64,000 bases of DNA from Priestia megaterium NBRC 15308 = ATCC 14581 (GTDB lineage Bacteria; Bacillota; Bacilli; Bacillales; Bacillaceae_H): contig NZ_CP009920.1 in NCBI RefSeq assembly GCF_000832985.1, positions 3,404,501 to 3,468,500 on the forward strand, given 5' to 3'. Positions 1-64,000 of the stretch are shown piece after piece (within the stretch, counting starts at the first letter, position 1; every line of letters starts with the position of its first letter). The position numbers and the translations under genes were made by a program. Below the pieces are notes generated by a model. That model did no database searches and was not told the DNA's origin. It saw nothing but the letters and a program-made list of their open reading frames with translations.

Positions 1-23
1 AGAATTTTTTGAGAAGGTGTGCG

Positions 24-1199
24 ATGATGAAACAATTTGAGCAATCGGAACTATTAAAAAGTTTACCAAAACAATTTTTTGCATCACTTGTGGGCAAGGT
101 AGGAAAAGTAATGGCCCAAGGGCACGACGTTATTAACTTAGGGCAGGGAAATCCTGATCAGCCTACTCCTTCACATATTGTAGAAACACTGCAAAAAGCA
201 AGTGCTAATCCTATGCATCATAAATATTCTCCATTTCGGGGGCACCAGTTTTTAAAAGAGGCCGTTGCGACTTTTTATAAACGAGAATATGGCGTTGATG
301 TGGATCCTGAAAAAGAAGTAGCTATTTTATTTGGCGGAAAGGGTGGACTTGTTGAAATCCCGCAGTGCTTGTTAAATCCTGGAGATACGGTGCTGGTTCC
401 AGATCCTGGATATCCTGACTACTGGTCTGGAGTAGAGCTTGCAAAAGCCAAGATGGAAGTGATGCCTCTCACGGCTGAAAATCATTTTCTACCCGTATAC
501 GAAGAGATAAGTGAACGTGCTAAAGAACAGGCAAAGCTCATGTTTTTAAACTATCCGAATAATCCTACTGGTGCAGTGGCAACGGCAGAATTTTTTGAAG
601 ACACCGTGGCGTTTGCTGCCAAGCACGATATTTGTGTGGTACACGACTTTGCTTACGGAGCAATTGGGTTTGATGGTAAAAAGCCAATCAGTTTTTTACA
701 GACTCCTGGTGCAAAAGAGACGGGAATTGAAATTTATACTCTTTCTAAAACGTATAACATGGCGGGATGGCGAGTTGGATTTGCTGTAGGAAATGAAAGT
801 GTAGTAGAAGCTATTAATCTTCTTCAAGATCATATGTATGTCAGTCTCTTTGGGGCCGTTCAAGAGGCAGCAGCCGCAGCTCTGTTGGAATCTCAACAAT
901 GTGTGAATGATTTAGTTAAGCGCTATGAATCTAGACGCAATACCTTTATTCAAGGGCTTCGAGAAATTGGTTGGGATGTTACATCTCCAGCAGGCTCCTT
1001 TTTTGCATGGCTAAAAGTTCCTGAAGGATATACTTCCGAACAGTTTTCAGATTTACTCCTTGAAAAAGCCCACGTTGTGGTTGCTCCTGGTGTAGGCTTT
1101 GGAACATATGGTGAAGGCTATGTGCGCGTAGGATTGCTGACGGATGAAGAGCGCATGAGAGAAGCTGTATCTCGAATAAAAAAATTAAATTTATTTTAA
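24..1199 (+). CDS. mtnE: MtnE, methionine-salvage aminotransferase
   Basis: Fold-type I PLP aminotransferase of 391 residues. It should carry out the last step of methionine salvage, transaminating 4-methylthio-2-oxobutanoate to methionine with glutamine or another amino donor, in the cytosol. Visible signs are NYPNNPTG near residue 180, the D-F-A-Y element near 210 and the PLP lysine in SKTYNMAGWR near 240. An in-frame TTG lies at 9, but the AGAAGG ribosome binding site at 12-17 favours ATG at 24 or 27. It stands directly upstream of the SAM-riboswitch mtnWXBD operon, as in B. subtilis. The family call rests on resemblance plus context; the amino donor is not readable. Confidence 0.88.
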   Translation: MMKQFEQSELLKSLPKQFFASLVGKVGKVMAQGHDVINLGQGNPDQPTPSHIVETLQKASANPMHHKYSPFRGHQFLKEAVATFYKREYGVDVDPEKEVAILFGGKGGLVEIPQCLLNPGDTVLVPDPGYPDYWSGVELAKAKMEVMPLTAENHFLPVYEEISERAKEQAKLMFLNYPNNPTGAVATAEFFEDTVAFAAKHDICVVHDFAYGAIGFDGKKPISFLQTPGAKETGIEIYTLSKTYNMAGWRVGFAVGNESVVEAINLLQDHMYVSLFGAVQEAAAAALLESQQCVNDLVKRYESRRNTFIQGLREIGWDVTSPAGSFFAWLKVPEGYTSEQFSDLLLEKAHVVVAPGVGFGTYGEGYVRVGLLTDEERMREAVSRIKKLNLF

Positions 1200-1206
1200 A
1201 AACGCA

Positions 1207-1236
1207 TTGACAATCCTTTTTGAGTTGGCTTAATAT
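1207..1236 (+). promoter_or_regulatory. Candidate promoter for the mtnWXBD leader
   Basis: TTGACA (1207-1212) and TAATAT (1231-1236) are separated by 18 bases, a sigma-A-like pair upstream of the SAM riboswitch. A second -10-like TATAAT lies at 1294-1299 without a clear -35. Which one is used cannot be decided from sequence. Confidence 0.45.
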
Positions 1237-1255
1237 GTAAGAAGTTAACGAGATT

Positions 1256-1286
1256 AATAACCGATAAATCCTAGCGGTATTTTTTA
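1256..1286 (+). terminator. Weak terminator after mtnE
   Basis: A short, bulged stem (AATAACCG with GCGGTATT) is followed by a run of Ts. It would separate mtnE from the riboswitch leader, but the stem is short. Confidence 0.35.
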
Positions 1287-1330
1287 TTTAGTATATAATC
1301 TACGAATTCAATTTAAATAAATAGCAACTT

Positions 1331-1439
1331 TCTTATTAAGAGTAGGTGGAGGGACTAGCCCGATGAAGCCCGGCAACCGACTTAACGCATGTTAAGCACG
1401 GTGCTAATTCTTGCAGCAGCAGCTGAGAGATAAGAAGAG
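1331..1439 (+). ncRNA. SAM-I (S-box) riboswitch of mtnW operon
   Basis: The conserved S-box landmarks appear in order: AGGTGGAGGGACT, GCCCGATGAAGCCCGGCAACC, GGTGCTAATTC and a closing GAGATAAGAAG that pairs with CTTATT at the 5' side (P1). Known family behaviour: SAM binding stabilises P1 and lets the downstream terminator form. The 3' P1 strand (AAGAAGAG) is complementary to the terminator's CCTCTTCTT, so an antiterminator is possible. This makes mtnWXBD a SAM-repressed operon. Confidence 0.96.
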
Positions 1440-1448
1440 CAACGAAAG

Positions 1449-1479
1449 CCTCTTCTTAATCACAGAAGAGGTTTTTTTT
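1449..1479 (+). terminator. SAM-riboswitch expression-platform terminator
   Basis: Perfect stem CCTCTTCT (1449-1456) with AGAAGAGG (1464-1471), followed by eight Ts. It lies between the aptamer and mtnW and is the regulated terminator. Confidence 0.93.
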
Positions 1480-1516
1480 ATTAACGATATTAAACAGCAA
1501 GGGAGTTTTTAGCATA

Positions 1517-2761
1517 ATGAGCGAAATCGTTGCAAGCTACTTACTACATGATAATAAAGGAAATTTTCATAAAAAAGCGGAAGGAATCGCTTTAGGACTA
1601 ACCGTCGGCTCATGGACAGATCTGCCGCTTTTAGATCAGCAGCAGCTTCAAAAGCATAAAGGGCGCGTCGTGTCCGTAACTGAGCTTCAAGATTGCGAAC
1701 GTGTAAACGGATATTTAGGCGGAGAAATTAAGCAGGCTATTGTCAAAATTGCTTATCCAACTGCCAACTTTTCAAGAGATTTACCGGCTATTTTAGTTAC
1801 AGTTTTCGGAAAACTATCACTTGATGGAAAAGTGAAATTATTAGACTTGGATTTTCCTGATGAATTATTAGCTGAATTCCCAGGACCACGCTTTGGAATA
1901 GAAGGTATCCGAGAGAAACTAGGCGTTTATGACCGTCCGCTTGTGATGAGTATTTTTAAAGGCGTGATTGGAAGAGATATGACGTACTTAACAACTCAGC
2001 TGCGTGAGCAAGCGCTTGGCGGAGTGGATTTGGTTAAAGACGACGAGATTTTGTTTGATAGTGAACGAACACCTTTTGAAGCTCGCGTTACAGAAGGAAA
2101 AAAAGTACTGAATGAAGTATACGAAAAAACGGGACACCGCACGCTGTATGCTGTTAATTTAACGGGACGAACGTTTGAGTTAAAAGAAAAAGCGAGAAAA
2201 GCAGCTGAGCTAGGAGCCGATGCTCTTTTATTCAACGTATTTGCTTACGGGTTAGACGTACTGCAGGCACTTCGAGAAGATGATGAAATTAACTTGCCGA
2301 TTATGGCACACCCAGCTGTTAGCGGAGCGCTTACGCCGTCAGAGTTTTACGGTTTTTCAAATTCATTGCTGCTTGGAAAGCTATTGCGTTTAGCCGGAGC
2401 AGATTTCTCACTGTTTCCATCACCATACGGAAGCGTAGCGCTTTCTCTTGAAGATACGACAGGCATTGCCTACGAATTAACGCGTCCTGTATACAAATAT
2501 AAGCAGTCTTTCCCGGTTCCTTCAGCAGGAATTCATCCTGGAATGGTACCGCAGCTTGTGAAGGACTTTGGAATCGACAGCATTATTAATGCAGGAGGCG
2601 GAGTTCACGGTCATCCAGACGGAGCTATCGGAGGAGGAAAAGCATTCCGTGCGGCGATAGATGCAGTACTCTCTCATCAAACACTAGCCGAAAAAGCTGA
2701 AGAATCAAAAGAGTTGCAAAAAGCTTTGCAACTATGGGGAACAGTAGAGGTGAAAGCATGA
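1517..2761 (+). CDS. mtnW: MtnW, 2,3-diketo-5-methylthiopentyl-1-phosphate enolase
   Basis: RuBisCO-like protein of 414 residues that enolises 2,3-diketo-5-methylthiopentyl-1-phosphate in methionine salvage. It keeps the large-subunit barrel signs, including [10 protein letters not shown] near residue 170, whose lysine is the carbamylated metal-binding residue in this family, and the C-terminal phosphate-binding [10 protein letters not shown]. It is an enolase, not a carbon-fixing RuBisCO: the family lacks several carboxylase residues and the neighbours are all salvage genes. Start ATG follows AAGGGAG. The stop overlaps the start of mtnX (ATGA). Confidence 0.95.
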
Positions 2762-3423
2762 CATCGTTAAAAATCTTTTGTGACTTTGATGGAACAATTA
2801 CAAATAGCGATAACATTATTGCTATTATGAAACAATTTGCTCCTCCGGAGTGGGAAAGTATTAAAGACGACGTGTTGGCACAGCGCGTCTCCATTCAAGA
2901 AGGAGTTGGGCAAATGTTTGCCTTGCTCCCCGTGGAATTAAAAGAAGATATTATTTCTTATATTTTAGAGACATCTGCTATTCGAGATGGATTTGATGAT
3001 TTTATTGCCTATACAAAAGAGCACCATATTCCGCTTTATATTGTAAGCGGAGGAATTGACTTTTTTGTAAAACCACTTTTGGGAAATCGAGTTGCAGAGG
3101 AAATGCTCTACTGCAACGGATCTGATTTTTCCGGTGAGCATATTTCCATTACGTGGCCTCATACATGTGATAAACAGTGTACAAATGACTGCGGCTGCTG
3201 TAAGCCAACGATTATTCGCCATCTTGCAGATGAAAGAGATCATACGGTTGTTATTGGCGATTCAATTACGGATTTGCAGGCTGCCAAATTAGCTGATACG
3301 GTCATTGCACGTGACTTTTTAATTGAAAAATGTGAAGAGCTATCTCTACCGTATCGTCCTTTTTCTACTTTTTATGATGTAATTCATCATTTACAAGAAT
3401 TAACAGAAGAGGTGAAAGCATGA
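2758..3423 (+). CDS. mtnX: MtnX, HK-MTPenyl-1-P phosphatase
   Basis: HAD-superfamily phosphatase of 221 residues that removes phosphate from 2-hydroxy-3-keto-5-methylthiopentenyl-1-phosphate to give the acireductone used by MtnD. Motif I is CDFDGTIT near residue 8 with both aspartates present, motif II has VSGG near 95, and GDSITDLQ near 170 supplies the acidic metal-binding residues. ATG overlaps the mtnW stop by four bases and AGAGGTG is correctly spaced, so an earlier in-frame start within mtnW is unlikely. The stop again overlaps the next start (ATGA), consistent with translational coupling. Confidence 0.94.
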
Positions 3424-4058
3424 GTATCATGGCTCAGCAAAGGTTGCATGAGCTTGCGGATATAAAAGATGAGTTGGCAGAGCGCGATTGGTTCTTCGGT
3501 ACAAGCGGAAACTTAGCGATTAAAGTGGACCAAAATCCGACAACTTTCTTTGTATCAGCAAGTGGAAAAGACAAAAGAAAACGTACAAATGAAGATTTTT
3601 TATTAGTTGATCAATATGGAAAGCCTGCAGAAGACACGCATTTAAAGCCTTCTGCTGAAACGCTTTTACACGTTAAGATTTACGATTTAACGAATGCTGG
3701 GTGCAGTCTTCATGTACATACAATCGACAACAACGTGATCTCCGAACTGTACGGAGATGAAGGCGTTATTTCATTCAAGGGTCAAGAAATTATTAAGGCG
3801 CTAGGGATTTGGGAAGAAGATGCGGAAATTACTGTTCCGATTATTCCGAATTACGCAGATATTCCGACACTAGCAGAAGAGTTTTCTCATCATATAAAAG
3901 GCGATCAAGGCGCGATTTTGATTCGTAACCATGGGATTACGGTATGGGGAAAAAATGCATTTGAAACAAAAAAAGCGCTAGAAGCCTATGAATTTCTATT
4001 TAGCTACCACGTCAAATTACTGTCACTTAAAGGCATTAAGCTAAAGGTGCATTTATAA
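3420..4058 (+). CDS. mtnB: MtnB, methylthioribulose-1-phosphate dehydratase
   Basis: Class II aldolase-fold zinc enzyme of 212 residues that dehydrates 5-methylthioribulose-1-phosphate to the diketo compound used by MtnW. Visible are GTSGNLAIK near residue 25, SAETLLH near 80, the metal-binding HVHT near 95 and the NHGITVWG element near 165. ATG at 3420 overlaps mtnX; ATG at 3429 is a second possible start. The position between mtnX and mtnD fits the B. subtilis salvage operon. Confidence 0.93.
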
Positions 4059-4073
4059 AAGGAGGAAACAACA

Positions 4074-4589
4074 ATGGCGCACATTCGCTTACATGTAAAC
4101 AATAAAAGAATTGAAACTCAAGAGGAAGTATCAGCTTTTCTGGCAAACAATGAAGTTATTTATGAAAACTGGGACATTACAAAACTTCCAGAAAATCTTC
4201 GTGAAAAATATGATTTAACTGATGAAGAAAAAACAGAAATTTTAAACGCTTTTGGTGAGGATATTAAAGATATTTCGAAACGCCGCGGCTATAAAGCTCA
4301 AGATGTTATCTCGTTATCGGAATCTACACCAAATATTGATGAATTGTTAAAAAACTTTCAGCGCAAGCATATTCACACAGATGACGAAGTTCGCTTTATT
4401 GTAAGCGGTCATGGAATCTTTGTTATTCAAGGAAAAGACGGCGAATTTTTTGATGTTGAATTAGAGCCGGGCGATTTAATTTCAGTACCAGAAAACATTC
4501 TTCATTACTTTACATTAATGGAAGATCGCAAAGTAGTCGCTGTCCGAATTTTCGTGACAACTGAAGGATGGGTACCTATTTACGCATAA
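4074..4589 (+). CDS. mtnD: MtnD, acireductone dioxygenase
   Basis: Cupin of 171 residues that oxidises the acireductone from MtnX. With Fe2+ the product is 4-methylthio-2-oxobutanoate (the MtnE substrate) and formate; with other metals an off-pathway reaction is known for the family. The metal-binding H-I-H-T-D-D-E-V-R-F-I-V lies near residue 100 and the C-terminal cupin histidine in NILHYF near 143. Start follows AAAGGAGGAAAC. It is the last salvage gene before a terminator. Confidence 0.95.
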   Translation: MAHIRLHVNNKRIETQEEVSAFLANNEVIYENWDITKLPENLREKYDLTDEEKTEILNAFGEDIKDISKRRGYKAQDVISLSESTPNIDELLKNFQRKHIHTDDEVRFIVSGHGIFVIQGKDGEFFDVELEPGDLISVPENILHYFTLMEDRKVVAVRIFVTTEGWVPIYA

Positions 4590-4619
4590 CAACTACTTGT
4601 AAAGCATAGGTCATCATCA

Positions 4620-4653
4620 CCCCGCTTTTACATCTAAAAGCGGGGTATTCTTT
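4620..4653 (+). terminator. Terminator after mtnD
   Basis: Stem CCCCGCTTTT with AAAAGCGGGG (4620-4645), then TATTCTTT. It ends the mtnWXBD transcript and separates it from the ABC transporter genes. Confidence 0.85.
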
Positions 4654-4711
4654 GGATTATTATAAAACTAACTATTTTTATATGAATAATAAGTTTAATG
4701 GGAGGAACATC

Positions 4712-5788
4712 ATGAAAAAGAGTAAAAAAATGCTGTGGCCACTTACTTTGCTTGTGCTTCTAATCTTTGCGCTGACTGCCTGCACGAAAGAACAGCCAAG
4801 TCTAAACGAGAAAGCACAGGCAGCTCCAGCGCAGCAAGCGGCTTCTGCTAAGCCTGTACAGCAAGAAGGAAAAAAGGTTACGAAAGATACAAAAATTGCG
4901 CTTATTTCTGAATTTACGTCAGGCACTCACGCTGCTCAGTACATAACAGGTGTGACAAAAGCGGCTAAAAAAGCAGGAGTACAGCTATCTGTTTCTGATT
5001 CAAACAATGATCAATCTAAAATGGCTGCTTATTTAGACACGGCTATTAACCAAAATGTAGATGGTATTATGATTGACCACGGCCGGGCTGAAACCCTTGA
5101 ACCCGGCGTGAAGCGCGCGATTGCAAAAGGGATTCCGGTTATTGCAACCGATGTAGAACTAAAAGTAGAAGGAGTTACAACAATTGACCAAGACGATTAT
5201 ATGCTTGCGCTGCAAGGTCTGAAGCAAATGATGCAGGACATTAACGGAAAAGGAAACATTGTATATGCGTTTGTTGGAGGATTTGCGCCGATGGAAAAAC
5301 GCGACAGCATTTATAAAATTATGATGAATCGCTATCCAGATGTAAAACAAATTGCCACATTTGGAAGCGCAACGGACAACACCTCATTAGACACACAAAA
5401 TAAAATGGCAGCTGTGTTGAAGCAGTATCCAAATAAAGGAGACATTGCGGCCGTTTGGGCACCTTGGGACGAATTTGCCAAAGGAGTCACAAGAGCGATT
5501 AAAGAAGCAGGACGAGACGAGATTAAAGTATACGGAGTGGACTTATCTGATGAAGATCTGCAAATGATGCAGGCAAAAAACAGCCCGTGGAAAGCGTCAG
5601 CTGCCGTAAATCCAGCTTCAGTAGGAGAAAAGCAAGTTGATCTGCTTCTTAAAAAGATTTCCGGTCAAGAGATCCCTCGTTATTATTCCTTTGATCCGGT
5701 TTTAGTCAAACAAACTGATTTGCCTAATCAAACGATTAATATGGATCAGCTTAGTCAATACGTAGAAGAATGGGGCAAAAAAGAGTAG
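4712..5788 (+). CDS. Sugar-type ABC substrate-binding lipoprotein
   Basis: 358-residue periplasmic-binding-protein-like I (RbsB family) lipoprotein. The start is ATG at 4712 behind GGGAGGAAC; an in-frame ATG at 4652 lacks a ribosome binding site. The signal peptide ends at the lipobox LTAC near residue 22, followed by an Ala/Gln/Pro-rich linker. The mature domain has the family's KIALISEF strand and an internal DSNND segment. It forms an operon with the double ATPase and permease. The ligand is not readable; its place after the salvage operon raises methylthioribose or another pentose as a guess. Confidence 0.85.
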   Translation: MKKSKKMLWPLTLLVLLIFALTACTKEQPSLNEKAQAAPAQQAASAKPVQQEGKKVTKDTKIALISEFTSGTHAAQYITGVTKAAKKAGVQLSVSDSNNDQSKMAAYLDTAINQNVDGIMIDHGRAETLEPGVKRAIAKGIPVIATDVELKVEGVTTIDQDDYMLALQGLKQMMQDINGKGNIVYAFVGGFAPMEKRDSIYKIMMNRYPDVKQIATFGSATDNTSLDTQNKMAAVLKQYPNKGDIAAVWAPWDEFAKGVTRAIKEAGRDEIKVYGVDLSDEDLQMMQAKNSPWKASAAVNPASVGEKQVDLLLKKISGQEIPRYYSFDPVLVKQTDLPNQTINMDQLSQYVEEWGKKE

Positions 5789-5804
5789 AAGTGGAGGGAC
5801 AGAC

Positions 5805-7310
5805 ATGACGAACGAGCTTTCAATGAAGAACATTACAAAAAACTTTGGTTCTTTTCAAGCGCTGAGCAAAGTTGATTTTACTGTTCAAAAAGGGGAAATT
5901 CATGCTTTATTGGGAGCCAATGGTGCCGGTAAAAGTACGTTAATGAAAATATTGTGCGGAGCTTACGACGAGTACGAAGGAAAGATCTGCAAAGACGGAG
6001 GAGAAATCTCTATTTCTTCTCCTAAAGAAGCTAAGCGCCAGGGCATCGGCATTGTACATCAAGAAGTCGATGTAGCGCTGATTCCTTCGCTGTCAGTAGC
6101 TGAAAACATTGTGTTAGACGTACAGGCTTCTAATAAAAGTAAGGCATTTGTAAACTGGAAATCTATTTATAAGAAAGCGGAAGAAGCCCTTTCTTTACTT
6201 GGTTCTTCTTTATCCGTTAAAAAAAATGTCATTGATCTAACTCTATCAGAAAAACAGCAGGTGCTTATTGCACGTGCAATTGTACAGAATGTTGATTATT
6301 TAATTTTGGATGAACCAACCGCACCTCTTAGTGTGGAAGAGACGAAACAATTGTTTTCTGTGATGAGAGAGCTGAAGAAAAGCGGAGTAGGCATTATTTA
6401 TATTTCACATCGCCTTCAAGAAGTGGTTGATATTTGCGACCGCTTAACGGTGTTAAAGGACGGACGCTATGTAGCTACAAAAGAAACTTCACATACATCA
6501 ATTGAAGACGTGATTACGCTCATGCTAGGAACGTCTTCTGTAAAGCAGTGGGTCAAAAAATCAGTAGAATTTGGAAACGAACTTTTACATGTAGAAGCAT
6601 TATCTCTTCCAGGGCGCCTTTCGAATATCTCTTTTCATGTAAAAGAAGGAGAAGTAGTCGGTATTGCAGGACTTGTAGGAGCGGGGAAAACGGAGCTTTG
6701 CCGAAGTCTATTTGGTTTAGAGCAATATGTGAGCGGCAGCGTTCGGTTAAAAGACAAGAAACTAAAGTTGAATAAGCAGCCGTATTATTATATTGCACAA
6801 GGTCTTTCTCTTGTTCCTGAAGAACGAAGAAAAGAAGGAATTTTTGTTCATGAATCGATTGCCGATAACTTAGTTTTGCCAAGTCTGTCCCGCTTTACAA
6901 AGTATTCGTTTTTAAAGCGAGGAAAGATCAAAGAAAAAGCGCAGAAAACGACTGGGCAAGTGGGCGTAAAGTCTCATTCTATCGAGCAGTCAGTTGGAAC
7001 GTTAAGCGGTGGAAATCAGCAAAAAGTAGCAATCGGAAAATGGCTTGTTACGGACTCTGACGTACTGCTGTTTGATGAACCAACTAAAGGAGTTGATGTC
7101 GGCTCTAAGCGAGAGATATTCGACTTAATTACAAATCTTGTGTCGCAGAAAAAAGGCGTTGTTTATGCAACCTGTGAATTTGAGGAGCTGCTAGGGGTAG
7201 CGGATCGAATTTATGTTATGTACAACGGAAAAATCGTGAAAGAATTATCCAAAGAAGAAGCAACTAGTGAAAAATTATTTTATTATACAGCAGGAGGAGT
7301 AAAAGGATGA
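5805..7310 (+). CDS. Sugar ABC transporter, double ATPase (RbsA type)
   Basis: 501-residue protein with two nucleotide-binding domains, as in RbsA/MglA importers. Domain 1 has Walker A GANGAGKST near residue 36, a divergent signature LSEKQQ and Walker B LILDEPTAPLS near 165. Domain 2 has GLVGAGKTE near 290, signature LSGGNQQK near 405 and LLFDEPTKGVD near 425. It sits on the cytoplasmic face with the permease. Start follows GGAGGGAC, 16 bases after the lipoprotein gene. The stop overlaps the permease start (ATGA), indicating coupling. Confidence 0.92.
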   Translation: MTNELSMKNITKNFGSFQALSKVDFTVQKGEIHALLGANGAGKSTLMKILCGAYDEYEGKICKDGGEISISSPKEAKRQGIGIVHQEVDVALIPSLSVAENIVLDVQASNKSKAFVNWKSIYKKAEEALSLLGSSLSVKKNVIDLTLSEKQQVLIARAIVQNVDYLILDEPTAPLSVEETKQLFSVMRELKKSGVGIIYISHRLQEVVDICDRLTVLKDGRYVATKETSHTSIEDVITLMLGTSSVKQWVKKSVEFGNELLHVEALSLPGRLSNISFHVKEGEVVGIAGLVGAGKTELCRSLFGLEQYVSGSVRLKDKKLKLNKQPYYYIAQGLSLVPEERRKEGIFVHESIADNLVLPSLSRFTKYSFLKRGKIKEKAQKTTGQVGVKSHSIEQSVGTLSGGNQQKVAIGKWLVTDSDVLLFDEPTKGVDVGSKREIFDLITNLVSQKKGVVYATCEFEELLGVADRIYVMYNGKIVKELSKEEATSEKLFYYTAGGVKG

Positions 7311-8341
7311 GTGCGGAGTATGTAACAGAACCTGTAGCGAAACCAAAGAGAAAAATAAGTGTTTTCGACTTTTTTTATAAATATGGGACAGTCTTAATGA
7401 TTTTTGTTATTATGATTATCTTCTCCATTGCCACACCTAACTTTTTAACAGGAGAAAACATTAGTGATATCCTGCGCTCTATTTCCATTGTTACCTTAAT
7501 AGCGCTTGGTGTAACGATATCGTTAACCGTCAACGGACTCGATTTATCTGTAGGGTCTACGGCGGGGTTAGCCACTATTTTATCAGCCTCTATGCTTGTT
7601 TTACACAGACAAGAAATTGCAGTCGCTATCATTGTTCCGATTATTGCATCGCTTGTTATCGGGTTAGTAAATGCTTTTTTAGTAGTGAAAGTAAAGATTC
7701 CTGATATTTTAGCAACTCTTTCAATGATGTTCATCGTACAGGGGATTTTATTAACGTATACAAAAGGCTCAGCTATTTATACCAATATGCCTTTACCAGG
7801 CGGAGACAGAGCTCCGGGAATTTTTATTCCATCTTTCCTTGCACTGGGGCAAGGTCATTTACTAGGTATTCCTGTCCCGGTTATCATTATGCTGTTGACT
7901 GTGCTGCTTGTTCATATCGTTTTTTCCTATACGAAGTTTGGGCGTTTTTTCTACGTAACAGGAGGGAACATAGAAGCAGCAAGACTTTCGGGTGTACCGG
8001 TTAATCGTTACCGTATGTATGCCTATATGTTTTCAGGTTTGCTTGCTGGAATTGGAGGAGTCGTTTTAGCTGCCCGTATTGGAGTAGGAGAAGTGAACGC
8101 CGGCTCACCATTTTTAATGGATGCCGTAGCTGCTACATACATTGGCTTCTCCGTATTTGGAGCAGGGAAACCGAATGTATTCGGGACGCTGATTGGCTCT
8201 ATCTTAATTGGTGTGCTGTTAAATGGGTTAACGATGCTAAATGTTCCGTATTATATGCAAGACATTATTAAAGGAGCTGTATTAGCAGGAGCCTTGGCTT
8301 TAACGTATTACCGCTCAAAACAAACATCTACGGCTGTGTAA
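7307..8341 (+). CDS. Sugar ABC transporter permease (RbsC type)
   Basis: 344-residue polytopic membrane protein of the BPD_transp_2 family, with about eight to ten hydrophobic segments. The typical LTVNGLDLSVGSTAGL region lies near residue 65-85 and a GGNIEAARLSGV segment near 220, the loop expected to contact the ATPase. It completes a binding protein-ATPase-permease set. The terminator stem starts inside the last codons, so this is the end of the transcript. Confidence 0.9.
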   Translation: MSAEYVTEPVAKPKRKISVFDFFYKYGTVLMIFVIMIIFSIATPNFLTGENISDILRSISIVTLIALGVTISLTVNGLDLSVGSTAGLATILSASMLVLHRQEIAVAIIVPIIASLVIGLVNAFLVVKVKIPDILATLSMMFIVQGILLTYTKGSAIYTNMPLPGGDRAPGIFIPSFLALGQGHLLGIPVPVIIMLLTVLLVHIVFSYTKFGRFFYVTGGNIEAARLSGVPVNRYRMYAYMFSGLLAGIGGVVLAARIGVGEVNAGSPFLMDAVAATYIGFSVFGAGKPNVFGTLIGSILIGVLLNGLTMLNVPYYMQDIIKGAVLAGALALTYYRSKQTSTAV

Positions 8342-8356
8342 ACAGCCGTTTTTTTC
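8330..8356 (+). terminator. Terminator after ABC transporter operon
   Basis: ACGGCTGT (8330-8337) pairs with ACAGCCGT (8342-8349), followed by seven Ts. The 5' arm lies within the final permease codons. Confidence 0.88.
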
Positions 8357-8426
8357 GTTTGAAATCGGGAAGAATAAGGAAAAATAATAGTATAGCCTAT
8401 TATTTATGTAGAAAGAGGGAGTATAG

Positions 8427-9767
8427 ATGAAACGTGTCGTCATTATAGGAGGAGTAGCTGCCGGAATGAGCGCAGCTTCACAGCTTCGCCGGATGAAAGA
8501 AAAAGAAGAAGTGGAAATCCTTGTGTTCGAAAAAGGTGGAGATATCTCTTACAGCGCATGTGGCATGCCTTACTATCTGTCAGGTGTTGTAAAAGAAAAA
8601 GACGATTTGGTTGCTCGGACGAAACAAGAGTTTGAAGAGCGAAACATCTCCGTCCATCTTTTTCACGAAGTAAAAGAAGTAAATCATACAAAAAAATACA
8701 TAGTAGTGCAAAATGTAAAGGCGCAAACGGAAAAAGAGGTAACATATGATGAACTCATCATTGCAACTGGAACAACAGCTGTTAAACCCAATTTTATGAG
8801 TGATAACATGCCGAATGTATGCACATTAAAATCATTAGCAGACAGCGAAAGAATCTATACATATCTACAGGCTCACTCCGTAGAGAAAGTCACCATTATC
8901 GGCGGAGGATATGTCGGAATGGAAGTAGCTGAAGCAATGAAGGCTTTGGGAAAAGAAGTACGGGTTATTGAACAGGGAAAGCAGATTCTATCTATTTTAG
9001 ATCAAGAAATGGCAGAGCATTTGCAAAAGCAGCTAGATGACGATATTTTATTTCATTTCGAAGAAGAAGTGGAAGCATTGCTGTATTCAGATGGTTCCGT
9101 CACTCACGTTCAAACAAACAGTCAAACGTATCAAACAGATTTAGTGATTGTAAATGTAGGAGTTCGTCCGAATACGCAATTCTTAGAAAGAAACGGACTA
9201 AGGATGCTTGAAAATGGAGCTATTTTAGTAAATGAGAAGTTGGAAACCAACGTGCCTCATATCTACGCAGCAGGAGATTGTGCAACGAGCTATCACCGCG
9301 TATTAAAAAAAGATGTTCATATTGCTCTTGGAACCATTGCCAATAAGCAAGGAAGGGTTCTTGGTTACCGATTAGGGGGAGAAAAGCGAGAATTTCCGGG
9401 TGTTGTAGGTACAAGTATTGTCAAAGTGATGGACTATGAAATTGGAAAAACCGGCATTTCAGAAAGAGAAGCAAGAGAAAATTCTCTTTTATACAAAGCC
9501 ATCACAGCAGAGGCTCCGAGTCATGCTTCTTACTATCCAGGAGCTGAAAAGATTGTGATAAAACTTGTTTATCATCCTGAAACAAAAGAGATTTTGGGGG
9601 TTCAAATGATTGGTAAAGAAGGAGTATCAAAACGAATCGATGTATTTGCGACAGCTATTACTTGCCGCCTGACAACAGATGAAATAACCATGTTAGATCT
9701 TTCGTATGCCCCTCCCTTTGCTACGGTATGGGATGCTGTACAAATTGCTGCTCAGAAAGCTGAATAG
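8427..9767 (+). CDS. CoA-disulfide reductase-like FAD oxidoreductase
   Basis: 446-residue pyridine nucleotide-disulfide oxidoreductase of the CoADR/NADH-oxidase/persulfide-reductase group. An FAD-binding GGVAAGMSAA is at the N-terminus, the single redox cysteine is in SYSACGMPYY near residue 43, an NAD(P)-binding GGGYVGMEVAEA is near 155 and an FAD-binding YAAGDCA near 275. The C-terminal dimerisation domain is present. Family members reduce CoA disulfide or make water from oxygen; the single-cysteine motif favours CoA-disulfide or persulfide substrates. Start ATG follows AAGAGGGAG. The gene is separate from the ABC operon and ends in a dispersed repeat. Confidence 0.85.
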   Translation: MKRVVIIGGVAAGMSAASQLRRMKEKEEVEILVFEKGGDISYSACGMPYYLSGVVKEKDDLVARTKQEFEERNISVHLFHEVKEVNHTKKYIVVQNVKAQTEKEVTYDELIIATGTTAVKPNFMSDNMPNVCTLKSLADSERIYTYLQAHSVEKVTIIGGGYVGMEVAEAMKALGKEVRVIEQGKQILSILDQEMAEHLQKQLDDDILFHFEEEVEALLYSDGSVTHVQTNSQTYQTDLVIVNVGVRPNTQFLERNGLRMLENGAILVNEKLETNVPHIYAAGDCATSYHRVLKKDVHIALGTIANKQGRVLGYRLGGEKREFPGVVGTSIVKVMDYEIGKTGISEREARENSLLYKAITAEAPSHASYYPGAEKIVIKLVYHPETKEILGVQMIGKEGVSKRIDVFATAITCRLTTDEITMLDLSYAPPFATVWDAVQIAAQKAE

Positions 9768-10011
9768 AAAAAGATATAGAGACAAAAGTATGTTAGCTGA
9801 AGGAAGATCCGAACAAAGTGATTCTTGATTAAGAATCAACTTCGTTCGGATTTTTTTGTGGTGAGGACGAACGCAGGCTTCATATATTTAGCTGCTTCTA
9901 GCTGTTGACTCGAGGGCAAGGCGGAAATTCCTGCGGGACAAGCGGTTCGGCTCATGTATCCTATTTGTTCGTTTTTAGATTGTATTGATTTCGTTATGTT
10001 TCAATCTTTTT
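9768..10011 (+). repeat. Dispersed intergenic repeat copy 1 (partial core)
   Basis: Copy of a six-member repeat family in this window. It starts one base after the preceding stop codon with AAAAAGATATAGAGACAAAAG, carries the terminator hairpin at 9807-9857, then the CTTCTAGCTGTTGA and CTGCGGGA(C)AAGCGG core, and ends near TTATGTTTCAATCTTTTTT. The GC-rich second half of the core seen in copies 2 and 4 is missing. Same orientation as copy 4. Confidence 0.85.
9807..9857 (+). terminator. Terminator inside repeat copy 1
   Basis: ATCCGAAC and GTTCGGAT form the base of a long stem topped by a TGATTCTT/AAGAATCA inner stem and followed by seven Ts. It is the only terminator after the CoADR-like gene. 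Confidence 0.85.
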
Positions 10012-10015
10012 TCGA

Positions 10016-10041
10016 TTCGACAAGCAGCATCTTTTGTCGAA
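10016..10041. promoter_or_regulatory. Inverted pair of Spo0A-box-like sites
   Basis: TTCGACAA (10016-10023) and TTGTCGAA (10034-10041) are perfect inverted copies of the TTGTCGAA core of the Spo0A box, ten bases apart. A third, one-mismatch copy (TCCGACAA) lies at 10101-10108. They sit upstream of the Spo0E-like gene, which suggests Spo0A control; binding is inferred only. Confidence 0.6.
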
Positions 10042-10139
10042 AAACAAGTTGTAAAAAAAAGATAAATGGTATTCCTATAGTAATGTAAGCGTTTTTAAAT
10101 TCCGACAAAATAATTTTTTTGCAAAAAAAATGTCTATTA

Positions 10140-10169
10140 TTGCGACTCTATTTACATATTTAGTAGAAT
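10140..10169 (+). promoter_or_regulatory. Candidate promoter of Spo0E-like gene
   Basis: TTGCGA (10140-10145) and TAGAAT (10164-10169) with an 18-base spacer, about 50 bases before the GTG start. A sigma-A-like match of moderate quality. Confidence 0.4.
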
Positions 10170-10218
10170 TTGTAATAATGCGTTATAAGCTAATTTCTTT
10201 GTCATAGGAGAGGATTTT

Positions 10219-10458
10219 GTGTTTGGAGTGAGAAATAGAACGAAATCAGAGAGATTATTAGTAGAAATCGTCCAAAAAAGACAAAAGATGGTGCAGCTCG
10301 GAGAAGAAAAAGGTTTGACTAATGAAGAAACCGTTACCTGTAGTCAAGAGCTTGATCAGCTCTTACTCGTTTATCAAAAGAAGCGTTTAAAAGAAGAGGA
10401 AGAAAAGACATCGTTTGCCACGCTGATTAGCCGCTTTTTATCTTTTTCAAAGCTGTAA
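10219..10458 (+). CDS. Spo0E-family aspartyl-phosphate phosphatase
   Basis: 79-residue protein of the Spo0E-like family, which removes phosphate from Spo0A~P and so delays sporulation. The family signature S-Q-E-L-D-Q-L-L lies near residue 47, preceded by a helix with regularly spaced hydrophobic residues, fitting the two-helix hairpin fold. The start is GTG behind AGGAGAGGA. In B. subtilis spo0E lies between the mtn genes and clpE, so position supports the call. Spo0A-box-like sites upstream would make a feedback loop. Several paralogues usually exist per genome, so I give no symbol. Confidence 0.8.
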   Translation: MFGVRNRTKSERLLVEIVQKRQKMVQLGEEKGLTNEETVTCSQELDQLLLVYQKKRLKEEEEKTSFATLISRFLSFSKL

Positions 10459-10522
10459 TACAGGACAAGCATTCGGGATCGGGCAGTAAAACAATCGTGC
10501 TGCCCGTGGCCTCTCTTCACCT

Positions 10523-11254
10523 TTAAAAAATGTTAATTAAAAAGATCATAAACAAAATACCAAAAATAAACGAATAAGTAGCAAATCTTTCGTTTCCATC
10601 GCCGTGGCTTTCTGGAATCAACTCTTTATAAATAATAAAAAGCATGGCTCCAGCAGCAAAAGCTAATCCATATGAAACGAGAGAATCAACAAAATTAGTT
10701 AAATAAAACCCGAGTAAAGACGTTACAATCTCAACGGAGCCTGTAAGGGTAGCAATTAAAAATGCTTTTATTTTACTGATGTTTTGCTGAGCTAAAAATA
10801 GCGCGACCAACAGTCCTTCAGGTGCATTTTGAAGACCGATTGCAAGGGCAATTAAGTTCCCTGTATTTTCAACATTTGAAGCGTAGCTAACACCAACAGA
10901 CAGTCCTTCAGGAAGGTTATGCAAAGTAATAGCGGAAACAATTAAAAGTGCTTTTTCATCAAACTGAATGCCGGTTTTAGAATGCTCAAGATCAATGTGA
11001 GGAATATTCTGCTCCAAGAGTGTTAATGTTACAACTCCAAGCAGTAAGCCAATGGCTAAGGAAAAAAAACCGCCACTTTGAAGAGATTCTGGAATCAAGC
11101 TCATAGTAGAAGCTGCTGTCATAATACCTGCAGTGAGCGCAAGAAGTATATCTTTCCAGCGATGAGTGAGTTCTTGATTCAAAAACAGAATAGGCAAAGC
11201 GCCTACTCCAGTCGATAGCGCAGAAAGAATGCTTCCAATTAGGACCTCAGTCAT
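10523..11254 (-). CDS. ZIP-family metal transporter
   Basis: 243-residue membrane protein of the ZIP family, which moves divalent metals such as zinc into the cytoplasm. About eight hydrophobic helices are visible. The metal-binding HNLPEGLSVG motif is near residue 115-125 and a second NAPEGLLVAL near 145. The start at 11254 follows AAAAGGAGAC; the in-frame extension upstream is a basic run without a ribosome binding site. An unremarkable stand-alone gene; the metal is not readable. Confidence 0.88.
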   Translation of the reverse strand: MTEVLIGSILSALSTGVGALPILFLNQELTHRWKDILLALTAGIMTAASTMSLIPESLQSGGFFSLAIGLLLGVVTLTLLEQNIPHIDLEHSKTGIQFDEKALLIVSAITLHNLPEGLSVGVSYASNVENTGNLIALAIGLQNAPEGLLVALFLAQQNISKIKAFLIATLTGSVEIVTSLLGFYLTNFVDSLVSYGLAFAAGAMLFIIYKELIPESHGDGNERFATYSFIFGILFMIFLINIF

Positions 11255-11380
11255 AAACCGTCTCCTTTTACGTATTCTTCTTTTTATCCTCAATTCACAT
11301 CGTTCTTTTAGTGTATGTTTTTTTGGTTTCTATGAGCATGACTATTTTAAAAGTGAATAGCTTTATGCAATAACCTTACA

Positions 11381-11412
11381 AAAAAGTTGAACCAGTGAAG
11401 GTTCAACTTTTT
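11381..11412 (-). terminator. Terminator after HIT-like gene
   Basis: AAAAAGTTGAACC pairs with GGTTCAACTTTTT around a six-base loop. Its arm overlaps the stop codon of the minus-strand gene and it could work in both directions. Confidence 0.8.
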
Positions 11413-12178
11413 AGGTAAAGTACAGCTCCTGAACTTGGTTAGCAATGTGCTCAAGCTTATTGGAAACTTGAGGAATGCCATATCCTACATACAAAGGAGA
11501 TGTGGCAAAGCGAGGAATGATTTTCGCCGCAATTTTGCCGTTTTTAAGATCATAAAAAAATAAGTTGTAGCTCGTGCAGCTACGATGAAAATGATTTAAT
11601 AAATAGTGAGCAGCCGTTTGAAGATAATCTGCAAATGCGTGCAGCTCTTTGTCAAGCTGATCCGTTATCACGTTAAATTCAAAAAAGCCCATTCTAGGTT
11701 TTACAGATAAATTAAATGTGACGTGTTCATTTTGGGCAATTGTGACTCCTTCAAACTGCTCTAGCTTCACATTTTCATTTACATCTATCTCATTTAAACC
11801 AATAATTTGCATATGAGGATGTCGTAATGATCCTCCGGACATGGGGCCGTGGTTTTTAAAGAAAAGAACAGAAGCATATTCTCCGCTGTTCATCATAGAT
11901 ATCCATCGTTCAGTAGCGAAGTTCAGCAAGGTGTACAGATGTTCCTTTGGATAAATAGATAGCTCCGAAGAACATTCATCGGTCTCAATAATAACCGTCT
12001 GATAAGCATCTTGCAGAACGGGAAACTTATTTTTCAGCCAAATGATAGGTCCTTGTTTTTCAATAATGCCTGTAAGAGATTCTACATCGCAAAAGGGACA
12101 GGGATTTTGCCGGTTAACGATTGTTTCAGGCTTTTGTGAACCAATCGCGGAATTAAATAATAAATGGGTTGGTTTCAT
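11411..12178 (-). CDS. DUF4931 / HIT-like (GalT-fold) protein
   Basis: 255-residue protein resembling the DUF4931 group of the HIT superfamily, related to galactose-1-phosphate uridylyltransferase. It has NPCPFCDVE near residue 26, a likely zinc or structural cysteine pair, and a histidine-triad-like SLRHPHMQIIGL near residue 120. Substrate and reaction are unknown; a nucleotide transferase or hydrolase is possible from the fold. The start at 12178 sits about seven bases after AAAGGTGA; the ATG at 12184 is too close to that site. It faces away from the MarR gene across a shared promoter region. Confidence 0.7.
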   Translation of the reverse strand: MKPTHLLFNSAIGSQKPETIVNRQNPCPFCDVESLTGIIEKQGPIIWLKNKFPVLQDAYQTVIIETDECSSELSIYPKEHLYTLLNFATERWISMMNSGEYASVLFFKNHGPMSGGSLRHPHMQIIGLNEIDVNENVKLEQFEGVTIAQNEHVTFNLSVKPRMGFFEFNVITDQLDKELHAFADYLQTAAHYLLNHFHRSCTSYNLFFYDLKNGKIAAKIIPRFATSPLYVGYGIPQVSNKLEHIANQVQELYFT

Positions 12179-12312
12179 AATCATTCACCTTTTTATGTAA
12201 TGGTCATATGTTTATTGTATTAAAAGCATATGTATAAATCCACTTATATACATTTTTTATCAAAAAAATTGTACAAGCGGAGAGAATAACCGATGAAATA
12301 AGCCTGCTTTGA

Positions 12313-12359
12313 TTGACTTTGAAGGGAAATTTTAGTATTATCTTGATATCAAGATAATA
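12313..12359 (+). promoter_or_regulatory. MarR gene promoter with palindromic operator
   Basis: TTGACT (12313-12318) and TATTAT (12336-12341) are 17 bases apart. A perfect 24-base palindrome spans 12336-12359 (half site TATTATCTTGAT) and covers the -10. This is the arrangement expected of an autorepressed MarR/DUF24-like operator. Confidence 0.8.
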
Positions 12360-12377
12360 TTAAAGGAACTGATTAAA

Positions 12378-12848
12378 ATGACGAATGATGTAACTAGAGA
12401 AGAGTTAGACCAATCTCTTAAATTATTTATTGTACTATCTCGTGCCAATCGTTCAATTAATGATCATGTGCATAAATTTATTCAACAGCATGGAATGAAT
12501 CCAACCGAATTTGCTGTCCTAGAGTTATTGTACCACAAAGGCCAGCAGCCTCTGCAGCAAATTGGCGGAAAAATTCTACTCGCAAGCGGCAGTATTACGT
12601 ATGTAGTAGACAAGCTTGAGAAAAAAGGCTTCTTAGAGCGCGTTGCTTGTCCGAACGATCGTCGCGTAACCTATGCAGCTATCACCAAGCAAGGTAAGGA
12701 AATGATTGAAAGCATGTTTCCGAGTCACGAAAAAAGAATTCATGATATTTTATCCGTTTTATCTAGCGAAGAAAAGGAAGTTGCCATTTCGATGCTTAAG
12801 AAACTAGGGCACTATGCAGATGAATTTTTACCGGAATCGACTAATTAA
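12378..12848 (+). CDS. MarR-family transcriptional regulator
   Basis: 156-residue winged-helix repressor of the MarR family, similar in build to MhqR/OhrR-type sensors of quinones, peroxides or other small ligands. Helix-turn-helix residues lie around 45-80 (NPTEFAVLELLYHKG, then LLASGSITYVVDKLEKKG), followed by the family's acidic wing CPNDRRVTYAAIT. Cys95 just before the wing is a possible redox residue. The perfect palindrome over its own -10 points to autoregulation. The divergent HIT-like gene shares the intergenic region and may be co-controlled. Confidence 0.88.
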   Translation: MTNDVTREELDQSLKLFIVLSRANRSINDHVHKFIQQHGMNPTEFAVLELLYHKGQQPLQQIGGKILLASGSITYVVDKLEKKGFLERVACPNDRRVTYAAITKQGKEMIESMFPSHEKRIHDILSVLSSEEKEVAISMLKKLGHYADEFLPESTN

Positions 12849-12858
12849 TTAAGGAAAG

Positions 12859-12892
12859 CTCGTTTGTTTCTGTTGAACAAACGAGTTTTTTT
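12859..12892 (+). terminator. Terminator after marR-type gene
   Basis: CTCGTTTGTT (12859-12868) pairs with AACAAACGAG (12876-12885), followed by seven Ts. Confidence 0.9.
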
Positions 12893-13015
12893 CTATGACT
12901 TCTTTCATGACCAATCGACATAAAAATAAAAAGTTACAAAAAATTGAAATTAACAGGAATACAGCTGGATAAAAACGAATTAGGTTACATACAGACAATA
13001 GAGGAAGGAGAACAA

Positions 13016-14713
13016 ATGATGAAATTTGAAGATTATACATATACGCGACCTGATATGAATGAAATTGAAAAGCAATTTGAAAAGGCCATTACACATTTTA
13101 CGGAAGCAGCGTCAGTCAGTCAGCAAAACGAGGCAATTCGTTTAGCAAATGATGCGTATTCCCAGTACAGCACAATGGGGAACATCTGCTATATTCGTCA
13201 TTCTATCGACACAGCGAATGAATTTTATAAAGAAGAACAAGACTATTTTGATGAAACACAGCCGCTTTTAGAAGGATATGTAGAGAAATTTTACAAAGCG
13301 TTAATCTCTTCGCCTTTTAAACGGCAACTAGAAGAAAAGTGGGGCAAGCAGCTGTTCTCTCTTGCTGAAATGCAGTTAAAAACGTTCTCTCCGGAAATAG
13401 TAAAAGAGCTTCAGGAAGAAAATAAGCTATCGTCTCAATATACGAAACTAGTGGCGTCAGCTAAAATTGTATTTGAAGGAGAAGAAAGAACGTTAGCTCA
13501 GCTTGATCCGTTTATGGAGTCACCTGATCGAGGAATGAGAAAAAAAGCAGCAGAAGCGAAATTTCAATTTTTTACCGATCATGAAGAGGAATTTGATGAT
13601 ATTTATGACAAACTTGTAAAAGTGCGGACCAAGCTTGCTGAAAAACTAGGCTATAAAAATTTCGTAGAAGTGGGCTATGCTCGTATGTCTAGAATAGGCT
13701 ACGATGCTGAAATGGTTGCCGCTTTTCGCAAACAAGTAAAAGAGTATATTGTTCCCCTTACTGAAAAACTAAAAAAGCGTCAGCAGGAAAGAATTCAAGT
13801 AGAGAGCTTAACTTATTATGATGAACCGTTTCAGTTTGAAACAGGAAACGCAGTGCCAAAAGGTGATGAAAAGTGGATTATTGAAAATGGACGAGTTATG
13901 TATAAGGAGCTTTCTAAAGAGACGGACGAATTTTTTTCATTTATGCTTGAAAATAATTTGATGGATCTAGTCGCTAAAAAGGGCAAAGCAGGCGGAGGCT
14001 ACTGTACGTTTATTGAAGAATACAAAGCACCGTTTATTTTTTCAAATTTTAATGGAACATCAGGGGATATTGATGTGTTAACGCATGAAGCAGGGCATGC
14101 TTTTCAAGTGTATTCCAGCCGAGATATGGAAACCAATGAGTATCACTGGCCTACGCATGAAGGAGCTGAAATTCATTCGATGAGCATGGAGTATTTTACA
14201 TGGCCTTGGATGGAGTTGTTCTTTAAAGAAGACAAAGATAAATACCAGTTTTCTCATTTAAGCTCAGGCTTAACCTTCTTACCTTACGGGGTAGCGGTAG
14301 ATGAATTTCAGCATGCTGTATACGAACGTCCTGAGATGACGCCTTCGGAACGAAAACAAACGTGGCGAGAAATTGAAAAGAAATATATGCCTTCTAAAAA
14401 CTATGACGGCCATCATTATCTAGAAAGCGGGGGCTTCTGGCAGCGCCAGCTTCATATTTACACGTCTCCGTTTTATTATATTGATTACACACTCGCTCAA
14501 ATTTGTGCATTTCAATTTTGGAAAAAAGATCGAGAAAATCATGAGCAAGCATGGCAAGATTACGTTCATTTGTGTAAGCTTGGCGGAAGTAAGCCGTTTT
14601 TAGAATTAGTAGAGGAAGCGAATTTGATCTCTCCATTCGAAGAGGGTTGCGTGCAGTCTGTAGTAGATGAAATTGAAAACTATTTAAATAGTATTGATGA
14701 TAAAAAGCTATAA
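13016..14713 (+). CDS. M3-family oligoendopeptidase
   Basis: 565-residue zinc metallopeptidase of family M3 (PepF/M3B type), which cleaves short cytosolic peptides. The zinc site THEAGHAF is near residue 360, with a downstream glutamate in HEGAEIHSMSMEYF as third ligand. Length is normal for M3B. GGAAGGAG at 13003-13010 favours ATG at 13016 or 13019 over the earlier TTG. The gene ends directly against repeat copy 2, which provides its only visible terminator. Confidence 0.9.
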   Translation: MMKFEDYTYTRPDMNEIEKQFEKAITHFTEAASVSQQNEAIRLANDAYSQYSTMGNICYIRHSIDTANEFYKEEQDYFDETQPLLEGYVEKFYKALISSPFKRQLEEKWGKQLFSLAEMQLKTFSPEIVKELQEENKLSSQYTKLVASAKIVFEGEERTLAQLDPFMESPDRGMRKKAAEAKFQFFTDHEEEFDDIYDKLVKVRTKLAEKLGYKNFVEVGYARMSRIGYDAEMVAAFRKQVKEYIVPLTEKLKKRQQERIQVESLTYYDEPFQFETGNAVPKGDEKWIIENGRVMYKELSKETDEFFSFMLENNLMDLVAKKGKAGGGYCTFIEEYKAPFIFSNFNGTSGDIDVLTHEAGHAFQVYSSRDMETNEYHWPTHEGAEIHSMSMEYFTWPWMELFFKEDKDKYQFSHLSSGLTFLPYGVAVDEFQHAVYERPEMTPSERKQTWREIEKKYMPSKNYDGHHYLESGGFWQRQLHIYTSPFYYIDYTLAQICAFQFWKKDRENHEQAWQDYVHLCKLGGSKPFLELVEEANLISPFEEGCVQSVVDEIENYLNSIDDKKL

Positions 14714-15064
14714 AAAAAGAGATTGAGACACAACAAAATCAATCCAATCTAAAGACGAACAAATGGGATAAACAATCTAGTATGAATCGCTTGTTACACC
14801 GCCGTTGATTTCCGTGCAAGGCTTCGCTTTCCGCGGGCGGCCGGTGAGCCTCCTCGGCGCTCATGCTCCTGCGGGGTCTCACCTATTCCGCTTTTCCCGC
14901 AGGAGTCTTCGCCTTGCCCTCCAATCAACAGCTAGAAGCACCTAGATTAAATCTACGTTCACCCTCATAATAAAAAAATCCCAATGAGTTTGATTCTTAA
15001 TTAAGAATCAAACTTGTTCGGATCTTTCTTCAACTAACATACTTTTGTTCCAGCCTCTTTTTTT
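14714..15064. repeat. Dispersed intergenic repeat copy 2 (full length)
   Basis: Full-length member in reverse orientation to copies 1 and 4. The left end is AAAAAAGAGATTGAGACA; the right end, read on the minus strand, is AAAAAAAGAGGCTGGAAC. Between them lie the GACGAACAAATGGGATAAA block, a GC-rich core with CCGCGGGCGGCC and CTCCTGCGGGG/CCCGCAGGAG arms, and a terminator-like stem near 14969-15030. It starts one base after the M3 peptidase stop and its other end meets the kinase stop on the opposite strand. Confidence 0.88.
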
Positions 15065-16646
15065 AATGATTAATTTCTTGTTCCCATAAAGGAATCGTAA
15101 GGGAAACGCGGGTTCCTTCGCCAACAGTGCTTTTAATCTCAAATGTTCCTTTATGCTGATACAAAATGTTTTTAATCACAACAAGTCCAAGACCGGTACC
15201 TGAGGGCTTCGTAGTAAAAAAAGGCTTTTGAATGTGCGTAAGCAAATGTGAAGGAATGCCGACTCCTGTATCTTTAATGAAAATAGTAAGATCTTTAGTA
15301 TGCTGAGTAACGTTTAAATGAATTTCTCCTCCGCTAGGCATAGCTTCAAGCGCATTTTTTAACAAATTAATGAGTACTTGCTTAATTTGATTTGCATCAC
15401 AGCAGATGTATGTATGCGGGGCTTCCACCTGCGTTTTAACTACGACATTTTTTAATACACATTCTGATTCATACAGAAGAATAACGTCATTTAAAATAGT
15501 AGAGAATGCGTGCTTTTTCATAACCGTGTCATGAGGTTTAGCGAGCAATAAAAATTCTCCAACGATTGAGTTAATACGATTCAGTTCGCTCAGCATGATG
15601 GTTGTATAAGAATGATAGCGGCTGCTGTCTTCATGAATAAGCTGAATAAATCCATTCAGAGAAGTAAGCGGATTTCGAATTTCATGAGCGATTCCCGCTG
15701 CCATTTCGCCGGCTAAAGATAACTTATCGGTTTGGCGAAGAAATTTTTCTGTTTCTTTTTCTTCTGTAAGATCGCGTGAAATACCAAAAAGCGCAACGAC
15801 TTGCTGATCACGATTAAAAATAGGTGAAACAGTGATTTCTACATCAATTATTTTTCCGTCTTTTCGCTTATCTTGAGTTTCAAAGGCTACCAGCTTTTCT
15901 CCTTTTTTAACCCTTTCTAATCGGCTTTCAGCGCCGCCTTTTAAGCCAGCAGGAATGAATGGAATGGCTTTTCCGACAATTTCTTCAGCTTTCCATCCGT
16001 ATATTTGCTCAAAAGCATCGTTTACTTTAATCACTTTACCGTCTAGACTGAACACGGAAATGGCGTCGCGATTGTATGTAAAAAAAGATTGTAAATACTC
16101 TTGAGCAGAGTACAGTTCATCTTCGGTTTTGTTCATTTTGACCGTCTTAATAGCAATCAGTTTTTTAGAGAAATGAGCACAATACAACAAAATAATCATT
16201 GTGATCAGCGTAAACAAAATGAAATAAACGATATCTAATTTCACGAAAGTCACAGATGTAAAAAGAGTGTTGCTTACATAAAAGTACAAAACAATTATTA
16301 TGGACATTAATGTAGAAATTACAATAGCGACATAGCTATAATAAATAAAGCTAACAATAATTCCAAGAAACAAAAATAAATAATTAATAACAGCAGGTTC
16401 AATAGATGTGATGTACGCAATATAGGCATAATAGCATATAAAAAAAGAATACATAATGATAGCAGGATGAAAATGAAAGTAGTACATAGCCGTCACTACC
16501 AATAATAAAATTCCTCCGCTTATAAAAACAATCATATGAGGATCAGCTGCAATAAAGTGGTATAACACAATGTGGACAAAATACAGCAGCCAAAAAATAA
16601 GTAAAAGAATAAAATTCCGTTTTTTTATAAGGTTGTGTGATTCCAT
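15063..16646 (-). CDS. Membrane PAS sensor histidine kinase, sporulation type
   Basis: 527-residue kinase. Residues 1-165 hold about six membrane helices, residues 190-310 a PAS domain with adjacent PAC, and 320-525 the kinase core: phospho-acceptor GIAHEIRNPLTSLNGF near 330, N box NLLKNALEAMPSGG, G1 DTGVGIP and G2 GTGLGLVVIKN. The core resembles the KinA-E/KinB group that feeds the Spo0F phosphorelay. No response regulator is adjacent, as is usual for orphan sporulation kinases, and B. subtilis has kinE or kinD in this neighbourhood. The exact orthologue cannot be named. Confidence 0.85.
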   Translation of the reverse strand: MESHNLIKKRNFILLLIFWLLYFVHIVLYHFIAADPHMIVFISGGILLLVVTAMYYFHFHPAIIMYSFFICYYAYIAYITSIEPAVINYLFLFLGIIVSFIYYSYVAIVISTLMSIIIVLYFYVSNTLFTSVTFVKLDIVYFILFTLITMIILLYCAHFSKKLIAIKTVKMNKTEDELYSAQEYLQSFFTYNRDAISVFSLDGKVIKVNDAFEQIYGWKAEEIVGKAIPFIPAGLKGGAESRLERVKKGEKLVAFETQDKRKDGKIIDVEITVSPIFNRDQQVVALFGISRDLTEEKETEKFLRQTDKLSLAGEMAAGIAHEIRNPLTSLNGFIQLIHEDSSRYHSYTTIMLSELNRINSIVGEFLLLAKPHDTVMKKHAFSTILNDVILLYESECVLKNVVVKTQVEAPHTYICCDANQIKQVLINLLKNALEAMPSGGEIHLNVTQHTKDLTIFIKDTGVGIPSHLLTHIQKPFFTTKPSGTGLGLVVIKNILYQHKGTFEIKSTVGEGTRVSLTIPLWEQEINH

Positions 16647-16986
16647 AAAAAATCCCTTTCTTAAATGGTGAATAATTTTATAGGAGAATAACTTTATAGT
16701 CAGCTAGTCGCTCGATATAGTGATATATCACTCATATTAGCATAGTTACAACTGTGTGAATAGCCGAATTGAGTACTTAGACTAAGGAAGATAGATCTAG
16801 AATACAGCTAGTCATAAACTATTAAGGAAATATGAGGGGAATATGAATGAAATGAAGGGGATGTAAAGCTTTTGTGATAACCTTGTAAAAATGAACTTTT
16901 TTCTAATTGGATAGGCTATACTGCCAGTAGAGCCATATGAATGGTGACTACATAGAGGCTCAGATGATTCGAAAGGAGACGGTAAA
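16647..16986. other. 340-bp intergenic region between kinase and lipoprotein
   Basis: Divergent promoter region. It holds a perfect 14-base palindrome (AGTGATATATCACT, 16719-16732) that may be an operator, and near 16914-16921 a -10-like TATACT upstream of the lipoprotein gene. No supported coding region was found. Confidence 0.5.
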
Positions 16987-17253
16987 ATGAACAAAAGTTT
17001 ATTAGTCAAGTTATTTGGATCACTTCTAGCAATTATGTTAATCACAGCATGCAACTCACAAACGGATGAAAAAGATGCCACAGAACAGCAAACAGAACAG
17101 TCGGATGATACTCAAGCGGAGGATACAACTACAGATGATTCACAGGAAACAATGAAGCAAGACGAAGCAGATGATTCATCTGGGGATGAAGCAGCTGATG
17201 ATCAAGAAGAATCAACGGATAGTGCTGACGAAAAAACAGATGAAAGTAAATAA
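16987..17253 (+). CDS. Small acidic lipoprotein
   Basis: 88-residue predicted lipoprotein. The signal peptide (basic MNKSLLVK, hydrophobic core) ends in lipobox LITAC near residue 21. The mature part is a low-complexity chain of Asp, Glu, Thr, Gln and Ser without a foldable domain. It is likely membrane-anchored and disordered on the outside of the cell; function unknown. The start follows GAAAGGAGACGG and a shared terminator follows. Confidence 0.8.
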   Translation: MNKSLLVKLFGSLLAIMLITACNSQTDEKDATEQQTEQSDDTQAEDTTTDDSQETMKQDEADDSSGDEAADDQEESTDSADEKTDESK

Positions 17254-17273
17254 ACGTAAGTATTTCTATAAAA

Positions 17274-17302
17274 AAAAGCGACTCAAGTAGAGTCGCTTTT
17301 TC
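17274..17302. terminator. Bidirectional terminator, lipoprotein/clpE
   Basis: GCGACTC (17278-17284) pairs with GAGTCGC (17290-17296), flanked by A and T runs on both sides. It serves both convergent genes. Confidence 0.9.
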
Positions 17303-17304
17303 TA

Positions 17305-19419
17305 TTAGTTTTGTACGGTGATTTCGCTTGCTTCATTTAACGTTACGTTCACTGTCGATACGTCTGCGTCATCTAAAAGTAAGTCTGTAATTCGATCTTC
17401 AAGCTGTTCTTGAATTGCTCGGCGGAGCGGTCTAGCACCGAATGCAGGGTGATAGCCAAGTTCAGCCAGTTTTTCTTTTACTTCAGCTGCTACGCTCAGC
17501 GTGATATTTTGTTCTTGTAATGTTTCTTTTAATTCAGCAAGCATAAGGTCCACGATTTTAATCAAGTTGTCTTTTTCAAGATGATTAAATTCAATGATTG
17601 TATCAAATCGGTTTAAAAACTCTGGTTTGAAATAAGATGAAAGTGAATCTAAAACGGATGCCTGTTTAAGTGCGTCATTTTCTGCGTCAAACCCAACCGT
17701 AATTTTCTTTTCACCTACACCAGCGTTACTTGTCATAATGATAACTGTGTCTTTAAAGCTTACTGTGCGACCTTGACTATCTGTTAGACGTCCATCTTCT
17801 AGAATTTGCAGAAACATATGCTGAACGTCTGGATGAGCTTTTTCAATTTCATCTAGTAAGATGATGGAATAAGGATTACGGCGTACTTTCTCTGTTAATT
17901 GTCCTGCCTCTTCGTGACCTACGTAGCCAGGAGGTGAACCGATTAATTTAGACACCGCGTGTTTTTCCATATATTCACTCATATCTAGACGAACCATAGC
18001 ATCTTTTGAGCCGAACAGTTCTTCAGCTAATGTTTTGGTTAACTCTGTTTTACCGACACCTGTTGGGCCGACAAATAAGAATGAACCAATTGGGCGATGC
18101 TTCGCTTTTAATCCAGCGCGAGAACGTCGAATCGCTTTTGCTACTTTTTCTACAGCTTCCTGCTGTCCGATTACTTTTTGAGCTAAGTGCTCTGCTAAAT
18201 GCTTCATTTTTGCTGATTCATTTTCTTGAAGTTTACCAACAGGGATACCCGTTTTCTTTTCAATAATTGCTTGAATATCAGCAATATCCACATTCATTTT
18301 TTGCTGTTCTTCGTTTAGTTGTTTTTCAAGAGCAGCTTCTTCATCTCGCAGTTTTGCTGCTACTTCATATTTTTCATCCTTTAGCGCCTGCTCTTTTTCT
18401 TTTGTAATTTCTTTTAAGCGAGCGGCCGCGTCGTCTTTATTTGTAATGCCAGCCTGTAAGTTCATTTTTGAACCTGCTTCATCTAGCAAGTCAATTGCTT
18501 TATCAGGCAAGAAGCGATCTTGAATGTAGCGGTGTGATAAATTTACACAAGCGCGGACTGCTTCATCTGTATAGCTAACGCCGTGATAATCTTCATATTT
18601 ACTTTGGATTCCTTTTAGAATTTCAACGGCTTCTTCTACAGACGGTTCGTGAACCATAACCGGCTGGAAGCGTCGTTCAAGCGCCGCATCTTTTTCAATG
18701 GAACGGTACTCTTTTAAAGTTGTAGCTCCGACTACTTGAAGTTCGCCTCGTGCAAGAGCTGGTTTTAAAATATTGCTTGCGTCCATTGAACCTTCCGCTG
18801 AACCAGCTCCTACAAGAAGGTGAATTTCATCGATAAATAAAATCACGTTTTTTCGCTGTTGAAGCTCAGAAATTAACTGTTTCATGCGCTCTTCAAATTG
18901 ACCGCGCACGCCGGTATTAGCTACGAGAGATGCTACATCTAACAGATATACATCTTTATTTAACAGCTTGGCAGGAACTTTTCCTTCCGCGATTTTTAAA
19001 GCTAACCCTTCAACAACAGCTGTTTTACCAACACCGGGTTCTCCGATTAGTACCGGGTTGTTTTTGTTTCTTCTATTTAAAATTTCAATGACACGCTCTA
19101 CTTCTTCTTCTCGGCCAATAACAGGGTCAATTAATCCCGTTTTCGCAATTTGAGTTAAGTTTCGACCGAACTGGTCTAAAAAGCCTCCGCCGCCATTTCC
19201 TTGCTGTGGCTGTTCCGGTGCAGCTTGTTCGTGCGCCATTTGATTGAATAAATCATCGATGTTCATAAAGCCGCCACCTCCAAAACCTGATGGGATTTTA
19301 TGTTCTTTCATTAGTGCTTGATAACATGTATGACATAAACGATATTGAGATTTTTGGTTATTTGTTTGTACATTTAATTGAATAGATGCTTCACGTTTAT
19401 TACAGTTTTGACAAATCAT
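17305..19419 (-). CDS. clpE: ClpE, AAA+ Clp protease ATPase subunit
   Basis: 704-residue class I Clp ATPase that unfolds heat-damaged proteins and feeds them to ClpP. The N-terminal zinc finger (C-Q-N-C at 3-6, C-H-T-C near 29-32) distinguishes ClpE from ClpC. AAA domain 1 has GEPGVGKT near 125, a UVR-like coiled segment lies near 340-380, and AAA domain 2 has GPTGVGKTE near 450 with the C-terminal D2 domain complete. Two CtsR operators cover the promoter. The B. subtilis position is conserved. Confidence 0.96.
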
Positions 19420-19463
19420 TTAATTAGCCTCCCTAAATGATTTTAATCGAAGATCAGCAGGTG

Positions 19464-19480
19464 TTTGACCTTTCTTGACC
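19464..19480 (-). promoter_or_regulatory. CtsR operator 1 of clpE
   Basis: On the minus strand this reads GGTCAAG-AAA-GGTCAAA, matching the CtsR heptad repeat (A/G)GTCAAA-NAN-(A/G)GTCAAA with one change. It lies downstream of the -10. Confidence 0.9.
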
Positions 19481-19492
19481 TTTCGTAATTTC

Positions 19493-19521
19493 ATTATACT
19501 TTGACCTTTTTTGACTTTCAA
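19493..19521 (-). promoter_or_regulatory. clpE promoter
   Basis: On the minus strand TTGAAA (19521-19516) and TATAAT (19498-19493) are separated by exactly 17 bases, a strong vegetative promoter. CtsR operators occupy its spacer and the early transcribed region. Confidence 0.88.
19500..19516 (-). promoter_or_regulatory. CtsR operator 2 of clpE
   Basis: Minus-strand AGTCAAA-AAA-GGTCAAA fits the CtsR consensus and lies between the -35 and -10, where binding would block RNA polymerase. Confidence 0.92.
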
Positions 19522-19733
19522 GTCTTTTGCTTAAAAAATTTTTGAAGGAAGTTCCTCGCTTATGTACAAAAGGTAGTACATTAAAAAAAGATGTGTTTTA
19601 TGTGTACCCGTTCTATACATGTAAAAACATAAGAGGTATTTTGTACAATGATCTGCTTGGAGAGGGAATTAATATTAATAAGAAGAAAAGTGGAAAAATG
19701 AGTGCAGAGCTTACCGTTGGATAAAATAAGTTA

Positions 19734-19762
19734 TTGACAGCAAGAAGGATAAAAATTATACT
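19734..19762 (+). promoter_or_regulatory. Promoter of NhaC-type antiporter gene
   Basis: TTGACA (19734-19739) and TATACT (19757-19762) with a 17-base spacer. Downstream, at about 19776-19810, an inverted repeat CACTTAA/TTAAGTG in the leader could be an operator or hairpin. Confidence 0.75.
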
Positions 19763-19838
19763 CAAGAAGGTTTTCACTTAACTGCGTAAAAGCATAAAAG
19801 CGTTTAAGTGGAAAAGAAAGATAGAAAGGGAATACCTC

Positions 19839-21221
19839 ATGAAAAAAGAAATTTCATTTATACAATCAATAGCGGTGATTTTGGTGCTATTAGCTATTAT
19901 TTTTGTTTCATTATTTACGTTAAAGCTGCCGCCTCATATTCCGCTGATATTTGGTGTAGCATTTATTAGTGTGATTGGCTTTTTGTTGAAATATAAGTGG
20001 ACAGAAATGGAGAAAGGGATTTTAGACGGTGTCAGACTGGGCATTAAGCCTATCCTTATTTTAATGCTGATCGGGATGCTTATTGCGATTTGGATGGTAG
20101 GAGGAACGATACCGACGATTTTATCCTACGGCTTCCACTGGATTTCACCCCAGTACTTTTTAATTAGTGCTTTAGTTATTACCGTATTAGTTTCAACATT
20201 CACGGGAAGTTCATTAACAACCGTCAGTACGGTAGGGGTCGCTTTATTTGGCGTAGGAACTGCTATTGGTGTACATCCAGGGCTAGCAGCGGGGATGATT
20301 GTTTCAGGAGCTGTGTTTGGAGATAAGATGTCTCCATTGTCTGATACAACAAATTTTGCTTCTGGTATCGTTGAAGTTCCGCTTCCTAAACATATTCAGC
20401 ACATTACGTGGACGACGGTTCCAAGTATTGTTATTACAGCAATCATTGCACTTGTAATCGGAATCAACGGAAATCAGGAAAGCGTCAATTACGGGGAAAT
20501 TCAAGGAATTCAAGACGCATTAAAACATACGTTTAATTTACATGTGTTAACGTTGCTTTCTCCACTTTTAGTTCTTATTTTTTCGATGAGAAGAGTCGAT
20601 GTACTGCCAACGTTAGTTTTAGGTATTGTAACGGCCATCATTACAGGAATGATCACACAGCATGAATTTACGCTGAGTCAATTGCTAGGCGTTCTTCAAA
20701 GCGGGCCTGCAGTAGAGTCAGGAAATGAAGTAGTGGATGCGATTGTGAATAAAGGCGGAATGCAGTCCATGATGTTTTCTATTTCCCTTATCATGATTGC
20801 CTTGTCGCTAGGTGGCTTGATGAGAGCCGTTGGAATTATTGATGCTTTGTTAGAAGGATTAGCAAAACAAATTCGCCGCAGCGGAGACGTTATTTTTGCT
20901 ACGCTTCTATCTTCAATTGGAGTGAACGTTATTACAGGCGAACAGTATTTATCGATTCTCTTGCCTGGACAGACGTTTAAGCCGCTGTATGAAAAGTGGA
21001 ATTTAGATCCAAAAAACTTATCACGAACGCTTGAAGACGGTGGAACGGTTATTAATGCTATTATTCCATGGGGGGTCAGCGGTGCTTTTATTTCAACTGC
21101 ATTAAATATTCCTGCAGCTGACTATATTCCATTTACATTCTTTAGCATTTTATGTCCTATTTTTTCAATTATTTTAGCATATACAGGCATTGGCATTGCC
21201 AAGAAAAAAGCTCAGTCTTAA
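19839..21221 (+). CDS. NhaC-family Na+/H+ antiporter
   Basis: 460-residue membrane protein with about eleven to twelve hydrophobic helices, of the NhaC family (Na+/H+ or malate-lactate type exchange). Characteristic elements include STFTGSSLTTVSTVGVA near 125-145, GAVFGDKMSPLSDTTNFASG near 165-185 and EDGGTVINAIIPWG near 390-405. Start ATG follows AGAAAGGGA. Nothing nearby indicates the exchanged substrate; sodium export is the default guess. Confidence 0.88.
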   Translation: MKKEISFIQSIAVILVLLAIIFVSLFTLKLPPHIPLIFGVAFISVIGFLLKYKWTEMEKGILDGVRLGIKPILILMLIGMLIAIWMVGGTIPTILSYGFHWISPQYFLISALVITVLVSTFTGSSLTTVSTVGVALFGVGTAIGVHPGLAAGMIVSGAVFGDKMSPLSDTTNFASGIVEVPLPKHIQHITWTTVPSIVITAIIALVIGINGNQESVNYGEIQGIQDALKHTFNLHVLTLLSPLLVLIFSMRRVDVLPTLVLGIVTAIITGMITQHEFTLSQLLGVLQSGPAVESGNEVVDAIVNKGGMQSMMFSISLIMIALSLGGLMRAVGIIDALLEGLAKQIRRSGDVIFATLLSSIGVNVITGEQYLSILLPGQTFKPLYEKWNLDPKNLSRTLEDGGTVINAIIPWGVSGAFISTALNIPAADYIPFTFFSILCPIFSIILAYTGIGIAKKKAQS

Positions 21222-21237
21222 CTGGGCTTTTTTTTTT
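21204..21237 (+). terminator. Terminator after NhaC-type gene
   Basis: GCTCAG (21210-21215) pairs with CTGGGC (21222-21227), with one G-T pair and flanking A/T, followed by a run of ten Ts. Confidence 0.85.
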
Positions 21238-21512
21238 GGAAAAAGGACAGGTGAAAAACGACAAAAAAGTATCATTCCACTTTTCAAATCTATAATTTAA
21301 TAATACAATTTACTATACGTCTTTCTTGTTAATGTATTTGGATGAATTCTTATTTCTTTATTGATGAAGAAATTTGAGTTTTGCGGTATGATAAATAAGC
21401 TGTATTGGCGATGGGATGAATGCCCTTTTTAGCAAACATTTAAGAAGGGTAAAGCCAAATGAAAACACTCATTATAAAAGAGAAAAGATATTTATTGAGG
21501 AGAGGGTTTCTG

Positions 21513-22394
21513 TTGAAAAAATGGGGCATCATTGCATTAATCACTGTAGCTGTGCTCGGTGTGACAGCGGTTTTCAACCGAGCTGAAAGTGATGATGTAA
21601 ATAAAGAAAAATTGAATTTATTATCGCCTTATTCAAATAAAGTAGATGTATATAGCATTACGTATCCTAGTGATAATTTAAAGATAAAAGGGTTTTTAGT
21701 ACAGCCTAAAGACATTGCAGACAAACATTATCCGCTTTTAGTATATAATCGCGGAGGAAATCGCGAACATGGCATGATTCGCGCAAAAACACTGCAGTAC
21801 TTATCATATTGGGCAAGTAAAGGCTACGTCGTGGTTGCGACTCAATACAGGGGAAATGGCGGAAGTGAAGGTACAGAGACGTACGGGGGTAAAGATATTG
21901 ACGACGTATTAAATCTTATTAAGTGGGGAGAACAGCTTCCTTATGTAAATCACCAGCAAAAGGTAGCGCTAGGATATTCACGCGGCGGCATGATGACGTA
22001 TTTAACGATGAAAAACGGCGTTAAATTTGATGCAGTTGTCGTACAATCAGGTATTACAGACATGTTTCAATTCTATGATCAAAGAGGGCCTGAAATGAAA
22101 CAAGTGCTGCGGACGATTGTAGGAGATCCGGCGCAGTATCCAGAGAGGTATAAAAGTCGTTCTGTTGTCTATTGGAGCGATAAAGTAAATTCACCTCTTT
22201 TGATTTTACAGGGTGATCATGATCGTAAAGTTCACCACACGCAGGCTGAAAAGCTTGTGAAACAATTAGATGAGCAGGGAAAAGAATATAAATATGTACT
22301 GTACAAAAACGGAGACCATCCGCTAACTGCTTATTATGATCAATATAACGCGGAAATTGATAAATGGTTTAAAATACATTTAGCTAAGCAGTAA
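21513..22394 (+). CDS. Secreted alpha/beta hydrolase, S9-peptidase-like
   Basis: 293-residue alpha/beta hydrolase resembling the catalytic domain of prolyl oligopeptidases (S9). The nucleophile serine is in GYSRGGMM, the acid in LILQGDHDRKV and the histidine in NGDHPLTAYY, giving a complete Ser-Asp-His set. An N-terminal hydrophobic stretch (GIIALITVAVLGV) is an uncleaved anchor or signal. TTG at 21513 is preferred for its GAGGAGAGG site; ATG at 21459 also has AGAAGGG upstream and would add 18 basic residues. The substrate could be a peptide or an ester. Confidence 0.8.
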   Translation: MKKWGIIALITVAVLGVTAVFNRAESDDVNKEKLNLLSPYSNKVDVYSITYPSDNLKIKGFLVQPKDIADKHYPLLVYNRGGNREHGMIRAKTLQYLSYWASKGYVVVATQYRGNGGSEGTETYGGKDIDDVLNLIKWGEQLPYVNHQQKVALGYSRGGMMTYLTMKNGVKFDAVVVQSGITDMFQFYDQRGPEMKQVLRTIVGDPAQYPERYKSRSVVYWSDKVNSPLLILQGDHDRKVHHTQAEKLVKQLDEQGKEYKYVLYKNGDHPLTAYYDQYNAEIDKWFKIHLAKQ

Positions 22395-22481
22395 AGAAAT
22401 TGGAAGTAGTTTTGATGAATGGAAAAGAGCAGCTTGTTTTATCCTACTACATGTAAGCATATAAAAAGGGGATGAAGCAAA

Positions 22482-22607
22482 ATGACTCAGTCTAAAAGTC
22501 AAAAAGAGCGTCAGTGGAATGTGCGAAAACAATCACAAAACCCATCGCATGGAAAAGTGAAATCTTTTGAAGAACTATCAGAAGAAATCACGCCTAAACG
22601 TAAATAA
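22482..22607 (+). CDS. Small basic hypothetical protein (41 aa)
   Basis: ATG at 22482 follows AAAAAGGGGATG and opens a 41-residue frame rich in Lys, Gln, Ser and Glu, ending in P-K-R-K. It is followed by a strong terminator, so it looks like a complete small transcription unit. No membrane segment or domain is visible and I do not recognise the family. It is too short for usual ORF cut-offs. Confidence 0.6.
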   Translation: MTQSKSQKERQWNVRKQSQNPSHGKVKSFEELSEEITPKRK

Positions 22608-22633
22608 GGTAACCACCACATAAAGGAAGACAC

Positions 22634-22663
22634 AAAAAAGGAGAGCTGAAGCTCTCCTTTTTC
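22634..22663. terminator. Bidirectional terminator, 41-aa gene/SDR
   Basis: GGAGAGC (22640-22646) pairs with GCTCTCC (22651-22657) around TGAA, with A and T tracts on both sides. Confidence 0.9.
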
Positions 22664-22672
22664 TATGTTTGT

Positions 22673-23392
22673 TTATGGATTTGTGGACCACATGCCCGCA
22701 GATTTGATAAAAATACGCGGATGCAATTTTAATTGTGCGACCATAATTTCTGCTAGGTCTTCAGGCTGCATCACTTTATCAGGATTGCCATCCGTTAAGT
22801 TTTCTTTATACGCTAATTCCGTTGCTACTGTACTTGGTGTTAGAGCTGTTACACGAATATTGTGTTTGCGCACTTCTAACGCTAGAGATTCAGTTAAGCC
22901 GAGCACGCCAAATTTTGAAGCGCTGTAAGCACTTGTAACGGGAGCACCTTTTTGACCAGCAGTGGATGAAATATTGATAATGTCTCCACCATTTTTTTCG
23001 ATTAATTGAGGTAGAACGGCGCGCGTTACGTAGTAAACGCCCATTAAATTCACATCAATGATTTGTTTCCACTCAGCTGGGTCTAGCTCTAAAAAGCTTC
23101 CGAATTTACCGATTCCTGCATTGTTGATTAAGATATCTGTTGCCCCTAATTTTGTATGTAGATGCTCAACTGCTGCATTTACTTCTTCCATAGAAGAAAC
23201 ATCTGCTGTTGCATAAGCAACTTGTACATCAAATGCTTCTAGTTCAGAAGCAACAGCCTTTAAATCTGCCTCTGTACGAGCAATTAAACCGATATTTACG
23301 CCTTCTTTTGCTAATTCAATCGCAGTTGAACGACCGATGCCTTTTCCTGCTCCTGTAATAAGAGCTACTTTGCCTTTAAGTGATTGTGCCAT
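22673..23392 (-). CDS. SDR oxidoreductase (3-ketoacyl-ACP reductase-like)
   Basis: 239-residue classical short-chain dehydrogenase. Cofactor-binding TGAGKGIG is near residue 14, NNAG near 88, the catalytic Ser near 139 ([10 protein letters not shown]) and YSASK near 152. It resembles FabG-type reductases, but such stand-alone copies often act on other substrates. Start at 23392 follows GAAAGGAGTC; the longer reading frame upstream has no such site. Monocistronic, with a terminator shared with the small plus-strand gene. Confidence 0.88.
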
Positions 23393-23599
23393 GTATAGAC
23401 TCCTTTCAATGTTCCGCATAAACATTCTTCATAATAACAAAGAATTATCCATTACTATCCTATAGAAATGCACAAATGATGTCAAAAATAAAGATTATTA
23501 AAATGGCTTCAAGTATAAATTTCCTTTTCATACAAAAACTATAGAGACTAAAAAGAAGAAATTCCGTTTCTTTTCGTTCAATGTAGTGGAGGATGAACA

Positions 23600-24192
23600 A
23601 TGCGTATAAAAAAACTATCTGAGTTAACGAATAAATCCAAAAAGCGGAAAGAAAAAGCTGATGAATCGAAGGACACTAAGGACACTAAGGACACTAAGGA
23701 TACTAGTGCTTCTTCTACACAGGAAGAGCAGAAATTATCTGAGAGGGTGGGAGATAATTTATCCCGCATGAAAAAAGCACTGGGACAGAGCACGGATTTA
23801 GTTGTACGAGAGTTTCGAATTTCGATTGAAGAAAAATTCACTTTAGGTGTTGCTTACATCGACGGATTAGTAAATAAAGACGAAGTTGAACACTATTTTG
23901 GATGTTATCTATTTTTTTTAAAGTTGTCATTGTGTTCTATGCCATTTAGTTAAGTATCGTCCAATTGTGTAATTTACGGGTGCGCAATTTTTTAAGCTTT
24001 CCTTTAGGTCTAATTATTACAGGCGTGGCGTATTACATTATTCCCAACACAGCGTACTTCAATTATTTTGAAAAATATTACTGGCCGTTTTATTTATTTG
24101 TACTAAGCGTCTGTTTTCCGGCGTTATTTATTGCTCTTTCTTATATAAAGAAAAATAAGGCAGCTAAAGGCGATAGAAGCCAACAAACATAG
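23600..24192 (+). pseudogene. Decayed germinant-receptor operon (gerA-type A'-'B fusion)
   Basis: Residues from 23600 to about 23899 match the N-terminus of GerAA-type receptor subunits (SERVGDNLSRMKKALGQS, REFRI, YIDGLVNKDEV). From about 23900 the reading switches frame and gives the last part of a GerAB/GerKB-type permease (FFKVVIVFYAI, FLSFPLGLIITGV, then two helices and a basic tail), interrupted by an in-frame TAG at 23947. The simplest reading is one deletion that fused the start of an A gene to the end of a B gene, followed by decay. No intact receptor could be made. Confidence 0.75.
23669..23704 (+). repeat. Four tandem 9-bp repeats (AAGGACACT)
   Basis: Three exact copies of AAGGACACT and a fourth with one change (AAGGATACT) encode Lys-Asp-Thr units in the disordered N-terminal tail of the GerA-type fragment. 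A likely slippage-prone microsatellite. Confidence 0.9.
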
Positions 24193-24264
24193 CATTATTT
24201 ATACGCATGTGGTATAATACGATGACAATTCAAGAAGAAACGCCGTGCACGTTTGTATATGTAC

Positions 24265-24300
24265 GGGAGAGGTTCGAAAACTCCCTCTATAAAAAACTAA
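24265..24300 (+). ncRNA. preQ1-I riboswitch of queCDEF
   Basis: GGGAG (24265-24269) and CTCCC (24281-24285) form P1 around an AGGTTCGAAAA loop, followed by the A-rich tail TCTATAAAAAACTAA that folds back as a pseudoknot. This matches the very small class I preQ1 aptamer known from the B. subtilis queC leader. It should lower que expression when preQ1 is plentiful. Confidence 0.93.
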
Positions 24301-24318
24301 GATCATCGTTGATGACAA

Positions 24319-24341
24319 AAGACACGGTTTTAGCGTGTCTT
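24319..24341 (+). other. Hairpin in queC leader
   Basis: AAGACACG (24319-24326) pairs perfectly with CGTGTCTT (24334-24341). No strong T-run follows, so it may be part of the expression platform rather than a terminator. Confidence 0.6.
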
Positions 24342-24418
24342 CTTTCACGTGCTTTTCTATCAACGCGTCTTTTTGATGTGTATGCTGGCGAGGACGTGTA
24401 TCTTAGTTGCTTTTTAGG

Positions 24419-24449
24419 GAGATTGCTGGAAAAGAGCAGTCTCTTTTTT
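24419..24449 (+). terminator. Leader terminator before queC
   Basis: GAGATTGCT (24419-24427) pairs with AGCAGTCTC (24435-24443), followed by six Ts, about 120 bases after the preQ1 aptamer. Probably the regulated terminator. The aptamer tail AACTAAGAT (24295-24303) is an exact complement of ATCTTAGTT at 24400-24408, just upstream. Confidence 0.8.
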
Positions 24450-24536
24450 GTGTTATAAAATTAGTCACAAAGGGAACGAACGGTTCAATAAAGTTTCTTC
24501 TTCTTTTGATTTCAATCAAAAAGGAGACGAACAATA

Positions 24537-25202
24537 ATGATAAAAAATGAAAAAGCTATTGTTGTATTTAGCGGAGGTCAAGATAGTACAACATGTCTAT
24601 TTTGGGCTTTGAAAAACTTTAAAGAAGTAGAAACGGTTACTTTTCAATATGGTCAGCGTCATAGTCAAGAGATAGAGGTAGCAAAAGCTATTGCAGCTGA
24701 TTTAGGTGTGAAGCACACCGTACTAGATATGTCACTTTTAAATCAATTAGCACCAAATGCCTTAACGCGAGATGATATTGAGATCGAGCAAAAAGAAGGA
24801 GAGTTGCCTACCACATTTGTGGATGGCCGCAATCTGTTATTTTTATCATTTGCAGCCGTACTGGCTAAAAACAGCGGAGGCCGTCATATCGTAACAGGCG
24901 TTTGTGAAACTGATTTTTCGGGATATCCAGACTGTCGAGATGTATTTGTAAAATCGTTAAACGTCACGCTTAATTTATCAATGGACTTTGAATTTGTGAT
25001 TCATACGCCTCTTATGTGGATTGATAAAGCAGAAACGTGGGCGTTAGCGGATGAGCTAGGGGCGCTTGAGTATGTGCGTGAAAAAACATTAACATGCTAC
25101 AACGGTATTGTTGCTGATGGATGCGGCGAATGTCCCGCATGTCAATTGCGAAAACGCGGGTTAGATCAATACATGCAAACAAAAGAAGGGGGAGAGGAAT
25201 AA
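24537..25202 (+). CDS. queC: QueC, 7-cyano-7-deazaguanine synthase
   Basis: 221-residue ATP-dependent enzyme that turns 7-carboxy-7-deazaguanine and ammonia into preQ0 for queuosine tRNA modification. The N-terminal PP-loop SGGQDSTTC is near residue 13. A zinc site is formed by the C-terminal cysteines (C-Y-N-G and the C-G-E-C-P-A-C cluster near 190-205). Start follows AAAAAGGAGACG. The stop shares a base with queD (TAATG), showing operon coupling. Confidence 0.97.
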
Positions 25203-25642
25203 TGCTGCAACAAATGTATCCTCAAGTATTTCATGACTATCAATACGAACTGAACAAAGATATGCAGTTTGCTGCGGCACATTTTGTTCCTCACACAGAA
25301 GCAGGAAAATGCCGTCAAGTCCATGGACATACGTATTTCGTAAATCTAACTGTTGCCGGAGATACATTAGACGAAGCGGGCTTTTTAGTAAACTTTGCGC
25401 TATTGAAAAAAATTGTTTCTGGTCAATTTGATCATACATTATTGAACGATCATTCTATCTTTAACGAAGAAAATCCAAATGATTTTCCTACAACTGAAGT
25501 TGTTGCTCGTAAAATTTATGAGTTGGTTCAAGAATATCTAGACACACTACCAAATAAGCCTTCTTGCGTACAAGTATTCGTGCGGGAAACGCCGACAAGT
25601 TACGTAGTTTACCGCCCAAAGAAGGTGAAAAAACGTGGCTAA
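25202..25642 (+). CDS. queD: QueD, 6-carboxytetrahydropterin synthase
   Basis: 146-residue PTPS-fold enzyme that converts dihydroneopterin triphosphate to 6-carboxytetrahydropterin, the first step after GTP cyclohydrolase in queuosine synthesis. Zinc histidines are in FAAAHF near residue 26 and CRQVHGHTY near 40, with the catalytic cysteine just before (GKCRQVHGH). Starts within the queC stop codon and overlaps queE by eight bases. A longer in-frame start inside queC is unlikely because GGGGGAGAGG precedes 25202. Confidence 0.95.
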   Translation: MLQQMYPQVFHDYQYELNKDMQFAAAHFVPHTEAGKCRQVHGHTYFVNLTVAGDTLDEAGFLVNFALLKKIVSGQFDHTLLNDHSIFNEENPNDFPTTEVVARKIYELVQEYLDTLPNKPSCVQVFVRETPTSYVVYRPKKVKKRG

Positions 25643-26366
25643 TACAATTCCAGTACTTGAAATATTCGGACCAACGATTCAAGGGGAAGGAATGGTTGTA
25701 GGACGTAAGACGATGTTTGTTCGTACCGCGGGCTGTGATTATTCCTGCAGCTGGTGTGATTCAGCTTTTACGTGGGATGGATCTGCTAAAAACGATATTC
25801 GTCAGCTAACAGCAGAACAAATTTGGACGGAGCTAAAAGAAATTGGAGGAGAGTGCTTTGATCACGTCACCATTTCTGGAGGAAACCCTGCGCTTATCAA
25901 GGCAATTGGTTCACTTGTAGAGCTTTTGCACAGTCATGGGGTAAAAGCAGCTCTTGAAACACAGGGAAGCCGTTATCAGGATTGGTTCCTAAAGATCGAT
26001 GATTTAACGATTTCTCCTAAGCCTCCAAGTTCATTAATGAAAACAAATTTCGCCGTATTAGACGATATTATAGAAACATTAATAAAGGAAAAACGCATGG
26101 CGCACATAAGCATAAAAGTCGTTGTATTTAATGATGAGGACTTTGAGTATGCAGCGTCTGTTCATGAACGTTATCCTGAGGTTCCATTTTTTGTTCAAGT
26201 AGGAAACGAGGACTTAACGACAATCGATAATGCGTCGTTAACACAAGAATTGCTTAAAAAGTATGAATGGTTAATCGATAAGGCAGTGGCAGCTAAAAAC
26301 ATGAACGATGTAAGAGTTCTGCCGCAGGTTCACGCCCTTGTTTGGGGAAATAAACGAGGCGTGTAA
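25635..26366 (+). CDS. queE: QueE, 7-carboxy-7-deazaguanine synthase
   Basis: 243-residue radical-SAM enzyme that rearranges 6-carboxytetrahydropterin to 7-carboxy-7-deazaguanine. The 4Fe-4S cluster motif C-x3-C-x2-C is in AGCDYSCSWCD near residue 31, with the SAM-binding SGGNPA near 76. The start is GTG with GAAGGTG upstream, overlapping queD, which shows translational coupling. No defect visible. Confidence 0.95.
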   Translation: MANTIPVLEIFGPTIQGEGMVVGRKTMFVRTAGCDYSCSWCDSAFTWDGSAKNDIRQLTAEQIWTELKEIGGECFDHVTISGGNPALIKAIGSLVELLHSHGVKAALETQGSRYQDWFLKIDDLTISPKPPSSLMKTNFAVLDDIIETLIKEKRMAHISIKVVVFNDEDFEYAASVHERYPEVPFFVQVGNEDLTTIDNASLTQELLKKYEWLIDKAVAAKNMNDVRVLPQVHALVWGNKRGV

Positions 26367-26464
26367 GCGCATAGCAAAAAATTTACAAAGAAAAATAAAA
26401 ACAGATATATACAAAATAAAAAAACGCTGTTAGAATGACAATCGTAGAAAGAGAGGAAATACAA

Positions 26465-26962
26465 ATGAGCGGTCGAAAAGATGAAGAATTAGAAGGTGTA
26501 TCACTCCTTGGAAATCAAGGAACAAACTATTTGTTTGAATATGCACCAGAGATTCTAGAAGCATTTGATAACAAACACCCAAATCGTGATTATTTTGTGA
26601 AATTCAACTGTCCGGAATTTACGAGCTTATGTCCAAAAACAGGTCAGCCGGATTTCGCAACCATTTATATTAGTTACATTCCAGATGAGAAAATGGTAGA
26701 AAGCAAGTCGTTAAAGCTTTATTTGTTCAGCTTCCGTAACCATGGAGATTTCCATGAAGACTGTATGAACATTATTATGAATGACTTAATTAAACTGATG
26801 AATCCAAGATATATTGAAGTATGGGGAAAATTCACACCACGCGGCGGGATTTCAATTGATCCATATACAAACTATGGCCGTCCCGGTACAAAGTATGAAG
26901 AAATGGCTAATTATCGCCTGATGAATCATGATTTATACCCAGAAACAATTGATAATCGTTAA
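26465..26962 (+). CDS. queF: QueF, NADPH-dependent preQ0 reductase
   Basis: 165-residue T-fold enzyme that reduces the nitrile of preQ0 to preQ1, the last small-molecule step before tRNA insertion. The catalytic cysteine is in [13 protein letters not shown] near residue 55, and the [21 protein letters not shown] stretch begins near 78 and holds the QueF motif. ATG at 26465 follows GAGAGGAAA. The upstream in-frame ATG at 26435 has no site. About 100 bases separate it from queE, so a second promoter is possible. Confidence 0.96.
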
Positions 26963-26970
26963 TTCGAACA

Positions 26971-26997
26971 AACAGGTTGTGTATGCAACCTGTTTTC
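26971..26997 (+). terminator. Terminator after queF
   Basis: AACAGGTTG (26971-26979) pairs with CAACCTGTT (26986-26994), followed by a short T run. Closes the que operon. Confidence 0.8.
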
Positions 26998-27030
26998 CAT
27001 TGCAAAAACAACAGGTGAGAAGGTGAAAGA

Positions 27031-27732
27031 ATGTCACAGAGATCAGCATTAGTATTAGGTGCAAGCGGACTTGTTGGTCAAGAACTTTTAAAAATGTTAT
27101 TAAGCAACAGCTTATATAACCATGTGACAGTGTTTGTTCGAAAAAAGCTACCAATCGAACACACAAAGCTACGTCAGCTTGAAATTGATTTTTCAGAGCT
27201 TGATAAGCATGAAGAATGCTTTGCAGTTGATGATGTATATTGCTGTTTAGGCACGACAAAGAAAAAAGCAAAAACAAAAGCGAAATTCATTAGAGTGGAC
27301 TACGAATTTCCTTTAAAAGCGGCTAAATGTGCAGAAAAATATCGCTGCAAAAACTTTTTAACGATCACAGCAATTGGTGCTGATCTTCGTTCGCCATTCT
27401 TTTACAGTAAAGTAAAGGGGCAAGTAGAAGAAGATATCGCAAGCTTGTATATCCGTTCTACTCACTTTTTCCGCCCATCGTTATTATTAGGCAAGCGCCA
27501 AGAGTTTCGCCTATTTGAAAAGATTGGGGGATACACGTTAAAGTCGTGTTCATTTTGCCTTGTAGGAAAGTGGAGAAAGTATCGTCCAATTAAAGCGTAT
27601 AACGTAGCCAAATCGATGATGAAAGCTGCTCTTGAAGATAAATGTGGGGTTCATGTACATGAAAGCCAAGACATTTATACAGGTGAATGCTATTATTCGT
27701 TTACCAACGGCAAGCGAGTATTATCAAAATAA
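27031..27732 (+). CDS. NAD(P)-binding oxidoreductase, atypical SDR
   Basis: 233-residue Rossmann-fold protein of the NAD(P)H-binding/HTATIP2-like atypical SDR group. The dinucleotide motif GASGLVGQ is near residue 10, CCLGTT near 72, and YSKVKGQVEE near 130 retains the Tyr-x3-Lys pair of SDR enzymes. Substrate unknown. Start ATG follows GAGAAGGTG. Alone between terminators, so unlikely to belong to the que operon. Confidence 0.8.
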   Translation: MSQRSALVLGASGLVGQELLKMLLSNSLYNHVTVFVRKKLPIEHTKLRQLEIDFSELDKHEECFAVDDVYCCLGTTKKKAKTKAKFIRVDYEFPLKAAKCAEKYRCKNFLTITAIGADLRSPFFYSKVKGQVEEDIASLYIRSTHFFRPSLLLGKRQEFRLFEKIGGYTLKSCSFCLVGKWRKYRPIKAYNVAKSMMKAALEDKCGVHVHESQDIYTGECYYSFTNGKRVLSK

Positions 27733-27734
27733 AG

Positions 27735-27764
27735 AAAAGCCTCTTCATAAGAAGGGGCTTTTTT
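27735..27764. terminator. Terminator between oxidoreductase and minus-strand gene
   Basis: GCCTCTTC (27739-27746) pairs with GAAGGGGC (27751-27758), followed by six Ts; As on the other side allow use in both directions. Confidence 0.85.
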
Positions 27765-27998
27765 CTATCTTCCGTCACCATCCGCATCTCCATCTCCACC
27801 GCTATCTCCATCGCCATCATGATCGTGGTTAGAAGCAGTTTCACTCCAGCTTGTGTAGGAGTTAGAATCTTCTTCGGCATAATTCATGGGTTCAACGGAT
27901 GTTTTTTTATTTGAAGTTTGTTTGCGTTTAAAAACGAACTGCACGATGAAAAAAAGAATGACAATAAGAGCAACGATAAACAATACAGTATCAAACAT
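27765..27998 (-). CDS. Small membrane protein with Asp/Gly/His-rich tail
   Basis: 77-residue protein with one N-terminal membrane helix (VLFIVALIVILFFIVQFVF), a basic stop-transfer KRKQTSNKK and a C-terminal tail dominated by alternating Asp and Gly with His. The tail looks able to bind metal ions but this is inference. The start at 27998 follows GAAAGGAAT. I do not recognise the family. The tail codons form a run of GATGG-like repeats. Confidence 0.65.
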   Translation of the reverse strand: MFDTVLFIVALIVILFFIVQFVFKRKQTSNKKTSVEPMNYAEEDSNSYTSWSETASNHDHDGDGDSGGDGDADGDGR

Positions 27999-28060
27999 GC
28001 TAGTAATTCCTTTCGGTAAGAAGATAGTAGTAGCTTGTTGTTATTGTCACACGAAAATAA

Positions 28061-28090
28061 GCCCCTTTCAAGAAAAATGGGGCCTGTTTT
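28061..28090. terminator. Possible hairpin upstream of minus-strand gene
   Basis: GCCCC and GGGGC are separated by 13 bases and followed by CTGTTTTTG. No plus-strand gene ends here, so it may be an attenuator-like element of the minus-strand gene or a chance stem. Confidence 0.3.
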
Positions 28091-28167
28091 TGTTTCTTTA
28101 AGGAAACTTTTTTTATCTCAACCATATATTATTGTATAAAGAAACATTTTAGAAAAGAGGGAATACA

Positions 28168-28275
28168 GTGAAAAAAAGTTCGAAGGATGTTAAGGTGCAA
28201 CAGTATATTTACCTCATGTATAAGCTGGGGATTATTACAGAAGAACAAAAGAATCAATTCTTTCAAAATCAATAA
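28168..28275 (+). CDS. Small hypothetical protein (35 aa)
   Basis: GTG at 28168 behind AAAAGAGGG opens 35 codons: a Lys/Ser start, then a helix-like QQYIYLMYKLGIITEEQ segment. A terminator follows at once. The amphipathic segment and clean signals suggest a true small gene. Family not recognised. Confidence 0.6.
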   Translation: MKKSSKDVKVQQYIYLMYKLGIITEEQKNQFFQNQ

Positions 28276-28310
28276 AAAAGCAACCGCTTTTGCTGTCCGG
28301 CTGCTTTTTT
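28274..28310. terminator. Terminator, 35-aa gene/ykvS
   Basis: AAAAAAGCA-ACCG pairs imperfectly with CCGGCTGCTTTTTT. The A and T flanks suit both converging genes. Confidence 0.75.
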
Positions 28311-28313
28311 CCT

Positions 28314-28499
28314 TTACATAGCTGGATTAATGATGATGTAGTTTTTATGGTTGACAACAGTTCGCTGTTCTAAGTCTAAATCGCGGTAGTTTTTCATGTA
28401 AGTCAAATCTACAATCACGGAGTTTTCATTTACTTTTTCGACAATGCCCTGTAAGCCATTTTTAAATTCTATCAAGTTTCCTACCTCTGCTATTTTCAT
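28314..28499 (-). CDS. ykvS: YkvS-like DUF2187 protein
   Basis: 61-residue protein matching the DUF2187 family (B. subtilis YkvS), a small KOW/SH3-like beta fold. The repeating pattern VGNLIEFKNGLQGIVEKV, then VIVDLTYM, is the typical barrel. Molecular role unknown. Location after queF and before ykvT agrees with the B. subtilis order. Start follows CAAAGGAGCG. Confidence 0.85.
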   Translation of the reverse strand: MKIAEVGNLIEFKNGLQGIVEKVNENSVIVDLTYMKNYRDLDLEQRTVVNHKNYIIINPAM

Positions 28500-28806
28500 G
28501 ATTCATCGCTCCTTTGTTTTAAATTAGTTCATTATAAATTTTTTCAATAATTTTAATTTTAAAAATAGTAAAACTAGTTAGCGTTTTCTTTTTTACAATT
28601 TTGCCTTAAAACTGGGAATTAGTAAAGGGTTTTTTGAAAAAATATAAAATAAAATTGAAAAAACAAGTAAAATGTGCTGAGAAATAAAAGGAATTGATAG
28701 CTTTAACGAAAGAGAGAAGCAGGACAGTTCCATCTTTGTTCATCTTTCGTTATAATAAACGAGGTATAATCTTGTCATAAATTATAAGAATTAGAAGGTG
28801 TAGAAA
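28500..28806 (+). other. 307-bp intergenic region before patatin-like gene
   Basis: AT-rich region with divergent starts. A TATAAT at 28766-28771 is a candidate -10 for the patatin-like gene, but no clear -35 stands at the right distance. No coding or structured RNA was found. Confidence 0.4.
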
Positions 28807-29652
28807 TTGAAAGATACTGGACTCGTGCTCGAAGGAGGCGGTATGAGAGGCCTTTATACAACTGGAGTTTTAGATTACTTTATGGAAAGAAATCTGTACC
28901 TTCCGTATGTAATTGGCGTTTCAGCCGGCGCTTGTCATGCCACTTCTTATTTATCTAGACAAATAGGAAGAAGTCGCAAAGCTAATTTAGATTTTTTAGA
29001 GGATCCTCGCTACTTGTCGTGGAAAAATTATTTTAAAACAAAAGAGATATTTGGAATGGATTTCGTTTTTGATGAAATTCCTAATCAGCTTCTTCCATTT
29101 GACTTTGAGGCATTTGCTGAGCGTACAGAGAAGCTTGTAGTAGGAGCAACGGACTGTGTGACGGGAGAACCCGTTTATTTTGATGAATATGACCGGGACA
29201 TTTTGACAGCGGTTCGCGCTTCTAGTTCCCTTCCATTTTTAGCACCTGTCGTTACATATAAAGGAAAAGAGCTGTTAGACGGAGGAATTAGTGATCCGAT
29301 TCCAATCAAAAAAGCAGTGCAGGATGGATATAGAAAAAATATTGTTGTGCTAACGCGAAACGAAGGATATCGAAAAAAGAAATCAAATATGCTTTGGTTA
29401 TTGAAGCGCAAATATCGTCATTATGATGGGCTGACTCGTGCGCTTGAGAACCGCTATAAATTGTATAATGAAACATTGTCATATATTGAAGAACAGGAAA
29501 GACAGGGGAATATCTTTGTGATTCGTCCGCAAACCCCTCTTGTAGTAGGGAGAATTGAGAAGAATCGTGAGCGTCTCGACGCTCTTTACAACCAAGGATA
29601 TAAAGAAGCAGAAGCTCAATTTGCATCTCTGCAAAATTGGCTGAACAGTTAA
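28807..29652 (+). CDS. Patatin-like phospholipase family protein
   Basis: 281-residue cytosolic acyl hydrolase of the patatin family. The oxyanion loop LEGGGMRG is near residue 8, the nucleophile serine in GVSAG near 38 and the catalytic aspartate in DGGISDPIP near 157, so the Ser-Asp dyad is complete. A C-terminal extension of about 90 residues is typical of the bacterial YjjU-like subgroup. Start is TTG with AGAAGGTG upstream. Acts on phospholipid or other acyl esters; substrate unknown. Confidence 0.87.
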   Translation: MKDTGLVLEGGGMRGLYTTGVLDYFMERNLYLPYVIGVSAGACHATSYLSRQIGRSRKANLDFLEDPRYLSWKNYFKTKEIFGMDFVFDEIPNQLLPFDFEAFAERTEKLVVGATDCVTGEPVYFDEYDRDILTAVRASSSLPFLAPVVTYKGKELLDGGISDPIPIKKAVQDGYRKNIVVLTRNEGYRKKKSNMLWLLKRKYRHYDGLTRALENRYKLYNETLSYIEEQERQGNIFVIRPQTPLVVGRIEKNRERLDALYNQGYKEAEAQFASLQNWLNS

Positions 29653-29669
29653 AAGCGAGGTGAAACTGA

Positions 29670-29864
29670 ATGGATGAACAAACAGCAATAAACATGTTGA
29701 ATGAGTTAAGTGAAGGAAAAGTAACCGAAATTAAAGTTAAAAAAGAAGACTTTCTTGCTTTTCGCCCTTTTTTAGTAAATCGCCCTGATTTCAAACATTT
29801 TCGTGGAATAGCTGGACGCGGTGGAGATTTTACCTATACGTATCTAGAAATTCCTAGGAGCTAA
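29670..29864 (+). CDS. Small hypothetical protein (64 aa)
   Basis: 64 residues, starting at ATG behind AGCGAGGTG and 17 bases after the patatin-like gene, so probably cotranscribed. It reads as helix-strand-helix with a glycine-rich FRGIAGRGGDF turn. No membrane helix. I do not recognise the family. Confidence 0.65.
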   Translation: MDEQTAINMLNELSEGKVTEIKVKKEDFLAFRPFLVNRPDFKHFRGIAGRGGDFTYTYLEIPRS

Positions 29865-29951
29865 ACGAAATGATGGCATTATTTGATTATGCCTTATATA
29901 ATGAATGTATGAGCCTGTACAGTAGAGAATATACTGTTACAAGTGCTTGTG

Positions 29952-29988
29952 CGTTTATTTAGTAACGTACGGTAAGAACGAATAAACG
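29952..29988. repeat. Inverted repeat between two small genes
   Basis: CGTTTATT (29952-29959) and AATAAACG (29981-29988) form an eight-base inverted repeat with a 21-base loop, ending 23 bases before the next start codon. No T-run, so more likely an operator or 5' leader structure than a terminator. Confidence 0.5.
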
Positions 29989-30011
29989 TGTTTAGTTATA
30001 GGAGGGATATT

Positions 30012-30338
30012 ATGGATGAGTTTCGAAAAAGTACAGCACCTTTTTATTTTGCAGATCATATATGGAAAGATAAAAATGGAATGACGACTTATGGGATGCT
30101 GTTAACGAACCGGCCCGAAGATGACGGGGACTATGACCTCCATTCGTTATTAGAAGAAGCATATGTAGATCATAAAAAAATTCTAATTACTACTGTTTAC
30201 GACAACAGTGAACAGCAGTTGACCGGATACGTGATACATTTATCAGATGATCAAGACGTCTTTACGTTTATGGATGATACGGGTGCTAAGCTAGTGATTG
30301 ATTTCTATGATGTTGTAGAAATTGAGATCGAAGATTAA
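30012..30338 (+). CDS. YolD-like small protein (108 aa)
   Basis: 108-residue protein. The C-terminal half (ILITTVYDNSEQQLTGYVI followed by alternating strands and IDFYDVVEIEIED) resembles the beta pattern of YolD-like proteins; the N-terminal half is acidic and unmatched. The start at 30012 has an ideal AGGAGGG; the upstream in-frame start at 29988 lacks one. Function unknown. Confidence 0.6.
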   Translation: MDEFRKSTAPFYFADHIWKDKNGMTTYGMLLTNRPEDDGDYDLHSLLEEAYVDHKKILITTVYDNSEQQLTGYVIHLSDDQDVFTFMDDTGAKLVIDFYDVVEIEIED

Positions 30339-30342
30339 AAAG

Positions 30343-30375
30343 AGCTGAATGTTGATTACAACATTCAGCTTTTTT
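30343..30375 (+). terminator. Terminator after YolD-like gene
   Basis: Perfect 12-base stem AGCTGAATGTTG with CAACATTCAGCT and a four-base loop, followed by Ts. Confidence 0.92.
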
Positions 30376-30650
30376 GTGTAAAAGTAGATGAATTTAAATG
30401 TTTATCATAAGAATTATAAGGGAAAAACGAATGAAGAAATTTCTGATTAAACTGAAATAAATCGGGAAAATATACCTGCATTTTAGAAAAATTACCGTGA
30501 TTATGACAAAAAACAAGGTACAATGTCATAATTGTGTTCCGAACGTAATTTTGTTCATCAAACTTAAAGAAATGTAATTGAATCGTTCGGTGAAACCCCT
30601 ATATAGCTATGATAGAGTAATACCATACGAAATTTCAGGAGGTATTACCT

Positions 30651-31364
30651 ATGAAACATAGTTATATGAAATCAATGGTAGTAGCTTGTTTAGCTACTCT
30701 TTCATTTATAGGTTTTAATGCAACAGCTACGGCTGCAACTAATTATAAAGTAGTCAAAGGCGATAGTCTTTGGAAGTTAGGTAAAAGATATAGTGTAACA
30801 ATTGACGATATTAAAAAATTAAACAATCGTCAAGGAGATATGATTTATATTGGTGAAACATTAGCGATTCCGAGTAAGACAAAAGTGCTGGCTGCTGAAA
30901 CAACGGAACCTTCAACGGCAGCACCGGCTAATACGGCTAAGCCAGAACCAAAACCAGAAGCCAAACCCGCAGAGCAGGCAACACCTGCAGTTTCAATCTC
31001 TGCAAGTGAAAAAGATTTATTAGCTCGCTTAGTAGAAGCTGAAGCAAAAGGCGAATCTTATGAAGGAAAAGTAGGGGTAGCAACAGTGGTGTTAAACCGT
31101 GTAGATTCTCCGAAGTTTCCAGATACGGTAACAGGAGTTATTAAACAAGTTGTCGGAAAAGCATACGCTTTTTCACCGGTCCAAAACGGATCAATTAACA
31201 AACCTGCTTCAGAAGATTCGAAAAAAGCAGTAGAGCAAGCATTGACTAGAAAAGATCGTTTAGACGATTCCATTTACTTTTATAATCCAAAAACAGCTAC
31301 GGATAACTGGATTCGTTCACGTGCTGTAATTAAAACAATTGATCATCATGTATTTGCCAAATAA
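30651..31364 (+). CDS. ykvT: YkvT-like LysM cell-wall hydrolase (SleB family)
   Basis: 237-residue exported protein. A signal peptide ends near residue 29 (ATATAAT), one LysM domain ([16 protein letters not shown] to IPSK) spans about 31-75, a Pro/Ala/Glu/Lys linker follows to 125, and a hydrolase domain of the SleB/CwlJ type occupies 128-237. Its likely catalytic glutamate is in [11 protein letters not shown]. It should cleave peptidoglycan, perhaps spore cortex, as proposed for B. subtilis YkvT. Start follows TCAGGAGGT. Position after ykvS supports the orthology. Confidence 0.87.
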
Positions 31365-31391
31365 AAAAGAGCCGTTCTGGCTCTTTTTTTT
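31363..31391. terminator. Bidirectional terminator, ykvT/yueI
   Basis: AAAAAAGAGCC pairs with GGCTCTTTTTT around GTTCT. It overlaps both stop codons. Confidence 0.9.
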
Positions 31392-31749
31392 AGTCTAAAA
31401 AAATATCTCGTTCCAAACTGCCTTCAGAACCTGTTAAAACCAGACCAATATCGGTATCAGCTTCTAAGTTCTGAACGATGGTAAAAGGCACTTTATGTTG
31501 GTTAGCCGCTTGAATATAGGGGGAGAGGTATGAGTAAGACAAGGAGCCATTTAAAAACAAATGACCGTCTTTCAATTTTTTTAAAAGAGGCTTTATTTTT
31601 GCTGCATCCTTTTTCATGACTTGCCCTTTTTTTAGCGCAAGTTCAATATTCTCACGCAGAGCAGTTAAGAAATATCTTCTTTCGTCTCTTTTTGTTTCCT
31701 TTGCTCCGTACATTCCTCGTTCTAAGTATTCTTCTAGTTGATCAGACAT
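31390..31749 (-). CDS. yueI: YueI-family protein (DUF1694)
   Basis: 119-residue cytosolic protein of the YueI/DUF1694 family. Seen are the N-terminal RGMYGAKETKRDERRYFL signature and an alternating alpha/beta remainder with a L7Ae-like look. Function is not established. Start follows GAAAGGAAGTG. It lies alone, converging on ykvT. Confidence 0.82.
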   Translation of the reverse strand: MSDQLEEYLERGMYGAKETKRDERRYFLTALRENIELALKKGQVMKKDAAKIKPLLKKLKDGHLFLNGSLSYSYLSPYIQAANQHKVPFTIVQNLEADTDIGLVLTGSEGSLERDIFLD

Positions 31750-31877
31750 TGCGTCACTTCCTTTCGTTATAAACTATAAACGATTATGGCTATAAGTAAA
31801 AGGGACAGGAAAAAAGGAAAATCACTGTGCTATATCACCTGTTTTTTTGCTGAGTACAAAGAAAAACAAAAAATGTG

Positions 31878-31906
31878 TTGAAATTTAGCCTGAAATATTG
31901 TTTAAT
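31878..31906 (+). promoter_or_regulatory. Orphan promoter upstream of cre site
   Basis: TTGAAA (31878-31883) and TTTAAT (31901-31906) with a 17-base spacer. No coding region follows for over 500 bases, but a cre site and a terminator do. Confidence 0.5.
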
Positions 31907-31946
31907 GTAAATAGATAGGAAATCATATCGGTTTTTTATTAAAGGT

Positions 31947-31961
31947 TTGTAAGCGATTACA
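31947..31961. promoter_or_regulatory. cre site (CcpA operator)
   Basis: TTGTAAGCGATTACA fits the cre consensus WTGNAANCGNWNNCW at every position and is a palindrome apart from its centre. It lies about 35 bases after the predicted start of the orphan transcript, a road-block position. Confidence 0.7.
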
Positions 31962-32114
31962 GATATACATACATAGCAGCGTTTGGGGAGACGCTCCTAT
32001 GATTTTATGTTCAAAGCGCATTGTATAAAAAGGGGATTATATAGCTTTAGGGCATATACGGTCAAGCAAAGGGTCAGATAAATTAATAAAAAATCGTTAT
32101 GTATTTTCATAAGA

Positions 32115-32148
32115 AGAACGGTCAACATTTTTGTTGAGCGTTCTTTTT
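32115..32148 (+). terminator. Terminator of orphan transcript
   Basis: AGAACG, CAACA, a TTTT loop, TGTTG and CGTTCT form an interrupted 11-pair stem followed by Ts. No upstream coding gene needs it. Confidence 0.8.
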
Positions 32149-32431
32149 ATGCGTTCATATTATGTTTATTCCTCATTGCAGCAGACAGCAGATGCTGAAA
32201 ATTGTAAAGGTCCATTCCTCGTTGCATCTCTCTTATTTTACATAAGTTACATGTAGTATGTTTCAAAGCCTTAAAAAATATATGTCTCTACGCTTGTTTA
32301 ATCCTAACGAGGTGGTAGAAAAGGAATATTTTTTAAGAAATCGCAAAAAAAGAGGCGATCGCCTATGCAAGAAGTAGGTGAATAACATATGTAATAAAGA
32401 GAATGAAATATAATTTGAGGAGGCATGTATC

Positions 32432-32719
32432 ATGCAAGAATTTGATATTAATGACATAAGAAGACCATTCGGTGGTTTTGGAGGCTTTGGTCGTCCAGGA
32501 TTCGGTTTCGGTCGCCCAGGTTTTGGTTTCGGTCGTCCTGGTTTTGGCTTCGGCCGTCCGGGGTTCGGCTTTGGCTTTGGTCGCCCTTGGGGTTGGGGTT
32601 TTGGAGCTCCATTTCTTGGAGGATTAGTTCTTGGAAGTGCATTAGGAGGTCCAGGTTATTACGGTTATCCAGCACCATATTATCCGCCGTACCCACCATA
32701 TTATCCTTATTATTATTAA
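32432..32719 (+). CDS. Gly/Phe/Tyr-rich repeat protein, coat-like
   Basis: 95 residues: a short acidic start, four units of GFGFGRP between about 20 and 45, a glycine-rich hydrophobic segment (FLGGLVLGSALGG), and a tail of Pro and Tyr. The composition resembles small spore-coat or spore-surface proteins, where tyrosines allow cross-linking. Strong GAGGAGGC site 11 bases before the ATG. A role in the coat is inference; a general surface protein is the alternative. Confidence 0.75.
   Translation: MQEFDINDIRRPFGGFGGFGRPGFGFGRPGFGFGRPGFGFGRPGFGFGFGRPWGWGFGAPFLGGLVLGSALGGPGYYGYPAPYYPPYPPYYPYYY
32467..32585 (+). repeat. Tandem repeats within coat-like gene
   Basis: About five copies of a unit near 24 bases (TTCGGTTTCGGTCGYCCAGG and variants) encode GFGFGRP. 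Silent differences between copies show they are not all recent. Confidence 0.8.
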
Positions 32720-32725
32720 AACAAT

Positions 32726-32752
32726 GAGCGCTGATAAAGCGCTCTTTTATTA
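32726..32752 (+). terminator. Terminator after coat-like gene
   Basis: GAGCGC (32726-32731) pairs with GCGCTC (32739-32744), then TTTTATTAT. Confidence 0.8.
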
Positions 32753-32859
32753 TGTTCAGTCCAAGATATATATAGAATGAATGCAAGACGTTACGTTTAG
32801 AAAATGATAACAGTTTTAAATAAGGAATGAACGCTTAAGCTAAAGAAGACAAGTTTTCC

Positions 32860-32887
32860 TTGCAACAATTGTTGATTTTGCTATAAT
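32860..32887 (+). promoter_or_regulatory. Promoter of NCS2 permease gene
   Basis: TTGCAA (32860-32865) and TATAAT (32882-32887) with a 16-base spacer. A perfect 12-base palindrome CAACAATTGTTG (32863-32874) overlaps the -35 and could be a repressor site. Confidence 0.7.
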
Positions 32888-32949
32888 AACTTCGGTGGCA
32901 TTTTTGGTCACTGGGTGGGCGAGGGATAGATGAAAAGAAGGAAATTAGA

Positions 32950-34248
32950 TTGAACGCATTATTTGAAAAGTTGTTTCGTTTAAACGACCACCAAACAACT
33001 GTTGGAAAAGAAAGCTTAGCTGGGGTCATTTCATTTCTTTCCATCGTGTATATTATTGCTGTTAATTCAACCATTTTGTCTGATGCTGGTATTCCGCTTG
33101 AAGCAGGAATATTCGCAACAGTAGCTTCGGCTTTTGTAGGCTGTGTTATTATGGCTTTTTGGGCAAACGCGCCTCTTATTCTGGTGCCAGGTATGGGGAT
33201 TAATGCATTGTTTACGTATACGATGGTTCAATCCATGGGGTTATCTTGGCAAGAAGGGTTATTAGCAGTAGTAATATCCGGCTTTCTTTTTATAGCATTA
33301 GCTTTCTCACGACTGTCTGCCAAAATTGTCTCTTCGATTCCGCATTCGCTAAAAGAAGCGATAACAGTCGGTGTTGGCTTATTTTTAACATTTATCGGTT
33401 TGCAAAAAGGGAAGCTTGTAGTTCCAAGCGAAAACACTTTTGTAGCACTTGGAGACTTGTCAGATCCGTTTGTGATCAGTACGCTGTTGACGTTAATTAT
33501 CACAATCGTACTGTTTATCCGAAATGTGAAAGGTAACTTTTTGTTAAGCATGATTGCTGGATCAGTCCTTGCCTTCTTACTTGGTGTAAGGAGCGGTGCA
33601 GAAAAAGGACAGTCCGCTGGGAGCGTGAACGACTTCTTTAGCAGCTTTGGTACATTGTCTTTTGGAGCTATTGGAGACGTTGCGTTTTGGGCAGCTGTCT
33701 TTTCATTAACAATGGTATTGATTTTTGAAAATATCGGTTTGCTGCATGGTCAGCTAGGTATGATGAATCAAGGTAGCAAATTTCCCCGGGCCTTTCAAGC
33801 AACAGCCGCCTCAGCTTTGCTAAGCGGCGTGTTTGGAACAAGTCCAACGGTGTCTTCTGTAGAAGGAGCATCTGGTATTGCAGCTGGAGGGCGAACGGGT
33901 TTAACATCGCTGATTACAGGAGTTTTATTTTTAAGTTCACTTCTGTTTATTCCATTTATTAAGCTCGTTCCAGATAGTGCTATTGCACCTATTCTTATTG
34001 TTATTGGAGCATTGATGATTCAAAATATCAAAAACATCAATTTACAGGACTTAACAGAAGGTTTCCCTGCATTTTTAATTATTGCGCTTATTCCTCTTAC
34101 GTACAGCATTGCTGATGGAATTGCATTTGGGTTCATTGCGTATCCACTGCTTAAATTATTCCTTGGTAAAATGCGTGAAGTATCGATGTTTATGTATGTA
34201 AGCGCGCTGTTGTTTTTCTTGAATTTTGTGCTGCATTATATTGCTTAA
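32950..34248 (+). CDS. NCS2 purine permease (AzgA/PbuG type)
   Basis: 432-residue membrane transporter with about twelve helices, of the AzgA-like branch of NCS2, which imports hypoxanthine, guanine or adenine with protons. The signature region VPGMGINALFTYT is near 80-92 and the segment GTSPTVSSVEGASGIAAGGRTGLTS begins near 297, the substrate-site region of the family. Start is TTG with AAGAAGG upstream. No purine riboswitch is evident in the leader. Exact base not readable. Confidence 0.88.
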   Translation: MNALFEKLFRLNDHQTTVGKESLAGVISFLSIVYIIAVNSTILSDAGIPLEAGIFATVASAFVGCVIMAFWANAPLILVPGMGINALFTYTMVQSMGLSWQEGLLAVVISGFLFIALAFSRLSAKIVSSIPHSLKEAITVGVGLFLTFIGLQKGKLVVPSENTFVALGDLSDPFVISTLLTLIITIVLFIRNVKGNFLLSMIAGSVLAFLLGVRSGAEKGQSAGSVNDFFSSFGTLSFGAIGDVAFWAAVFSLTMVLIFENIGLLHGQLGMMNQGSKFPRAFQATAASALLSGVFGTSPTVSSVEGASGIAAGGRTGLTSLITGVLFLSSLLFIPFIKLVPDSAIAPILIVIGALMIQNIKNINLQDLTEGFPAFLIIALIPLTYSIADGIAFGFIAYPLLKLFLGKMREVSMFMYVSALLFFLNFVLHYIA

Positions 34249-34253
34249 AATAG

Positions 34254-34284
34254 ACAGCTGAGTACTTTTGCTCAGCTGTTTTTT
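34254..34284 (+). terminator. Terminator after NCS2 permease
   Basis: ACAGCTGAG pairs with CTCAGCTGT, followed by six Ts. Confidence 0.9.
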
Positions 34285-34418
34285 GTATTTGCGGTAAAGA
34301 ATCCTCTTTTTAGATATCATACTCCGTATTTCGTGTCCTTTGGCTAACTTTCGCTTCTAAAATGACGTTTCCTGCGTAAAGTAGTACAGAAGTCGGAGGG
34401 GGATATAAGGGGGAGAAA

Positions 34419-34796
34419 ATGATGGGAATTAAATTAATTAAAATATCAGCCGTTTATTTTGGACTTGGCATCATATTGGGGTATTATATGTCAATTGTTC
34501 ACAGCTACGCTTTGACACCTGTTCACGTGCACATCAATTTATTAGGATGGACGTCGCTTACGTTAGCGGGACTTATTTATTATTTGTTTCCTGCGTTTAG
34601 CGAAAGTAAATTAGCCAAACTGCACGTATGGTTGCATAATATAGGATTACCGGTCATGATGATTGGTTTATTTTTCATGATCGTACTAGAAAACCAAGCT
34701 TTTACACCCGTAGTGGCAGCAGGAGCAACACTTACGGCTATTGGCGTTTTAATTTTCGTATGTCACATCCTTAAAAATTTGAAATCTGAACGATAA
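34419..34796 (+). CDS. Small membrane protein, cbb3-oxidase subunit I-like
   Basis: 125 residues with four hydrophobic helices. The motif HVHINLLGWTSLTLAGLIYY near residue 37-56 resembles the histidine-bearing helix of heme-copper oxidase or nitric-oxide-reductase-type subunit I, and further histidines (KLHVWLHNIGLP) lie near 75. It is far too short to be a full oxidase; such small relatives occur in Bacillus with no assigned role. A heme-binding role is conceivable but inferred. GGGGGAG precedes ATG at 34419 and 34422. Confidence 0.65.
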   Translation: MMGIKLIKISAVYFGLGIILGYYMSIVHSYALTPVHVHINLLGWTSLTLAGLIYYLFPAFSESKLAKLHVWLHNIGLPVMMIGLFFMIVLENQAFTPVVAAGATLTAIGVLIFVCHILKNLKSER

Positions 34797-35000
34797 ACGA
34801 AGAAGGTCGTTGACGATGACTGCTAATTTCAAAAGGAAAAAGAACCAGCTATAGCGAATATACATGTAAACAAGGTGAAAGTGTGATTTACATAAAGGTG
34901 TGCTAGGCATCTTTATAAGGAGGGATAAGCTGCAGGGAGTTCTAGCTCTTATAAAAGCCAATAAAAGGGCTGATTATAAGTTTCTTGCGGCGGAGATACT

Positions 35001-35264
35001 ATGGGAGAACATCAACAATTAGTGCGTGTTAGGGAGCTAGCAAATGAAATTATTCGACTTCGTCTTCAAGACCGTACGACTTATGACGAATTAGAGTTGC
35101 AAAATAATGTAGAGTTGTTGTCTCGTTCTGTGGTTGACTTAGTAAACATTATGTTAGCCGAAGATGTGGATTCGTCTACGTCTTTAAAAGCTACAGCTTC
35201 TAAAATGAAAATGGTGTATAATAACATGCATCAAGCTGAGAAAAAAGATTATTTGCATTTCTAA
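35001..35264 (+). CDS. Hypothetical helical protein (87 aa)
   Basis: 87 residues, strongly helical by pattern, with charged N-terminal RVRELANEIIRLRLQDRTTYDELE and no membrane segment. Start ATG behind GGCGGAG. About 50 bases ahead of the small membrane gene at 35313, so the two may be cotranscribed. Family not recognised. Confidence 0.6.
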   Translation: MGEHQQLVRVRELANEIIRLRLQDRTTYDELELQNNVELLSRSVVDLVNIMLAEDVDSSTSLKATASKMKMVYNNMHQAEKKDYLHF

Positions 35265-35312
35265 TTGCTAGGCTCCTTTTCGCCACAAACGAAATGGAGG
35301 TGTACGAGGCAG

Positions 35313-35519
35313 ATGCTATCGTCACTAACGACTTCTGAAGCTATTGTAGCATCCGTTCTTGCACTGGTTGTCATTGCCGTTTCCATTATCTTTTTTGCCA
35401 CTCTTATTATGGTTGTTGTTCGACGAGAAAGAATCAGCAGCTTGGTTAATCACGGAGAGCATGCAGATGGAAAGCAAAAAAGCTTAGGTGAATTTTTTCG
35501 TTCTTTACGGAAAAAATAA
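35313..35519 (+). CDS. Small single-pass membrane protein (68 aa)
   Basis: 68 residues with one long hydrophobic helix (about 11-36, IVASVLALVVIAVSIIFFATLIMVVV) followed by a basic RRER stop and a soluble tail ending in lysines, so the tail is likely cytoplasmic. Start at 35313 follows GGAGG at 35296-35300; the longer frame back to 35265 begins right on the previous stop and is unlikely. Family not recognised. Confidence 0.6.
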   Translation: MLSSLTTSEAIVASVLALVVIAVSIIFFATLIMVVVRRERISSLVNHGEHADGKQKSLGEFFRSLRKK

Positions 35520-35543
35520 CTACCGTTTTCTTATTAAATAGAT

Positions 35544-35578
35544 AAAAGCGGTCAATTTAAACGTTGACCGCTTTTTTT
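35544..35578. terminator. Bidirectional terminator before HAD gene
   Basis: AAAAGCGGTCAA pairs with TTGACCGCTTTT, with a T-run, between convergent genes. Confidence 0.9.
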
Positions 35579-36374
35579 AGATGGTTTGCTTATTTTTTTC
35601 TAAAACAATACCCGCTGCTTCACTAACAGATGACACAACAGCAGAGGCGTGGCGCTGCACAGCTTCAGGAGCTGTAGCCATAGCGAAACTGTTCGGCGTT
35701 AATTGAAACATAGGAATATCATTAAATGAATCCCCCACACATGCAATTTCCTCTGGTTTTAGCTGAAGATGATTTAATAAAATTTCAATGGCATTTCCTT
35801 TGCTGATATGTTTAGGCATAATATCCAAACACTGCTTGGCGGAAATATATGTATCAATATAATCACCAAACTCTTCGTTCACTTCTTTTTGCAGAGCTAC
35901 CATTTCATCATGATCTCCAAGAACCGTGATTTTGGATGGAGAAAGAGCGTGACCAAATGAATCCGTCATTTCAATTTGTTCTTCGATAGGGAAAAACATG
36001 TGAGTTTCAATCGCTTCAATAATTTCATTTCGCTGCTCTACATAATTCGTGTCGTTTGAACAGACAAGCGTAATACGGTTAGGATCTATCGTTTTTTTAT
36101 AAAGTTGAACCGCTAAATCATCTTCAAACACTTTTCCATGAAGTTCTTGATTTTCTTTGGTCCACACAAATCCTCCGTTTTGGCTAATGCGATGAAATGT
36201 ATTATTAATATCAGTAGAAATCTTTAAAATTTCCGTATCCATTCGTCCAGAAGCAAGACAAACCTCTACTCCTTGGCGCTGAAGTTCACTAAGTGCGTCT
36301 GCATTATGCTGTTCTACGTATTTTTCTTCATGTAAAAGAGTGCCATCTAAGTAGCTTACAAATAATTTAATCAT
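35577..36374 (-). CDS. Cof-type HAD protein lacking its nucleophile
   Basis: 265-residue HAD-superfamily protein of the Cof (IIB) type, normally a sugar- or nucleotide-phosphate phosphatase. Motif II (LASGRM near 41), a lysine near the end of the cap (KGNAIEI) and motif IV (GDSFNDIPMF near 218) are intact. Motif I reads SYLDGTLL where the family has D-x-D-G-T: the first aspartate, which forms the phospho-enzyme, is tyrosine (codon TAC). Either it is catalytically dead or a non-enzymatic binder, or the base is an error. Start follows GAAAGGAAT. Confidence 0.82.
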   Translation of the reverse strand: MIKLFVSYLDGTLLHEEKYVEQHNADALSELQRQGVEVCLASGRMDTEILKISTDINNTFHRISQNGGFVWTKENQELHGKVFEDDLAVQLYKKTIDPNRITLVCSNDTNYVEQRNEIIEAIETHMFFPIEEQIEMTDSFGHALSPSKITVLGDHDEMVALQKEVNEEFGDYIDTYISAKQCLDIMPKHISKGNAIEILLNHLQLKPEEIACVGDSFNDIPMFQLTPNSFAMATAPEAVQRHASAVVSSVSEAAGIVLEKNKQTI

Positions 36375-36498
36375 TGCTTGAAAATTCCTTTCCTTGAAAA
36401 ATTTTCTGTGATAAGAGCGTTACAAATTTATTACATTTTTTATTCTATCAGTGTTTCCCAAGAAACTCATAAAAAAAGCTCAAACCGGCGGTGAATTC

Positions 36499-36698
36499 AA
36501 AGAGACTAAGACATAACTACATCAATTTTTTCCGCAGGAGTCTTCGCCTTGCCCTTCAAACAGCTAGAAACAGCTACATGAAATCAAGTTCACCATCACA
36601 ATGAAAAAATCCGAACGCAGTTGATTCTCAATTAAGAATCTGGATTTACCGTTCGGATCTTTCTTCAGCTAAAATCCATTTGTCGCAGCCTTTTTTTC
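36499..36698. repeat. Dispersed intergenic repeat copy 3 (internally deleted)
   Basis: Same orientation as copy 2. Left end AAAGAGACTAAGACATAAC, then a jump to TTTTTCCGCAGGAGTCTTCGCC, CAGCTAGAA, a terminator-like stem with ATCCGAACG/CGTTCGGAT near 36608-36660, and right end TGTCGCAGCCTTTTTTT. The block with the CCGCGGGCGGCC core is missing. Confidence 0.82.
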
Positions 36699-36713
36699 AG
36701 GTTTGTTCACTGT

Positions 36714-36746
36714 AAAAAAACAGCCACGGTCTAAAAGACCGCGGCC
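36714..36746 (-). terminator. Terminator after metH
   Basis: On the minus strand GCCGCGGTC pairs with GACCGTGGC (one G-T pair) around TTTTA, followed by seven Ts. Confidence 0.9.
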
Positions 36747-36751
36747 ATATT

Positions 36752-39700
36752 TTACAATACGTTAAAATATTTCGCTTCAGGATGTGCAAAAACAAGGGCT
36801 GTAACAGAAGCTTCTGGTTCCATCATGAAACCGTCTGTTAACTGAATGCCGATGTCTTCAGGTTTAAGTAATTTAAACAGTTTTGCTTGGTCTTCAAGGT
36901 CTGGACATGCAGGATATCCGAATGAAAAACGCTGACCTTGGTATTTGGCTGAAAAACGCTCCGCCATTGTAAAGTCAGGCGAATCAGGGAATCCCCAGCG
37001 GTCACGAATTTGCTGATGAACACGTTCTGCTAATCCTTCAGCTAGTTCAAGCGCAAGAGCTTGGAACACGTGACTCTTTAAAAACTCGCCGTTTTCTTTG
37101 AATTTCGCCGCGCGTTCGCGAATGCCCGTTCCTGCTGTTACAGAGAAGAAACATACATAGTCCATCTCTTTTTCTTTAGGTTTTGCAAAATCAGATAAGC
37201 ACAGGAACTGTCCTTTTGCTTGCCGAGGGAAGGTAAAGCGTTCAATTTCTGTTTTTTCATCAGCAGGATCATAAATAATTAAATCATTTCCGTCTGCTTG
37301 AGCAGGGAAGAACTGATAAATAACCGCTGGCTTAATTAAGTTTTCTTTTAGTGCCAGTTCGAGCAAGTCATCAACGGTTTCTTTTAATTGAACAGCGCGC
37401 TCGTCTTTTTCAGCAAGCAGTTTATTCACTTTTCCTTTTAGTCCTAAGTGATGGCCTAAAAGCATCTGCCAGTTAATATACGGAAGAACCTGTGCCAAAT
37501 CGTAGTGTTTGACAACGTGCCGCTTTAAATCAGCCGGTACAAAAACAGGAGCGTCCGTTGAAATGGCGGATCTTTCTAAAACAGCGGTAGCTGCTTGAGC
37601 GGTTTGAGGCTGGCGTTCTCGAACCGTTACTTTCTTTTCTTGCCGCGTTTTTAAATCTGCTAAAAGCTGAATAACTTCTTCTTTGTTCTGCAGCTTATTT
37701 GCTAACGCTAATCCGTCCATCGCATCTTTGGCGTAGAGGACCGCACCTTCATATTCCGGGGCGATTTTAAAGTCAGTAAATTTACGGGAAAGGGCAGCGC
37801 CTCCTACCATAATTGGAACATCAATGCTTGATTGTGTTAAATCCTGGGCAGTCAAAACCATTTGCTGAGCTGACTTTACTAGAAGACCTGACAGGCCAAT
37901 GATGTCTGGCTTTTCTTCTTTTACTGCTTCAATCAGCTGCTGGGGCGTTACTTTAATTCCTAAATCAATTACTTTAAAACCATTGTTGCTTAAAATGATG
38001 TCTACTAAGTTTTTACCGATATCGTGCACGTCGCCTTTAACCGTTGCAAGAATAACTTTGCCTTTTCCAGAATCATTTTCAGTTGCTTCCATATGAGGTT
38101 CTAAAAAGGCAACGGATGCTTTCATAACTTCCGCACTTTGAAGCACTTCTGCTACAATCAGCTGGTTGTCATTAAACAAACGTCCAACTTCCGCCATCCC
38201 CTTCATAAGCGGTCCGTTAATAATATCTAACGGATCATCATATTGAGCTAAAGCCTGTTCTAAATCAGGAAGCAATCCTTCTTTTGTACCTTCGACAATA
38301 TACATTGCCAATCGTTCTTCGAGTGTTAACGTAGAAATTTCTACTTTTGCTTCTTTCTTTTTATCACGATAAAAGTCGGTAAACGTGCTTAACGTTTCAT
38401 CAGTTGTGTTAAATAATAACGCATTAGCAAGCTCAATTTCAGCTTCTGGAATAGAAGCATAGCGCTCTAATTTTTCGGTATTAACAATGGCATAATCGAG
38501 TCCAGCCTGCGTACAGTGATAAAGGTAAACCGCATTTAGTACTTCACGTCCGACTGGAGGAAGACCGAATGACACGTTACTTACGCCAAGAATGGTCAGG
38601 CAATCAGGCAGGGCTTCTTTAATCATTTTAATTCCCTTAACTGTTTCTTCAGCAGAACCAATATATTGTTCATCACCAGTCCCTACAGGAAACACAAGAG
38701 GGTCAAAAATAATATCTTTTGGATTAAAGCCATGTTTTTCAACAAGCAGATCATGTGAGCGTTTAGCAATCTCTACTTTTCGTTCTGCAGTAACGGCCAT
38801 GCCTGTTTCATCGATTGTACCGACAACCAGAGCTGCACCGAATTTTTTTACTAGCGGTAAGATTGCATCAAAACGCTCTTCACCGTCTTCTAAGTTAATG
38901 GAGTTAATAATGACCTTACCTTGTGAGTACGTTAAAGCTTTTTCAATAACTTTCTCGTCGGTTGAATCGATTACAAGAGGAACCTTCACTTTTTTTACAA
39001 CTTCTTGAATAAATTCCTCCATGTCTTCCATTTCTTCACGGTCCGGATCCGCTAAGCAAATATCAATAACGTGAGCACCATTTTTAACTTGAGCACGCGC
39101 AATTTCAGATGCTTCTTCAATTTTTCCTTCCGCAATCAGACGCTTGAACTTGCGAGAACCGATTACATTCGTACGTTCTCCCACAAAAAGAGGGCGCATA
39201 GAATCGTCATATACAAGTGGTTCAATACCGGTTACAGCATGGTTATGCTCGGAGCGATCAAGCGAACGGGGCGCAACCTCTTTTACCGCTTCAGCCAGTG
39301 CTTTAATATGAGCAGGCGTTGTACCGCAGCATCCGCCTACAAAGTTCAGCCAGCCTTTATCAGCAAACCCTTTAATTTTTTGAGCAAGCAGCTCAGGGGA
39401 TTCATGATAATTGCCTTCTTCATCCGGAAGTCCAGCGTTTGGATAACAGCTAACTGCTGAAGTGGCTAGGTCTGAAAGAGAGCGAATATGATCCGTCATA
39501 AATTCAGGGCCTGTCGCGCAGTTAAGTCCGACTGAAAGAGGCTTCATGTGTTCCAGTGATAAGTAAAAAGATTCGATATCTTGACCAGCGAGAGTTGTTC
39601 CCATCGGCTCAATTGTTCCTGAAATCATAATAGGAACTTCGATTTTTAGTTTTTCAAACGCCGCTGTAATGCCTAAAAATGCGGCTTTTACGTTCAGCAT

Positions 39701-40195
39701 GTCTTGACAGGTTTCGACTAAAAGCAAGTCAACGCCGCCGTCTAACAAACCTCGAGCTTGCTCTTCGTACGATTCTACTAACTCAGGGAATGTAATACCT
39801 CCGGTAACAGAGAGAGTCTTAGTGGTAGGACCGATAGCTCCAGCTACGAACCTAGGCCATTCGGGAGTTGAATATTTATCGCGGGCTGCACAAGCAAGCT
39901 TCACAGCTTCGATATTCAATTCATAAGCCAAGTGACCTAAATCGTATTCATCAAGTACGGTAGATGTTGAGCCAAACGTATTGGTTTCAATGATGTCAGC
40001 ACCTGCTGCAAAGTACTCTTCATGAATGCGCTGAATCACATGAGGCGCTGTTCGAGTCAAATATTCGTTGCAGCCTTCATATTCTTCGCCGCCAAAATCT
40101 TCAGCGGTTAAATCAGCATCTTGAATCATCGTTCCCATTGCTCCATCGATGACGAGTATTCGCTTCTTTAGTTGTTGTTCGATAAGTGAGCTCAT
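36752..40195 (-). CDS. metH: MetH, cobalamin-dependent methionine synthase
   Basis: 1147-residue multidomain enzyme that methylates homocysteine from methyltetrahydrofolate through methylcobalamin. In order: homocysteine domain with zinc cysteines in [10 protein letters not shown] near residue 285; pterin-binding barrel from about 325 to 610 (GERTNVIGS); cobalamin cap and Rossmann module with cobalt-ligating histidine in GDVHDIGKN near 745; SAM-dependent reactivation domain to the end. All modules complete. ATG follows the yitJ stop directly, so the two are coupled. Requires B12, which fits a B12-making organism. Confidence 0.97.
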   Translation of the reverse strand: MSSLIEQQLKKRILVIDGAMGTMIQDADLTAEDFGGEEYEGCNEYLTRTAPHVIQRIHEEYFAAGADIIETNTFGSTSTVLDEYDLGHLAYELNIEAVKLACAARDKYSTPEWPRFVAGAIGPTTKTLSVTGGITFPELVESYEEQARGLLDGGVDLLLVETCQDMLNVKAAFLGITAAFEKLKIEVPIMISGTIEPMGTTLAGQDIESFYLSLEHMKPLSVGLNCATGPEFMTDHIRSLSDLATSAVSCYPNAGLPDEEGNYHESPELLAQKIKGFADKGWLNFVGGCCGTTPAHIKALAEAVKEVAPRSLDRSEHNHAVTGIEPLVYDDSMRPLFVGERTNVIGSRKFKRLIAEGKIEEASEIARAQVKNGAHVIDICLADPDREEMEDMEEFIQEVVKKVKVPLVIDSTDEKVIEKALTYSQGKVIINSINLEDGEERFDAILPLVKKFGAALVVGTIDETGMAVTAERKVEIAKRSHDLLVEKHGFNPKDIIFDPLVFPVGTGDEQYIGSAEETVKGIKMIKEALPDCLTILGVSNVSFGLPPVGREVLNAVYLYHCTQAGLDYAIVNTEKLERYASIPEAEIELANALLFNTTDETLSTFTDFYRDKKKEAKVEISTLTLEERLAMYIVEGTKEGLLPDLEQALAQYDDPLDIINGPLMKGMAEVGRLFNDNQLIVAEVLQSAEVMKASVAFLEPHMEATENDSGKGKVILATVKGDVHDIGKNLVDIILSNNGFKVIDLGIKVTPQQLIEAVKEEKPDIIGLSGLLVKSAQQMVLTAQDLTQSSIDVPIMVGGAALSRKFTDFKIAPEYEGAVLYAKDAMDGLALANKLQNKEEVIQLLADLKTRQEKKVTVRERQPQTAQAATAVLERSAISTDAPVFVPADLKRHVVKHYDLAQVLPYINWQMLLGHHLGLKGKVNKLLAEKDERAVQLKETVDDLLELALKENLIKPAVIYQFFPAQADGNDLIIYDPADEKTEIERFTFPRQAKGQFLCLSDFAKPKEKEMDYVCFFSVTAGTGIRERAAKFKENGEFLKSHVFQALALELAEGLAERVHQQIRDRWGFPDSPDFTMAERFSAKYQGQRFSFGYPACPDLEDQAKLFKLLKPEDIGIQLTDGFMMEPEASVTALVFAHPEAKYFNVL

Positions 40196-42034
40196 TTATA
40201 TCTTCCTTTCTGATGTAACAAGTTGCTTGTCATGAATATAGCGTGTTAGAATTTCGGTCATTTCATAGCGCATAAACGGCGTAATTAAGTAAATACCGTC
40301 AAATAACTCATATGCTGTATCAATTAAGTTTTTTGCAATCGCAAGACCTTCGACTTCACCGCGGATTCGGTCATTTCCCGTTGCATCCATGCGTTCTAGA
40401 ATATCTTCTGATAATTTAATTCCAGGTACTTCATGGTGAATAAATCGAGCATTTCTTGCGCTTGTTAACGGCATGATACCGATATATACCGGTGTTGTTA
40501 AATGTTTGGTTGCTTCATATACCTCTTCAATTTGCTTAGTTGAATAGAGAGGCTGAGTAATGAAATAGTGAGCCCCGCAGTCGATTTTCTTTTCCAAACG
40601 CTGAACGGCTCGGTCTAAGTGACGCACGTTTGGGTTAAAGGCAGCTGCAATGGAAAAATTGGTTTTTTGACCAAGTGGTTTGCCGGAATAAGATAGTCCT
40701 TCATTAAACTGAGCGATTAAACTAATCAAGTCAAATGAAGATAAATCGTAGACCGAAGTGGCGCCAGGGAAATCGCCAACTTTTGACGGATCACCGGTAA
40801 TTGCAAGTACTTGATTCATTCCTAGCGTATGAAGTCCCATTAAATGAGATTGAAGTCCAATTAAATTTCGGTCGCGACAGGTAATGTGAATAAGCGGTCG
40901 TGCTTTTGTTTCTTGCTGCATCAGTGTTGCCATTGCCAAGTTGCTGATGCGAGGTGAGGCAAGAGAATTATCAGCTAATGTAATAGCATCTACGCCGACT
41001 TTATCAAGTGCTTTTGCGCCTTCTAAAAATTTCGTGGGACCAAGCTGTTTAGGCGGATCTAGCTCGACGATAACCGAGCGGCGCTTCTTCACAATTTCAT
41101 GCATATGAGGTTTATCCTGCTGCTCACGCTCTTGAACCGTAACGGCAGGTCTCATTTTAACGACTTTGCTTGTAATCGGAGGCAGGTCTTTTAAGGCAGA
41201 TGACATTGCGCGTACGTGAGCTGGTGTTGTACCACAGCATCCTCCAATTAAGCGAACCCCTTGTTCGCGGAATAAACGCGCGCTTTCTACAAAGTAGTCT
41301 TCATTTGTTTCATATTCCAGCTTTCCTTCCACATACGCCGGAAGGCTGGCATTAGGATAAGCAGATAAGAAAGCACGATCAGGAAGCGGTACTTCTTCAA
41401 GAGACTGAATCATATGATAAGGACCTAAACGGCAGTTTAGCCCGACAACATCTGCTCCCAGCGCCTCTAATTCTTTTAATGCATCTGCTAAAGGACGGCC
41501 ATCTTGCAGTACGCCAATATCATGCAGGGAAACGTGGGTAATAATAGGCTTATCCGTTTCTTTTCTTGCCAGTGTAAGAACGGTTTTTAATTCTTCGAAG
41601 TCATAGTATGTTTCAAACAAAAGGCCATCCACGCCTTCATTTAAAAGCCAAAACATTTGTTCACGAATGCTTCGCTTAACCTCTTCTAAACTAATAGCGT
41701 TTTTTTGGAAAGAACGAATTCCGCCGAGTGTACCAACCACGTAAGCCTGATCTTTTGCAGCTTGTTTCGCTAATTTTACACCAGCAACATTGATGTCTTT
41801 GACTGAATCTTCTAATCCATAACGGGCAAGTTTTTGATAATTAGCAGCGTACGTATTTGTTTGAATAACGTTTGCACCAGCTTCTACATAGGCTCTGTGA
41901 ATACGAGAAACCTCTTCTGGTTTGGTGATGTTTAGTTCTTCAAAACAGCTGTCGATACCGTGTGAGTAAAGGAGGGTACCAGTGGCACCATCCCCAATTA
42001 AAATTTTAGACTTTAAATCTTCAAGTAACCCCAT
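40196..42034 (-). CDS. yitJ: YitJ, homocysteine methyltransferase/MTHFR fusion
   Basis: 612-residue two-domain protein. Residues 1-300 form a homocysteine S-methyltransferase-like barrel with zinc cysteines in [10 protein letters not shown] near 270. Residues 315-612 form a methylenetetrahydrofolate reductase (FAD-dependent, MetF-like; [11 protein letters not shown] at its start). It supplies methyl-THF to MetH and sits first in the same SAM-riboswitch operon. Start at 42034 follows TAAGGAGG. The B. subtilis protein of the same layout is YitJ. Confidence 0.94.
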
Positions 42035-42106
42035 GTCAAAACCTCCTTAAATTGTTCCGCTTCTATTTCACGAGTGATTCGTTTTATGCAATATGCCGAT
42101 AAAATA

Positions 42107-42138
42107 GAAAAAGTCTTCTTAAGAAGAAGACTTTTTTC
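42107..42138 (-). terminator. SAM-riboswitch terminator before yitJ
   Basis: On the minus strand AAAAAGTCTTCTT pairs with AAGAAGACTTTTT around a three-base loop, ending in Ts. Sits between aptamer and yitJ as the regulated terminator. Confidence 0.9.
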
Positions 42139-42141
42139 GCC

Positions 42142-42250
42142 TTCTTATCTTCCAAGCAATAAATTGCTTGCTGGATTTAGCACCATGTCTCTAACGACTG
42201 GTTGCTGAGGTTTCAAAGGGCCAGTCCCTCCACCTCTCATGATAAGAATC
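42142..42250 (-). ncRNA. SAM-I (S-box) riboswitch of yitJ-metH
   Basis: Minus strand shows TTCTTATC (P1), GAGAGGTGGAGGGACTGGCCC, CAGCAACC, GGTGCTAAATCC and closing GATAAGAA. The core helices of the SAM-I aptamer are present. The operon it controls makes methionine, the SAM precursor, so SAM should shut it off. Confidence 0.95.
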
Positions 42251-42586
42251 AATTGTATATAATTGAAACATATTTTTTTAAATAGAAAGAATACTTATTT
42301 AATAATTTATCTGATTTTTAGAAATTATACAACATTAAATTGTGAATTTCCAGCAAATATTGAGGAAAATTTAAAAGCTAAAGGGAAATATCCGTATATT
42401 TTGTTTGGAAATGACTGTTATGTTAGGGGTTAAGGAGTTTTTTGTGAGAAATACAAAAAGAAAATGAAAAAAATAAACGAAAAGGCACAAGCGCTGGGAT
42501 ATGCGTAGATTTCCACGTAAAAAGGCTCGTCTTTTTTTTATCGTTTCTACATATAGTGAACTATGAAGGGTAGAAGGGTGATGGGC
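42251..42586. other. 336-bp divergent region between yitJ leader and ykvI
   Basis: On the minus strand TGGAAA (42352-42347) and TATAAT (42329-42324) with a 17-base spacer form the likely yitJ-metH promoter, about 70 bases before the riboswitch. For ykvI on the plus strand I find no convincing promoter. No gene seen. Confidence 0.55.
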
Positions 42587-43621
42587 ATGAAAAGGTGGAA
42601 ACTCACGCTGCAGGTTGCTGCTACGTATGTAGGCACCGTTGTAGGAGCCGGTTTTGCAACAGGCAAGGAAATCGTTCAATTTTTTACACAGTACGGGGAA
42701 CTTGGAATGGTCGGAATTTTGGTCAGCGGCTTGTTTTTTATTTGGCTAGGTTCAAAAATGATGCTGCTTTCGCACGCAATTGGGGCTTCTTCTTATCAGC
42801 AGCTTAATACATATTTATTTGGTGATGTGCTTGGAAAAGCGGTAAACGGTGTAATGATTGTCATTTTATTTGGAGTAACTTCAGTCATGCTAGCGAGTAC
42901 GGGGGCAATAGGAAAAGAACAGTTCGGGCTGTGGCCTCCTGTTGGGATGATTTTTACAATTGTTTTAACTTATATATTTATCGCAAAAGGAATTAACGGT
43001 ATTTTAATGGTTAATTCTCTTGTTGTGCCGATGATGCTTTCATTTGCTTTTATCATCTTTATGCCGAATATCAGCTATTTCTCACTGATTCAAACGAAGC
43101 CGGATTTAACGCTCGTCACGCAGTGGAAGTGGGCGGTTAGTCCCTTTTTATATATTTCCCTGAATCTAGCTTTGGCTCAGGCCGTTTTGGTTCCATTAGG
43201 AAGCTCGGTGAAAGATAGGAGCGTGATTAAAAAAGGGGCCGTAATAGGAGGATGTGTACTTACGTTTATGCTTGTTTCTACTCATCTTGCCCTTTCCAAT
43301 TTGCCTTATTCATTTCAACTTGATATTCCGATGAGTGCGGTTGTTAAAAATATCTCAGCGTGGGTGAATGTTTTATTTACGGTAGTTGTGTTGGGCGAGA
43401 TTTTTACTACATTGATTGGAAATGTATTTGGCATCGCTAAGCAGCTTCAGTCATTTCTTCCCCTCAATGACAAACAAGCTTTTGCATTTATTATCTTGGC
43501 TTGCTTTATTATTGGGCAATTCGGATATGCCCAGCTTCTTGAATTTTTGTATCCCATATTTGGCTATATTGGACTAGCTTTTGTATGGATGCTATGTATT
43601 AAAAAAGAAAAAATAAGCTAA
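42587..43621 (+). CDS. ykvI: YkvI-family membrane transporter-like protein
   Basis: 344-residue protein with about ten membrane helices, resembling the B. subtilis YkvI family, which is distantly like amino-acid/sodium symporters. The first helix carries a glycine-rich VGTVVGAGFATGKEI typical of LeuT-fold transporters. Substrate unknown. Of ATGs at 42563, 42581 and 42587, the last has AAGGG eight bases upstream. In B. subtilis ykvI lies between clpE and queC; here it is displaced to the riboflavin operon. Confidence 0.78.
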   Translation: MKRWKLTLQVAATYVGTVVGAGFATGKEIVQFFTQYGELGMVGILVSGLFFIWLGSKMMLLSHAIGASSYQQLNTYLFGDVLGKAVNGVMIVILFGVTSVMLASTGAIGKEQFGLWPPVGMIFTIVLTYIFIAKGINGILMVNSLVVPMMLSFAFIIFMPNISYFSLIQTKPDLTLVTQWKWAVSPFLYISLNLALAQAVLVPLGSSVKDRSVIKKGAVIGGCVLTFMLVSTHLALSNLPYSFQLDIPMSAVVKNISAWVNVLFTVVVLGEIFTTLIGNVFGIAKQLQSFLPLNDKQAFAFIILACFIIGQFGYAQLLEFLYPIFGYIGLAFVWMLCIKKEKIS

Positions 43622-43667
43622 AAGCTGGATTTTAAAGAATAGATGTGAAAAAACGAAGTTAAATGAT

Positions 43668-43696
43668 GTGACAAGTCGATTTTACTTTGCTATAAT
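43668..43696 (+). promoter_or_regulatory. Promoter of riboflavin operon
   Basis: GTGACA (43668-43673) and TATAAT (43691-43696) with a 17-base spacer, about 40 bases upstream of the FMN aptamer. Confidence 0.8.
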
Positions 43697-43734
43697 GTAA
43701 AACAAATAAGACTATAGCAGTCGAATATATTATT

Positions 43735-43879
43735 ATCCTTCGGGGTCGGGTGTAAGTCCCAACCGGCGGTGATAAAGCGTATGCTTTTAAGCCCGTGACC
43801 CGTTTTCATACGATGTATGTTAGCGGTGGATCTAGTTAAAGTCTAGAGCCGACAGTAAAAGTCTGGATGGGAGAAGGAT
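43735..43879 (+). ncRNA. FMN riboswitch (RFN element)
   Basis: P1 is ATCCTTC (43735-43741) with GAAGGAT (43873-43879). Inside are the conserved GGGTCGGGTGTAAGTCCC, ACCGGCGGTGATAAA, AGCCCGTGACCCG, TTAGCGGTGGAT and GCCGACAGTAAAAGTCTGGATGGGAGAA landmarks in order. It represses riboflavin genes when FMN is high. The hairpin with loop TTTTCATACGATGTATGTTAG is the variable P3-type arm. Confidence 0.97.
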
Positions 43880-44032
43880 CAGGAAGCACAGTTGTTTTTT
43901 TTGTGTTGAATTAATAAGGGGCACGCTTGCCTTTTTTAAAGCTACCCTTGTTTTTGTACACAAAATATAACTGTTTATTTCGTATACAATTAGCGGAATT
44001 TTGCATAGATAAAACTGATTCAGCTCAGCCGA

Positions 44033-44065
44033 CCCCTTGGACATTTGTTCAAGGGGGTTTTTTAT
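44033..44065 (+). terminator. FMN-riboswitch terminator
   Basis: CCCCTTG (44033-44039) pairs with CAAGGGG (44050-44056), followed by a T-run. The regulated terminator before ribE. Confidence 0.9.
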
Positions 44066-44091
44066 TTTCAGTGGTTGGGGGAAAGATAAAT

Positions 44092-44181
44092 ATGAAAAAA
44101 AAGCAGCTGCTATTTCAAAACGGTATAAGAAATTGGAATAGCGCCAAAGCAGGTGAAGAAAATGTTCACAGGTATCATTGA
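44092..44181 (+). CDS. Possible 29-aa leader peptide upstream of ribE
   Basis: ATG at 44092 behind GGGGGAAAG opens 29 codons in another frame, running across the ribE start and stopping 20 bases inside ribE. The peptide is basic with no known domain. It occupies the place where ribD stands in other Bacillus operons. It may be a translated leader that couples to ribE, or chance. Confidence 0.35.
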   Translation: MKKKQLLFQNGIRNWNSAKAGEENVHRYH

Positions 44182-44821
44182 AGAAATTGGAAAAATAAAA
44201 CGTATTCAAAAGGCCACAGAAGCAATTGTTCTTACGATTGATGCGAAGACCGTGTTAGAAGATGTGAACTTAGGGGACAGTATTTCAGTTAACGGCGTTT
44301 GTTTAACCGTAACGGCTTACTCTCAAAATGAATTTACGGTCGATGTCATGCCGGAGACGATTAAAGCAAGTACCCTTCAGCTTCTAACCGTTGGATCACG
44401 TGTTAACTTAGAGCGGGCGATGGCTGCAAATGGCCGGTTTGGAGGGCATTTCGTTAGCGGACACGTTGATGGAATTGGAACCATTGTAAGCAAAACACGT
44501 AAAGGAAATGCCTTTTATTATGAAATTCAAGTCGATCCTGAACTTCGTGAATTTATGATGTTAAAAGGATCTGTTTCCGTAGACGGAACAAGTCTTACTA
44601 TTTTTGATGTCAGCAACCAATCATTTACTATTTCTCTTATTCCTCACACGGTGCTTCACACAGTCGTTGGAGACAAACAGCGAGGAGACAAGGTGAATAT
44701 TGAATGCGATATGTTAGCTAAATATATGCATCAGATGATGACAAATAAGTCAACTCCTGGCGCCTCGAATCGTTCAGGTAACATGAAGGATTTATTGCAG
44801 CAGCATGGTTTTACAAATTAA
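44162..44821 (+). CDS. ribE: RibE, riboflavin synthase alpha subunit
   Basis: 219-residue enzyme that dismutates two 6,7-dimethyl-8-ribityllumazine molecules into riboflavin. It has the expected duplicated barrel: [10 protein letters not shown] and SVNGVCLTV in the first half, [11 protein letters not shown] and SVDGTSLTI in the second. ATG at 44162 has AGGTG upstream. First recognisable gene after the FMN riboswitch. In B. subtilis ribD precedes it; here ribD is absent. Confidence 0.95.
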
Positions 44822-44837
44822 CAGTGAGGTGAAAGAG

Positions 44838-46031
44838 ATGTTTCATAAAGTAGAAGAAGCCATTGAAGAGTTAAAAAAGGGAAAAGTGGTTATTGTATGC
44901 GATGATGAAGATCGAGAAAACGAAGGAGATTTTATTGCATTAGCCGAAAAAACGACGCCTGAGGTTATTAACTTTATGGCTACTCATGGAAGAGGATTAA
45001 TTTGTACACCTGTTAATGAAGAAATTGCGCATAAATTGAATCTTCACCCGATGGTAGCGAACAATACGGATGCACATGGCACAGCATTTACAGTAAGTAT
45101 TGATCATATTTCAAGTACAACAGGTATCAGTGCATATGAACGCTCTGCTACCGTTATGGCTCTTGTAAATGAAGCGACGGTAGCAAGTGATTTTCAACGC
45201 CCAGGACATATTTTCCCATTGATTGCAAAAGACGGGGGCGTTCTGCAGCGTGCAGGTCATACAGAGGCTGCTGTTGATTTAGCAGTATTAGCAGGAGGAA
45301 AGCCTGCGGGTGTTATTTGTGAAATTATGAATGAAGATGGAACAATGGCACGTGTACCGGATTTAACAAAAATTGCAGAGCAATTTGATTTAAAAATGAT
45401 TACAATAAAAGATTTGATTGCCTACCGCCGCAAACATGATCAGCTTATTAGCCGTGAAGTAGAAGTGAGCTTACCTACGGCATTTGGTGAGTTTAAAGCT
45501 GTAGGATATACAAATAAACTTGATAATAAAGAACATGTGGCTCTTATCAAAGGTGATATTGATCATAATAGCCCCGTTCTCGTTCGCGTTCACTCTGAGT
45601 GTTTGACTGGAGATGTGTTTGGTTCTGAACGCTGCGACTGCGGTCCTCAGCTTCACGCAGCTCTTACGCAAATTGAAGAAGAAGGACGCGGCATTCTGTT
45701 GTATATGCGTCAAGAGGGCAGAGGTATTGGCTTACTAAATAAGCTAAGAGCATATAAGCTGCAGGAAGAAGGATACGATACCGTAGAAGCGAATGAAAAA
45801 CTCGGGTTTGCTGCAGATTTACGAGAGTATGGAATCGGTGCTCAAATCTTAAAAGACCTTGGAGTCAAACAAATGAAGCTTTTAACGAATAACCCTCGTA
45901 AAATTACTGGGCTAAAAGGCTACGACCTTGAAGTGATCGAGCGAGTGCCTCTTCAAATGCCGGCAGTGGATGCCAATAAAAAATACTTAGATACAAAAGC
46001 TAAAAAATTAGGTCATTTATTACATTTATAA
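44838..46031 (+). CDS. ribBA: RibBA, DHBP synthase / GTP cyclohydrolase II
   Basis: 397-residue bifunctional enzyme. Residues 1-200 are 3,4-dihydroxy-2-butanone-4-phosphate synthase ([11 protein letters not shown] near 25); residues 205-397 are GTP cyclohydrolase II with the zinc triad in [15 protein letters not shown] near 255. It makes both precursors of lumazine. Start at 44838 follows GAGGTGAAAG; the earlier frame start at 44805 lies inside ribE. Both domains appear complete. Confidence 0.96.
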
Positions 46032-46122
46032 TTTTACACTTTTTTTCGTTATAACAAATGAAGCTAATTCATGAAAAGAAATGTAAATAACTATATATTA
46101 ATACTAGCAGGAGGAACAAAAG

Positions 46123-46593
46123 ATGAATCATTTATATGAAGGAAATTTAGTAGGCACAGGATTAAAAATCGGAATCGTGGTAGGGCGTTTTAATGAATTT
46201 ATTACAGGCCGTTTACTTAGTGGAGCAGAAGATGCACTCAAACGTCACGGCGTAGCTGATGAAGATGTAGACGTGGCTTGGGTGCCGGGCGCTTATGAAA
46301 TCCCATTAATCGCCAAAAAATTAGCTGAATCTAAAAAATATGATGCAGTGATCACGCTAGGAACCGTTATTCGAGGAGCTACTCCACACTTTGATTTTGT
46401 ATGTAATGAAGTAGCAAAAGGCGTTGCATCTCAAAGCTTACAAACAGGCGTGCCAATTATCTTTGGTGTATTAACAACTGAAACAATTGAGCAAGCAATT
46501 GAACGTGCAGGAACAAAAGCAGGAAATAAAGGATGGGAAGCTGCAGCATCAGCTATCGAAATGGCTAACCTTTCAAAAATGATTGAAGGATAA
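46123..46593 (+). CDS. ribH: RibH, 6,7-dimethyl-8-ribityllumazine synthase
   Basis: 156-residue lumazine synthase that condenses the RibBA product with the pyrimidine precursor. Motifs [10 protein letters not shown] near 22, the substrate-site VPGAYEIPL near 56, [12 protein letters not shown] near 81 and GVLTTET near 112 are typical. Start behind AGGAGG. Last gene of the operon. Repeat copy 4 follows and provides the nearest terminator. Confidence 0.97.
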
Positions 46594-46628
46594 TAGATAC
46601 CATTCCAGTTTTTATAAGCTGAAGAGTT

Positions 46629-46957
46629 AAAAGAGGCTGAAACAAAAGTATGTTAGTTGAAGGAAGATCCGAACGATGAATCGTTCGGATTTTTTTATTG
46701 GTAGGGTGAACGCAGGTTTCAGGTATGTAGTGGCTTCTACCTGTAGATTAAAAGGTCAGGCGAAGACTCCTGCGGGAAAAGCGGGAGAAGTGTGACCCCC
46801 CAGAAGCGTAAGCGACGAGGAGGCTCAGCGGCCGCCCGCGGAAAGCGAAGTCTTGCACGGAAATCAACTGCAGTGTAGAAAGCGATCTATACTGTCTCAT
46901 GTATCCCGTTTGTTCGCCTTTAGATTGGATTGATGTAGTTATATCTCAAGCTTTTTT
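46629..46957 (+). repeat. Dispersed intergenic repeat copy 4 (full length)
   Basis: Starts AAAAGAGGCTGAAACAAAAG, carries a clean terminator (ATCCGAACGA/TCGTTCGGAT with a TGAA loop, 46667-46690, then Ts), then GGGTGAACGCAGGTTTC, CTCCTGCGGGAAAAGCGG and the GC-rich CCGCCCGCGGAAAGCGAAG, and ends at ATATCTCAAGCTTTTTT. Same orientation as copy 1, opposite to copies 2, 3, 5 and 6. Confidence 0.88.
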
Positions 46958-47035
46958 GAATAGAAGCTAGCTATGTATAATTTAGCTAAAACGTCTTACT
47001 CTAAGTAATAATTAGGTCGTAAAAGGGAGACGTCT

Positions 47036-47908
47036 ATGCCTCATTATACTGCTTTTTTTGCATTGATTATTATCAGCACAGCCGTTTTGCTTACAGTATT
47101 CATACGTAAAAAAGATAAAAAGCTAGTCGTTTTGCTCTTTTTTATCATTGGAATGGCTTATGTACTAGAGTATGTTGTATTTGTGGTGTTTGAAAGTTAC
47201 GATTACGATCCTGATTTTATGACCCATGAATATTTTGATAATTTGTTCGGATCCTTAACTTCTCAAGCGTTTGCTTTTCCAATCATGGCTATGGTGGTAG
47301 CTGCTTATCAATTGAAATTTCGCTATATTTTAATCATTTCAGCTATGTTTATGGGGATTGAAGAATTATTTTTACACTGGGATATTTATACACATCACTG
47401 GTGGAAAACAGTTTATACAGGCGCTTTAATGACTATAGGCTTTAGTATTTCAAAGATTTGGTATGTATGGCTAACAGAACGGTATATGACATTTGTGCAT
47501 TACGCTACATTTTTTCTCGGAATGCTCGCCATTACTTCTACTATTATGTTTATGCTGTTAGCATATTTTCATAATAATTGGTTTTATACGGGATGGTTTG
47601 CGTCGGCTACTCATGATTCCGTAAATGCCACGATGATTTACGTTTGTATTGTTACGATTCTCCTCGTTTGGAGTGTAGCCAAAGAATTTTTTATTGGGGC
47701 TGGGATGATTATAGCGGGGCTGCGTATAGTAGATATTTTGCTGATTCACTATGGGGTGTTGCTGGTATCTGTTACCACTTCACTTGTTCTTTTTACGCTT
47801 TTACAAGCGGGTGTATTCATTCTGAGCGTTATGCTTCAAAACTTTATTATGAAAAATTGTTATGGGACGAGCAAAAAAGACGTTGCGTTTCCAGCGAAGA
47901 ACTACTAA
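47036..47908 (+). CDS. Hypothetical multi-pass membrane protein (290 aa)
   Basis: 290 residues with about eight hydrophobic helices. There is an aromatic- and histidine-rich loop (EELFLHWDIYTHHWWK) near residue 115-130 and an acidic loop (ESYDYDPDFMTHEYFD) near 57. Start ATG follows AAAAGGGAGACG. I do not recognise the family. The clustered histidines could bind metal or heme, but that is only a suggestion. It stands alone between repeat copy 4 and glcT. Confidence 0.65.
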   Translation: MPHYTAFFALIIISTAVLLTVFIRKKDKKLVVLLFFIIGMAYVLEYVVFVVFESYDYDPDFMTHEYFDNLFGSLTSQAFAFPIMAMVVAAYQLKFRYILIISAMFMGIEELFLHWDIYTHHWWKTVYTGALMTIGFSISKIWYVWLTERYMTFVHYATFFLGMLAITSTIMFMLLAYFHNNWFYTGWFASATHDSVNATMIYVCIVTILLVWSVAKEFFIGAGMIIAGLRIVDILLIHYGVLLVSVTTSLVLFTLLQAGVFILSVMLQNFIMKNCYGTSKKDVAFPAKNY

Positions 47909-48039
47909 GATAATACGTAACTCAAATAGTTTAGTTCAATAATATTTGAAACAAAGAAAAATGAATTGACGGTTATGCGTATTATTTGTAAGATAGGAAA
48001 GCAAATAATAGAAAGCCGAAACAGGGGAGTGAAGGATTC

Positions 48040-48888
48040 GTGAAAGAGTCCTTTTTTGTAGAAAAGGTACTTAATAATAATGTATTAATTGCTAAACACC
48101 TTACCTATGATGAAGTTGTGCTAATTGGGAAAGGAATAGGGTTCAATAAGAAAAAAGGCGATGAAATCGATGCAAAAGCCGTGGAGAAAATGTTTTTGTT
48201 AAAGAGTGAAGAAGAGCAAGAACAGTACAAGCAGCTTTTAGCGCAAGTGGATGAAGACGTGATTGAAATGATGAATGATATTGTAATGCACATTCAAAAG
48301 CGTGTTAACATTCCTTTGAATGAGCATATACACATTTCATTGACGGACCATATCGCGTTTGCGATAAAACGTTTTCAGCAGGGAATGGGGCTTAAAAATC
48401 CATTTTTACTTGAAACCAAAGCTTTATATCCAGAGGAATATACGATCGCATCTGAAGTGGTAGAAATTATTAGTCGCAAAATAGGCGTGCAGCTTCCAGT
48501 AGGAGAGATTGGTTTTATTGCGCTTCATATCCACAGTGCGCTGACTGAAAAAAACCTGCTGGAAGTGAATCAAGACTCGCAGCTTATTCAAACGATTATT
48601 AATGTGATTGAAGAATCGCTTCATCTGCAGGTAGACAAAGAATCTGTGCACTATATGAGATTGATTCGTCATTTGCATTTTGCGATTGATCGAGTAAAAA
48701 CAGGAGAAAAAATAGAAGAGCCAAAAAAAATTGCTTTGCTATTGAAAGAAGAATATCCCCTGTGTTACAATGTGTCTTGGAAAGTGATAAAAGTAATGCA
48801 GCAAGCGTTACATTTACCTGTGTATGAAGCAGAAGCAGTTTACTTAACGATGCATCTGCAGCGACTTATAACAAAAACGGATTTATAA
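48040..48888 (+). CDS. glcT: GlcT, PTS-glucose antiterminator
   Basis: 282-residue BglG-family antiterminator. An RNA-binding CAT domain occupies 1-60, PRD1 about 70-170 with histidines in NEHIHISLTDH, and PRD2 about 180-280. It binds the RAT element before ptsG and prevents termination when glucose is present, and is inactivated by PtsG phosphorylation in the known B. subtilis system. Start is GTG behind GGGGAG. Placed just upstream of its target. Confidence 0.95.
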   Translation: MKESFFVEKVLNNNVLIAKHLTYDEVVLIGKGIGFNKKKGDEIDAKAVEKMFLLKSEEEQEQYKQLLAQVDEDVIEMMNDIVMHIQKRVNIPLNEHIHISLTDHIAFAIKRFQQGMGLKNPFLLETKALYPEEYTIASEVVEIISRKIGVQLPVGEIGFIALHIHSALTEKNLLEVNQDSQLIQTIINVIEESLHLQVDKESVHYMRLIRHLHFAIDRVKTGEKIEEPKKIALLLKEEYPLCYNVSWKVIKVMQQALHLPVYEAEAVYLTMHLQRLITKTDL

Positions 48889-48896
48889 AATCATTT

Positions 48897-48999
48897 CAAT
48901 ACGTGTTACTGATACGATCAGGCATGAGTGAGAAATGAAGCGATGTGTAATTGGATGAGTGTATCCATTTATCGTTTCTTTTTCCTCATGCCTTTTTTT
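48897..48999 (+). promoter_or_regulatory. RAT antiterminator site and terminator before ptsG
   Basis: ACGTGTTACTGATACGATCAGGCATGAGTG (in two parts around 48901 and 48921) resembles the B. subtilis ptsG RAT. GGCATGAG (48921-48928) pairs with CTCATGCC (48985-48992), followed by seven Ts. RAT and terminator overlap and exclude each other, as the GlcT mechanism requires. Confidence 0.88.
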
Positions 49000-49159
49000 G
49001 TTATAAGAAAGCGCAATCATTTAAAGCTTAGGCTTCAGGACACTAGGAGATGTAAGGAGTTTTCCAGTTAAAGAAAGCGTTTTATGAAAGCGCGTTAATG
49101 ATTCACGTATCAAATAAATAGCTTGTTGCACACTAAATATATAAAAGGAGGTAAGCGCC

Positions 49160-51214
49160 ATGTTTAAAAAACTTTTTGGAGTATTACAAAAAGTCGGAAA
49201 AGCGCTTATGTTACCGGTTGCGATTTTACCGGCAGCAGGGATTTTACTTGGAGTAGGGACAGCGCTTCAAAACCCTACATTGTTGGATGCAGTACCGGCA
49301 CTTGGTGCAGACTGGGTTCAATTGGTTTCAAATGTTTTGTCACAAGCGGGTCAAATTGTATTTGACAACTTGTCGCTATTGTTTGCCGTTGGTGTTGCCG
49401 TTGGTTTAGCTGGTGGTGACGGTGTAGCAGGTATTGCTGCAATCGTAGGCTACTTAATTATGAACAAAACGATGAGCACAATCTTAGTTGCTACAGGACA
49501 ACTAGATCCTGACAAAATGGGTGCCAATCCAGCTTACACTAGCATCTTAGGAATTCCTACGTTAGCTACAGGTGTATTCGGGGGTATCATAGTAGGTATT
49601 TTAGCTTCATCCATGTATAATCGTTATTTCAATATTGAATTACCATCTTATTTAGGGTTCTTTGCGGGAAAACGATTTGTACCAATCATTACTGGGGTAT
49701 TTTCAATTGTTTTAGGTGTTATTATGATTTTCATTTGGCCGCCAATTCAAAGCGGATTAAATGCTTTCTCTACTAACATGATTGATGCAAACCCAACCTT
49801 ATCAGCTTTTGTATTTGGATTGATTGAACGTTCATTAATTCCATTTGGACTTCATCACATATTCTACTCTCCGTTCTGGTTTGAATTTGGTGATTACGTT
49901 AATAAAGCAGGTCAACATATTCACGGTGACCAAAAGATTTTCTTTGCTCAATTAGCAGATGGCGTGCCTTTAACAGCAGGAACATTCCAAGTTGGTAAAT
50001 TCCCGTTCATGATGTTCGGATTACCAGCAGCAGCTCTTGCAATTTATCACGAAGCTCGTCCTGAAAACAAAAAATATGTAGCTGGTATCATGGGTTCAGC
50101 TGCTTTAACATCTTTCTTAACGGGTATTACAGAGCCGCTTGAGTTCTCATTCTTATTCGTAGCACCAGTACTATTTGCAATTCACGCAGTATTTGCTGGT
50201 TTATCATTTATGGTTATGCAATTATTAAATGTTAAAATCGGTATGACATTCTCAGGTGGGGTTATCGATTACGTTCTATTTGGAGTTATGCAAAACCGTA
50301 CAGCATGGTGGCTAGTTATTCCAGTAGGCTTAGTTCTAGCAGTTATTTACTACTTCGGTTTCCGCTTTGCAATCCGTAAATTTAACTTGAAAACACCGGG
50401 TCGTGAAGATAAAGAAGAAGGAGAAGAAGATGTAAAAGTAGAAGCAGCAGAGCTTCCAACAAATGTTTTAGCTGCACTTGGCGGTAAAGAAAACATTACA
50501 CATTTAGATGCTTGTATTACGCGTTTGCGTGTATCAGTAGATGACGTAGGTAATGTTGATAAAAACCGCTTGAAAAAACTTGGAGCAGCTGGTGTTCTTG
50601 AAGTTGGTAACAATATTCAAGCTATTTTCGGTCCGAAATCTGACACGTTAAAAGGTCAAATTCAAGACATTATGAATGGCAAAACACCGGTTGTCACAAA
50701 AGAAGAGACAAAAACAATTGAAAAACCTGTTGCAACATCTGAAGTAGGAAGCGATAATGGTAATGATATTGTTTCACCGATTGAGGGAGAATTGGTACCT
50801 TTATCGGAAGTACCAGATCAGGTATTTTCACAAAAATTAATGGGTGACGGTTTTGCGATTATTCCGAAAACAGGCACAGTAGTTGCACCAGTGGACGGAA
50901 AAATAGTAAACTTATTCCCGACGAAACATGCTTTAGGTATTGAATCAACGACTGGACGTGAAATTTTAATTCACGTTGGTATTGATACAGTTAATTTAAA
51001 AGGCGAAGGTTTTGAAGCTTTAGTTGCCCAAGGCGATGAAGTGAAAAAAGGACAGCCTCTATTGAAAATTGATTTAGACTTTGTAAAAGAAAATGCGCCA
51101 TCGACGATTACGCCGATCATTTTCACGAATTTACAAGCTGATGAAAAAATTGATATCTTAAAGCAGGGCCAAGTTTCTCAACAAGAAGCAAATATTATTA
51201 ACATTTCAAAGTAA
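49160..51214 (+). CDS. ptsG: PtsG, glucose PTS EIICBA
   Basis: 684-residue glucose permease. The IIC membrane domain spans about 1-400, the IIB domain has its phospho-cysteine in [14 protein letters not shown] near 450, and IIA occupies about 520-684 with the phospho-histidine in [17 protein letters not shown] near 605. All three domains are fused in the order CBA, as in B. subtilis. Start follows AAAAGGAGGTAAGC. It takes up and phosphorylates glucose and controls GlcT. Confidence 0.97.
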
Positions 51215-51232
51215 AAAGGAGATTGATTTAAC

Positions 51233-51499
51233 ATGGCACAAAAAACATTTACAGTAACAGCAGACTCAGGAATTCATGCACGTCCAGCAACAACTTTAGT
51301 ACAAGCAGCAAGCAAATTTGATTCTGATATCAACTTAGAATTCAACGGTAAAACTGTAAACTTAAAATCAATCATGGGCGTTATGTCTTTAGGTATTCAA
51401 AAAGGCGCTACAATCACTATCTCTGCAGAAGGTTCTGACGAAGCAGATGCACTTGCTGCTCTTGAAGATACAATGAGCAAAGAAGGATTAGGCGAATAA
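51233..51499 (+). CDS. ptsH: PtsH, HPr phosphocarrier
   Basis: 88-residue HPr. The phospho-acceptor His15 is in [12 protein letters not shown] and Ser46, target of HPr kinase, in [12 protein letters not shown], so both PTS transfer and CcpA co-repression are possible. Start follows AAAAAGGAGATTG, 19 bases after ptsG. The stop shares a base with ptsI (TAATG). Confidence 0.98.
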
Positions 51500-53220
51500 T
51501 GACAAAGGAAATTCAAGGCATTGCCGCTTCTAGCGGCATTGCTATTGCTAAAGCATTTCGTCTAGAAAATCCAGAATTAACCGTTGAAAAAAAATCAGTA
51601 ACTGAAGTTGAAGCAGAAGTAGCACGTCTAGAAGCTGCGCTAGAAAAGTCAAAATCAGAACTTGAAATTATTAGAGAGCACGCTCGTAAAGAACTTGGAG
51701 ATGACAAAGCAGAAATCTTTGAAGCTCACTTATTAGTTCTAAGCGATCCTGAACTTATTAATCCAATTAAAGATAAAATTACAAATGAAAATGTAAACGC
51801 TGAACATGCACTTGATGAAGTAGCGGCAATGTTCATTAATATGTTTGAGTCAATGGACAACGAATATATGAAAGAACGTGCTGCTGATATCCGTGATGTA
51901 ACAAAACGTGTATTAGCTCATCTTTTAGGTGTAAACGTTTCAAATCCAAGCTTAATCTCAGAAGAAGTTGTTATTATCGCAGAAGATTTAACGCCGTCTG
52001 ATACAGCACAGTTAAATCGTAAGTTCGTAAAAGGATTTACAACAGATATTGGCGGACGTACTTCTCACTCAGCAATTATGGCGCGTTCCATGGAGATCCC
52101 AGCTGTTGTAGGTACAAAAACAGTTATGGAAGACATTCAAAACGGCGTATTAGTAATTGTCGATGGTTTAGATGGCGAAGTTATCGTTGATCCAAGCGAA
52201 GAAACAGTAAAAGCTTACGAGAAAAAAGCCGCTGAGTATGCAGAACAAAAAGCTGAGTGGGCTAAGCTTGTAAATGAAAAAACGGTTTCAGCTGATGATC
52301 ATCACGTTGAACTTGCAGCTAACATTGGTACACCAGAAGATGTAAAAGGCGTATTAGAAAACGGCGGCGAAGGCGTTGGCCTTTATCGTACAGAATTCTT
52401 ATATATGGGCCGCGAAGATCTTCCGACGGAAGAAGAGCAGTTTACTTCTTATAAAACAGTTCTTGAACGTATGGAAGGTAAACCAGTGGTTGTTCGTACT
52501 CTTGATATTGGTGGAGACAAAGAGCTTCCTTATTTAAATTTACCAAAAGAAATGAACCCATTCTTAGGATTCCGTGCCATTCGCTTATGTCTAGAGATGC
52601 AAGACATGTTCCGTACACAGCTTCGTGCGCTTCTACGTGCAAGCGTATACGGTAATCTGAAAATTATGTTTCCTATGATTGCTACTGTTGATGAGTTCCG
52701 TCAAGCAAAAGCTATTCTTTTAGAAGAAAAAGCTAAACTTCAACAAGAAGGCGTACAAGTTTCGGAAGACATCGAAGTAGGGATGATGGTAGAGATTCCT
52801 TCCTCAGCGGTAATCGCAGATTTATTTGCTAAAGAAGTAGATTTCTTCTCTATCGGAACAAATGATTTAATTCAATACACGCTTGCTGCTGACCGCATGA
52901 ATGAGCGCGTGTCTTATTTATATCAACCGTATAACCCAGCGATTCTTCGCTTGGTGAATATGGTAATCAAAGCGGCTCACAAAGAAGGTAAGTGGGTAGG
53001 CATGTGTGGAGAGATGGCAGGAGATGAGATTGCAATTCCAATTCTTTTAGGTTTAGGCTTAGATGAATTCTCAATGAGTGCAACATCTATTCTGAAAGCT
53101 CGTTCTCAAATCCGTCAATTATCAAAAGCTGATATCGAACCTCATTTAGATACAATTCTATCAATGTCTTCTACGGAAGAAGTTATTGAGTTTGTAAAAT
53201 CAACTTTTCATATTGGATAA
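51499..53220 (+). CDS. ptsI: PtsI, PTS enzyme I
   Basis: 573-residue enzyme I that passes phosphate from PEP to HPr. The phospho-histidine is in [13 protein letters not shown] near residue 188, the PEP-binding barrel holds [16 protein letters not shown] near 455 and the catalytic cysteine in GMCGEMAGD near 500. Normal length. Translationally coupled to ptsH by a one-base overlap. Confidence 0.98.
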
Positions 53221-53222
53221 TA

Positions 53223-53256
53223 AAAAGGTGTGATCATATATGATCACACCTTTTTT
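53223..53256. terminator. Bidirectional terminator, ptsI/cidB
   Basis: AAAAAGGTGTGATCA and TGATCACACCTTTTT form a near-perfect palindrome around TATA, fit for both strands. Confidence 0.92.
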
Positions 53257-53261
53257 ATCTT

Positions 53262-53948
53262 TTAAGCGAAAATAGTAGGCAGAAGCATATTCGCAAACAG
53301 CATTGTAAGAAGTGCTGCTACGATCATGCCAAGGCTAGAAAAAGTACCTTCAATTTTTCCAAATTCAAAAGCTCTTGCTGTACCTGTCCCATGAGAAGCT
53401 ACTCCTAAAAGAAGACCTCTTGCTAGAGAAGAGTGCAGTGCGAGGAGCTTAATCAGTTTTGGAGCGACCATACATCCTACTACACCGGTTATAATCACAA
53501 ACATAATGGTAATATTCGGATCTCCTCCTAGCGTCTGAGATACATTAACAGCAATAGGAATCGTAACCGATCTTGGAATCAAGCTATGAACCAGCGTTGA
53601 TTGTAAATGAAACACTAATGCTAACAGCATGGAAGATATCATGGCAGCAAACGTGCCAAGCCCTACGCTTAAGCTGATTTCAACACGGTGTTTTTTGAGC
53701 AAATCAAAATACTTAAACATAGGAACAGCAAAAGCAACGGTTGCTGGTCCAAGCATAAAGCTAATAGCACTGGCACCTTGCTTATAATGATCATAAGAGC
53801 CATTCGTCACTAATAAGATGCCAATTAAAAGAATGGGGGCTAGTAAAATAGGGGAAACTAGCATAGACTTATATTTTTTATAGAGCACTTTTGTACCGAC
53901 ATAAACGAGCAGTGTAAGCGGAAGAGCAATCCATGTGAGTAATGTCAT
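53262..53948 (-). CDS. cidB: CidB/LrgB-family membrane protein
   Basis: 228-residue protein with about seven hydrophobic helices, of the LrgB family. Typical elements are ATVAFAVPMFKYFDLLKKH near 70 and VASHGTGTARAFEFG near 182-196. With CidA it is linked to murein hydrolase control, cell death or small-acid (pyruvate/acetate) transport in related systems. Start overlaps the cidA stop (ATGA). In B. subtilis this layout corresponds to ywbG. Confidence 0.85.
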   Translation of the reverse strand: MTLLTWIALPLTLLVYVGTKVLYKKYKSMLVSPILLAPILLIGILLVTNGSYDHYKQGASAISFMLGPATVAFAVPMFKYFDLLKKHRVEISLSVGLGTFAAMISSMLLALVFHLQSTLVHSLIPRSVTIPIAVNVSQTLGGDPNITIMFVIITGVVGCMVAPKLIKLLALHSSLARGLLLGVASHGTGTARAFEFGKIEGTFSSLGMIVAALLTMLFANMLLPTIFA

Positions 53949-54313
53949 TTTAGCGAACCTTCCTTTCTTCTTGAAATATGTTCTGCAATGATTCCCGTTA
54001 CAGACATCACAATAATCGTACTGATTGTGATAATAATCACAATCTGGATTCCGAAATGCATCAATACATCTCCATAATTGATGAGTCCAACGACGGCTGG
54101 TATGAAAAATAGTAATAGTTCTCCCACTAACAGTGTTCCACCTTGTTCAACCCAGCTTAATTTAATTACTTTAAAGTACAGTAAGAAAAACAGTAAGAAA
54201 AATCCGATGATACTACCTGGCACTGGGAGGTCAAACCATTGTGAAATACTTTCTCCTATTAAAAACAGAGCCGTTAGTAATAAAATCTGTAAAATCACCA
54301 TAATCAGTTTCAT
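53945..54313 (-). CDS. cidA: CidA/LrgA-family holin-like protein
   Basis: 122-residue protein with four hydrophobic helices, of the LrgA/CidA holin-like family, containing LPVPGSIIGFFLLF near 28-42 and LLFFIPAVVGLINY near 68. Proposed to form membrane pores with CidB. Start follows AAAGGAGG. Order LysR-cidA-cidB agrees with the B. subtilis ywbI-ywbH-ywbG set. Confidence 0.86.
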   Translation of the reverse strand: MKLIMVILQILLLTALFLIGESISQWFDLPVPGSIIGFFLLFFLLYFKVIKLSWVEQGGTLLVGELLLFFIPAVVGLINYGDVLMHFGIQIVIIITISTIIVMSVTGIIAEHISRRKEGSLK

Positions 54314-54621
54314 GATTAGCCTCCTTTATTTATGTTTTTATTCATTCATTTCTAGTTTGTTGAGACAATAATGGAGTCGTCTATGCTGAAAAGACGACTC
54401 CATCATGGGAAAAGAGAAACTATTTGGATTTTGCAAATGGGGATACAACTTCAGTAAATGAATGCTACACACTTATCTTACAAAAAATCGACTATAATAT
54501 GAAATATATAATAACTATGATAACTATTCTTTTTAGTTATAGTTGAAAGAAATCTCTTTACAAATGCGTTGGTAACCTTTTCAAAAAAGAATTTGTGAAA
54601 TATAAGGTCTAATTATTTAAT
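54314..54621 (-). other. 308-bp cidA upstream region with two dyads
   Basis: ATGGAGTCGTC (54371-54381) and GACGACTCCAT (54393-54403) form an 11-base stem in the leader. Further upstream, ATAACTA (54520-54526) and TAGTTAT (54534-54540) form a 21-base dyad that extends imperfectly to 54513-54544 and suits a LysR-type operator. No gene seen. Confidence 0.55.
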
Positions 54622-54797
54622 AAAAGAGATGGAGACATGCCTAAATCAATTCAATTTAAAGACGAACCAATGGGATAAATGATTTAGTATGAATGACTTA
54701 TTACACCGCCATGAAAAAAATCCGAACGAGTTGGATTTTCTATCAAGAATCAAACTCGTTCGGATTTTTAATTAAACTACTTTTGTCTCAGCTTTGT
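54622..54797. repeat. Dispersed intergenic repeat copy 5 (short form)
   Basis: Left end AAAAGAGATGGAGACATG, the GACGAACCAATGGGATAAA block, then directly the stem ATCCGAACGAG with CTCGTTCGGAT and Ts (about 54718-54768), and right end TTTTGTCTCAGCTTTG. The whole GC-rich core is absent. The right end touches the stop of the LysR gene. Confidence 0.85.
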
Positions 54798-55672
54798 TAA
54801 ACTGTACTTTTAATATAATCAATAAAAGCCTGTGTAGCGTAAGAGATATAGCGATCTTTTTTTACGATTAAAGCAATTTCCCACGGAATAGCATTCTCGA
54901 GATTAATTACTTTCACATGCTCCAAATCAAGCTTTTCACATAATGAATAAGGGAAAAGAGCAATGCCGAGATTAGCAGCTACCAGCTCTCCAATGAAGTC
55001 CCACTGAGAGCTTTTAAAAGCAATATTAGGTGTAAAACCATTTTTTAAACATTCGTTATAGACCATTTCATGCATGGTGAAGTCTTCATGAAAGGAAATA
55101 AGCGTTTCGTCTTTTAACTCTTTTAATGAAATCGTAGAATGCTGAGCCAACGGATGAGATTTATGAACAACAAGCTGCAGTGTTTCTCGGGCTAAAGGAG
55201 TCGTAAAAAACATGTTTTCATCAACTGGAAGTAAAACTACGCCCACATCCACTTCTCCTTGTTCCACAAATTTTTGCATTTTTTTAGCGCCATATTCCAC
55301 TAATTGAATATGAATCTCAGGGTATTGCTCTCGAAATGCTTTAATAATAGTAGGAAAAAACAATGTACCAATAATAGGGGGAATGCCTATTTTGATGGTT
55401 CCTCTTTTTAAATGCATTAAATCATAGAGGGAATCCGATAAATCTCGGAGAGAAGATAAAATGCTTTCTGCTTGCTCGTACACAATTATTCCTGCATCGG
55501 TAAGCTGAACTTGTTTGCCAGCGCGATCAAACAAAGGTGTGCCGAGCTCTTCTTCTAATGATTTAACCATTTTACTGAGAGAAGGTTGCGAAATATGCAG
55601 CGCTTCAGAAGCTCTTGTGAAATTTTTATGTTTAGCCACTTCTGTTAAGTAATGCAAATGGCGAACATCCAT
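54797..55672 (-). CDS. cidR: LysR-family regulator (CidR/YwbI-like)
   Basis: 291-residue LysR-type regulator. The helix-turn-helix is at about 18-40 (NFTRASEALHISQPSLSKMVKSLE) and the ligand-binding domain from 90 to the end. Start at 55672 lies behind ACGGAGGTA; the ATG seven codons earlier would put that site inside the gene. Same strand and order as cidAB, so it is the likely activator of cidAB, with a candidate dyad before cidA. In related systems the ligand is acetate or pyruvate. Confidence 0.84.
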   Translation of the reverse strand: MDVRHLHYLTEVAKHKNFTRASEALHISQPSLSKMVKSLEEELGTPLFDRAGKQVQLTDAGIIVYEQAESILSSLRDLSDSLYDLMHLKRGTIKIGIPPIIGTLFFPTIIKAFREQYPEIHIQLVEYGAKKMQKFVEQGEVDVGVVLLPVDENMFFTTPLARETLQLVVHKSHPLAQHSTISLKELKDETLISFHEDFTMHEMVYNECLKNGFTPNIAFKSSQWDFIGELVAANLGIALFPYSLCEKLDLEHVKVINLENAIPWEIALIVKKDRYISYATQAFIDYIKSTV

Positions 55673-55913
55673 TTTGTATACCTCCGTGTTCATACATGCT
55701 AATTAATAAGATACACACATTCTACCACATTCACAATCAGCTCTATACCTTTCTTTCCTATCAAATAAAATGATCAGTAGAAGAGGCAGTGAATACAAAA
55801 GAAATTGCCAACAATATATATTTACACATTGTTTATTTTAGAAGTATAATATATAAATCAGTAGAACGGTTACATATCGATCACAGAATCAATCAATAAG
55901 GTGGTTAGAACGG

Positions 55914-56690
55914 TTGAGTAAAGCAGATGAAATAAGAGATATCGTTTATATTAATGGCCATGTAAATAAAAAATGCTTTATTACATATGGAATTGAATTT
56001 AAAGAGTTTTATCATTCCCTTCCTACGCCGCTTGCAAATATATTATTGTTAAAGCACGGTTTTGAAGACAGTGATTACCATTACCAAACCCATATGGACT
56101 ACGTAGAAGAAGAACAAATTCATCTTTTAGCAGAAGATGATGTTTATAATTATGGTGATTTTTGTTGGATTGATTTTGAGGATGTATCTTCGTTAGATTT
56201 GTTAGAACCTCAAGATATTGCAGCGCTGCTGTATTTAGGTCATTTAAAAAAACCGCTCAATTCGCCATTTAATAATAAACTCGGTAATCAATTTGTTTAT
56301 TTAGCTCATGATGATGGATTTTATAACAAAATCTATTTTCGAGACGTATATGATATGAAGCATATTTTAAGCCGAATCATTCCGTTGAAAATGTCAGAAA
56401 TTAAGCAAAAAAGATTTGTATTTAGAAGGAAGAAGTTAGAATATCCAATATTGCCGCTCGTGTTAGCAAATACGCTTCTTACTTTAACGAATGACGGTTT
56501 GTTTATTGATTTTGAACACATGGTGCAATCGCGTAGAGATATTAAAATTCCTTTGTATACAATCGGTGACTTTGACGACATGAATGAAATGTATAATGAT
56601 CGGTTTGAGCACAAAGAGATGAGTAAATTGCAGGCGCATCTTGTTCTCACTCATAAAGAGCTAGAGTGGAGCATTGAAGAAGTTCAATAA
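55914..56690 (+). CDS. Hypothetical protein (258 aa)
   Basis: 258 residues, acidic, soluble, rich in Asp, Tyr and Leu. A DYHYQTHMDYVEEEQIHLL segment lies near 55-73 and a basic KQKRFVFRRKKLEYP near 163-177. No membrane helix, signal peptide or motif known to me. TTG start behind AAGGTGG. It ends four bases before repeat copy 6. Function unknown. Confidence 0.65.
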   Translation: MSKADEIRDIVYINGHVNKKCFITYGIEFKEFYHSLPTPLANILLLKHGFEDSDYHYQTHMDYVEEEQIHLLAEDDVYNYGDFCWIDFEDVSSLDLLEPQDIAALLYLGHLKKPLNSPFNNKLGNQFVYLAHDDGFYNKIYFRDVYDMKHILSRIIPLKMSEIKQKRFVFRRKKLEYPILPLVLANTLLTLTNDGLFIDFEHMVQSRRDIKIPLYTIGDFDDMNEMYNDRFEHKEMSKLQAHLVLTHKELEWSIEEVQ

Positions 56691-56693
56691 TCT

Positions 56694-56888
56694 AAAAAGA
56701 GGCTGAGACATAACTAAATGAATTCAACCTAAAGACGAACACATGAGATAGATGAGCTGGACTGCTAGAAGGAACGAAACAGATAAAACTATATTCACCA
56801 TCACAAAAAAACGAACCACCAATCAAACGTGTTGATTAATGGTTCGTTTTTCACTTGGGCTAAACTATTTTTGTCCCAGCCTCTTTTT
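56694..56888. repeat. Dispersed intergenic repeat copy 6 (divergent, short)
   Basis: It has the best-preserved ends: AAAAAGAGGCTGAGACA on the left and, on the minus strand, AAAAAGAGGCTGGGACA on the right, a 17-base terminal inverted repeat with one difference. The internal stem is different in sequence (AAACGAACCA with TGGTTCGTTT, about 56806-56850) but in the same place. It overlaps the last codons of ykwB. Confidence 0.85.
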
Positions 56889-57555
56889 GAATAGCCGTAT
56901 AAAATGGATTTTTCCATTCCATTAGTACGGCGTAGTTGTGTGAATCTTCATCTTCAATATAGTTTGCTGCGAGACCAATAGGCGATCTGCCACAGCGCAT
57001 TAAAAAGGTCATAACCGGGTCGTAGAGAGTTCCAGCTGATACAAGGTCCATGTATTCAACGGGCGTGTACAAGGAAGACACTGATGCGTATCCAGGGATG
57101 CGGCATCCACCAAGCAGCCTTTCTAACTTGTAATGAATCACAACTTCATATAAAGACTGCAAAAGCAGCTTCCCAAGCCCCATCGATCGATGCGAAGGAG
57201 TGACGCATACGTCCACTACATAAAGTGTATTACCAGAAGGGTCGTGCGTATGAATATATCCGCTTCCTGTTACTTCATCCCATGTGTGAGCTTCATTTCT
57301 TTCCACTGAAACAATCGCGCTTGTGATAGATCCGCATATTGTCCCGTCTATCTCCACGCATAGCGCTCCATCCGGAAAAAGGGACACATGGTTATTTAAC
57401 TGATCTTTGCTCCATAATAATTCAGAAGGGAAAGGAGGGGGGAAGCTTTCTTCTTGAATCCGAATCAACTCATCGAAGTCATTTGATGTATATGATCGTA
57501 CCGTACATGTTACAGGCTTATTTTGATGAAAGACAAAGCATTGCTTTTTATACAC
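56860..57555 (-). CDS. ykwB: YkwB-like GNAT acetyltransferase
   Basis: 231-residue GNAT-family N-acetyltransferase. Acetyl-CoA-binding motif A is VVDVCVTPSHRSMGLGKLLLQSL near 112-134 (R-x-x-G-L-G-K). It resembles B. subtilis YkwB in length and neighbourhood. Substrate unknown. The last nine codons (E-A-G-T-K-I-V and stop) come from repeat copy 6, so the original C-terminus has been replaced or extended. Start lies behind AAAGGAGG. Confidence 0.8.
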   Translation of the reverse strand: MYKKQCFVFHQNKPVTCTVRSYTSNDFDELIRIQEESFPPPFPSELLWSKDQLNNHVSLFPDGALCVEIDGTICGSITSAIVSVERNEAHTWDEVTGSGYIHTHDPSGNTLYVVDVCVTPSHRSMGLGKLLLQSLYEVVIHYKLERLLGGCRIPGYASVSSLYTPVEYMDLVSAGTLYDPVMTFLMRCGRSPIGLAANYIEDEDSHNYAVLMEWKNPFYTAIQKEAGTKIV

Positions 57556-57699
57556 TGCTTTTTTGCCTCCTTTAAGAAAAAATTTTCAGATAATTAAGTA
57601 TACCATATGAAAAAAAGAAATTATTTCATATTTATTGAAGAATTTGAAGAGAACGTGATAAAGTTAAAAAGATTCGAACTATTAGACGAGGTGAAAGAA

Positions 57700-58485
57700 A
57701 TGGATGTTGAATTAAAAGGAAAAACAGCGCTTGTATTTGCGGCGAGCCAAGGGCTTGGCAAAGCGATTGCTGCCAGGCTCGCAGAAGAAGGCGCAAACGT
57801 TATGATTGCAAGTCGTTCAGAAGAGAAACTAATCCAAGTAGCGGAAGAGATTTCATACCTTGGAAGCGGACAAGTGTTACATAAAACGGCAGATGTCACG
57901 AAAACTCAAGACATTCAAGATGTTATTCAATATACAGTAGATACGTTTGGAACCATTGATATTTTAATTAATAATACAGGAGGTCCTAAAGCAGGGAACT
58001 TCCTTTCGTTAACAGATGATGATTGGAAGCGTGCATTTGAGTTAAATCTCCTCAGTTATATTCGTATCATTCGTGAGGTAGTGCCCGTTATGAAAAAGAG
58101 CGGAGGACGTATTGTCAATATTGCTTCTTCTTCCATTAAAGAGCCAATTGCTGGACTTATTCTGTCAAATACCTTCCGTACAGGAATCGTGGGGCTTACC
58201 AAAACACTTGCTTCAGAACTAGCAGAGGACGGTATCTTAATTAACACGGTTGCCCCAGGAAGAATTGCAACAGACCGAGTGAAAGAGCTAGATACCACTC
58301 GTGCTGAAAAAATGGGAGTAGACGTTTCAAAAATTGAAGAAGAGATGAGAAACCAAATTCCTCTTAAGCGCTACGGTCAGCCTGAAGAGTTTGCAAAAGC
58401 CGTTGCTTTCTTTGTCTCGGGAGCAAATTCATATATGACAGGCCAGTCGTTTCTAATCGACGGAGGTATGGTGAAATCCATTTAG
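57700..58485 (+). CDS. SDR oxidoreductase
   Basis: 261-residue short-chain dehydrogenase. Cofactor motif ASQGLGKAIA near 13-22, NNTGG near 90, active-site Ser in ASSSIKEP near 141. The usual YxxxK position reads N-T-F-R-T here, so the catalytic tyrosine and lysine are not in the standard place. Start at 57700 follows GAGGTGAAAG; the in-frame ATG at 57607 is unsupported. Resembles the 3-oxoacyl-ACP reductase-like group; substrate unknown. Confidence 0.8.
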   Translation: MDVELKGKTALVFAASQGLGKAIAARLAEEGANVMIASRSEEKLIQVAEEISYLGSGQVLHKTADVTKTQDIQDVIQYTVDTFGTIDILINNTGGPKAGNFLSLTDDDWKRAFELNLLSYIRIIREVVPVMKKSGGRIVNIASSSIKEPIAGLILSNTFRTGIVGLTKTLASELAEDGILINTVAPGRIATDRVKELDTTRAEKMGVDVSKIEEEMRNQIPLKRYGQPEEFAKAVAFFVSGANSYMTGQSFLIDGGMVKSI

Positions 58486-58493
58486 TTAAATAG

Positions 58494-58520
58494 AAAAACC
58501 CTGCAGCCGCAGGGTTTTTT
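58494..58520. terminator. Bidirectional terminator, SDR/nitroreductase
   Basis: AACCCTGC pairs with GCAGGGTT around AGCC, with A and T tracts on each side. Confidence 0.9.
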
Positions 58521-58521
58521 G

Positions 58522-59133
58522 TTAAATCCAAGTTGTAACTTGATCTAATGGTAAACGGTCGCTAGCGTGTGCTTCTTTAGCCGCTTTTCCAACTGAGATA
58601 AGCATAACTGGAATGTATCGATCCTCAATTTTAAATTCTTCTACAAATTTTTGAGCGTTAAATCCGCCCATTGAGCAAGTGTCTAATCCTTTTGCTTTTG
58701 CTGCAAGCATGAATGTCATAGATGCAAGAGAAGCATTCGTAAACGCTGCATCGCGGGCGAAAGCACCGTTTTTATAAGCGCCGTTAATTTGTCCTGACAA
58801 AATATTTTTTACGTCTTCTGTCATGTGACCTGCTTCGACTAGTGGATTGTACACGTCATCTACATTTTTATTGGCTTCTAAATCACCTAAGACAGCTACT
58901 ACAGCGCCTGCTTCTGTAATTTGTTTTTGGTTGTAAGCAATTGGAAGTAGACGTTCTTTCGCATCTTGATCTGTAATAACAACGAAATGCCAGTGCTGTA
59001 AGTTCCAAGCTGATGGTGACTTCACTGTTGCTTCTAAAAGTTCCGTTAATTCTTCTTTGGTTAATTTAGCTGAAGAGTCATATTCTCGAATCGATGTACG
59101 TTCATTTACCACATCAAAAAAATCTTTTGTCAT
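58522..59133 (-). CDS. Nitroreductase-family FMN oxidoreductase
   Basis: 203-residue NAD(P)H-dependent flavoenzyme of the nitroreductase family. FMN-binding residues are in ERTSIREYD near 11 and SPSAWNLQHWHF near 38-49, with the C-terminal GKAAKEAH segment near 180. Likely reduces quinones or nitro compounds. Start at 59133 follows AACGGAGG; the longer upstream frame is unsupported. Stand-alone gene. Confidence 0.86.
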   Translation of the reverse strand: MTKDFFDVVNERTSIREYDSSAKLTKEELTELLEATVKSPSAWNLQHWHFVVITDQDAKERLLPIAYNQKQITEAGAVVAVLGDLEANKNVDDVYNPLVEAGHMTEDVKNILSGQINGAYKNGAFARDAAFTNASLASMTFMLAAKAKGLDTCSMGGFNAQKFVEEFKIEDRYIPVMLISVGKAAKEAHASDRLPLDQVTTWI

Positions 59134-59285
59134 AATAAAAACCTCCGTTAAAAGTATGTATTTCTTTAGTGAATCGATGCACATTTTATAATGATACACT
59201 ATTGAAGTCAATTTATATGCTTCTAGTATACCCGCTCTTATGTGCTGTCACTCACAAAAAAATGCATACACTTCTTACCATCGGC

Positions 59286-60449
59286 TTAGCGTGATTGACG
59301 AGATGTAAAATAAGCTTCAATTCGATCACAGGCTTCACGCAGCGTGTTCATGGAATACGCATACGACAGGCGTACATATCCTTCCCCGTGGGAAGAAAAA
59401 GCGCTGCCGGGTACTAGTGCAACACCTGCTTCTTTTACTAACTCCAGGGCAAAATCAAATGAATTGCTGTGGAAGTTCTGAATAGAAGGGAAGATATAAA
59501 AAGCACCCGTCGGCTTTTCTACGTCAAATCCCATGTTTACTAATCGGTCATACACATAATTCAGCCTTTGTTCGTATTCTTTTTTCATATCCACCGCATC
59601 GTTTTTACCTGCTGTCAGTGCCTCGAGTGCAGCTGCTTGAGAGACAGAAGAAGCACAGCTCACGTTGTATTGATGAACTTTTAATATATGTTTGGCTAAA
59701 TAAGAAGGAGCAAATAAAAGGCCAATTCGCCAGCCCGTCATAGAATGAGACTTTGATACTCCGTTAATAACAATTGTTTTCTCTCTCATAGAGGAAATGG
59801 AGGCAATGGACTGATGTTTTTTATCAAAAACGAGCTCGCTGTATATTTCATCAGATAGTACAAAAATATTTTTATCGCTTAAAAGAGCGGCAATTTCTTC
59901 TAATTCTTGCTGGGACAACGTCACTCCTGTAGGGTTAGACGGATAAGGTAAGATGACGCATCTTGTTTTAGACGTCAGATGTTGTTGGATTAAATCCGCT
60001 GTTAGTCGAAATCCTGTTTCGGTTGTATCAATATGTACAGGTTTAGCGCCGTTTAACCGGATAAGCGGTTCGTATCCTGGGTAAACAGGTCCAGGTAAAA
60101 TAACTTCAGAATCTTCTTCTAAAATGGTGCGAAGAGCAATGTCAATTGCTTGACTAGCTCCAATGGTCACAATCACTTCATCCGCTGGGTTATAGTGCAA
60201 GTCATATTTTTCTTTGACAAATTGAGCTGCTGCCTCGCGCAGTTCTATTGTTCCAGCATTGTGGGTATAAGAAGTTTGGTTACCATCAATTGCAGATTTT
60301 GCCGCTTCTTTTACATGCTGTGGTGTTAAGAAATCAGGTTGTCCAATTGTGAGGGATAAAACATCTTGGTATTGTGAGACCATATTATAAAATGTACGTA
60401 TTCCTGATAGTTCAATTTCTTTGACACGTTTATTGATTAAGTGCTCCAT
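59286..60449 (-). CDS. patA: PatA, aminotransferase A
   Basis: 387-residue fold-type I PLP enzyme. PSNPTG near 168, YSELVFD near 203 and the PLP lysine in VSKSHSMTGWR near 230. In B. subtilis PatA transaminates N-acetyl-LL-diaminopimelate intermediates in lysine synthesis and lies beside cheV and ykyB, as here. The reverse complement start at 60449 is preceded by GGAAGGATT. Confidence 0.9.
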   Translation of the reverse strand: MEHLINKRVKEIELSGIRTFYNMVSQYQDVLSLTIGQPDFLTPQHVKEAAKSAIDGNQTSYTHNAGTIELREAAAQFVKEKYDLHYNPADEVIVTIGASQAIDIALRTILEEDSEVILPGPVYPGYEPLIRLNGAKPVHIDTTETGFRLTADLIQQHLTSKTRCVILPYPSNPTGVTLSQQELEEIAALLSDKNIFVLSDEIYSELVFDKKHQSIASISSMREKTIVINGVSKSHSMTGWRIGLLFAPSYLAKHILKVHQYNVSCASSVSQAAALEALTAGKNDAVDMKKEYEQRLNYVYDRLVNMGFDVEKPTGAFYIFPSIQNFHSNSFDFALELVKEAGVALVPGSAFSSHGEGYVRLSYAYSMNTLREACDRIEAYFTSRQSR

Positions 60450-60509
60450 GGTTTCAAATCCTTCCGCGTATTTTCAACTCATTTTATCTTATCACAATGA
60501 AAATAGGTA

Positions 60510-60547
60510 AAAAACCACTATTTGCGCATTTTGCAAATAGTGGTTTT
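60510..60547 (-). terminator. Terminator after IDEAL-domain gene
   Basis: AAAACCACTATTTGC pairs with GCAAATAGTGGTTTT; on the minus strand a further T run follows. It also isolates patA. Confidence 0.9.
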
Positions 60548-60550
60548 AAG

Positions 60551-60772
60551 TTAGGCGTTATATAGCTTATTATAAGCAGTTGTTAGTTCATAAAATTGTT
60601 CTTCGTCTCTGTTATCTAACGCATCGTCGATAAGAGATTTCAAATGCTGTTTATTAAAGTTTGTACTCATAGTCGTTAAAATACGATCAGCTTCTTTCGC
60701 GTAATAGTGTTGGTAAGGTGTGTACTGAGATGAGTGAGGATAGTGATTCATATTTTTGCGATAAGAACTCAT
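60551..60772 (-). CDS. IDEAL-domain protein (73 aa)
   Basis: 73 residues. The C-terminal part SLIDDALDNRDEEQFYELTTAYNKL matches the IDEAL domain pattern (I-D-x-A-L-D-x-x-D-x-x-x-F). The N-terminal part is rich in Tyr, His and Ser. IDEAL domains occur in small Bacillus proteins, some of which bind partner proteins. Role unknown. Start behind AAAAGGAGGTT. Confidence 0.75.
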   Translation of the reverse strand: MSSYRKNMNHYPHSSQYTPYQHYYAKEADRILTTMSTNFNKQHLKSLIDDALDNRDEEQFYELTTAYNKLYNA

Positions 60773-60941
60773 AACATAAACCTCCTTTTTTAAAATAAAA
60801 CGCAGCTTCTATTACTTGAAATGTACCCTTTCTATATAGTTGTTAACCCTGTTTTTAGCTGCGAATGTGCTGAGGTATGTGTTAGGAAATCAGAGGTTCC
60901 TCGCTTCACGTTCAATTCTAGATTCAAAATAATAAGCGCAT

Positions 60942-60970
60942 AAAAAGACCTGCATATATATGCAGGTCTT
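60942..60970 (-). terminator. Terminator after 64-aa gene
   Basis: AAGACCTGCA pairs with TGCAGGTCTT around TATATA; on the minus strand TTTTTA follows. Confidence 0.88.
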
Positions 60971-60975
60971 GTATA

Positions 60976-61170
60976 TTAGTCAGTGTGTATTTGGCCTTCA
61001 CGCCAATAAACGGGGGAAACGTAGCCAAAATCAACTTCATGATCGTCCAATGTTACAACGCAGTGATCAGAGCCTTCTTGTTCTTTAATATCTTGATATA
61101 CAGCTTCTTCTACGTTTTCAATAATGGTCATTTCATTATCGTCATTAAAAAGAATGACGGAGCCTTTCAT
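60976..61170 (-). CDS. Small acidic hypothetical protein (64 aa)
   Basis: 64 residues, acidic, with a pattern of short strands (VILFNDDNEMTIIENV, CVVTLDDHEVDFGYV). Start behind AAAGAAGGTG. Own terminator. I do not recognise the family. Confidence 0.65.
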   Translation of the reverse strand: MKGSVILFNDDNEMTIIENVEEAVYQDIKEQEGSDHCVVTLDDHEVDFGYVSPVYWREGQIHTD

Positions 61171-61283
61171 ATTACGAACACCTTCTTTTAAGATTATTCA
61201 TTCACTTTGTGTAGTATAAACCGTTTTGGCTGTAGAGTCCACAGCTATCTTCGATTTCTTGTTAAAAATTTGTGAACAGGCTT

Positions 61284-61883
61284 TTAGGAATGAATAAGAA
61301 ACCCTCTAAATAGAAGAGTAACCGACTTGTCTATTCTTTCTTGAAGGGTAGCAGAGTCGGGTTGGTTGGTACACCAGTAAAGAAGTGTGCCAAAAAAATT
61401 AAGTATAGCAATAGAAGCCATTTCTTCGGCAGGGATATCGACTATAAGTTCACCTCGGTCTTGTCCTGTTTGAAAAACTTTTGTAAAATGAGCACGCATT
61501 TTTTCAATTTGAAGAATTTCGGATTGTTGAAAGGAACTGTTGGTAATAGCAATATGAAACCAAGAACGGATTAGGTGAGGGTTCGCTTCTTCGTTTGATT
61601 GTGCTAGTAATAAAAACAGTTGTTTAACAATGGCAGCAGTTGATTCTTCTGTTTGAAGGAGCTGTTCTAATTTGTAGGAGATACGGTTTGTAAAATTAAT
61701 TCCAAGGTAGTGAAGAACTTCTTCTTTTGTTTTGAAGTAATTAAAAAATGTTCCCTTTGCTACACCCGCTTCATGGGTAATTTGAGACACAGTCGTTTTT
61801 TGATATCCCTGCTGTTGGAATAAAGAGATAGCGGCTTTTTGGATGCGTTTTTTTGTTTCTTCTTTTTGTAATCCTCTGTTCAT
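61284..61883 (-). CDS. TetR/AcrR-family regulator
   Basis: 199-residue repressor. The N-terminal helix-turn-helix is at about 28-48 (TVSQITHEAGVAKGTFFNYFKTKEEVLHY) and the C-terminal helical domain would bind a ligand. The target is not adjacent in an obvious way; it may regulate itself or distant genes. Start behind ACGAGGTG. The last residues are hydrophobic and aromatic as usual for the family. Confidence 0.88.
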   Translation of the reverse strand: MNRGLQKEETKKRIQKAAISLFQQQGYQKTTVSQITHEAGVAKGTFFNYFKTKEEVLHYLGINFTNRISYKLEQLLQTEESTAAIVKQLFLLLAQSNEEANPHLIRSWFHIAITNSSFQQSEILQIEKMRAHFTKVFQTGQDRGELIVDIPAEEMASIAILNFFGTLLYWCTNQPDSATLQERIDKSVTLLFRGFLIHS

Positions 61884-62179
61884 AAATTACACCTCGTTCG
61901 AATAGGAGTAGTCGTTTGACTCAAGTTCATAAGCTAGTATAGAGAAGTAAAGTAGAGCAATTAAAAAACTGAGCAGAGGATGAGACGAAAGGGATCGGCG
62001 CTCATGTTTTTATATAGTATATAATATTCTGTTAATTCATAAAACAATATTTTATGTATATGTTTTAGGGAAAAAGGATAACAAAATAAGAAAATTTTTC
62101 TTTACGGATATAAGAGGCGCTCACTATAATGGGAAATATGGACTATTAGATAAACAGGTGAGATGAGAGGAGTAAGTAT

Positions 62180-63085
62180 ATGAATCCAGATAAAGGAATA
62201 CTGTTGGAAAGTGGTACAAACGAACTGGAAATTGTCGAATTTGAGATAGGAAATGTTTGGTTTGGCATTAATGTAGTAAAAGTTAGAGAGATTATTAATC
62301 CCGTATCTATTACACCTGTTCCCAATGCGCATTCTTACATAGAAGGTATTATAGAGCTAAGAGGGGAAGTACTTCCTGTTGTTGACATAGCAAAAGCATT
62401 AAAAATGGAACCTTCAAATACGCCGGAAAAAGATAAGTTAATTGTTACAGAGTTCAATCAGCAAAAAATTGTCTTTCATACCCATGCAGTGACGCAAATT
62501 CACCGTATTTCTTGGAAAGAAATTGAGAAGCCTTCAGATTTGTATCAAGGTTTGGAAACGCAGATTACTGGAGTGGTAAAATTACACGGTCAAATGATTC
62601 TGCTGTTAGACTTTGAAAAGCTGATTTCTGACGTGAACCCTGATGCGGGTATTAATCAGTCGAAAATCAAAAAGCTAGGGGCTAGGGAGCGCTCTAATAA
62701 AAAGATTGTCGTAGCTGAAGACTCACCGCTGCTGCGCCGAATGATTGAAGATACTCTTGCACAAGCAGGTTATGAGAACACGGAATTTTTTGAGAACGGT
62801 GAGGAAGCGTGGAACTATCTGAGCTCAGTGATCGATGAAGGTGTGGAAATCAGTGATCAAGTCCAGCTGCTTATTACAGATATAGAAATGCCGCAAATGG
62901 ATGGGCATCATTTAACTAAAAAAGTGAAAGAAAATCCTCAGCTTTCTATACTTCCAGTCATTATCTTCTCTTCTCTTATCACAGAAGATTTACGTCACAA
63001 GGGAAAGATGGTAGGAGCGGAAGGACAAGTAAGTAAGCCGGAAATCGGAGAGCTTGTTGAGTTGATCGATCTCTATATTTTGTAG
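62180..63085 (+). CDS. cheV: CheV, CheW-response regulator coupling protein
   Basis: 301-residue chemotaxis protein. CheW-like domain at about 15-155 (EFEIGNVWFGINVVKVREII and IIELRGEVLPVVDI) and receiver domain at 170-300 with acidic VVAEDSP, phospho-aspartate in LLITDIEMPQMDG near 237 and lysine in VSKPEIGEL. Couples receptors to CheA and takes part in adaptation. Start behind GAGAGGAG. Next to patA and ykyB as in B. subtilis. A weak sigma-D-like element (ACGGATAT) is upstream near 62104. Confidence 0.95.
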   Translation: MNPDKGILLESGTNELEIVEFEIGNVWFGINVVKVREIINPVSITPVPNAHSYIEGIIELRGEVLPVVDIAKALKMEPSNTPEKDKLIVTEFNQQKIVFHTHAVTQIHRISWKEIEKPSDLYQGLETQITGVVKLHGQMILLLDFEKLISDVNPDAGINQSKIKKLGARERSNKKIVVAEDSPLLRRMIEDTLAQAGYENTEFFENGEEAWNYLSSVIDEGVEISDQVQLLITDIEMPQMDGHHLTKKVKENPQLSILPVIIFSSLITEDLRHKGKMVGAEGQVSKPEIGELVELIDLYIL

Positions 63086-63091
63086 GATCAC

Positions 63092-63136
63092 AAAAAAGTG
63101 CCTGAAAGCAGATTGCTCCACTTCAGGCACTTTTTT
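63092..63136. terminator. Bidirectional terminator, cheV/ykyB
   Basis: AAGTGCCTGAA pairs with TTCAGGCACTT with a loop of about a dozen bases, flanked by A and T runs. Confidence 0.9.
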
Positions 63137-63602
63137 AAAAATAACTTTTACCCAGCGGTTTAAACACAGGTGCTTGCCGTTTTCTTGGAGTCGAAACAGG
63201 GCTTTTCGCCGGCTGTACGAGATGACCCGTATATTTAGATAATAAGCGCTTCGCATAAGATAATGACATAGTCGTTTTGGGATTTCGATACTGATGGTTT
63301 AAATGGCCGAGGTGTGATAACTCTTTGAAGTCTTCTTTCTTTGGAGGCATATGGAAAAAGTAGTCTCCAACTGATACAAGTACATCTGATTTTTGTTGAC
63401 TTTTACCAGGGTTTGGCGAAAAGTGAAGTCCTTCTTTTTTGGCTTTTCCTTCTAAAATTAGTTGATCTAATGCAATTTTCTTTAACGTATATAACTGCTT
63501 AGGATCAGGAGCAGCTTTTGCGTGACGATTTACAGTGAAAATAGCTTGTGCAATCTCAGATACAGACGGGGTCAAAGAGCCTTGTCCATTTGCTTGAGAC
63601 AT
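63135..63602 (-). CDS. ykyB: YkyB-family protein
   Basis: 155-residue Bacillus-specific protein matching YkyB. It is basic, with EIAQAIFTVNRHAKAAPDPKQL near 16-37 and a Pro/Arg/Lys-rich C-terminus. No enzyme motif. The gene sits between cheV and ykuD as in B. subtilis, which supports the name. Start behind AAAGGGAGTG. Function unknown. Confidence 0.86.
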   Translation of the reverse strand: MSQANGQGSLTPSVSEIAQAIFTVNRHAKAAPDPKQLYTLKKIALDQLILEGKAKKEGLHFSPNPGKSQQKSDVLVSVGDYFFHMPPKKEDFKELSHLGHLNHQYRNPKTTMSLSYAKRLLSKYTGHLVQPAKSPVSTPRKRQAPVFKPLGKSYF

Positions 63603-63856
63603 ACGTTCACTCCCTTTCTATCATATCAGCTGTTCAACCTATAAGGTGAAAGCTGATACGTTCATTATAGCGTGTCTTGTCCCATTTGAAAATAATTACA
63701 CGAAGAAGTATTTTGGTAATTAATGAAATTTCCTATGTATAGGGTTTGTTTTGTTACGCTTCCTTATACAAGTAAAGTGGAACAGCACGCCATACTTTCT
63801 ATTTTAAAAAAATGCTGCTCCCACAGTTAAACCATCATTGATTAGTAAATCCCGAA

Positions 63857-64000
63857 CTATTGAGCCATTCGTCGAGAAGGTCGAATATAAACACCAGTCC
63901 CATTTGGCACAATTTGAGCTAGCTCATTTACTTGGGCATTATACATGCGAATGCATCCTTTGGATACGGCTTTTCCAATAGAACTTGGATCATTTGTTCC
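63857..64000 (-). CDS. ykuD: YkuD-like L,D-transpeptidase, 3' part
   Basis: The window ends inside this minus-strand gene; 47 C-terminal codons and a TAG are visible. The sequence G-T-N-D-P-S-S-I-G, then [12 protein letters not shown], is the catalytic signature of the YkuD (L,D-transpeptidase) domain, with the nucleophile cysteine in S-x-G-C-I-R. This enzyme makes 3-3 crosslinks in spore peptidoglycan in B. subtilis. It is too short for the N-terminal part to be judged. Order cheV-ykyB-ykuD agrees with B. subtilis. Confidence 0.88.

Follow-up and report, generated by a model that had tools for sequence, protein, structure and literature searches.

Comparison of alleles among closely related strains shows that short repeats, dozens of which are scattered over the Priestia megaterium-group genome studied here (G000), stand in one allele where another has a hairpin, without target duplication, and that some of the copies have been shortened by internal deletion. 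The repeats contain no transposase gene, but their ends and layout are common to insertion sequences (IS) of the IS1182 family, for which sequence comparison shows a like exchange on two plasmids, as well as a MITE/IS pair in another genome. We consider it very probable that the copies constitute a MITE family with IS1182-type ends and layout, spread by stem-loop-replacing transposition.

A family of short repeats at gene ends

Six copies are present in the window, the 64,000-nt stretch of DNA that was analysed (Table 1), all of them at the positions given in a sequence-only reading of the same DNA, which had also described their ends as inverted copies of one motif. The ends are indeed such copies, if imperfect ones: allowing up to 2 mismatches, AGAGGCTGNGACA has 11 matches in the window (7 at element ends and 4 elsewhere, by reading) compared with a mean of 2.7 and a maximum of 7 in 100 shuffles. 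The reported variation in core size through internal deletion was confirmed, and a terminator-like hairpin, claimed for most copies, was found in all 6. The number of copies lying within approximately 10 nt of a stop codon falls from the 5 claimed to 4 (copies 1, 2, 5, and 6) when open reading frames of at least 80 aa are considered. The outer AAAAA and TTTTT, previously counted as part of the ends, usually belong to the host terminator, the element proper beginning with GAGGCTG.

Table 1. Repeat copies and their terminator-like hairpins in the window
Feature	Positions	Strand	Structure and neighbours
Copy 1	9768..10011	+	A-end first; 0 nt past the stop of a Pyr_redox_2/dihydrolipoyl dehydrogenase-like gene (8427-9767)
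Copy 1 hairpin	9806..9857	.	ATCCGAACAAAG...CTTCGTTCGGAT followed by a T run
Copy 2	14714..15064	-	B-end first; flanked by convergent genes, 0 nt past the stop at 14713 and touching the stop of a histidine kinase-like gene at 15063
Copy 2 hairpin	14972..15027	.	
Copy 3	36499..36698	-	B-end first, internally deleted; ~53 nt from the stop of a methionine synthase-like gene (36752-40195, -)
Copy 3 hairpin	36603..36661	.	
Copy 4	46629..46957	+	A-end first; ~35 nt past the stop of a lumazine synthase (ribH-like) gene (46123-46593)
Copy 4 hairpin	46667..46696	.	ATCCGAACGATGAATCGTTCGGAT followed by a T run
Copy 5	54622..54797	-	B-end first, internally deleted; ends at the stop of a LysR-family gene (54797-55693, -)
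Copy 5 hairpin	54714..54769	.	
Copy 6	56694..56888	-	B-end first, internally deleted; 3 nt past the stop at 56690
Copy 6 hairpin, second type	56805..56851	.	ACGAACCA...TGGTTCGT followed by a T run

The 6 copies are real, but they make up only a small part of the family. Across the genome, AAAGAGGCTGNGACA has 84 matches when 1 mismatch is allowed, compared with 1 for the reversed motif. We studied 47 copies in which both ends are recognisable, 41 of them outside the window; single-ended copies were left out, and BLAST lists more. The 41 were retained from 56 candidate end pairs after removal of overlapping alternative pairings, pairs longer than 480 nt, and L010, the poor left end of which lies inside a gene. 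The copies are 49 to 358 nt long, and 45 of the 47 are within 150 nt of a gene 3′ end (a raw count without control). A scan found a hairpin followed by a T run in 43 copies (likewise a raw count, without shuffled baseline) but not in L012, L019, L050, and L063; the second hairpin type, present in copy 6, is also common in the family. The terminator role that had been proposed for the repeats finds support in the predicted structure only. No copy matched Rfam at the gathering score, and a relaxed scan of copy 2 yielded sub-threshold matches only, none of them convincing. When the 47 copies were compared with each other, 35 had a match covering 70% of their length, with identities of no more than 89.7%, so that there is no sign of recent movement in G000.

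Hairpins in place of the elements in related strains

The relatives compared are 96–98% identical to G000 over a 9.8-kb stretch, G002 being the most distant; in G009, where the best stretch is 79% identical, divergence was too great for sites to be read. Flanks of 40 of the 41 elements outside the window (all except L068:9204) served as queries. At these 41 sites, G002 is element-free at 29, occupied at 3, and unread at 9, and the respective numbers for G008, for which 2 of 32 regions were left out, are 11, 22, and 8; 17 of the 82 site-genome combinations were thus unread. Alleles of G007 were taken at window sites only. The window sites have ten short alleles; one of the ten, a terminal-repeat remnant in G006, was set apart beforehand and is not among the 49 alleles described below.

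A search for empty sites had been suggested as a check of mobility. Element-free alleles do exist (49 alleles at 38 of the 47 sites), but the "empty" allele is a terminator-like hairpin that the element replaced. All 49 have 23–48 extra nt between the flank anchors, and a short hairpin occupies the place of the element, with z < −2 against shuffles in 47 alleles; the other 2, at L029 and the copy 3 site, both in G002, fold no better than shuffles. The element allele lacks this hairpin (median 24 nt) but usually keeps the A and T runs on either side of it, and there is no target duplication. A permutation test of whether left and right flanks are more alike within one element than between different elements was negative (178 of 235 positions compared with 176.2 expected for 5 nt, with similar results for 8–12 nt), and we therefore turned to the symmetry of the break points as evidence. 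Of the 46 alleles that remained after 3 with poor flank matches had been dropped, 39, at 29 distinct sites, have break points that are symmetric about the hairpin centre to within 2 nt, and 7 fall outside this range; for a uniform right break, 8.5 symmetric alleles would be expected.

The sites in the window illustrate the range of allelic states. At the copy 6 site, the A5 and T5 that flank the element enclose GCACGCAGCTGATCAGCTGCGTGC in G008, the G002 allele differs from this by one base, and G006 has a 43-nt hairpin built from both terminal repeats. Terminator-like hairpins are found in G002 at the sites of copy 4 and copy 1, the latter site being occupied by other versions of the element in G008, G007, and G006. 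G002 also has a hairpin at the copy 5 site, where the left flank of copy 5 itself is unlike that of G008, G007, and G006 (GGCAATCAAAAAA is absent), which spoils the symmetry of the break points. Least convincing among the 6 is the exchange at the copy 3 site, which in G002 is a weak, short hairpin. Copy 2 is present in G000 and G006, and its place is taken in G008, G007, and G002 by the element-free allele AAAAAAAGCCGC..GCGGCTTTTTTT. This distribution, like that of the L042 alleles, is at odds with strain relatedness, pointing to inter-strain exchange or old polymorphism.

There is, in our estimate, an even chance that presence and absence of the elements today result mainly from homologous exchange between strains, transposition having occurred only in the distant past. 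The discordant alleles of copy 2 and L042 are consistent with this, as are the divergence of at least 10% between copies in G000, the failure to find an IS1182 transposase in that genome, and copy 1, in which the element is strongly diverged between strains within flanks that are approximately 95% identical. Homologous exchange nevertheless leaves unexplained how alleles lacking exactly the hairpin originated, and it complements stem-loop-replacing transposition rather than replacing it.

IS1182-family elements with the same ends

The GAGGCTGNGACA ends of the copies match those of transposase-bearing insertion sequences elsewhere, in which transposases annotated as IS1182 family (PF05598 and PF13751) sit between such ends. 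Together with the element-free alleles in relatives, the common ends support the MITE reading of the repeats. An inverted pair with up to 2 mismatches flanks 7 of the 44 PF13751 loci scanned (reversed motif, 0 of 44); the pair is missing at the other 37, and therefore only part of the IS1182 family has these ends. A class-wide search recovered the longer motif in 41 of 200 genomes, including G000, and not in the remaining 159. The 12 IS for which both ends were read (L195, L196, L198, L209, L293, L295–L298, L326, L330, and L331) all have a hairpin of at least 8 pairs no more than 60 nt from each end, a count made without shuffle comparison. This count leaves out L201, L204, L206, and L208 (one end read), L070–L074 (pieces from G020 at contig ends), and two elements in which the pairing is nested or unclear (L321 and L334); L294 and L069 are redundant with L293 and L198, respectively, and the ends of L327–L329 and L332 are the same as, or very like, those of L326 and L331.

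Neither PF13751 nor a 523-aa query detected an IS1182 transposase in G000, so the lack of a transposase noted for the window extends to the whole genome for the IS1182 type, the one covered by the search. No partner with a matching interior was found for the Priestia family, and the search of Priestia G005 gave nothing but remnants that share these ends.

In G285, a 285-nt MITE matches both ends of a resident IS encoding a 522-aa transposase (97% and 92% identity over approximately 147 nt each). The MITE qualifies there as an internal deletion derivative of its autonomous partner and also occurs in near-identical copies, as expected of recent mobility, those at different places being up to 99.6% identical.

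Autonomous IS1182 elements with GAGGCTGNGACA ends have exactly replaced a hairpin in both cases that could be read on two sides: a 1,822-bp element on a Cytobacillus plasmid, compared with two plasmids with identical flanks, and a 1,936-bp element on a plasmid of S. equorum, compared with one of S. nepalensis. On an Enterococcus plasmid, the autonomous copy starts at the base of a hairpin (AGGAATCTGACTATCAATCAGATTCCT in L302) located within an annotated ssb-like coding gene of IS-free relatives; the left flanks are 97.5–98.8% identical, and no match was found for the right flank. As this hairpin lies inside a coding gene, the targets are not terminators alone.

Hairpins of this kind lie inside both ends of the autonomous IS, and the internal hairpin might serve the transposon itself by shielding the transposase gene from read-through, any effect on the host being incidental and unselected. 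We regard this as possible but rather unlikely, given that copies without transposase mostly keep the hairpin: of the 18 copies of less than 250 nt, 17 have it but only 5 have the GC core, a contrast that presupposes equal chances of deletion in the two regions.

A far less probable reading reverses the direction, with the element ancestral and the short hairpins left over from its decay or loss. Internal deletion does yield compact hairpins, of 43 nt at the copy 6 site in G006 and of 49 nt at L017 in G000; such remnants, however, retain the terminal repeat, which (up to 2 mismatches) is found in none of the 49 short alleles. Moreover, the stems of the short alleles vary from site to site, a homologous hairpin is common to G008 and the most distant relative G002 at 10 sites (L013, L023, L040, L041, L042, L045, L052, L065, and copies 2 and 6), and the IS-free plasmid alleles of Cytobacillus and Staphylococcus hold an unrelated hairpin. 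We infer that the direction was from terminator to element. Least probable of all are ordinary bcr1-like MITEs, inserted without target loss, tolerated past stop codons, and terminators by chance: most copies do lie near gene 3′ ends, where insertion harms little, but directly joined flanks are predicted, and this is contradicted by the extra sequence in all 49 alleles read, which in nearly all of them has a hairpin that is gone from the element allele.

Proposed mechanism and relation to known systems

Under stem-loop-replacing transposition, an IS1182-type transposase would act in trans, in Priestia, on the terminal GAGGCTGNGACA repeats and on a target palindrome, mostly an intrinsic terminator hairpin. 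The target hairpin would be lost and the element joined at the hairpin base without target duplication. Such replacement would account for the position of copies next to stop codons and for the impression that the terminal A/T runs, usually remnants of the host terminator, belong to the element. As there is a terminator-like hairpin just within the end of the element, a gene stripped of its terminator would probably still have one, if the predicted structure acts as a terminator, and the elements may be tolerated on account of this replacement. Later internal deletions would shorten the element, usually sparing the hairpin, and in the extreme leave a terminal-repeat hairpin of 43–49 nt resembling an ordinary terminator.

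Most mobile elements are costly through interruption, whereas here a part of the target is swapped for a similar part, so that dozens of copies would be tolerable at gene ends and elements may multiply in a bacterial genome without damage to the ends of genes. We lean towards a broader view, in which elements that swap the host terminator for their own can invade important genes at their ends (here those for lumazine synthase, methionine synthase, and a dihydrolipoyl dehydrogenase-like protein) at little cost, a sizeable set of gene ends in Bacilli has been rewritten in this manner, internal deletion generates new, ordinary-looking intrinsic terminators, and transposition accounts for a share of terminator turnover. 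The 38 before-and-after sites provide material on how IS1182 transposases recognise and remove hairpins, and the evolution of terminators becomes testable, one gene end occurring as old hairpin, element, shrunken element, and compact remnant in strains that are 96–98% identical.

In the literature searched, which leaves out most subscription journals, we found no description of hairpin replacement by elements that are non-autonomous, occur at dozens of gene ends, and bring a substitute terminator; nor was one found in the available portions of publications on IS1182 and miniature inverted elements (including PMC3852290), and a full-text search for GAGGCTGGGACA gave no match apart from a virus paper. 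The bcr1–bcr3 elements of the Bacillus cereus group, which are short, interspersed, MITE-like, and often located in UTRs, are similar by description, hairpin replacement being unmentioned in the available part of the source (PMC3446304). SPRITE, RUP, and BOX of Streptococcus pneumoniae are also small repeats, SPRITE being terminator-like; compared by description, they come with no statement of terminator replacement in the portion available (PMC10969869).

The closest counterparts are IS1272 and TnSha1, IS1182-family elements of staphylococci for which stem-loop or "IR-replacing" transposition has been described (Furi et al. 2016, PMC4923244; Wan et al. 2017, PMC5678879). According to the available portions of these papers, in which the word "mite" does not occur, the target is a hairpin, often the terminator of a gene; the stem-loop is partly or wholly deleted, the target is not duplicated, both orientations occur, and one target can be used repeatedly. 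The Priestia copies, too, replace a target hairpin without target duplication, but whereas IS1272 and TnSha1 are autonomous IS or transposons of Staphylococcus, the Priestia family is non-autonomous and of small size, comprises dozens of copies located mostly at gene 3′ ends, and brings its own terminator-like hairpin. IS1182 elements of Bacilli with GAGGCTGNGACA ends (for example, L196, L296, L298, and L321) resemble the Priestia copies in their ends and in the hairpin inside each end; they encode a transposase, which the Priestia copies do not, and only ends and layout are common to both. The mechanism known from staphylococcal IS is thereby extended to a large non-autonomous family.

Structure and genomic setting of the repeat family

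All 6 MITE-like repeats proposed by the sequence-only reading are present (6/6; Table), and their inverted end motif is more frequent than chance, with 11 matches in the window, 7 of which are at element ends, versus a shuffle mean of 2.7, and 84 matches in the 5.75-Mb source genome (G000) versus 1 for the reversed motif. The window corresponds to G000:C6:3404501-3468500. The 47 copies studied in G000, 41 of which lie beyond the window, range from 49 to 358 nt. An oriented copy begins with the A-end, GAGGCTGGGACAAAAGTATTTTAG, followed by a terminator-like hairpin of 1 of 2 types (ATCCGAACG...CGTTCGGAT or ACGAACCA...TGGTTCGT), about GTGAACGTAGGTTTCAT, a GC-rich core, TTCGTCTTTAGATTGGATT and the B-end, which reads inward as GAGGTTGAGACATAAC. 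In a scan, a hairpin with a T run was found in 17/18 copies shorter than 250 nt and 26/29 copies of at least 250 nt, and the GC core in 5/18 and 25/29, respectively. Elements from other genera and IS1182 remnants in another Priestia, G005, contain relatives of this core (L083, L076, L085, L081, L169, and L179), so the core is widely shared. The copy in region L050 has family ends, an unrelated interior and a different hairpin, and perhaps represents a second subfamily. In region L048, a 59-aa open frame (MGRANNHKSSHNNKGS...) lies between 2 elements of the same orientation, resembling a composite mobile unit.

By descriptive count, 45 of the 47 copies lie within 150 nt of a gene 3' end (19 on both sides and 26 on one), and of 64 distances measured to a stop codon, 41 do not exceed 12 nt. 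Among the window repeats, the ORF list places a stop codon within approximately 10 nt of 4/6, rather than the claimed 5/6. The suggestion that the repeats double as terminators stands on predicted hairpin structure, from which the element hairpins are predicted to act as terminators. No Rfam family matched the repeats at gathering scores, and a relaxed scan of copy 2 returned nothing convincing; Rfam riboswitches in the window are included in the Table. The 589-aa protein adjoining copy 2 is 98% identical to a Priestia aryabhattai B8W22 protein, with the DNA around it approximately 95% identical, which assigns G000 to the P. megaterium group.

Coordinates of repeats, riboswitches and related regions (riboswitch types are matched to positions in order of naming)
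Feature	Location	Strand	Length
Copy 1	window 9768-10011		
Copy 2	window 14714-15064		
Copy 3	window 36499-36698		
Copy 4	window 46629-46957		
Copy 5	window 54622-54797		
Copy 6	window 56694-56888		
SAM riboswitch	window 1330-1436	+	
SAM riboswitch	window 42142-42248	-	
FMN riboswitch	window 43732-43882	+	
PreQ1 riboswitch	window 24263-24306	+	
L050 copy	L050:962-1231 (G000:C6, about 3235361-3235630)		270 nt
L048 element pair	L048:932-1782 (G000:C6, about 3178131-3178981)		
Region L321 (nested IS1182)	G285:C2:514700-517500		

Hairpins at element-free sites

The orthologous region was found in 4 close relatives (G002, G006, G007, and G008), 96-98% identical across a 9.8-kb stretch, and the 6 sites were read. 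In G002, the element is absent from 6/6 sites, each of which carries a short, mostly hairpin-forming sequence instead: AAAAAAGTCACCGTCTTTTAAAAGACGGTGACTTTTTT at the copy 1 site, a loop-inverted form of the AAAAAAAGCCGCGTTTGCGGCTTTTTTT found in G008 and G007 at the copy 2 site, and a sequence differing by 1 base from the AAAAAGCACGCAGCTGATCAGCTGCGTGCTTTTT of G008 at the copy 6 site. The element alleles at these sites retain the A and T runs and have lost the stem-loop between them.

Flanks of 40 of the 41 elements beyond the window were searched in G002, G008, and G007, and the G002 sites and most G008 sites were read. With the window copies included, 49 element-free alleles cover 38/47 sites, and none (0/49) contains a terminal repeat at up to 2 mismatches; a fiftieth short allele, that of G006 at the copy 6 site, has one and was counted separately as a deletion remnant. 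Folding was stronger than in mononucleotide shuffles (z < -2) for 47/49 alleles (median -5.2), the exceptions being L029 and the copy 3 site in G002. These shuffles preserve base composition only, and genes are commonly followed by terminators; what carries the argument is that the element allele lacks the hairpin, rather than that a hairpin is found nearby. In the 46 alleles with good flanks, the segment absent from the element allele measures 7 to 38 nt (median, 24 nt), and break points are symmetric around the hairpin center within 2 nt in 39/46, versus 8.5 expected under a uniform right break. The sites are not all independent in history because the strains exchange DNA. At 10 sites, the hairpin is present in both G008 and G002, the most distant of the 4 relatives, suggesting that it is likely the ancestral state.

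Age and distribution of element alleles in Priestia

Searches of G000 yielded no IS1182 transposase, and the closest pair among the compared copies is 89.7% identical, so the movement that created the element alleles is, judging from these sequences, not recent in G000. Priestia G005 carries IS1182 remnants with the same ends. Occupancy departs from strain relatedness at copy 2, where G000 and G006 have the element and G008, G007, and G002 do not, and at L042, where G006 and G007 have copies with 96% identity to the element (that of G007 at the orthologous place by flank match) and G008 and G002 have the hairpin. The allele pattern must owe something to exchange between strains or to old polymorphism. 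The relative's copy is in the opposite orientation at L012 (G008) and L028 (G002), and the P. aryabhattai element at the copy 1 site is strongly diverged, with flanks about 95% identical; these observations would be accounted for by repeated replacement at a single site, or equally by conversion or inversion. The copy 6 site in G006 (AAAAAGAGGCTGGGCTAAAATACTTTTGTCTCAGCCTCTTTTT) and the 49-nt copy L017 in G000 each consist of the 2 terminal repeats as a hairpin, and such decayed forms would look like a plain terminator.

Autonomous IS1182 elements and known hairpin-replacing systems

In other Bacillales, the same terminal repeats enclose transposase genes carrying PF05598 and PF13751, which plasmid records assign to the IS1182 family; the flanking end pair was found at 7/44 PF13751 loci scanned and was absent from 37/44. 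In all 12 such IS for which both ends were read, a hairpin with a stem of 8 pairs or more lies no farther than 60 nt from each end, with stems varying between elements (descriptive count). Exact hairpin replacement was read in 2 cases. The site of a 1,822-bp IS copy on a Cytobacillus pseudoceanisediminis plasmid (L296) holds GAACAGTCTTTAAAATATAGACTGTTC between the same AAAAAGAA and TTCTTAAAATTC in 2 C. oceanisediminis plasmids with identical flanks, and that of a 1,936-bp copy on a Staphylococcus equorum plasmid (L298) holds GACTCCTTTTAAATAAGGAGTC between the same GGTTATAAAAA and TTTTAACTGATATAAAATAAC in an S. nepalensis plasmid. An Enterococcus faecium copy (L297) starts at the foot of a hairpin lying inside an annotated ssb-like gene of IS-free relatives, in which its second flank had no match.

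The genome G285 contains both a 285-nt MITE and a resident IS (522-aa transposase frame). Over about 147 nt each, identity between the MITE and the 2 IS ends is 97% and 92%; MITE copies at separate sites are up to 99.6% identical. By these identities, the MITE in G285 is a deletion derivative of the IS, and this MITE has moved recently. At L321, the autonomous IS1182 of G285 is nested in a copy of its own MITE, with about 10 nt of the MITE middle absent relative to L315. End-motif matches number 22-61 in the 2.0-3.0 Mb of each of G158, G190, G257, G267, G308, and G317 (family f72) and of G156 and G285 (family f49). Some genomes show strand imbalance of the motif (24/8 in G257 and 13/4 in G028), perhaps linked to replication direction. 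On Kurthia plasmids pND2a and pYJ4A (L293 and L294), both from Jinan, IS1182 with these ends adjoins a CatB-related acetyltransferase gene.

In the literature searched, we found no description of a non-autonomous family replacing hairpins at dozens of gene ends with replacement terminators. The hairpin-replacing mechanism itself is already known. According to Furi et al. 2016 (PMC4923244), hairpins serve as integration sites for TnSha1 and IS1272, with part of the stem-loop deleted and no duplication, and RNA-seq confirmed hairpins A to E as terminators. For IS1272, Wan et al. 2017 (PMC5678879) put forward a model termed IR-replacing or stem-loop-replacing, and they refer to Siguier et al. on palindrome-targeting IS1182 members. 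In the sequence tests applied here, the Priestia family fits the stem-loop-replacing model.
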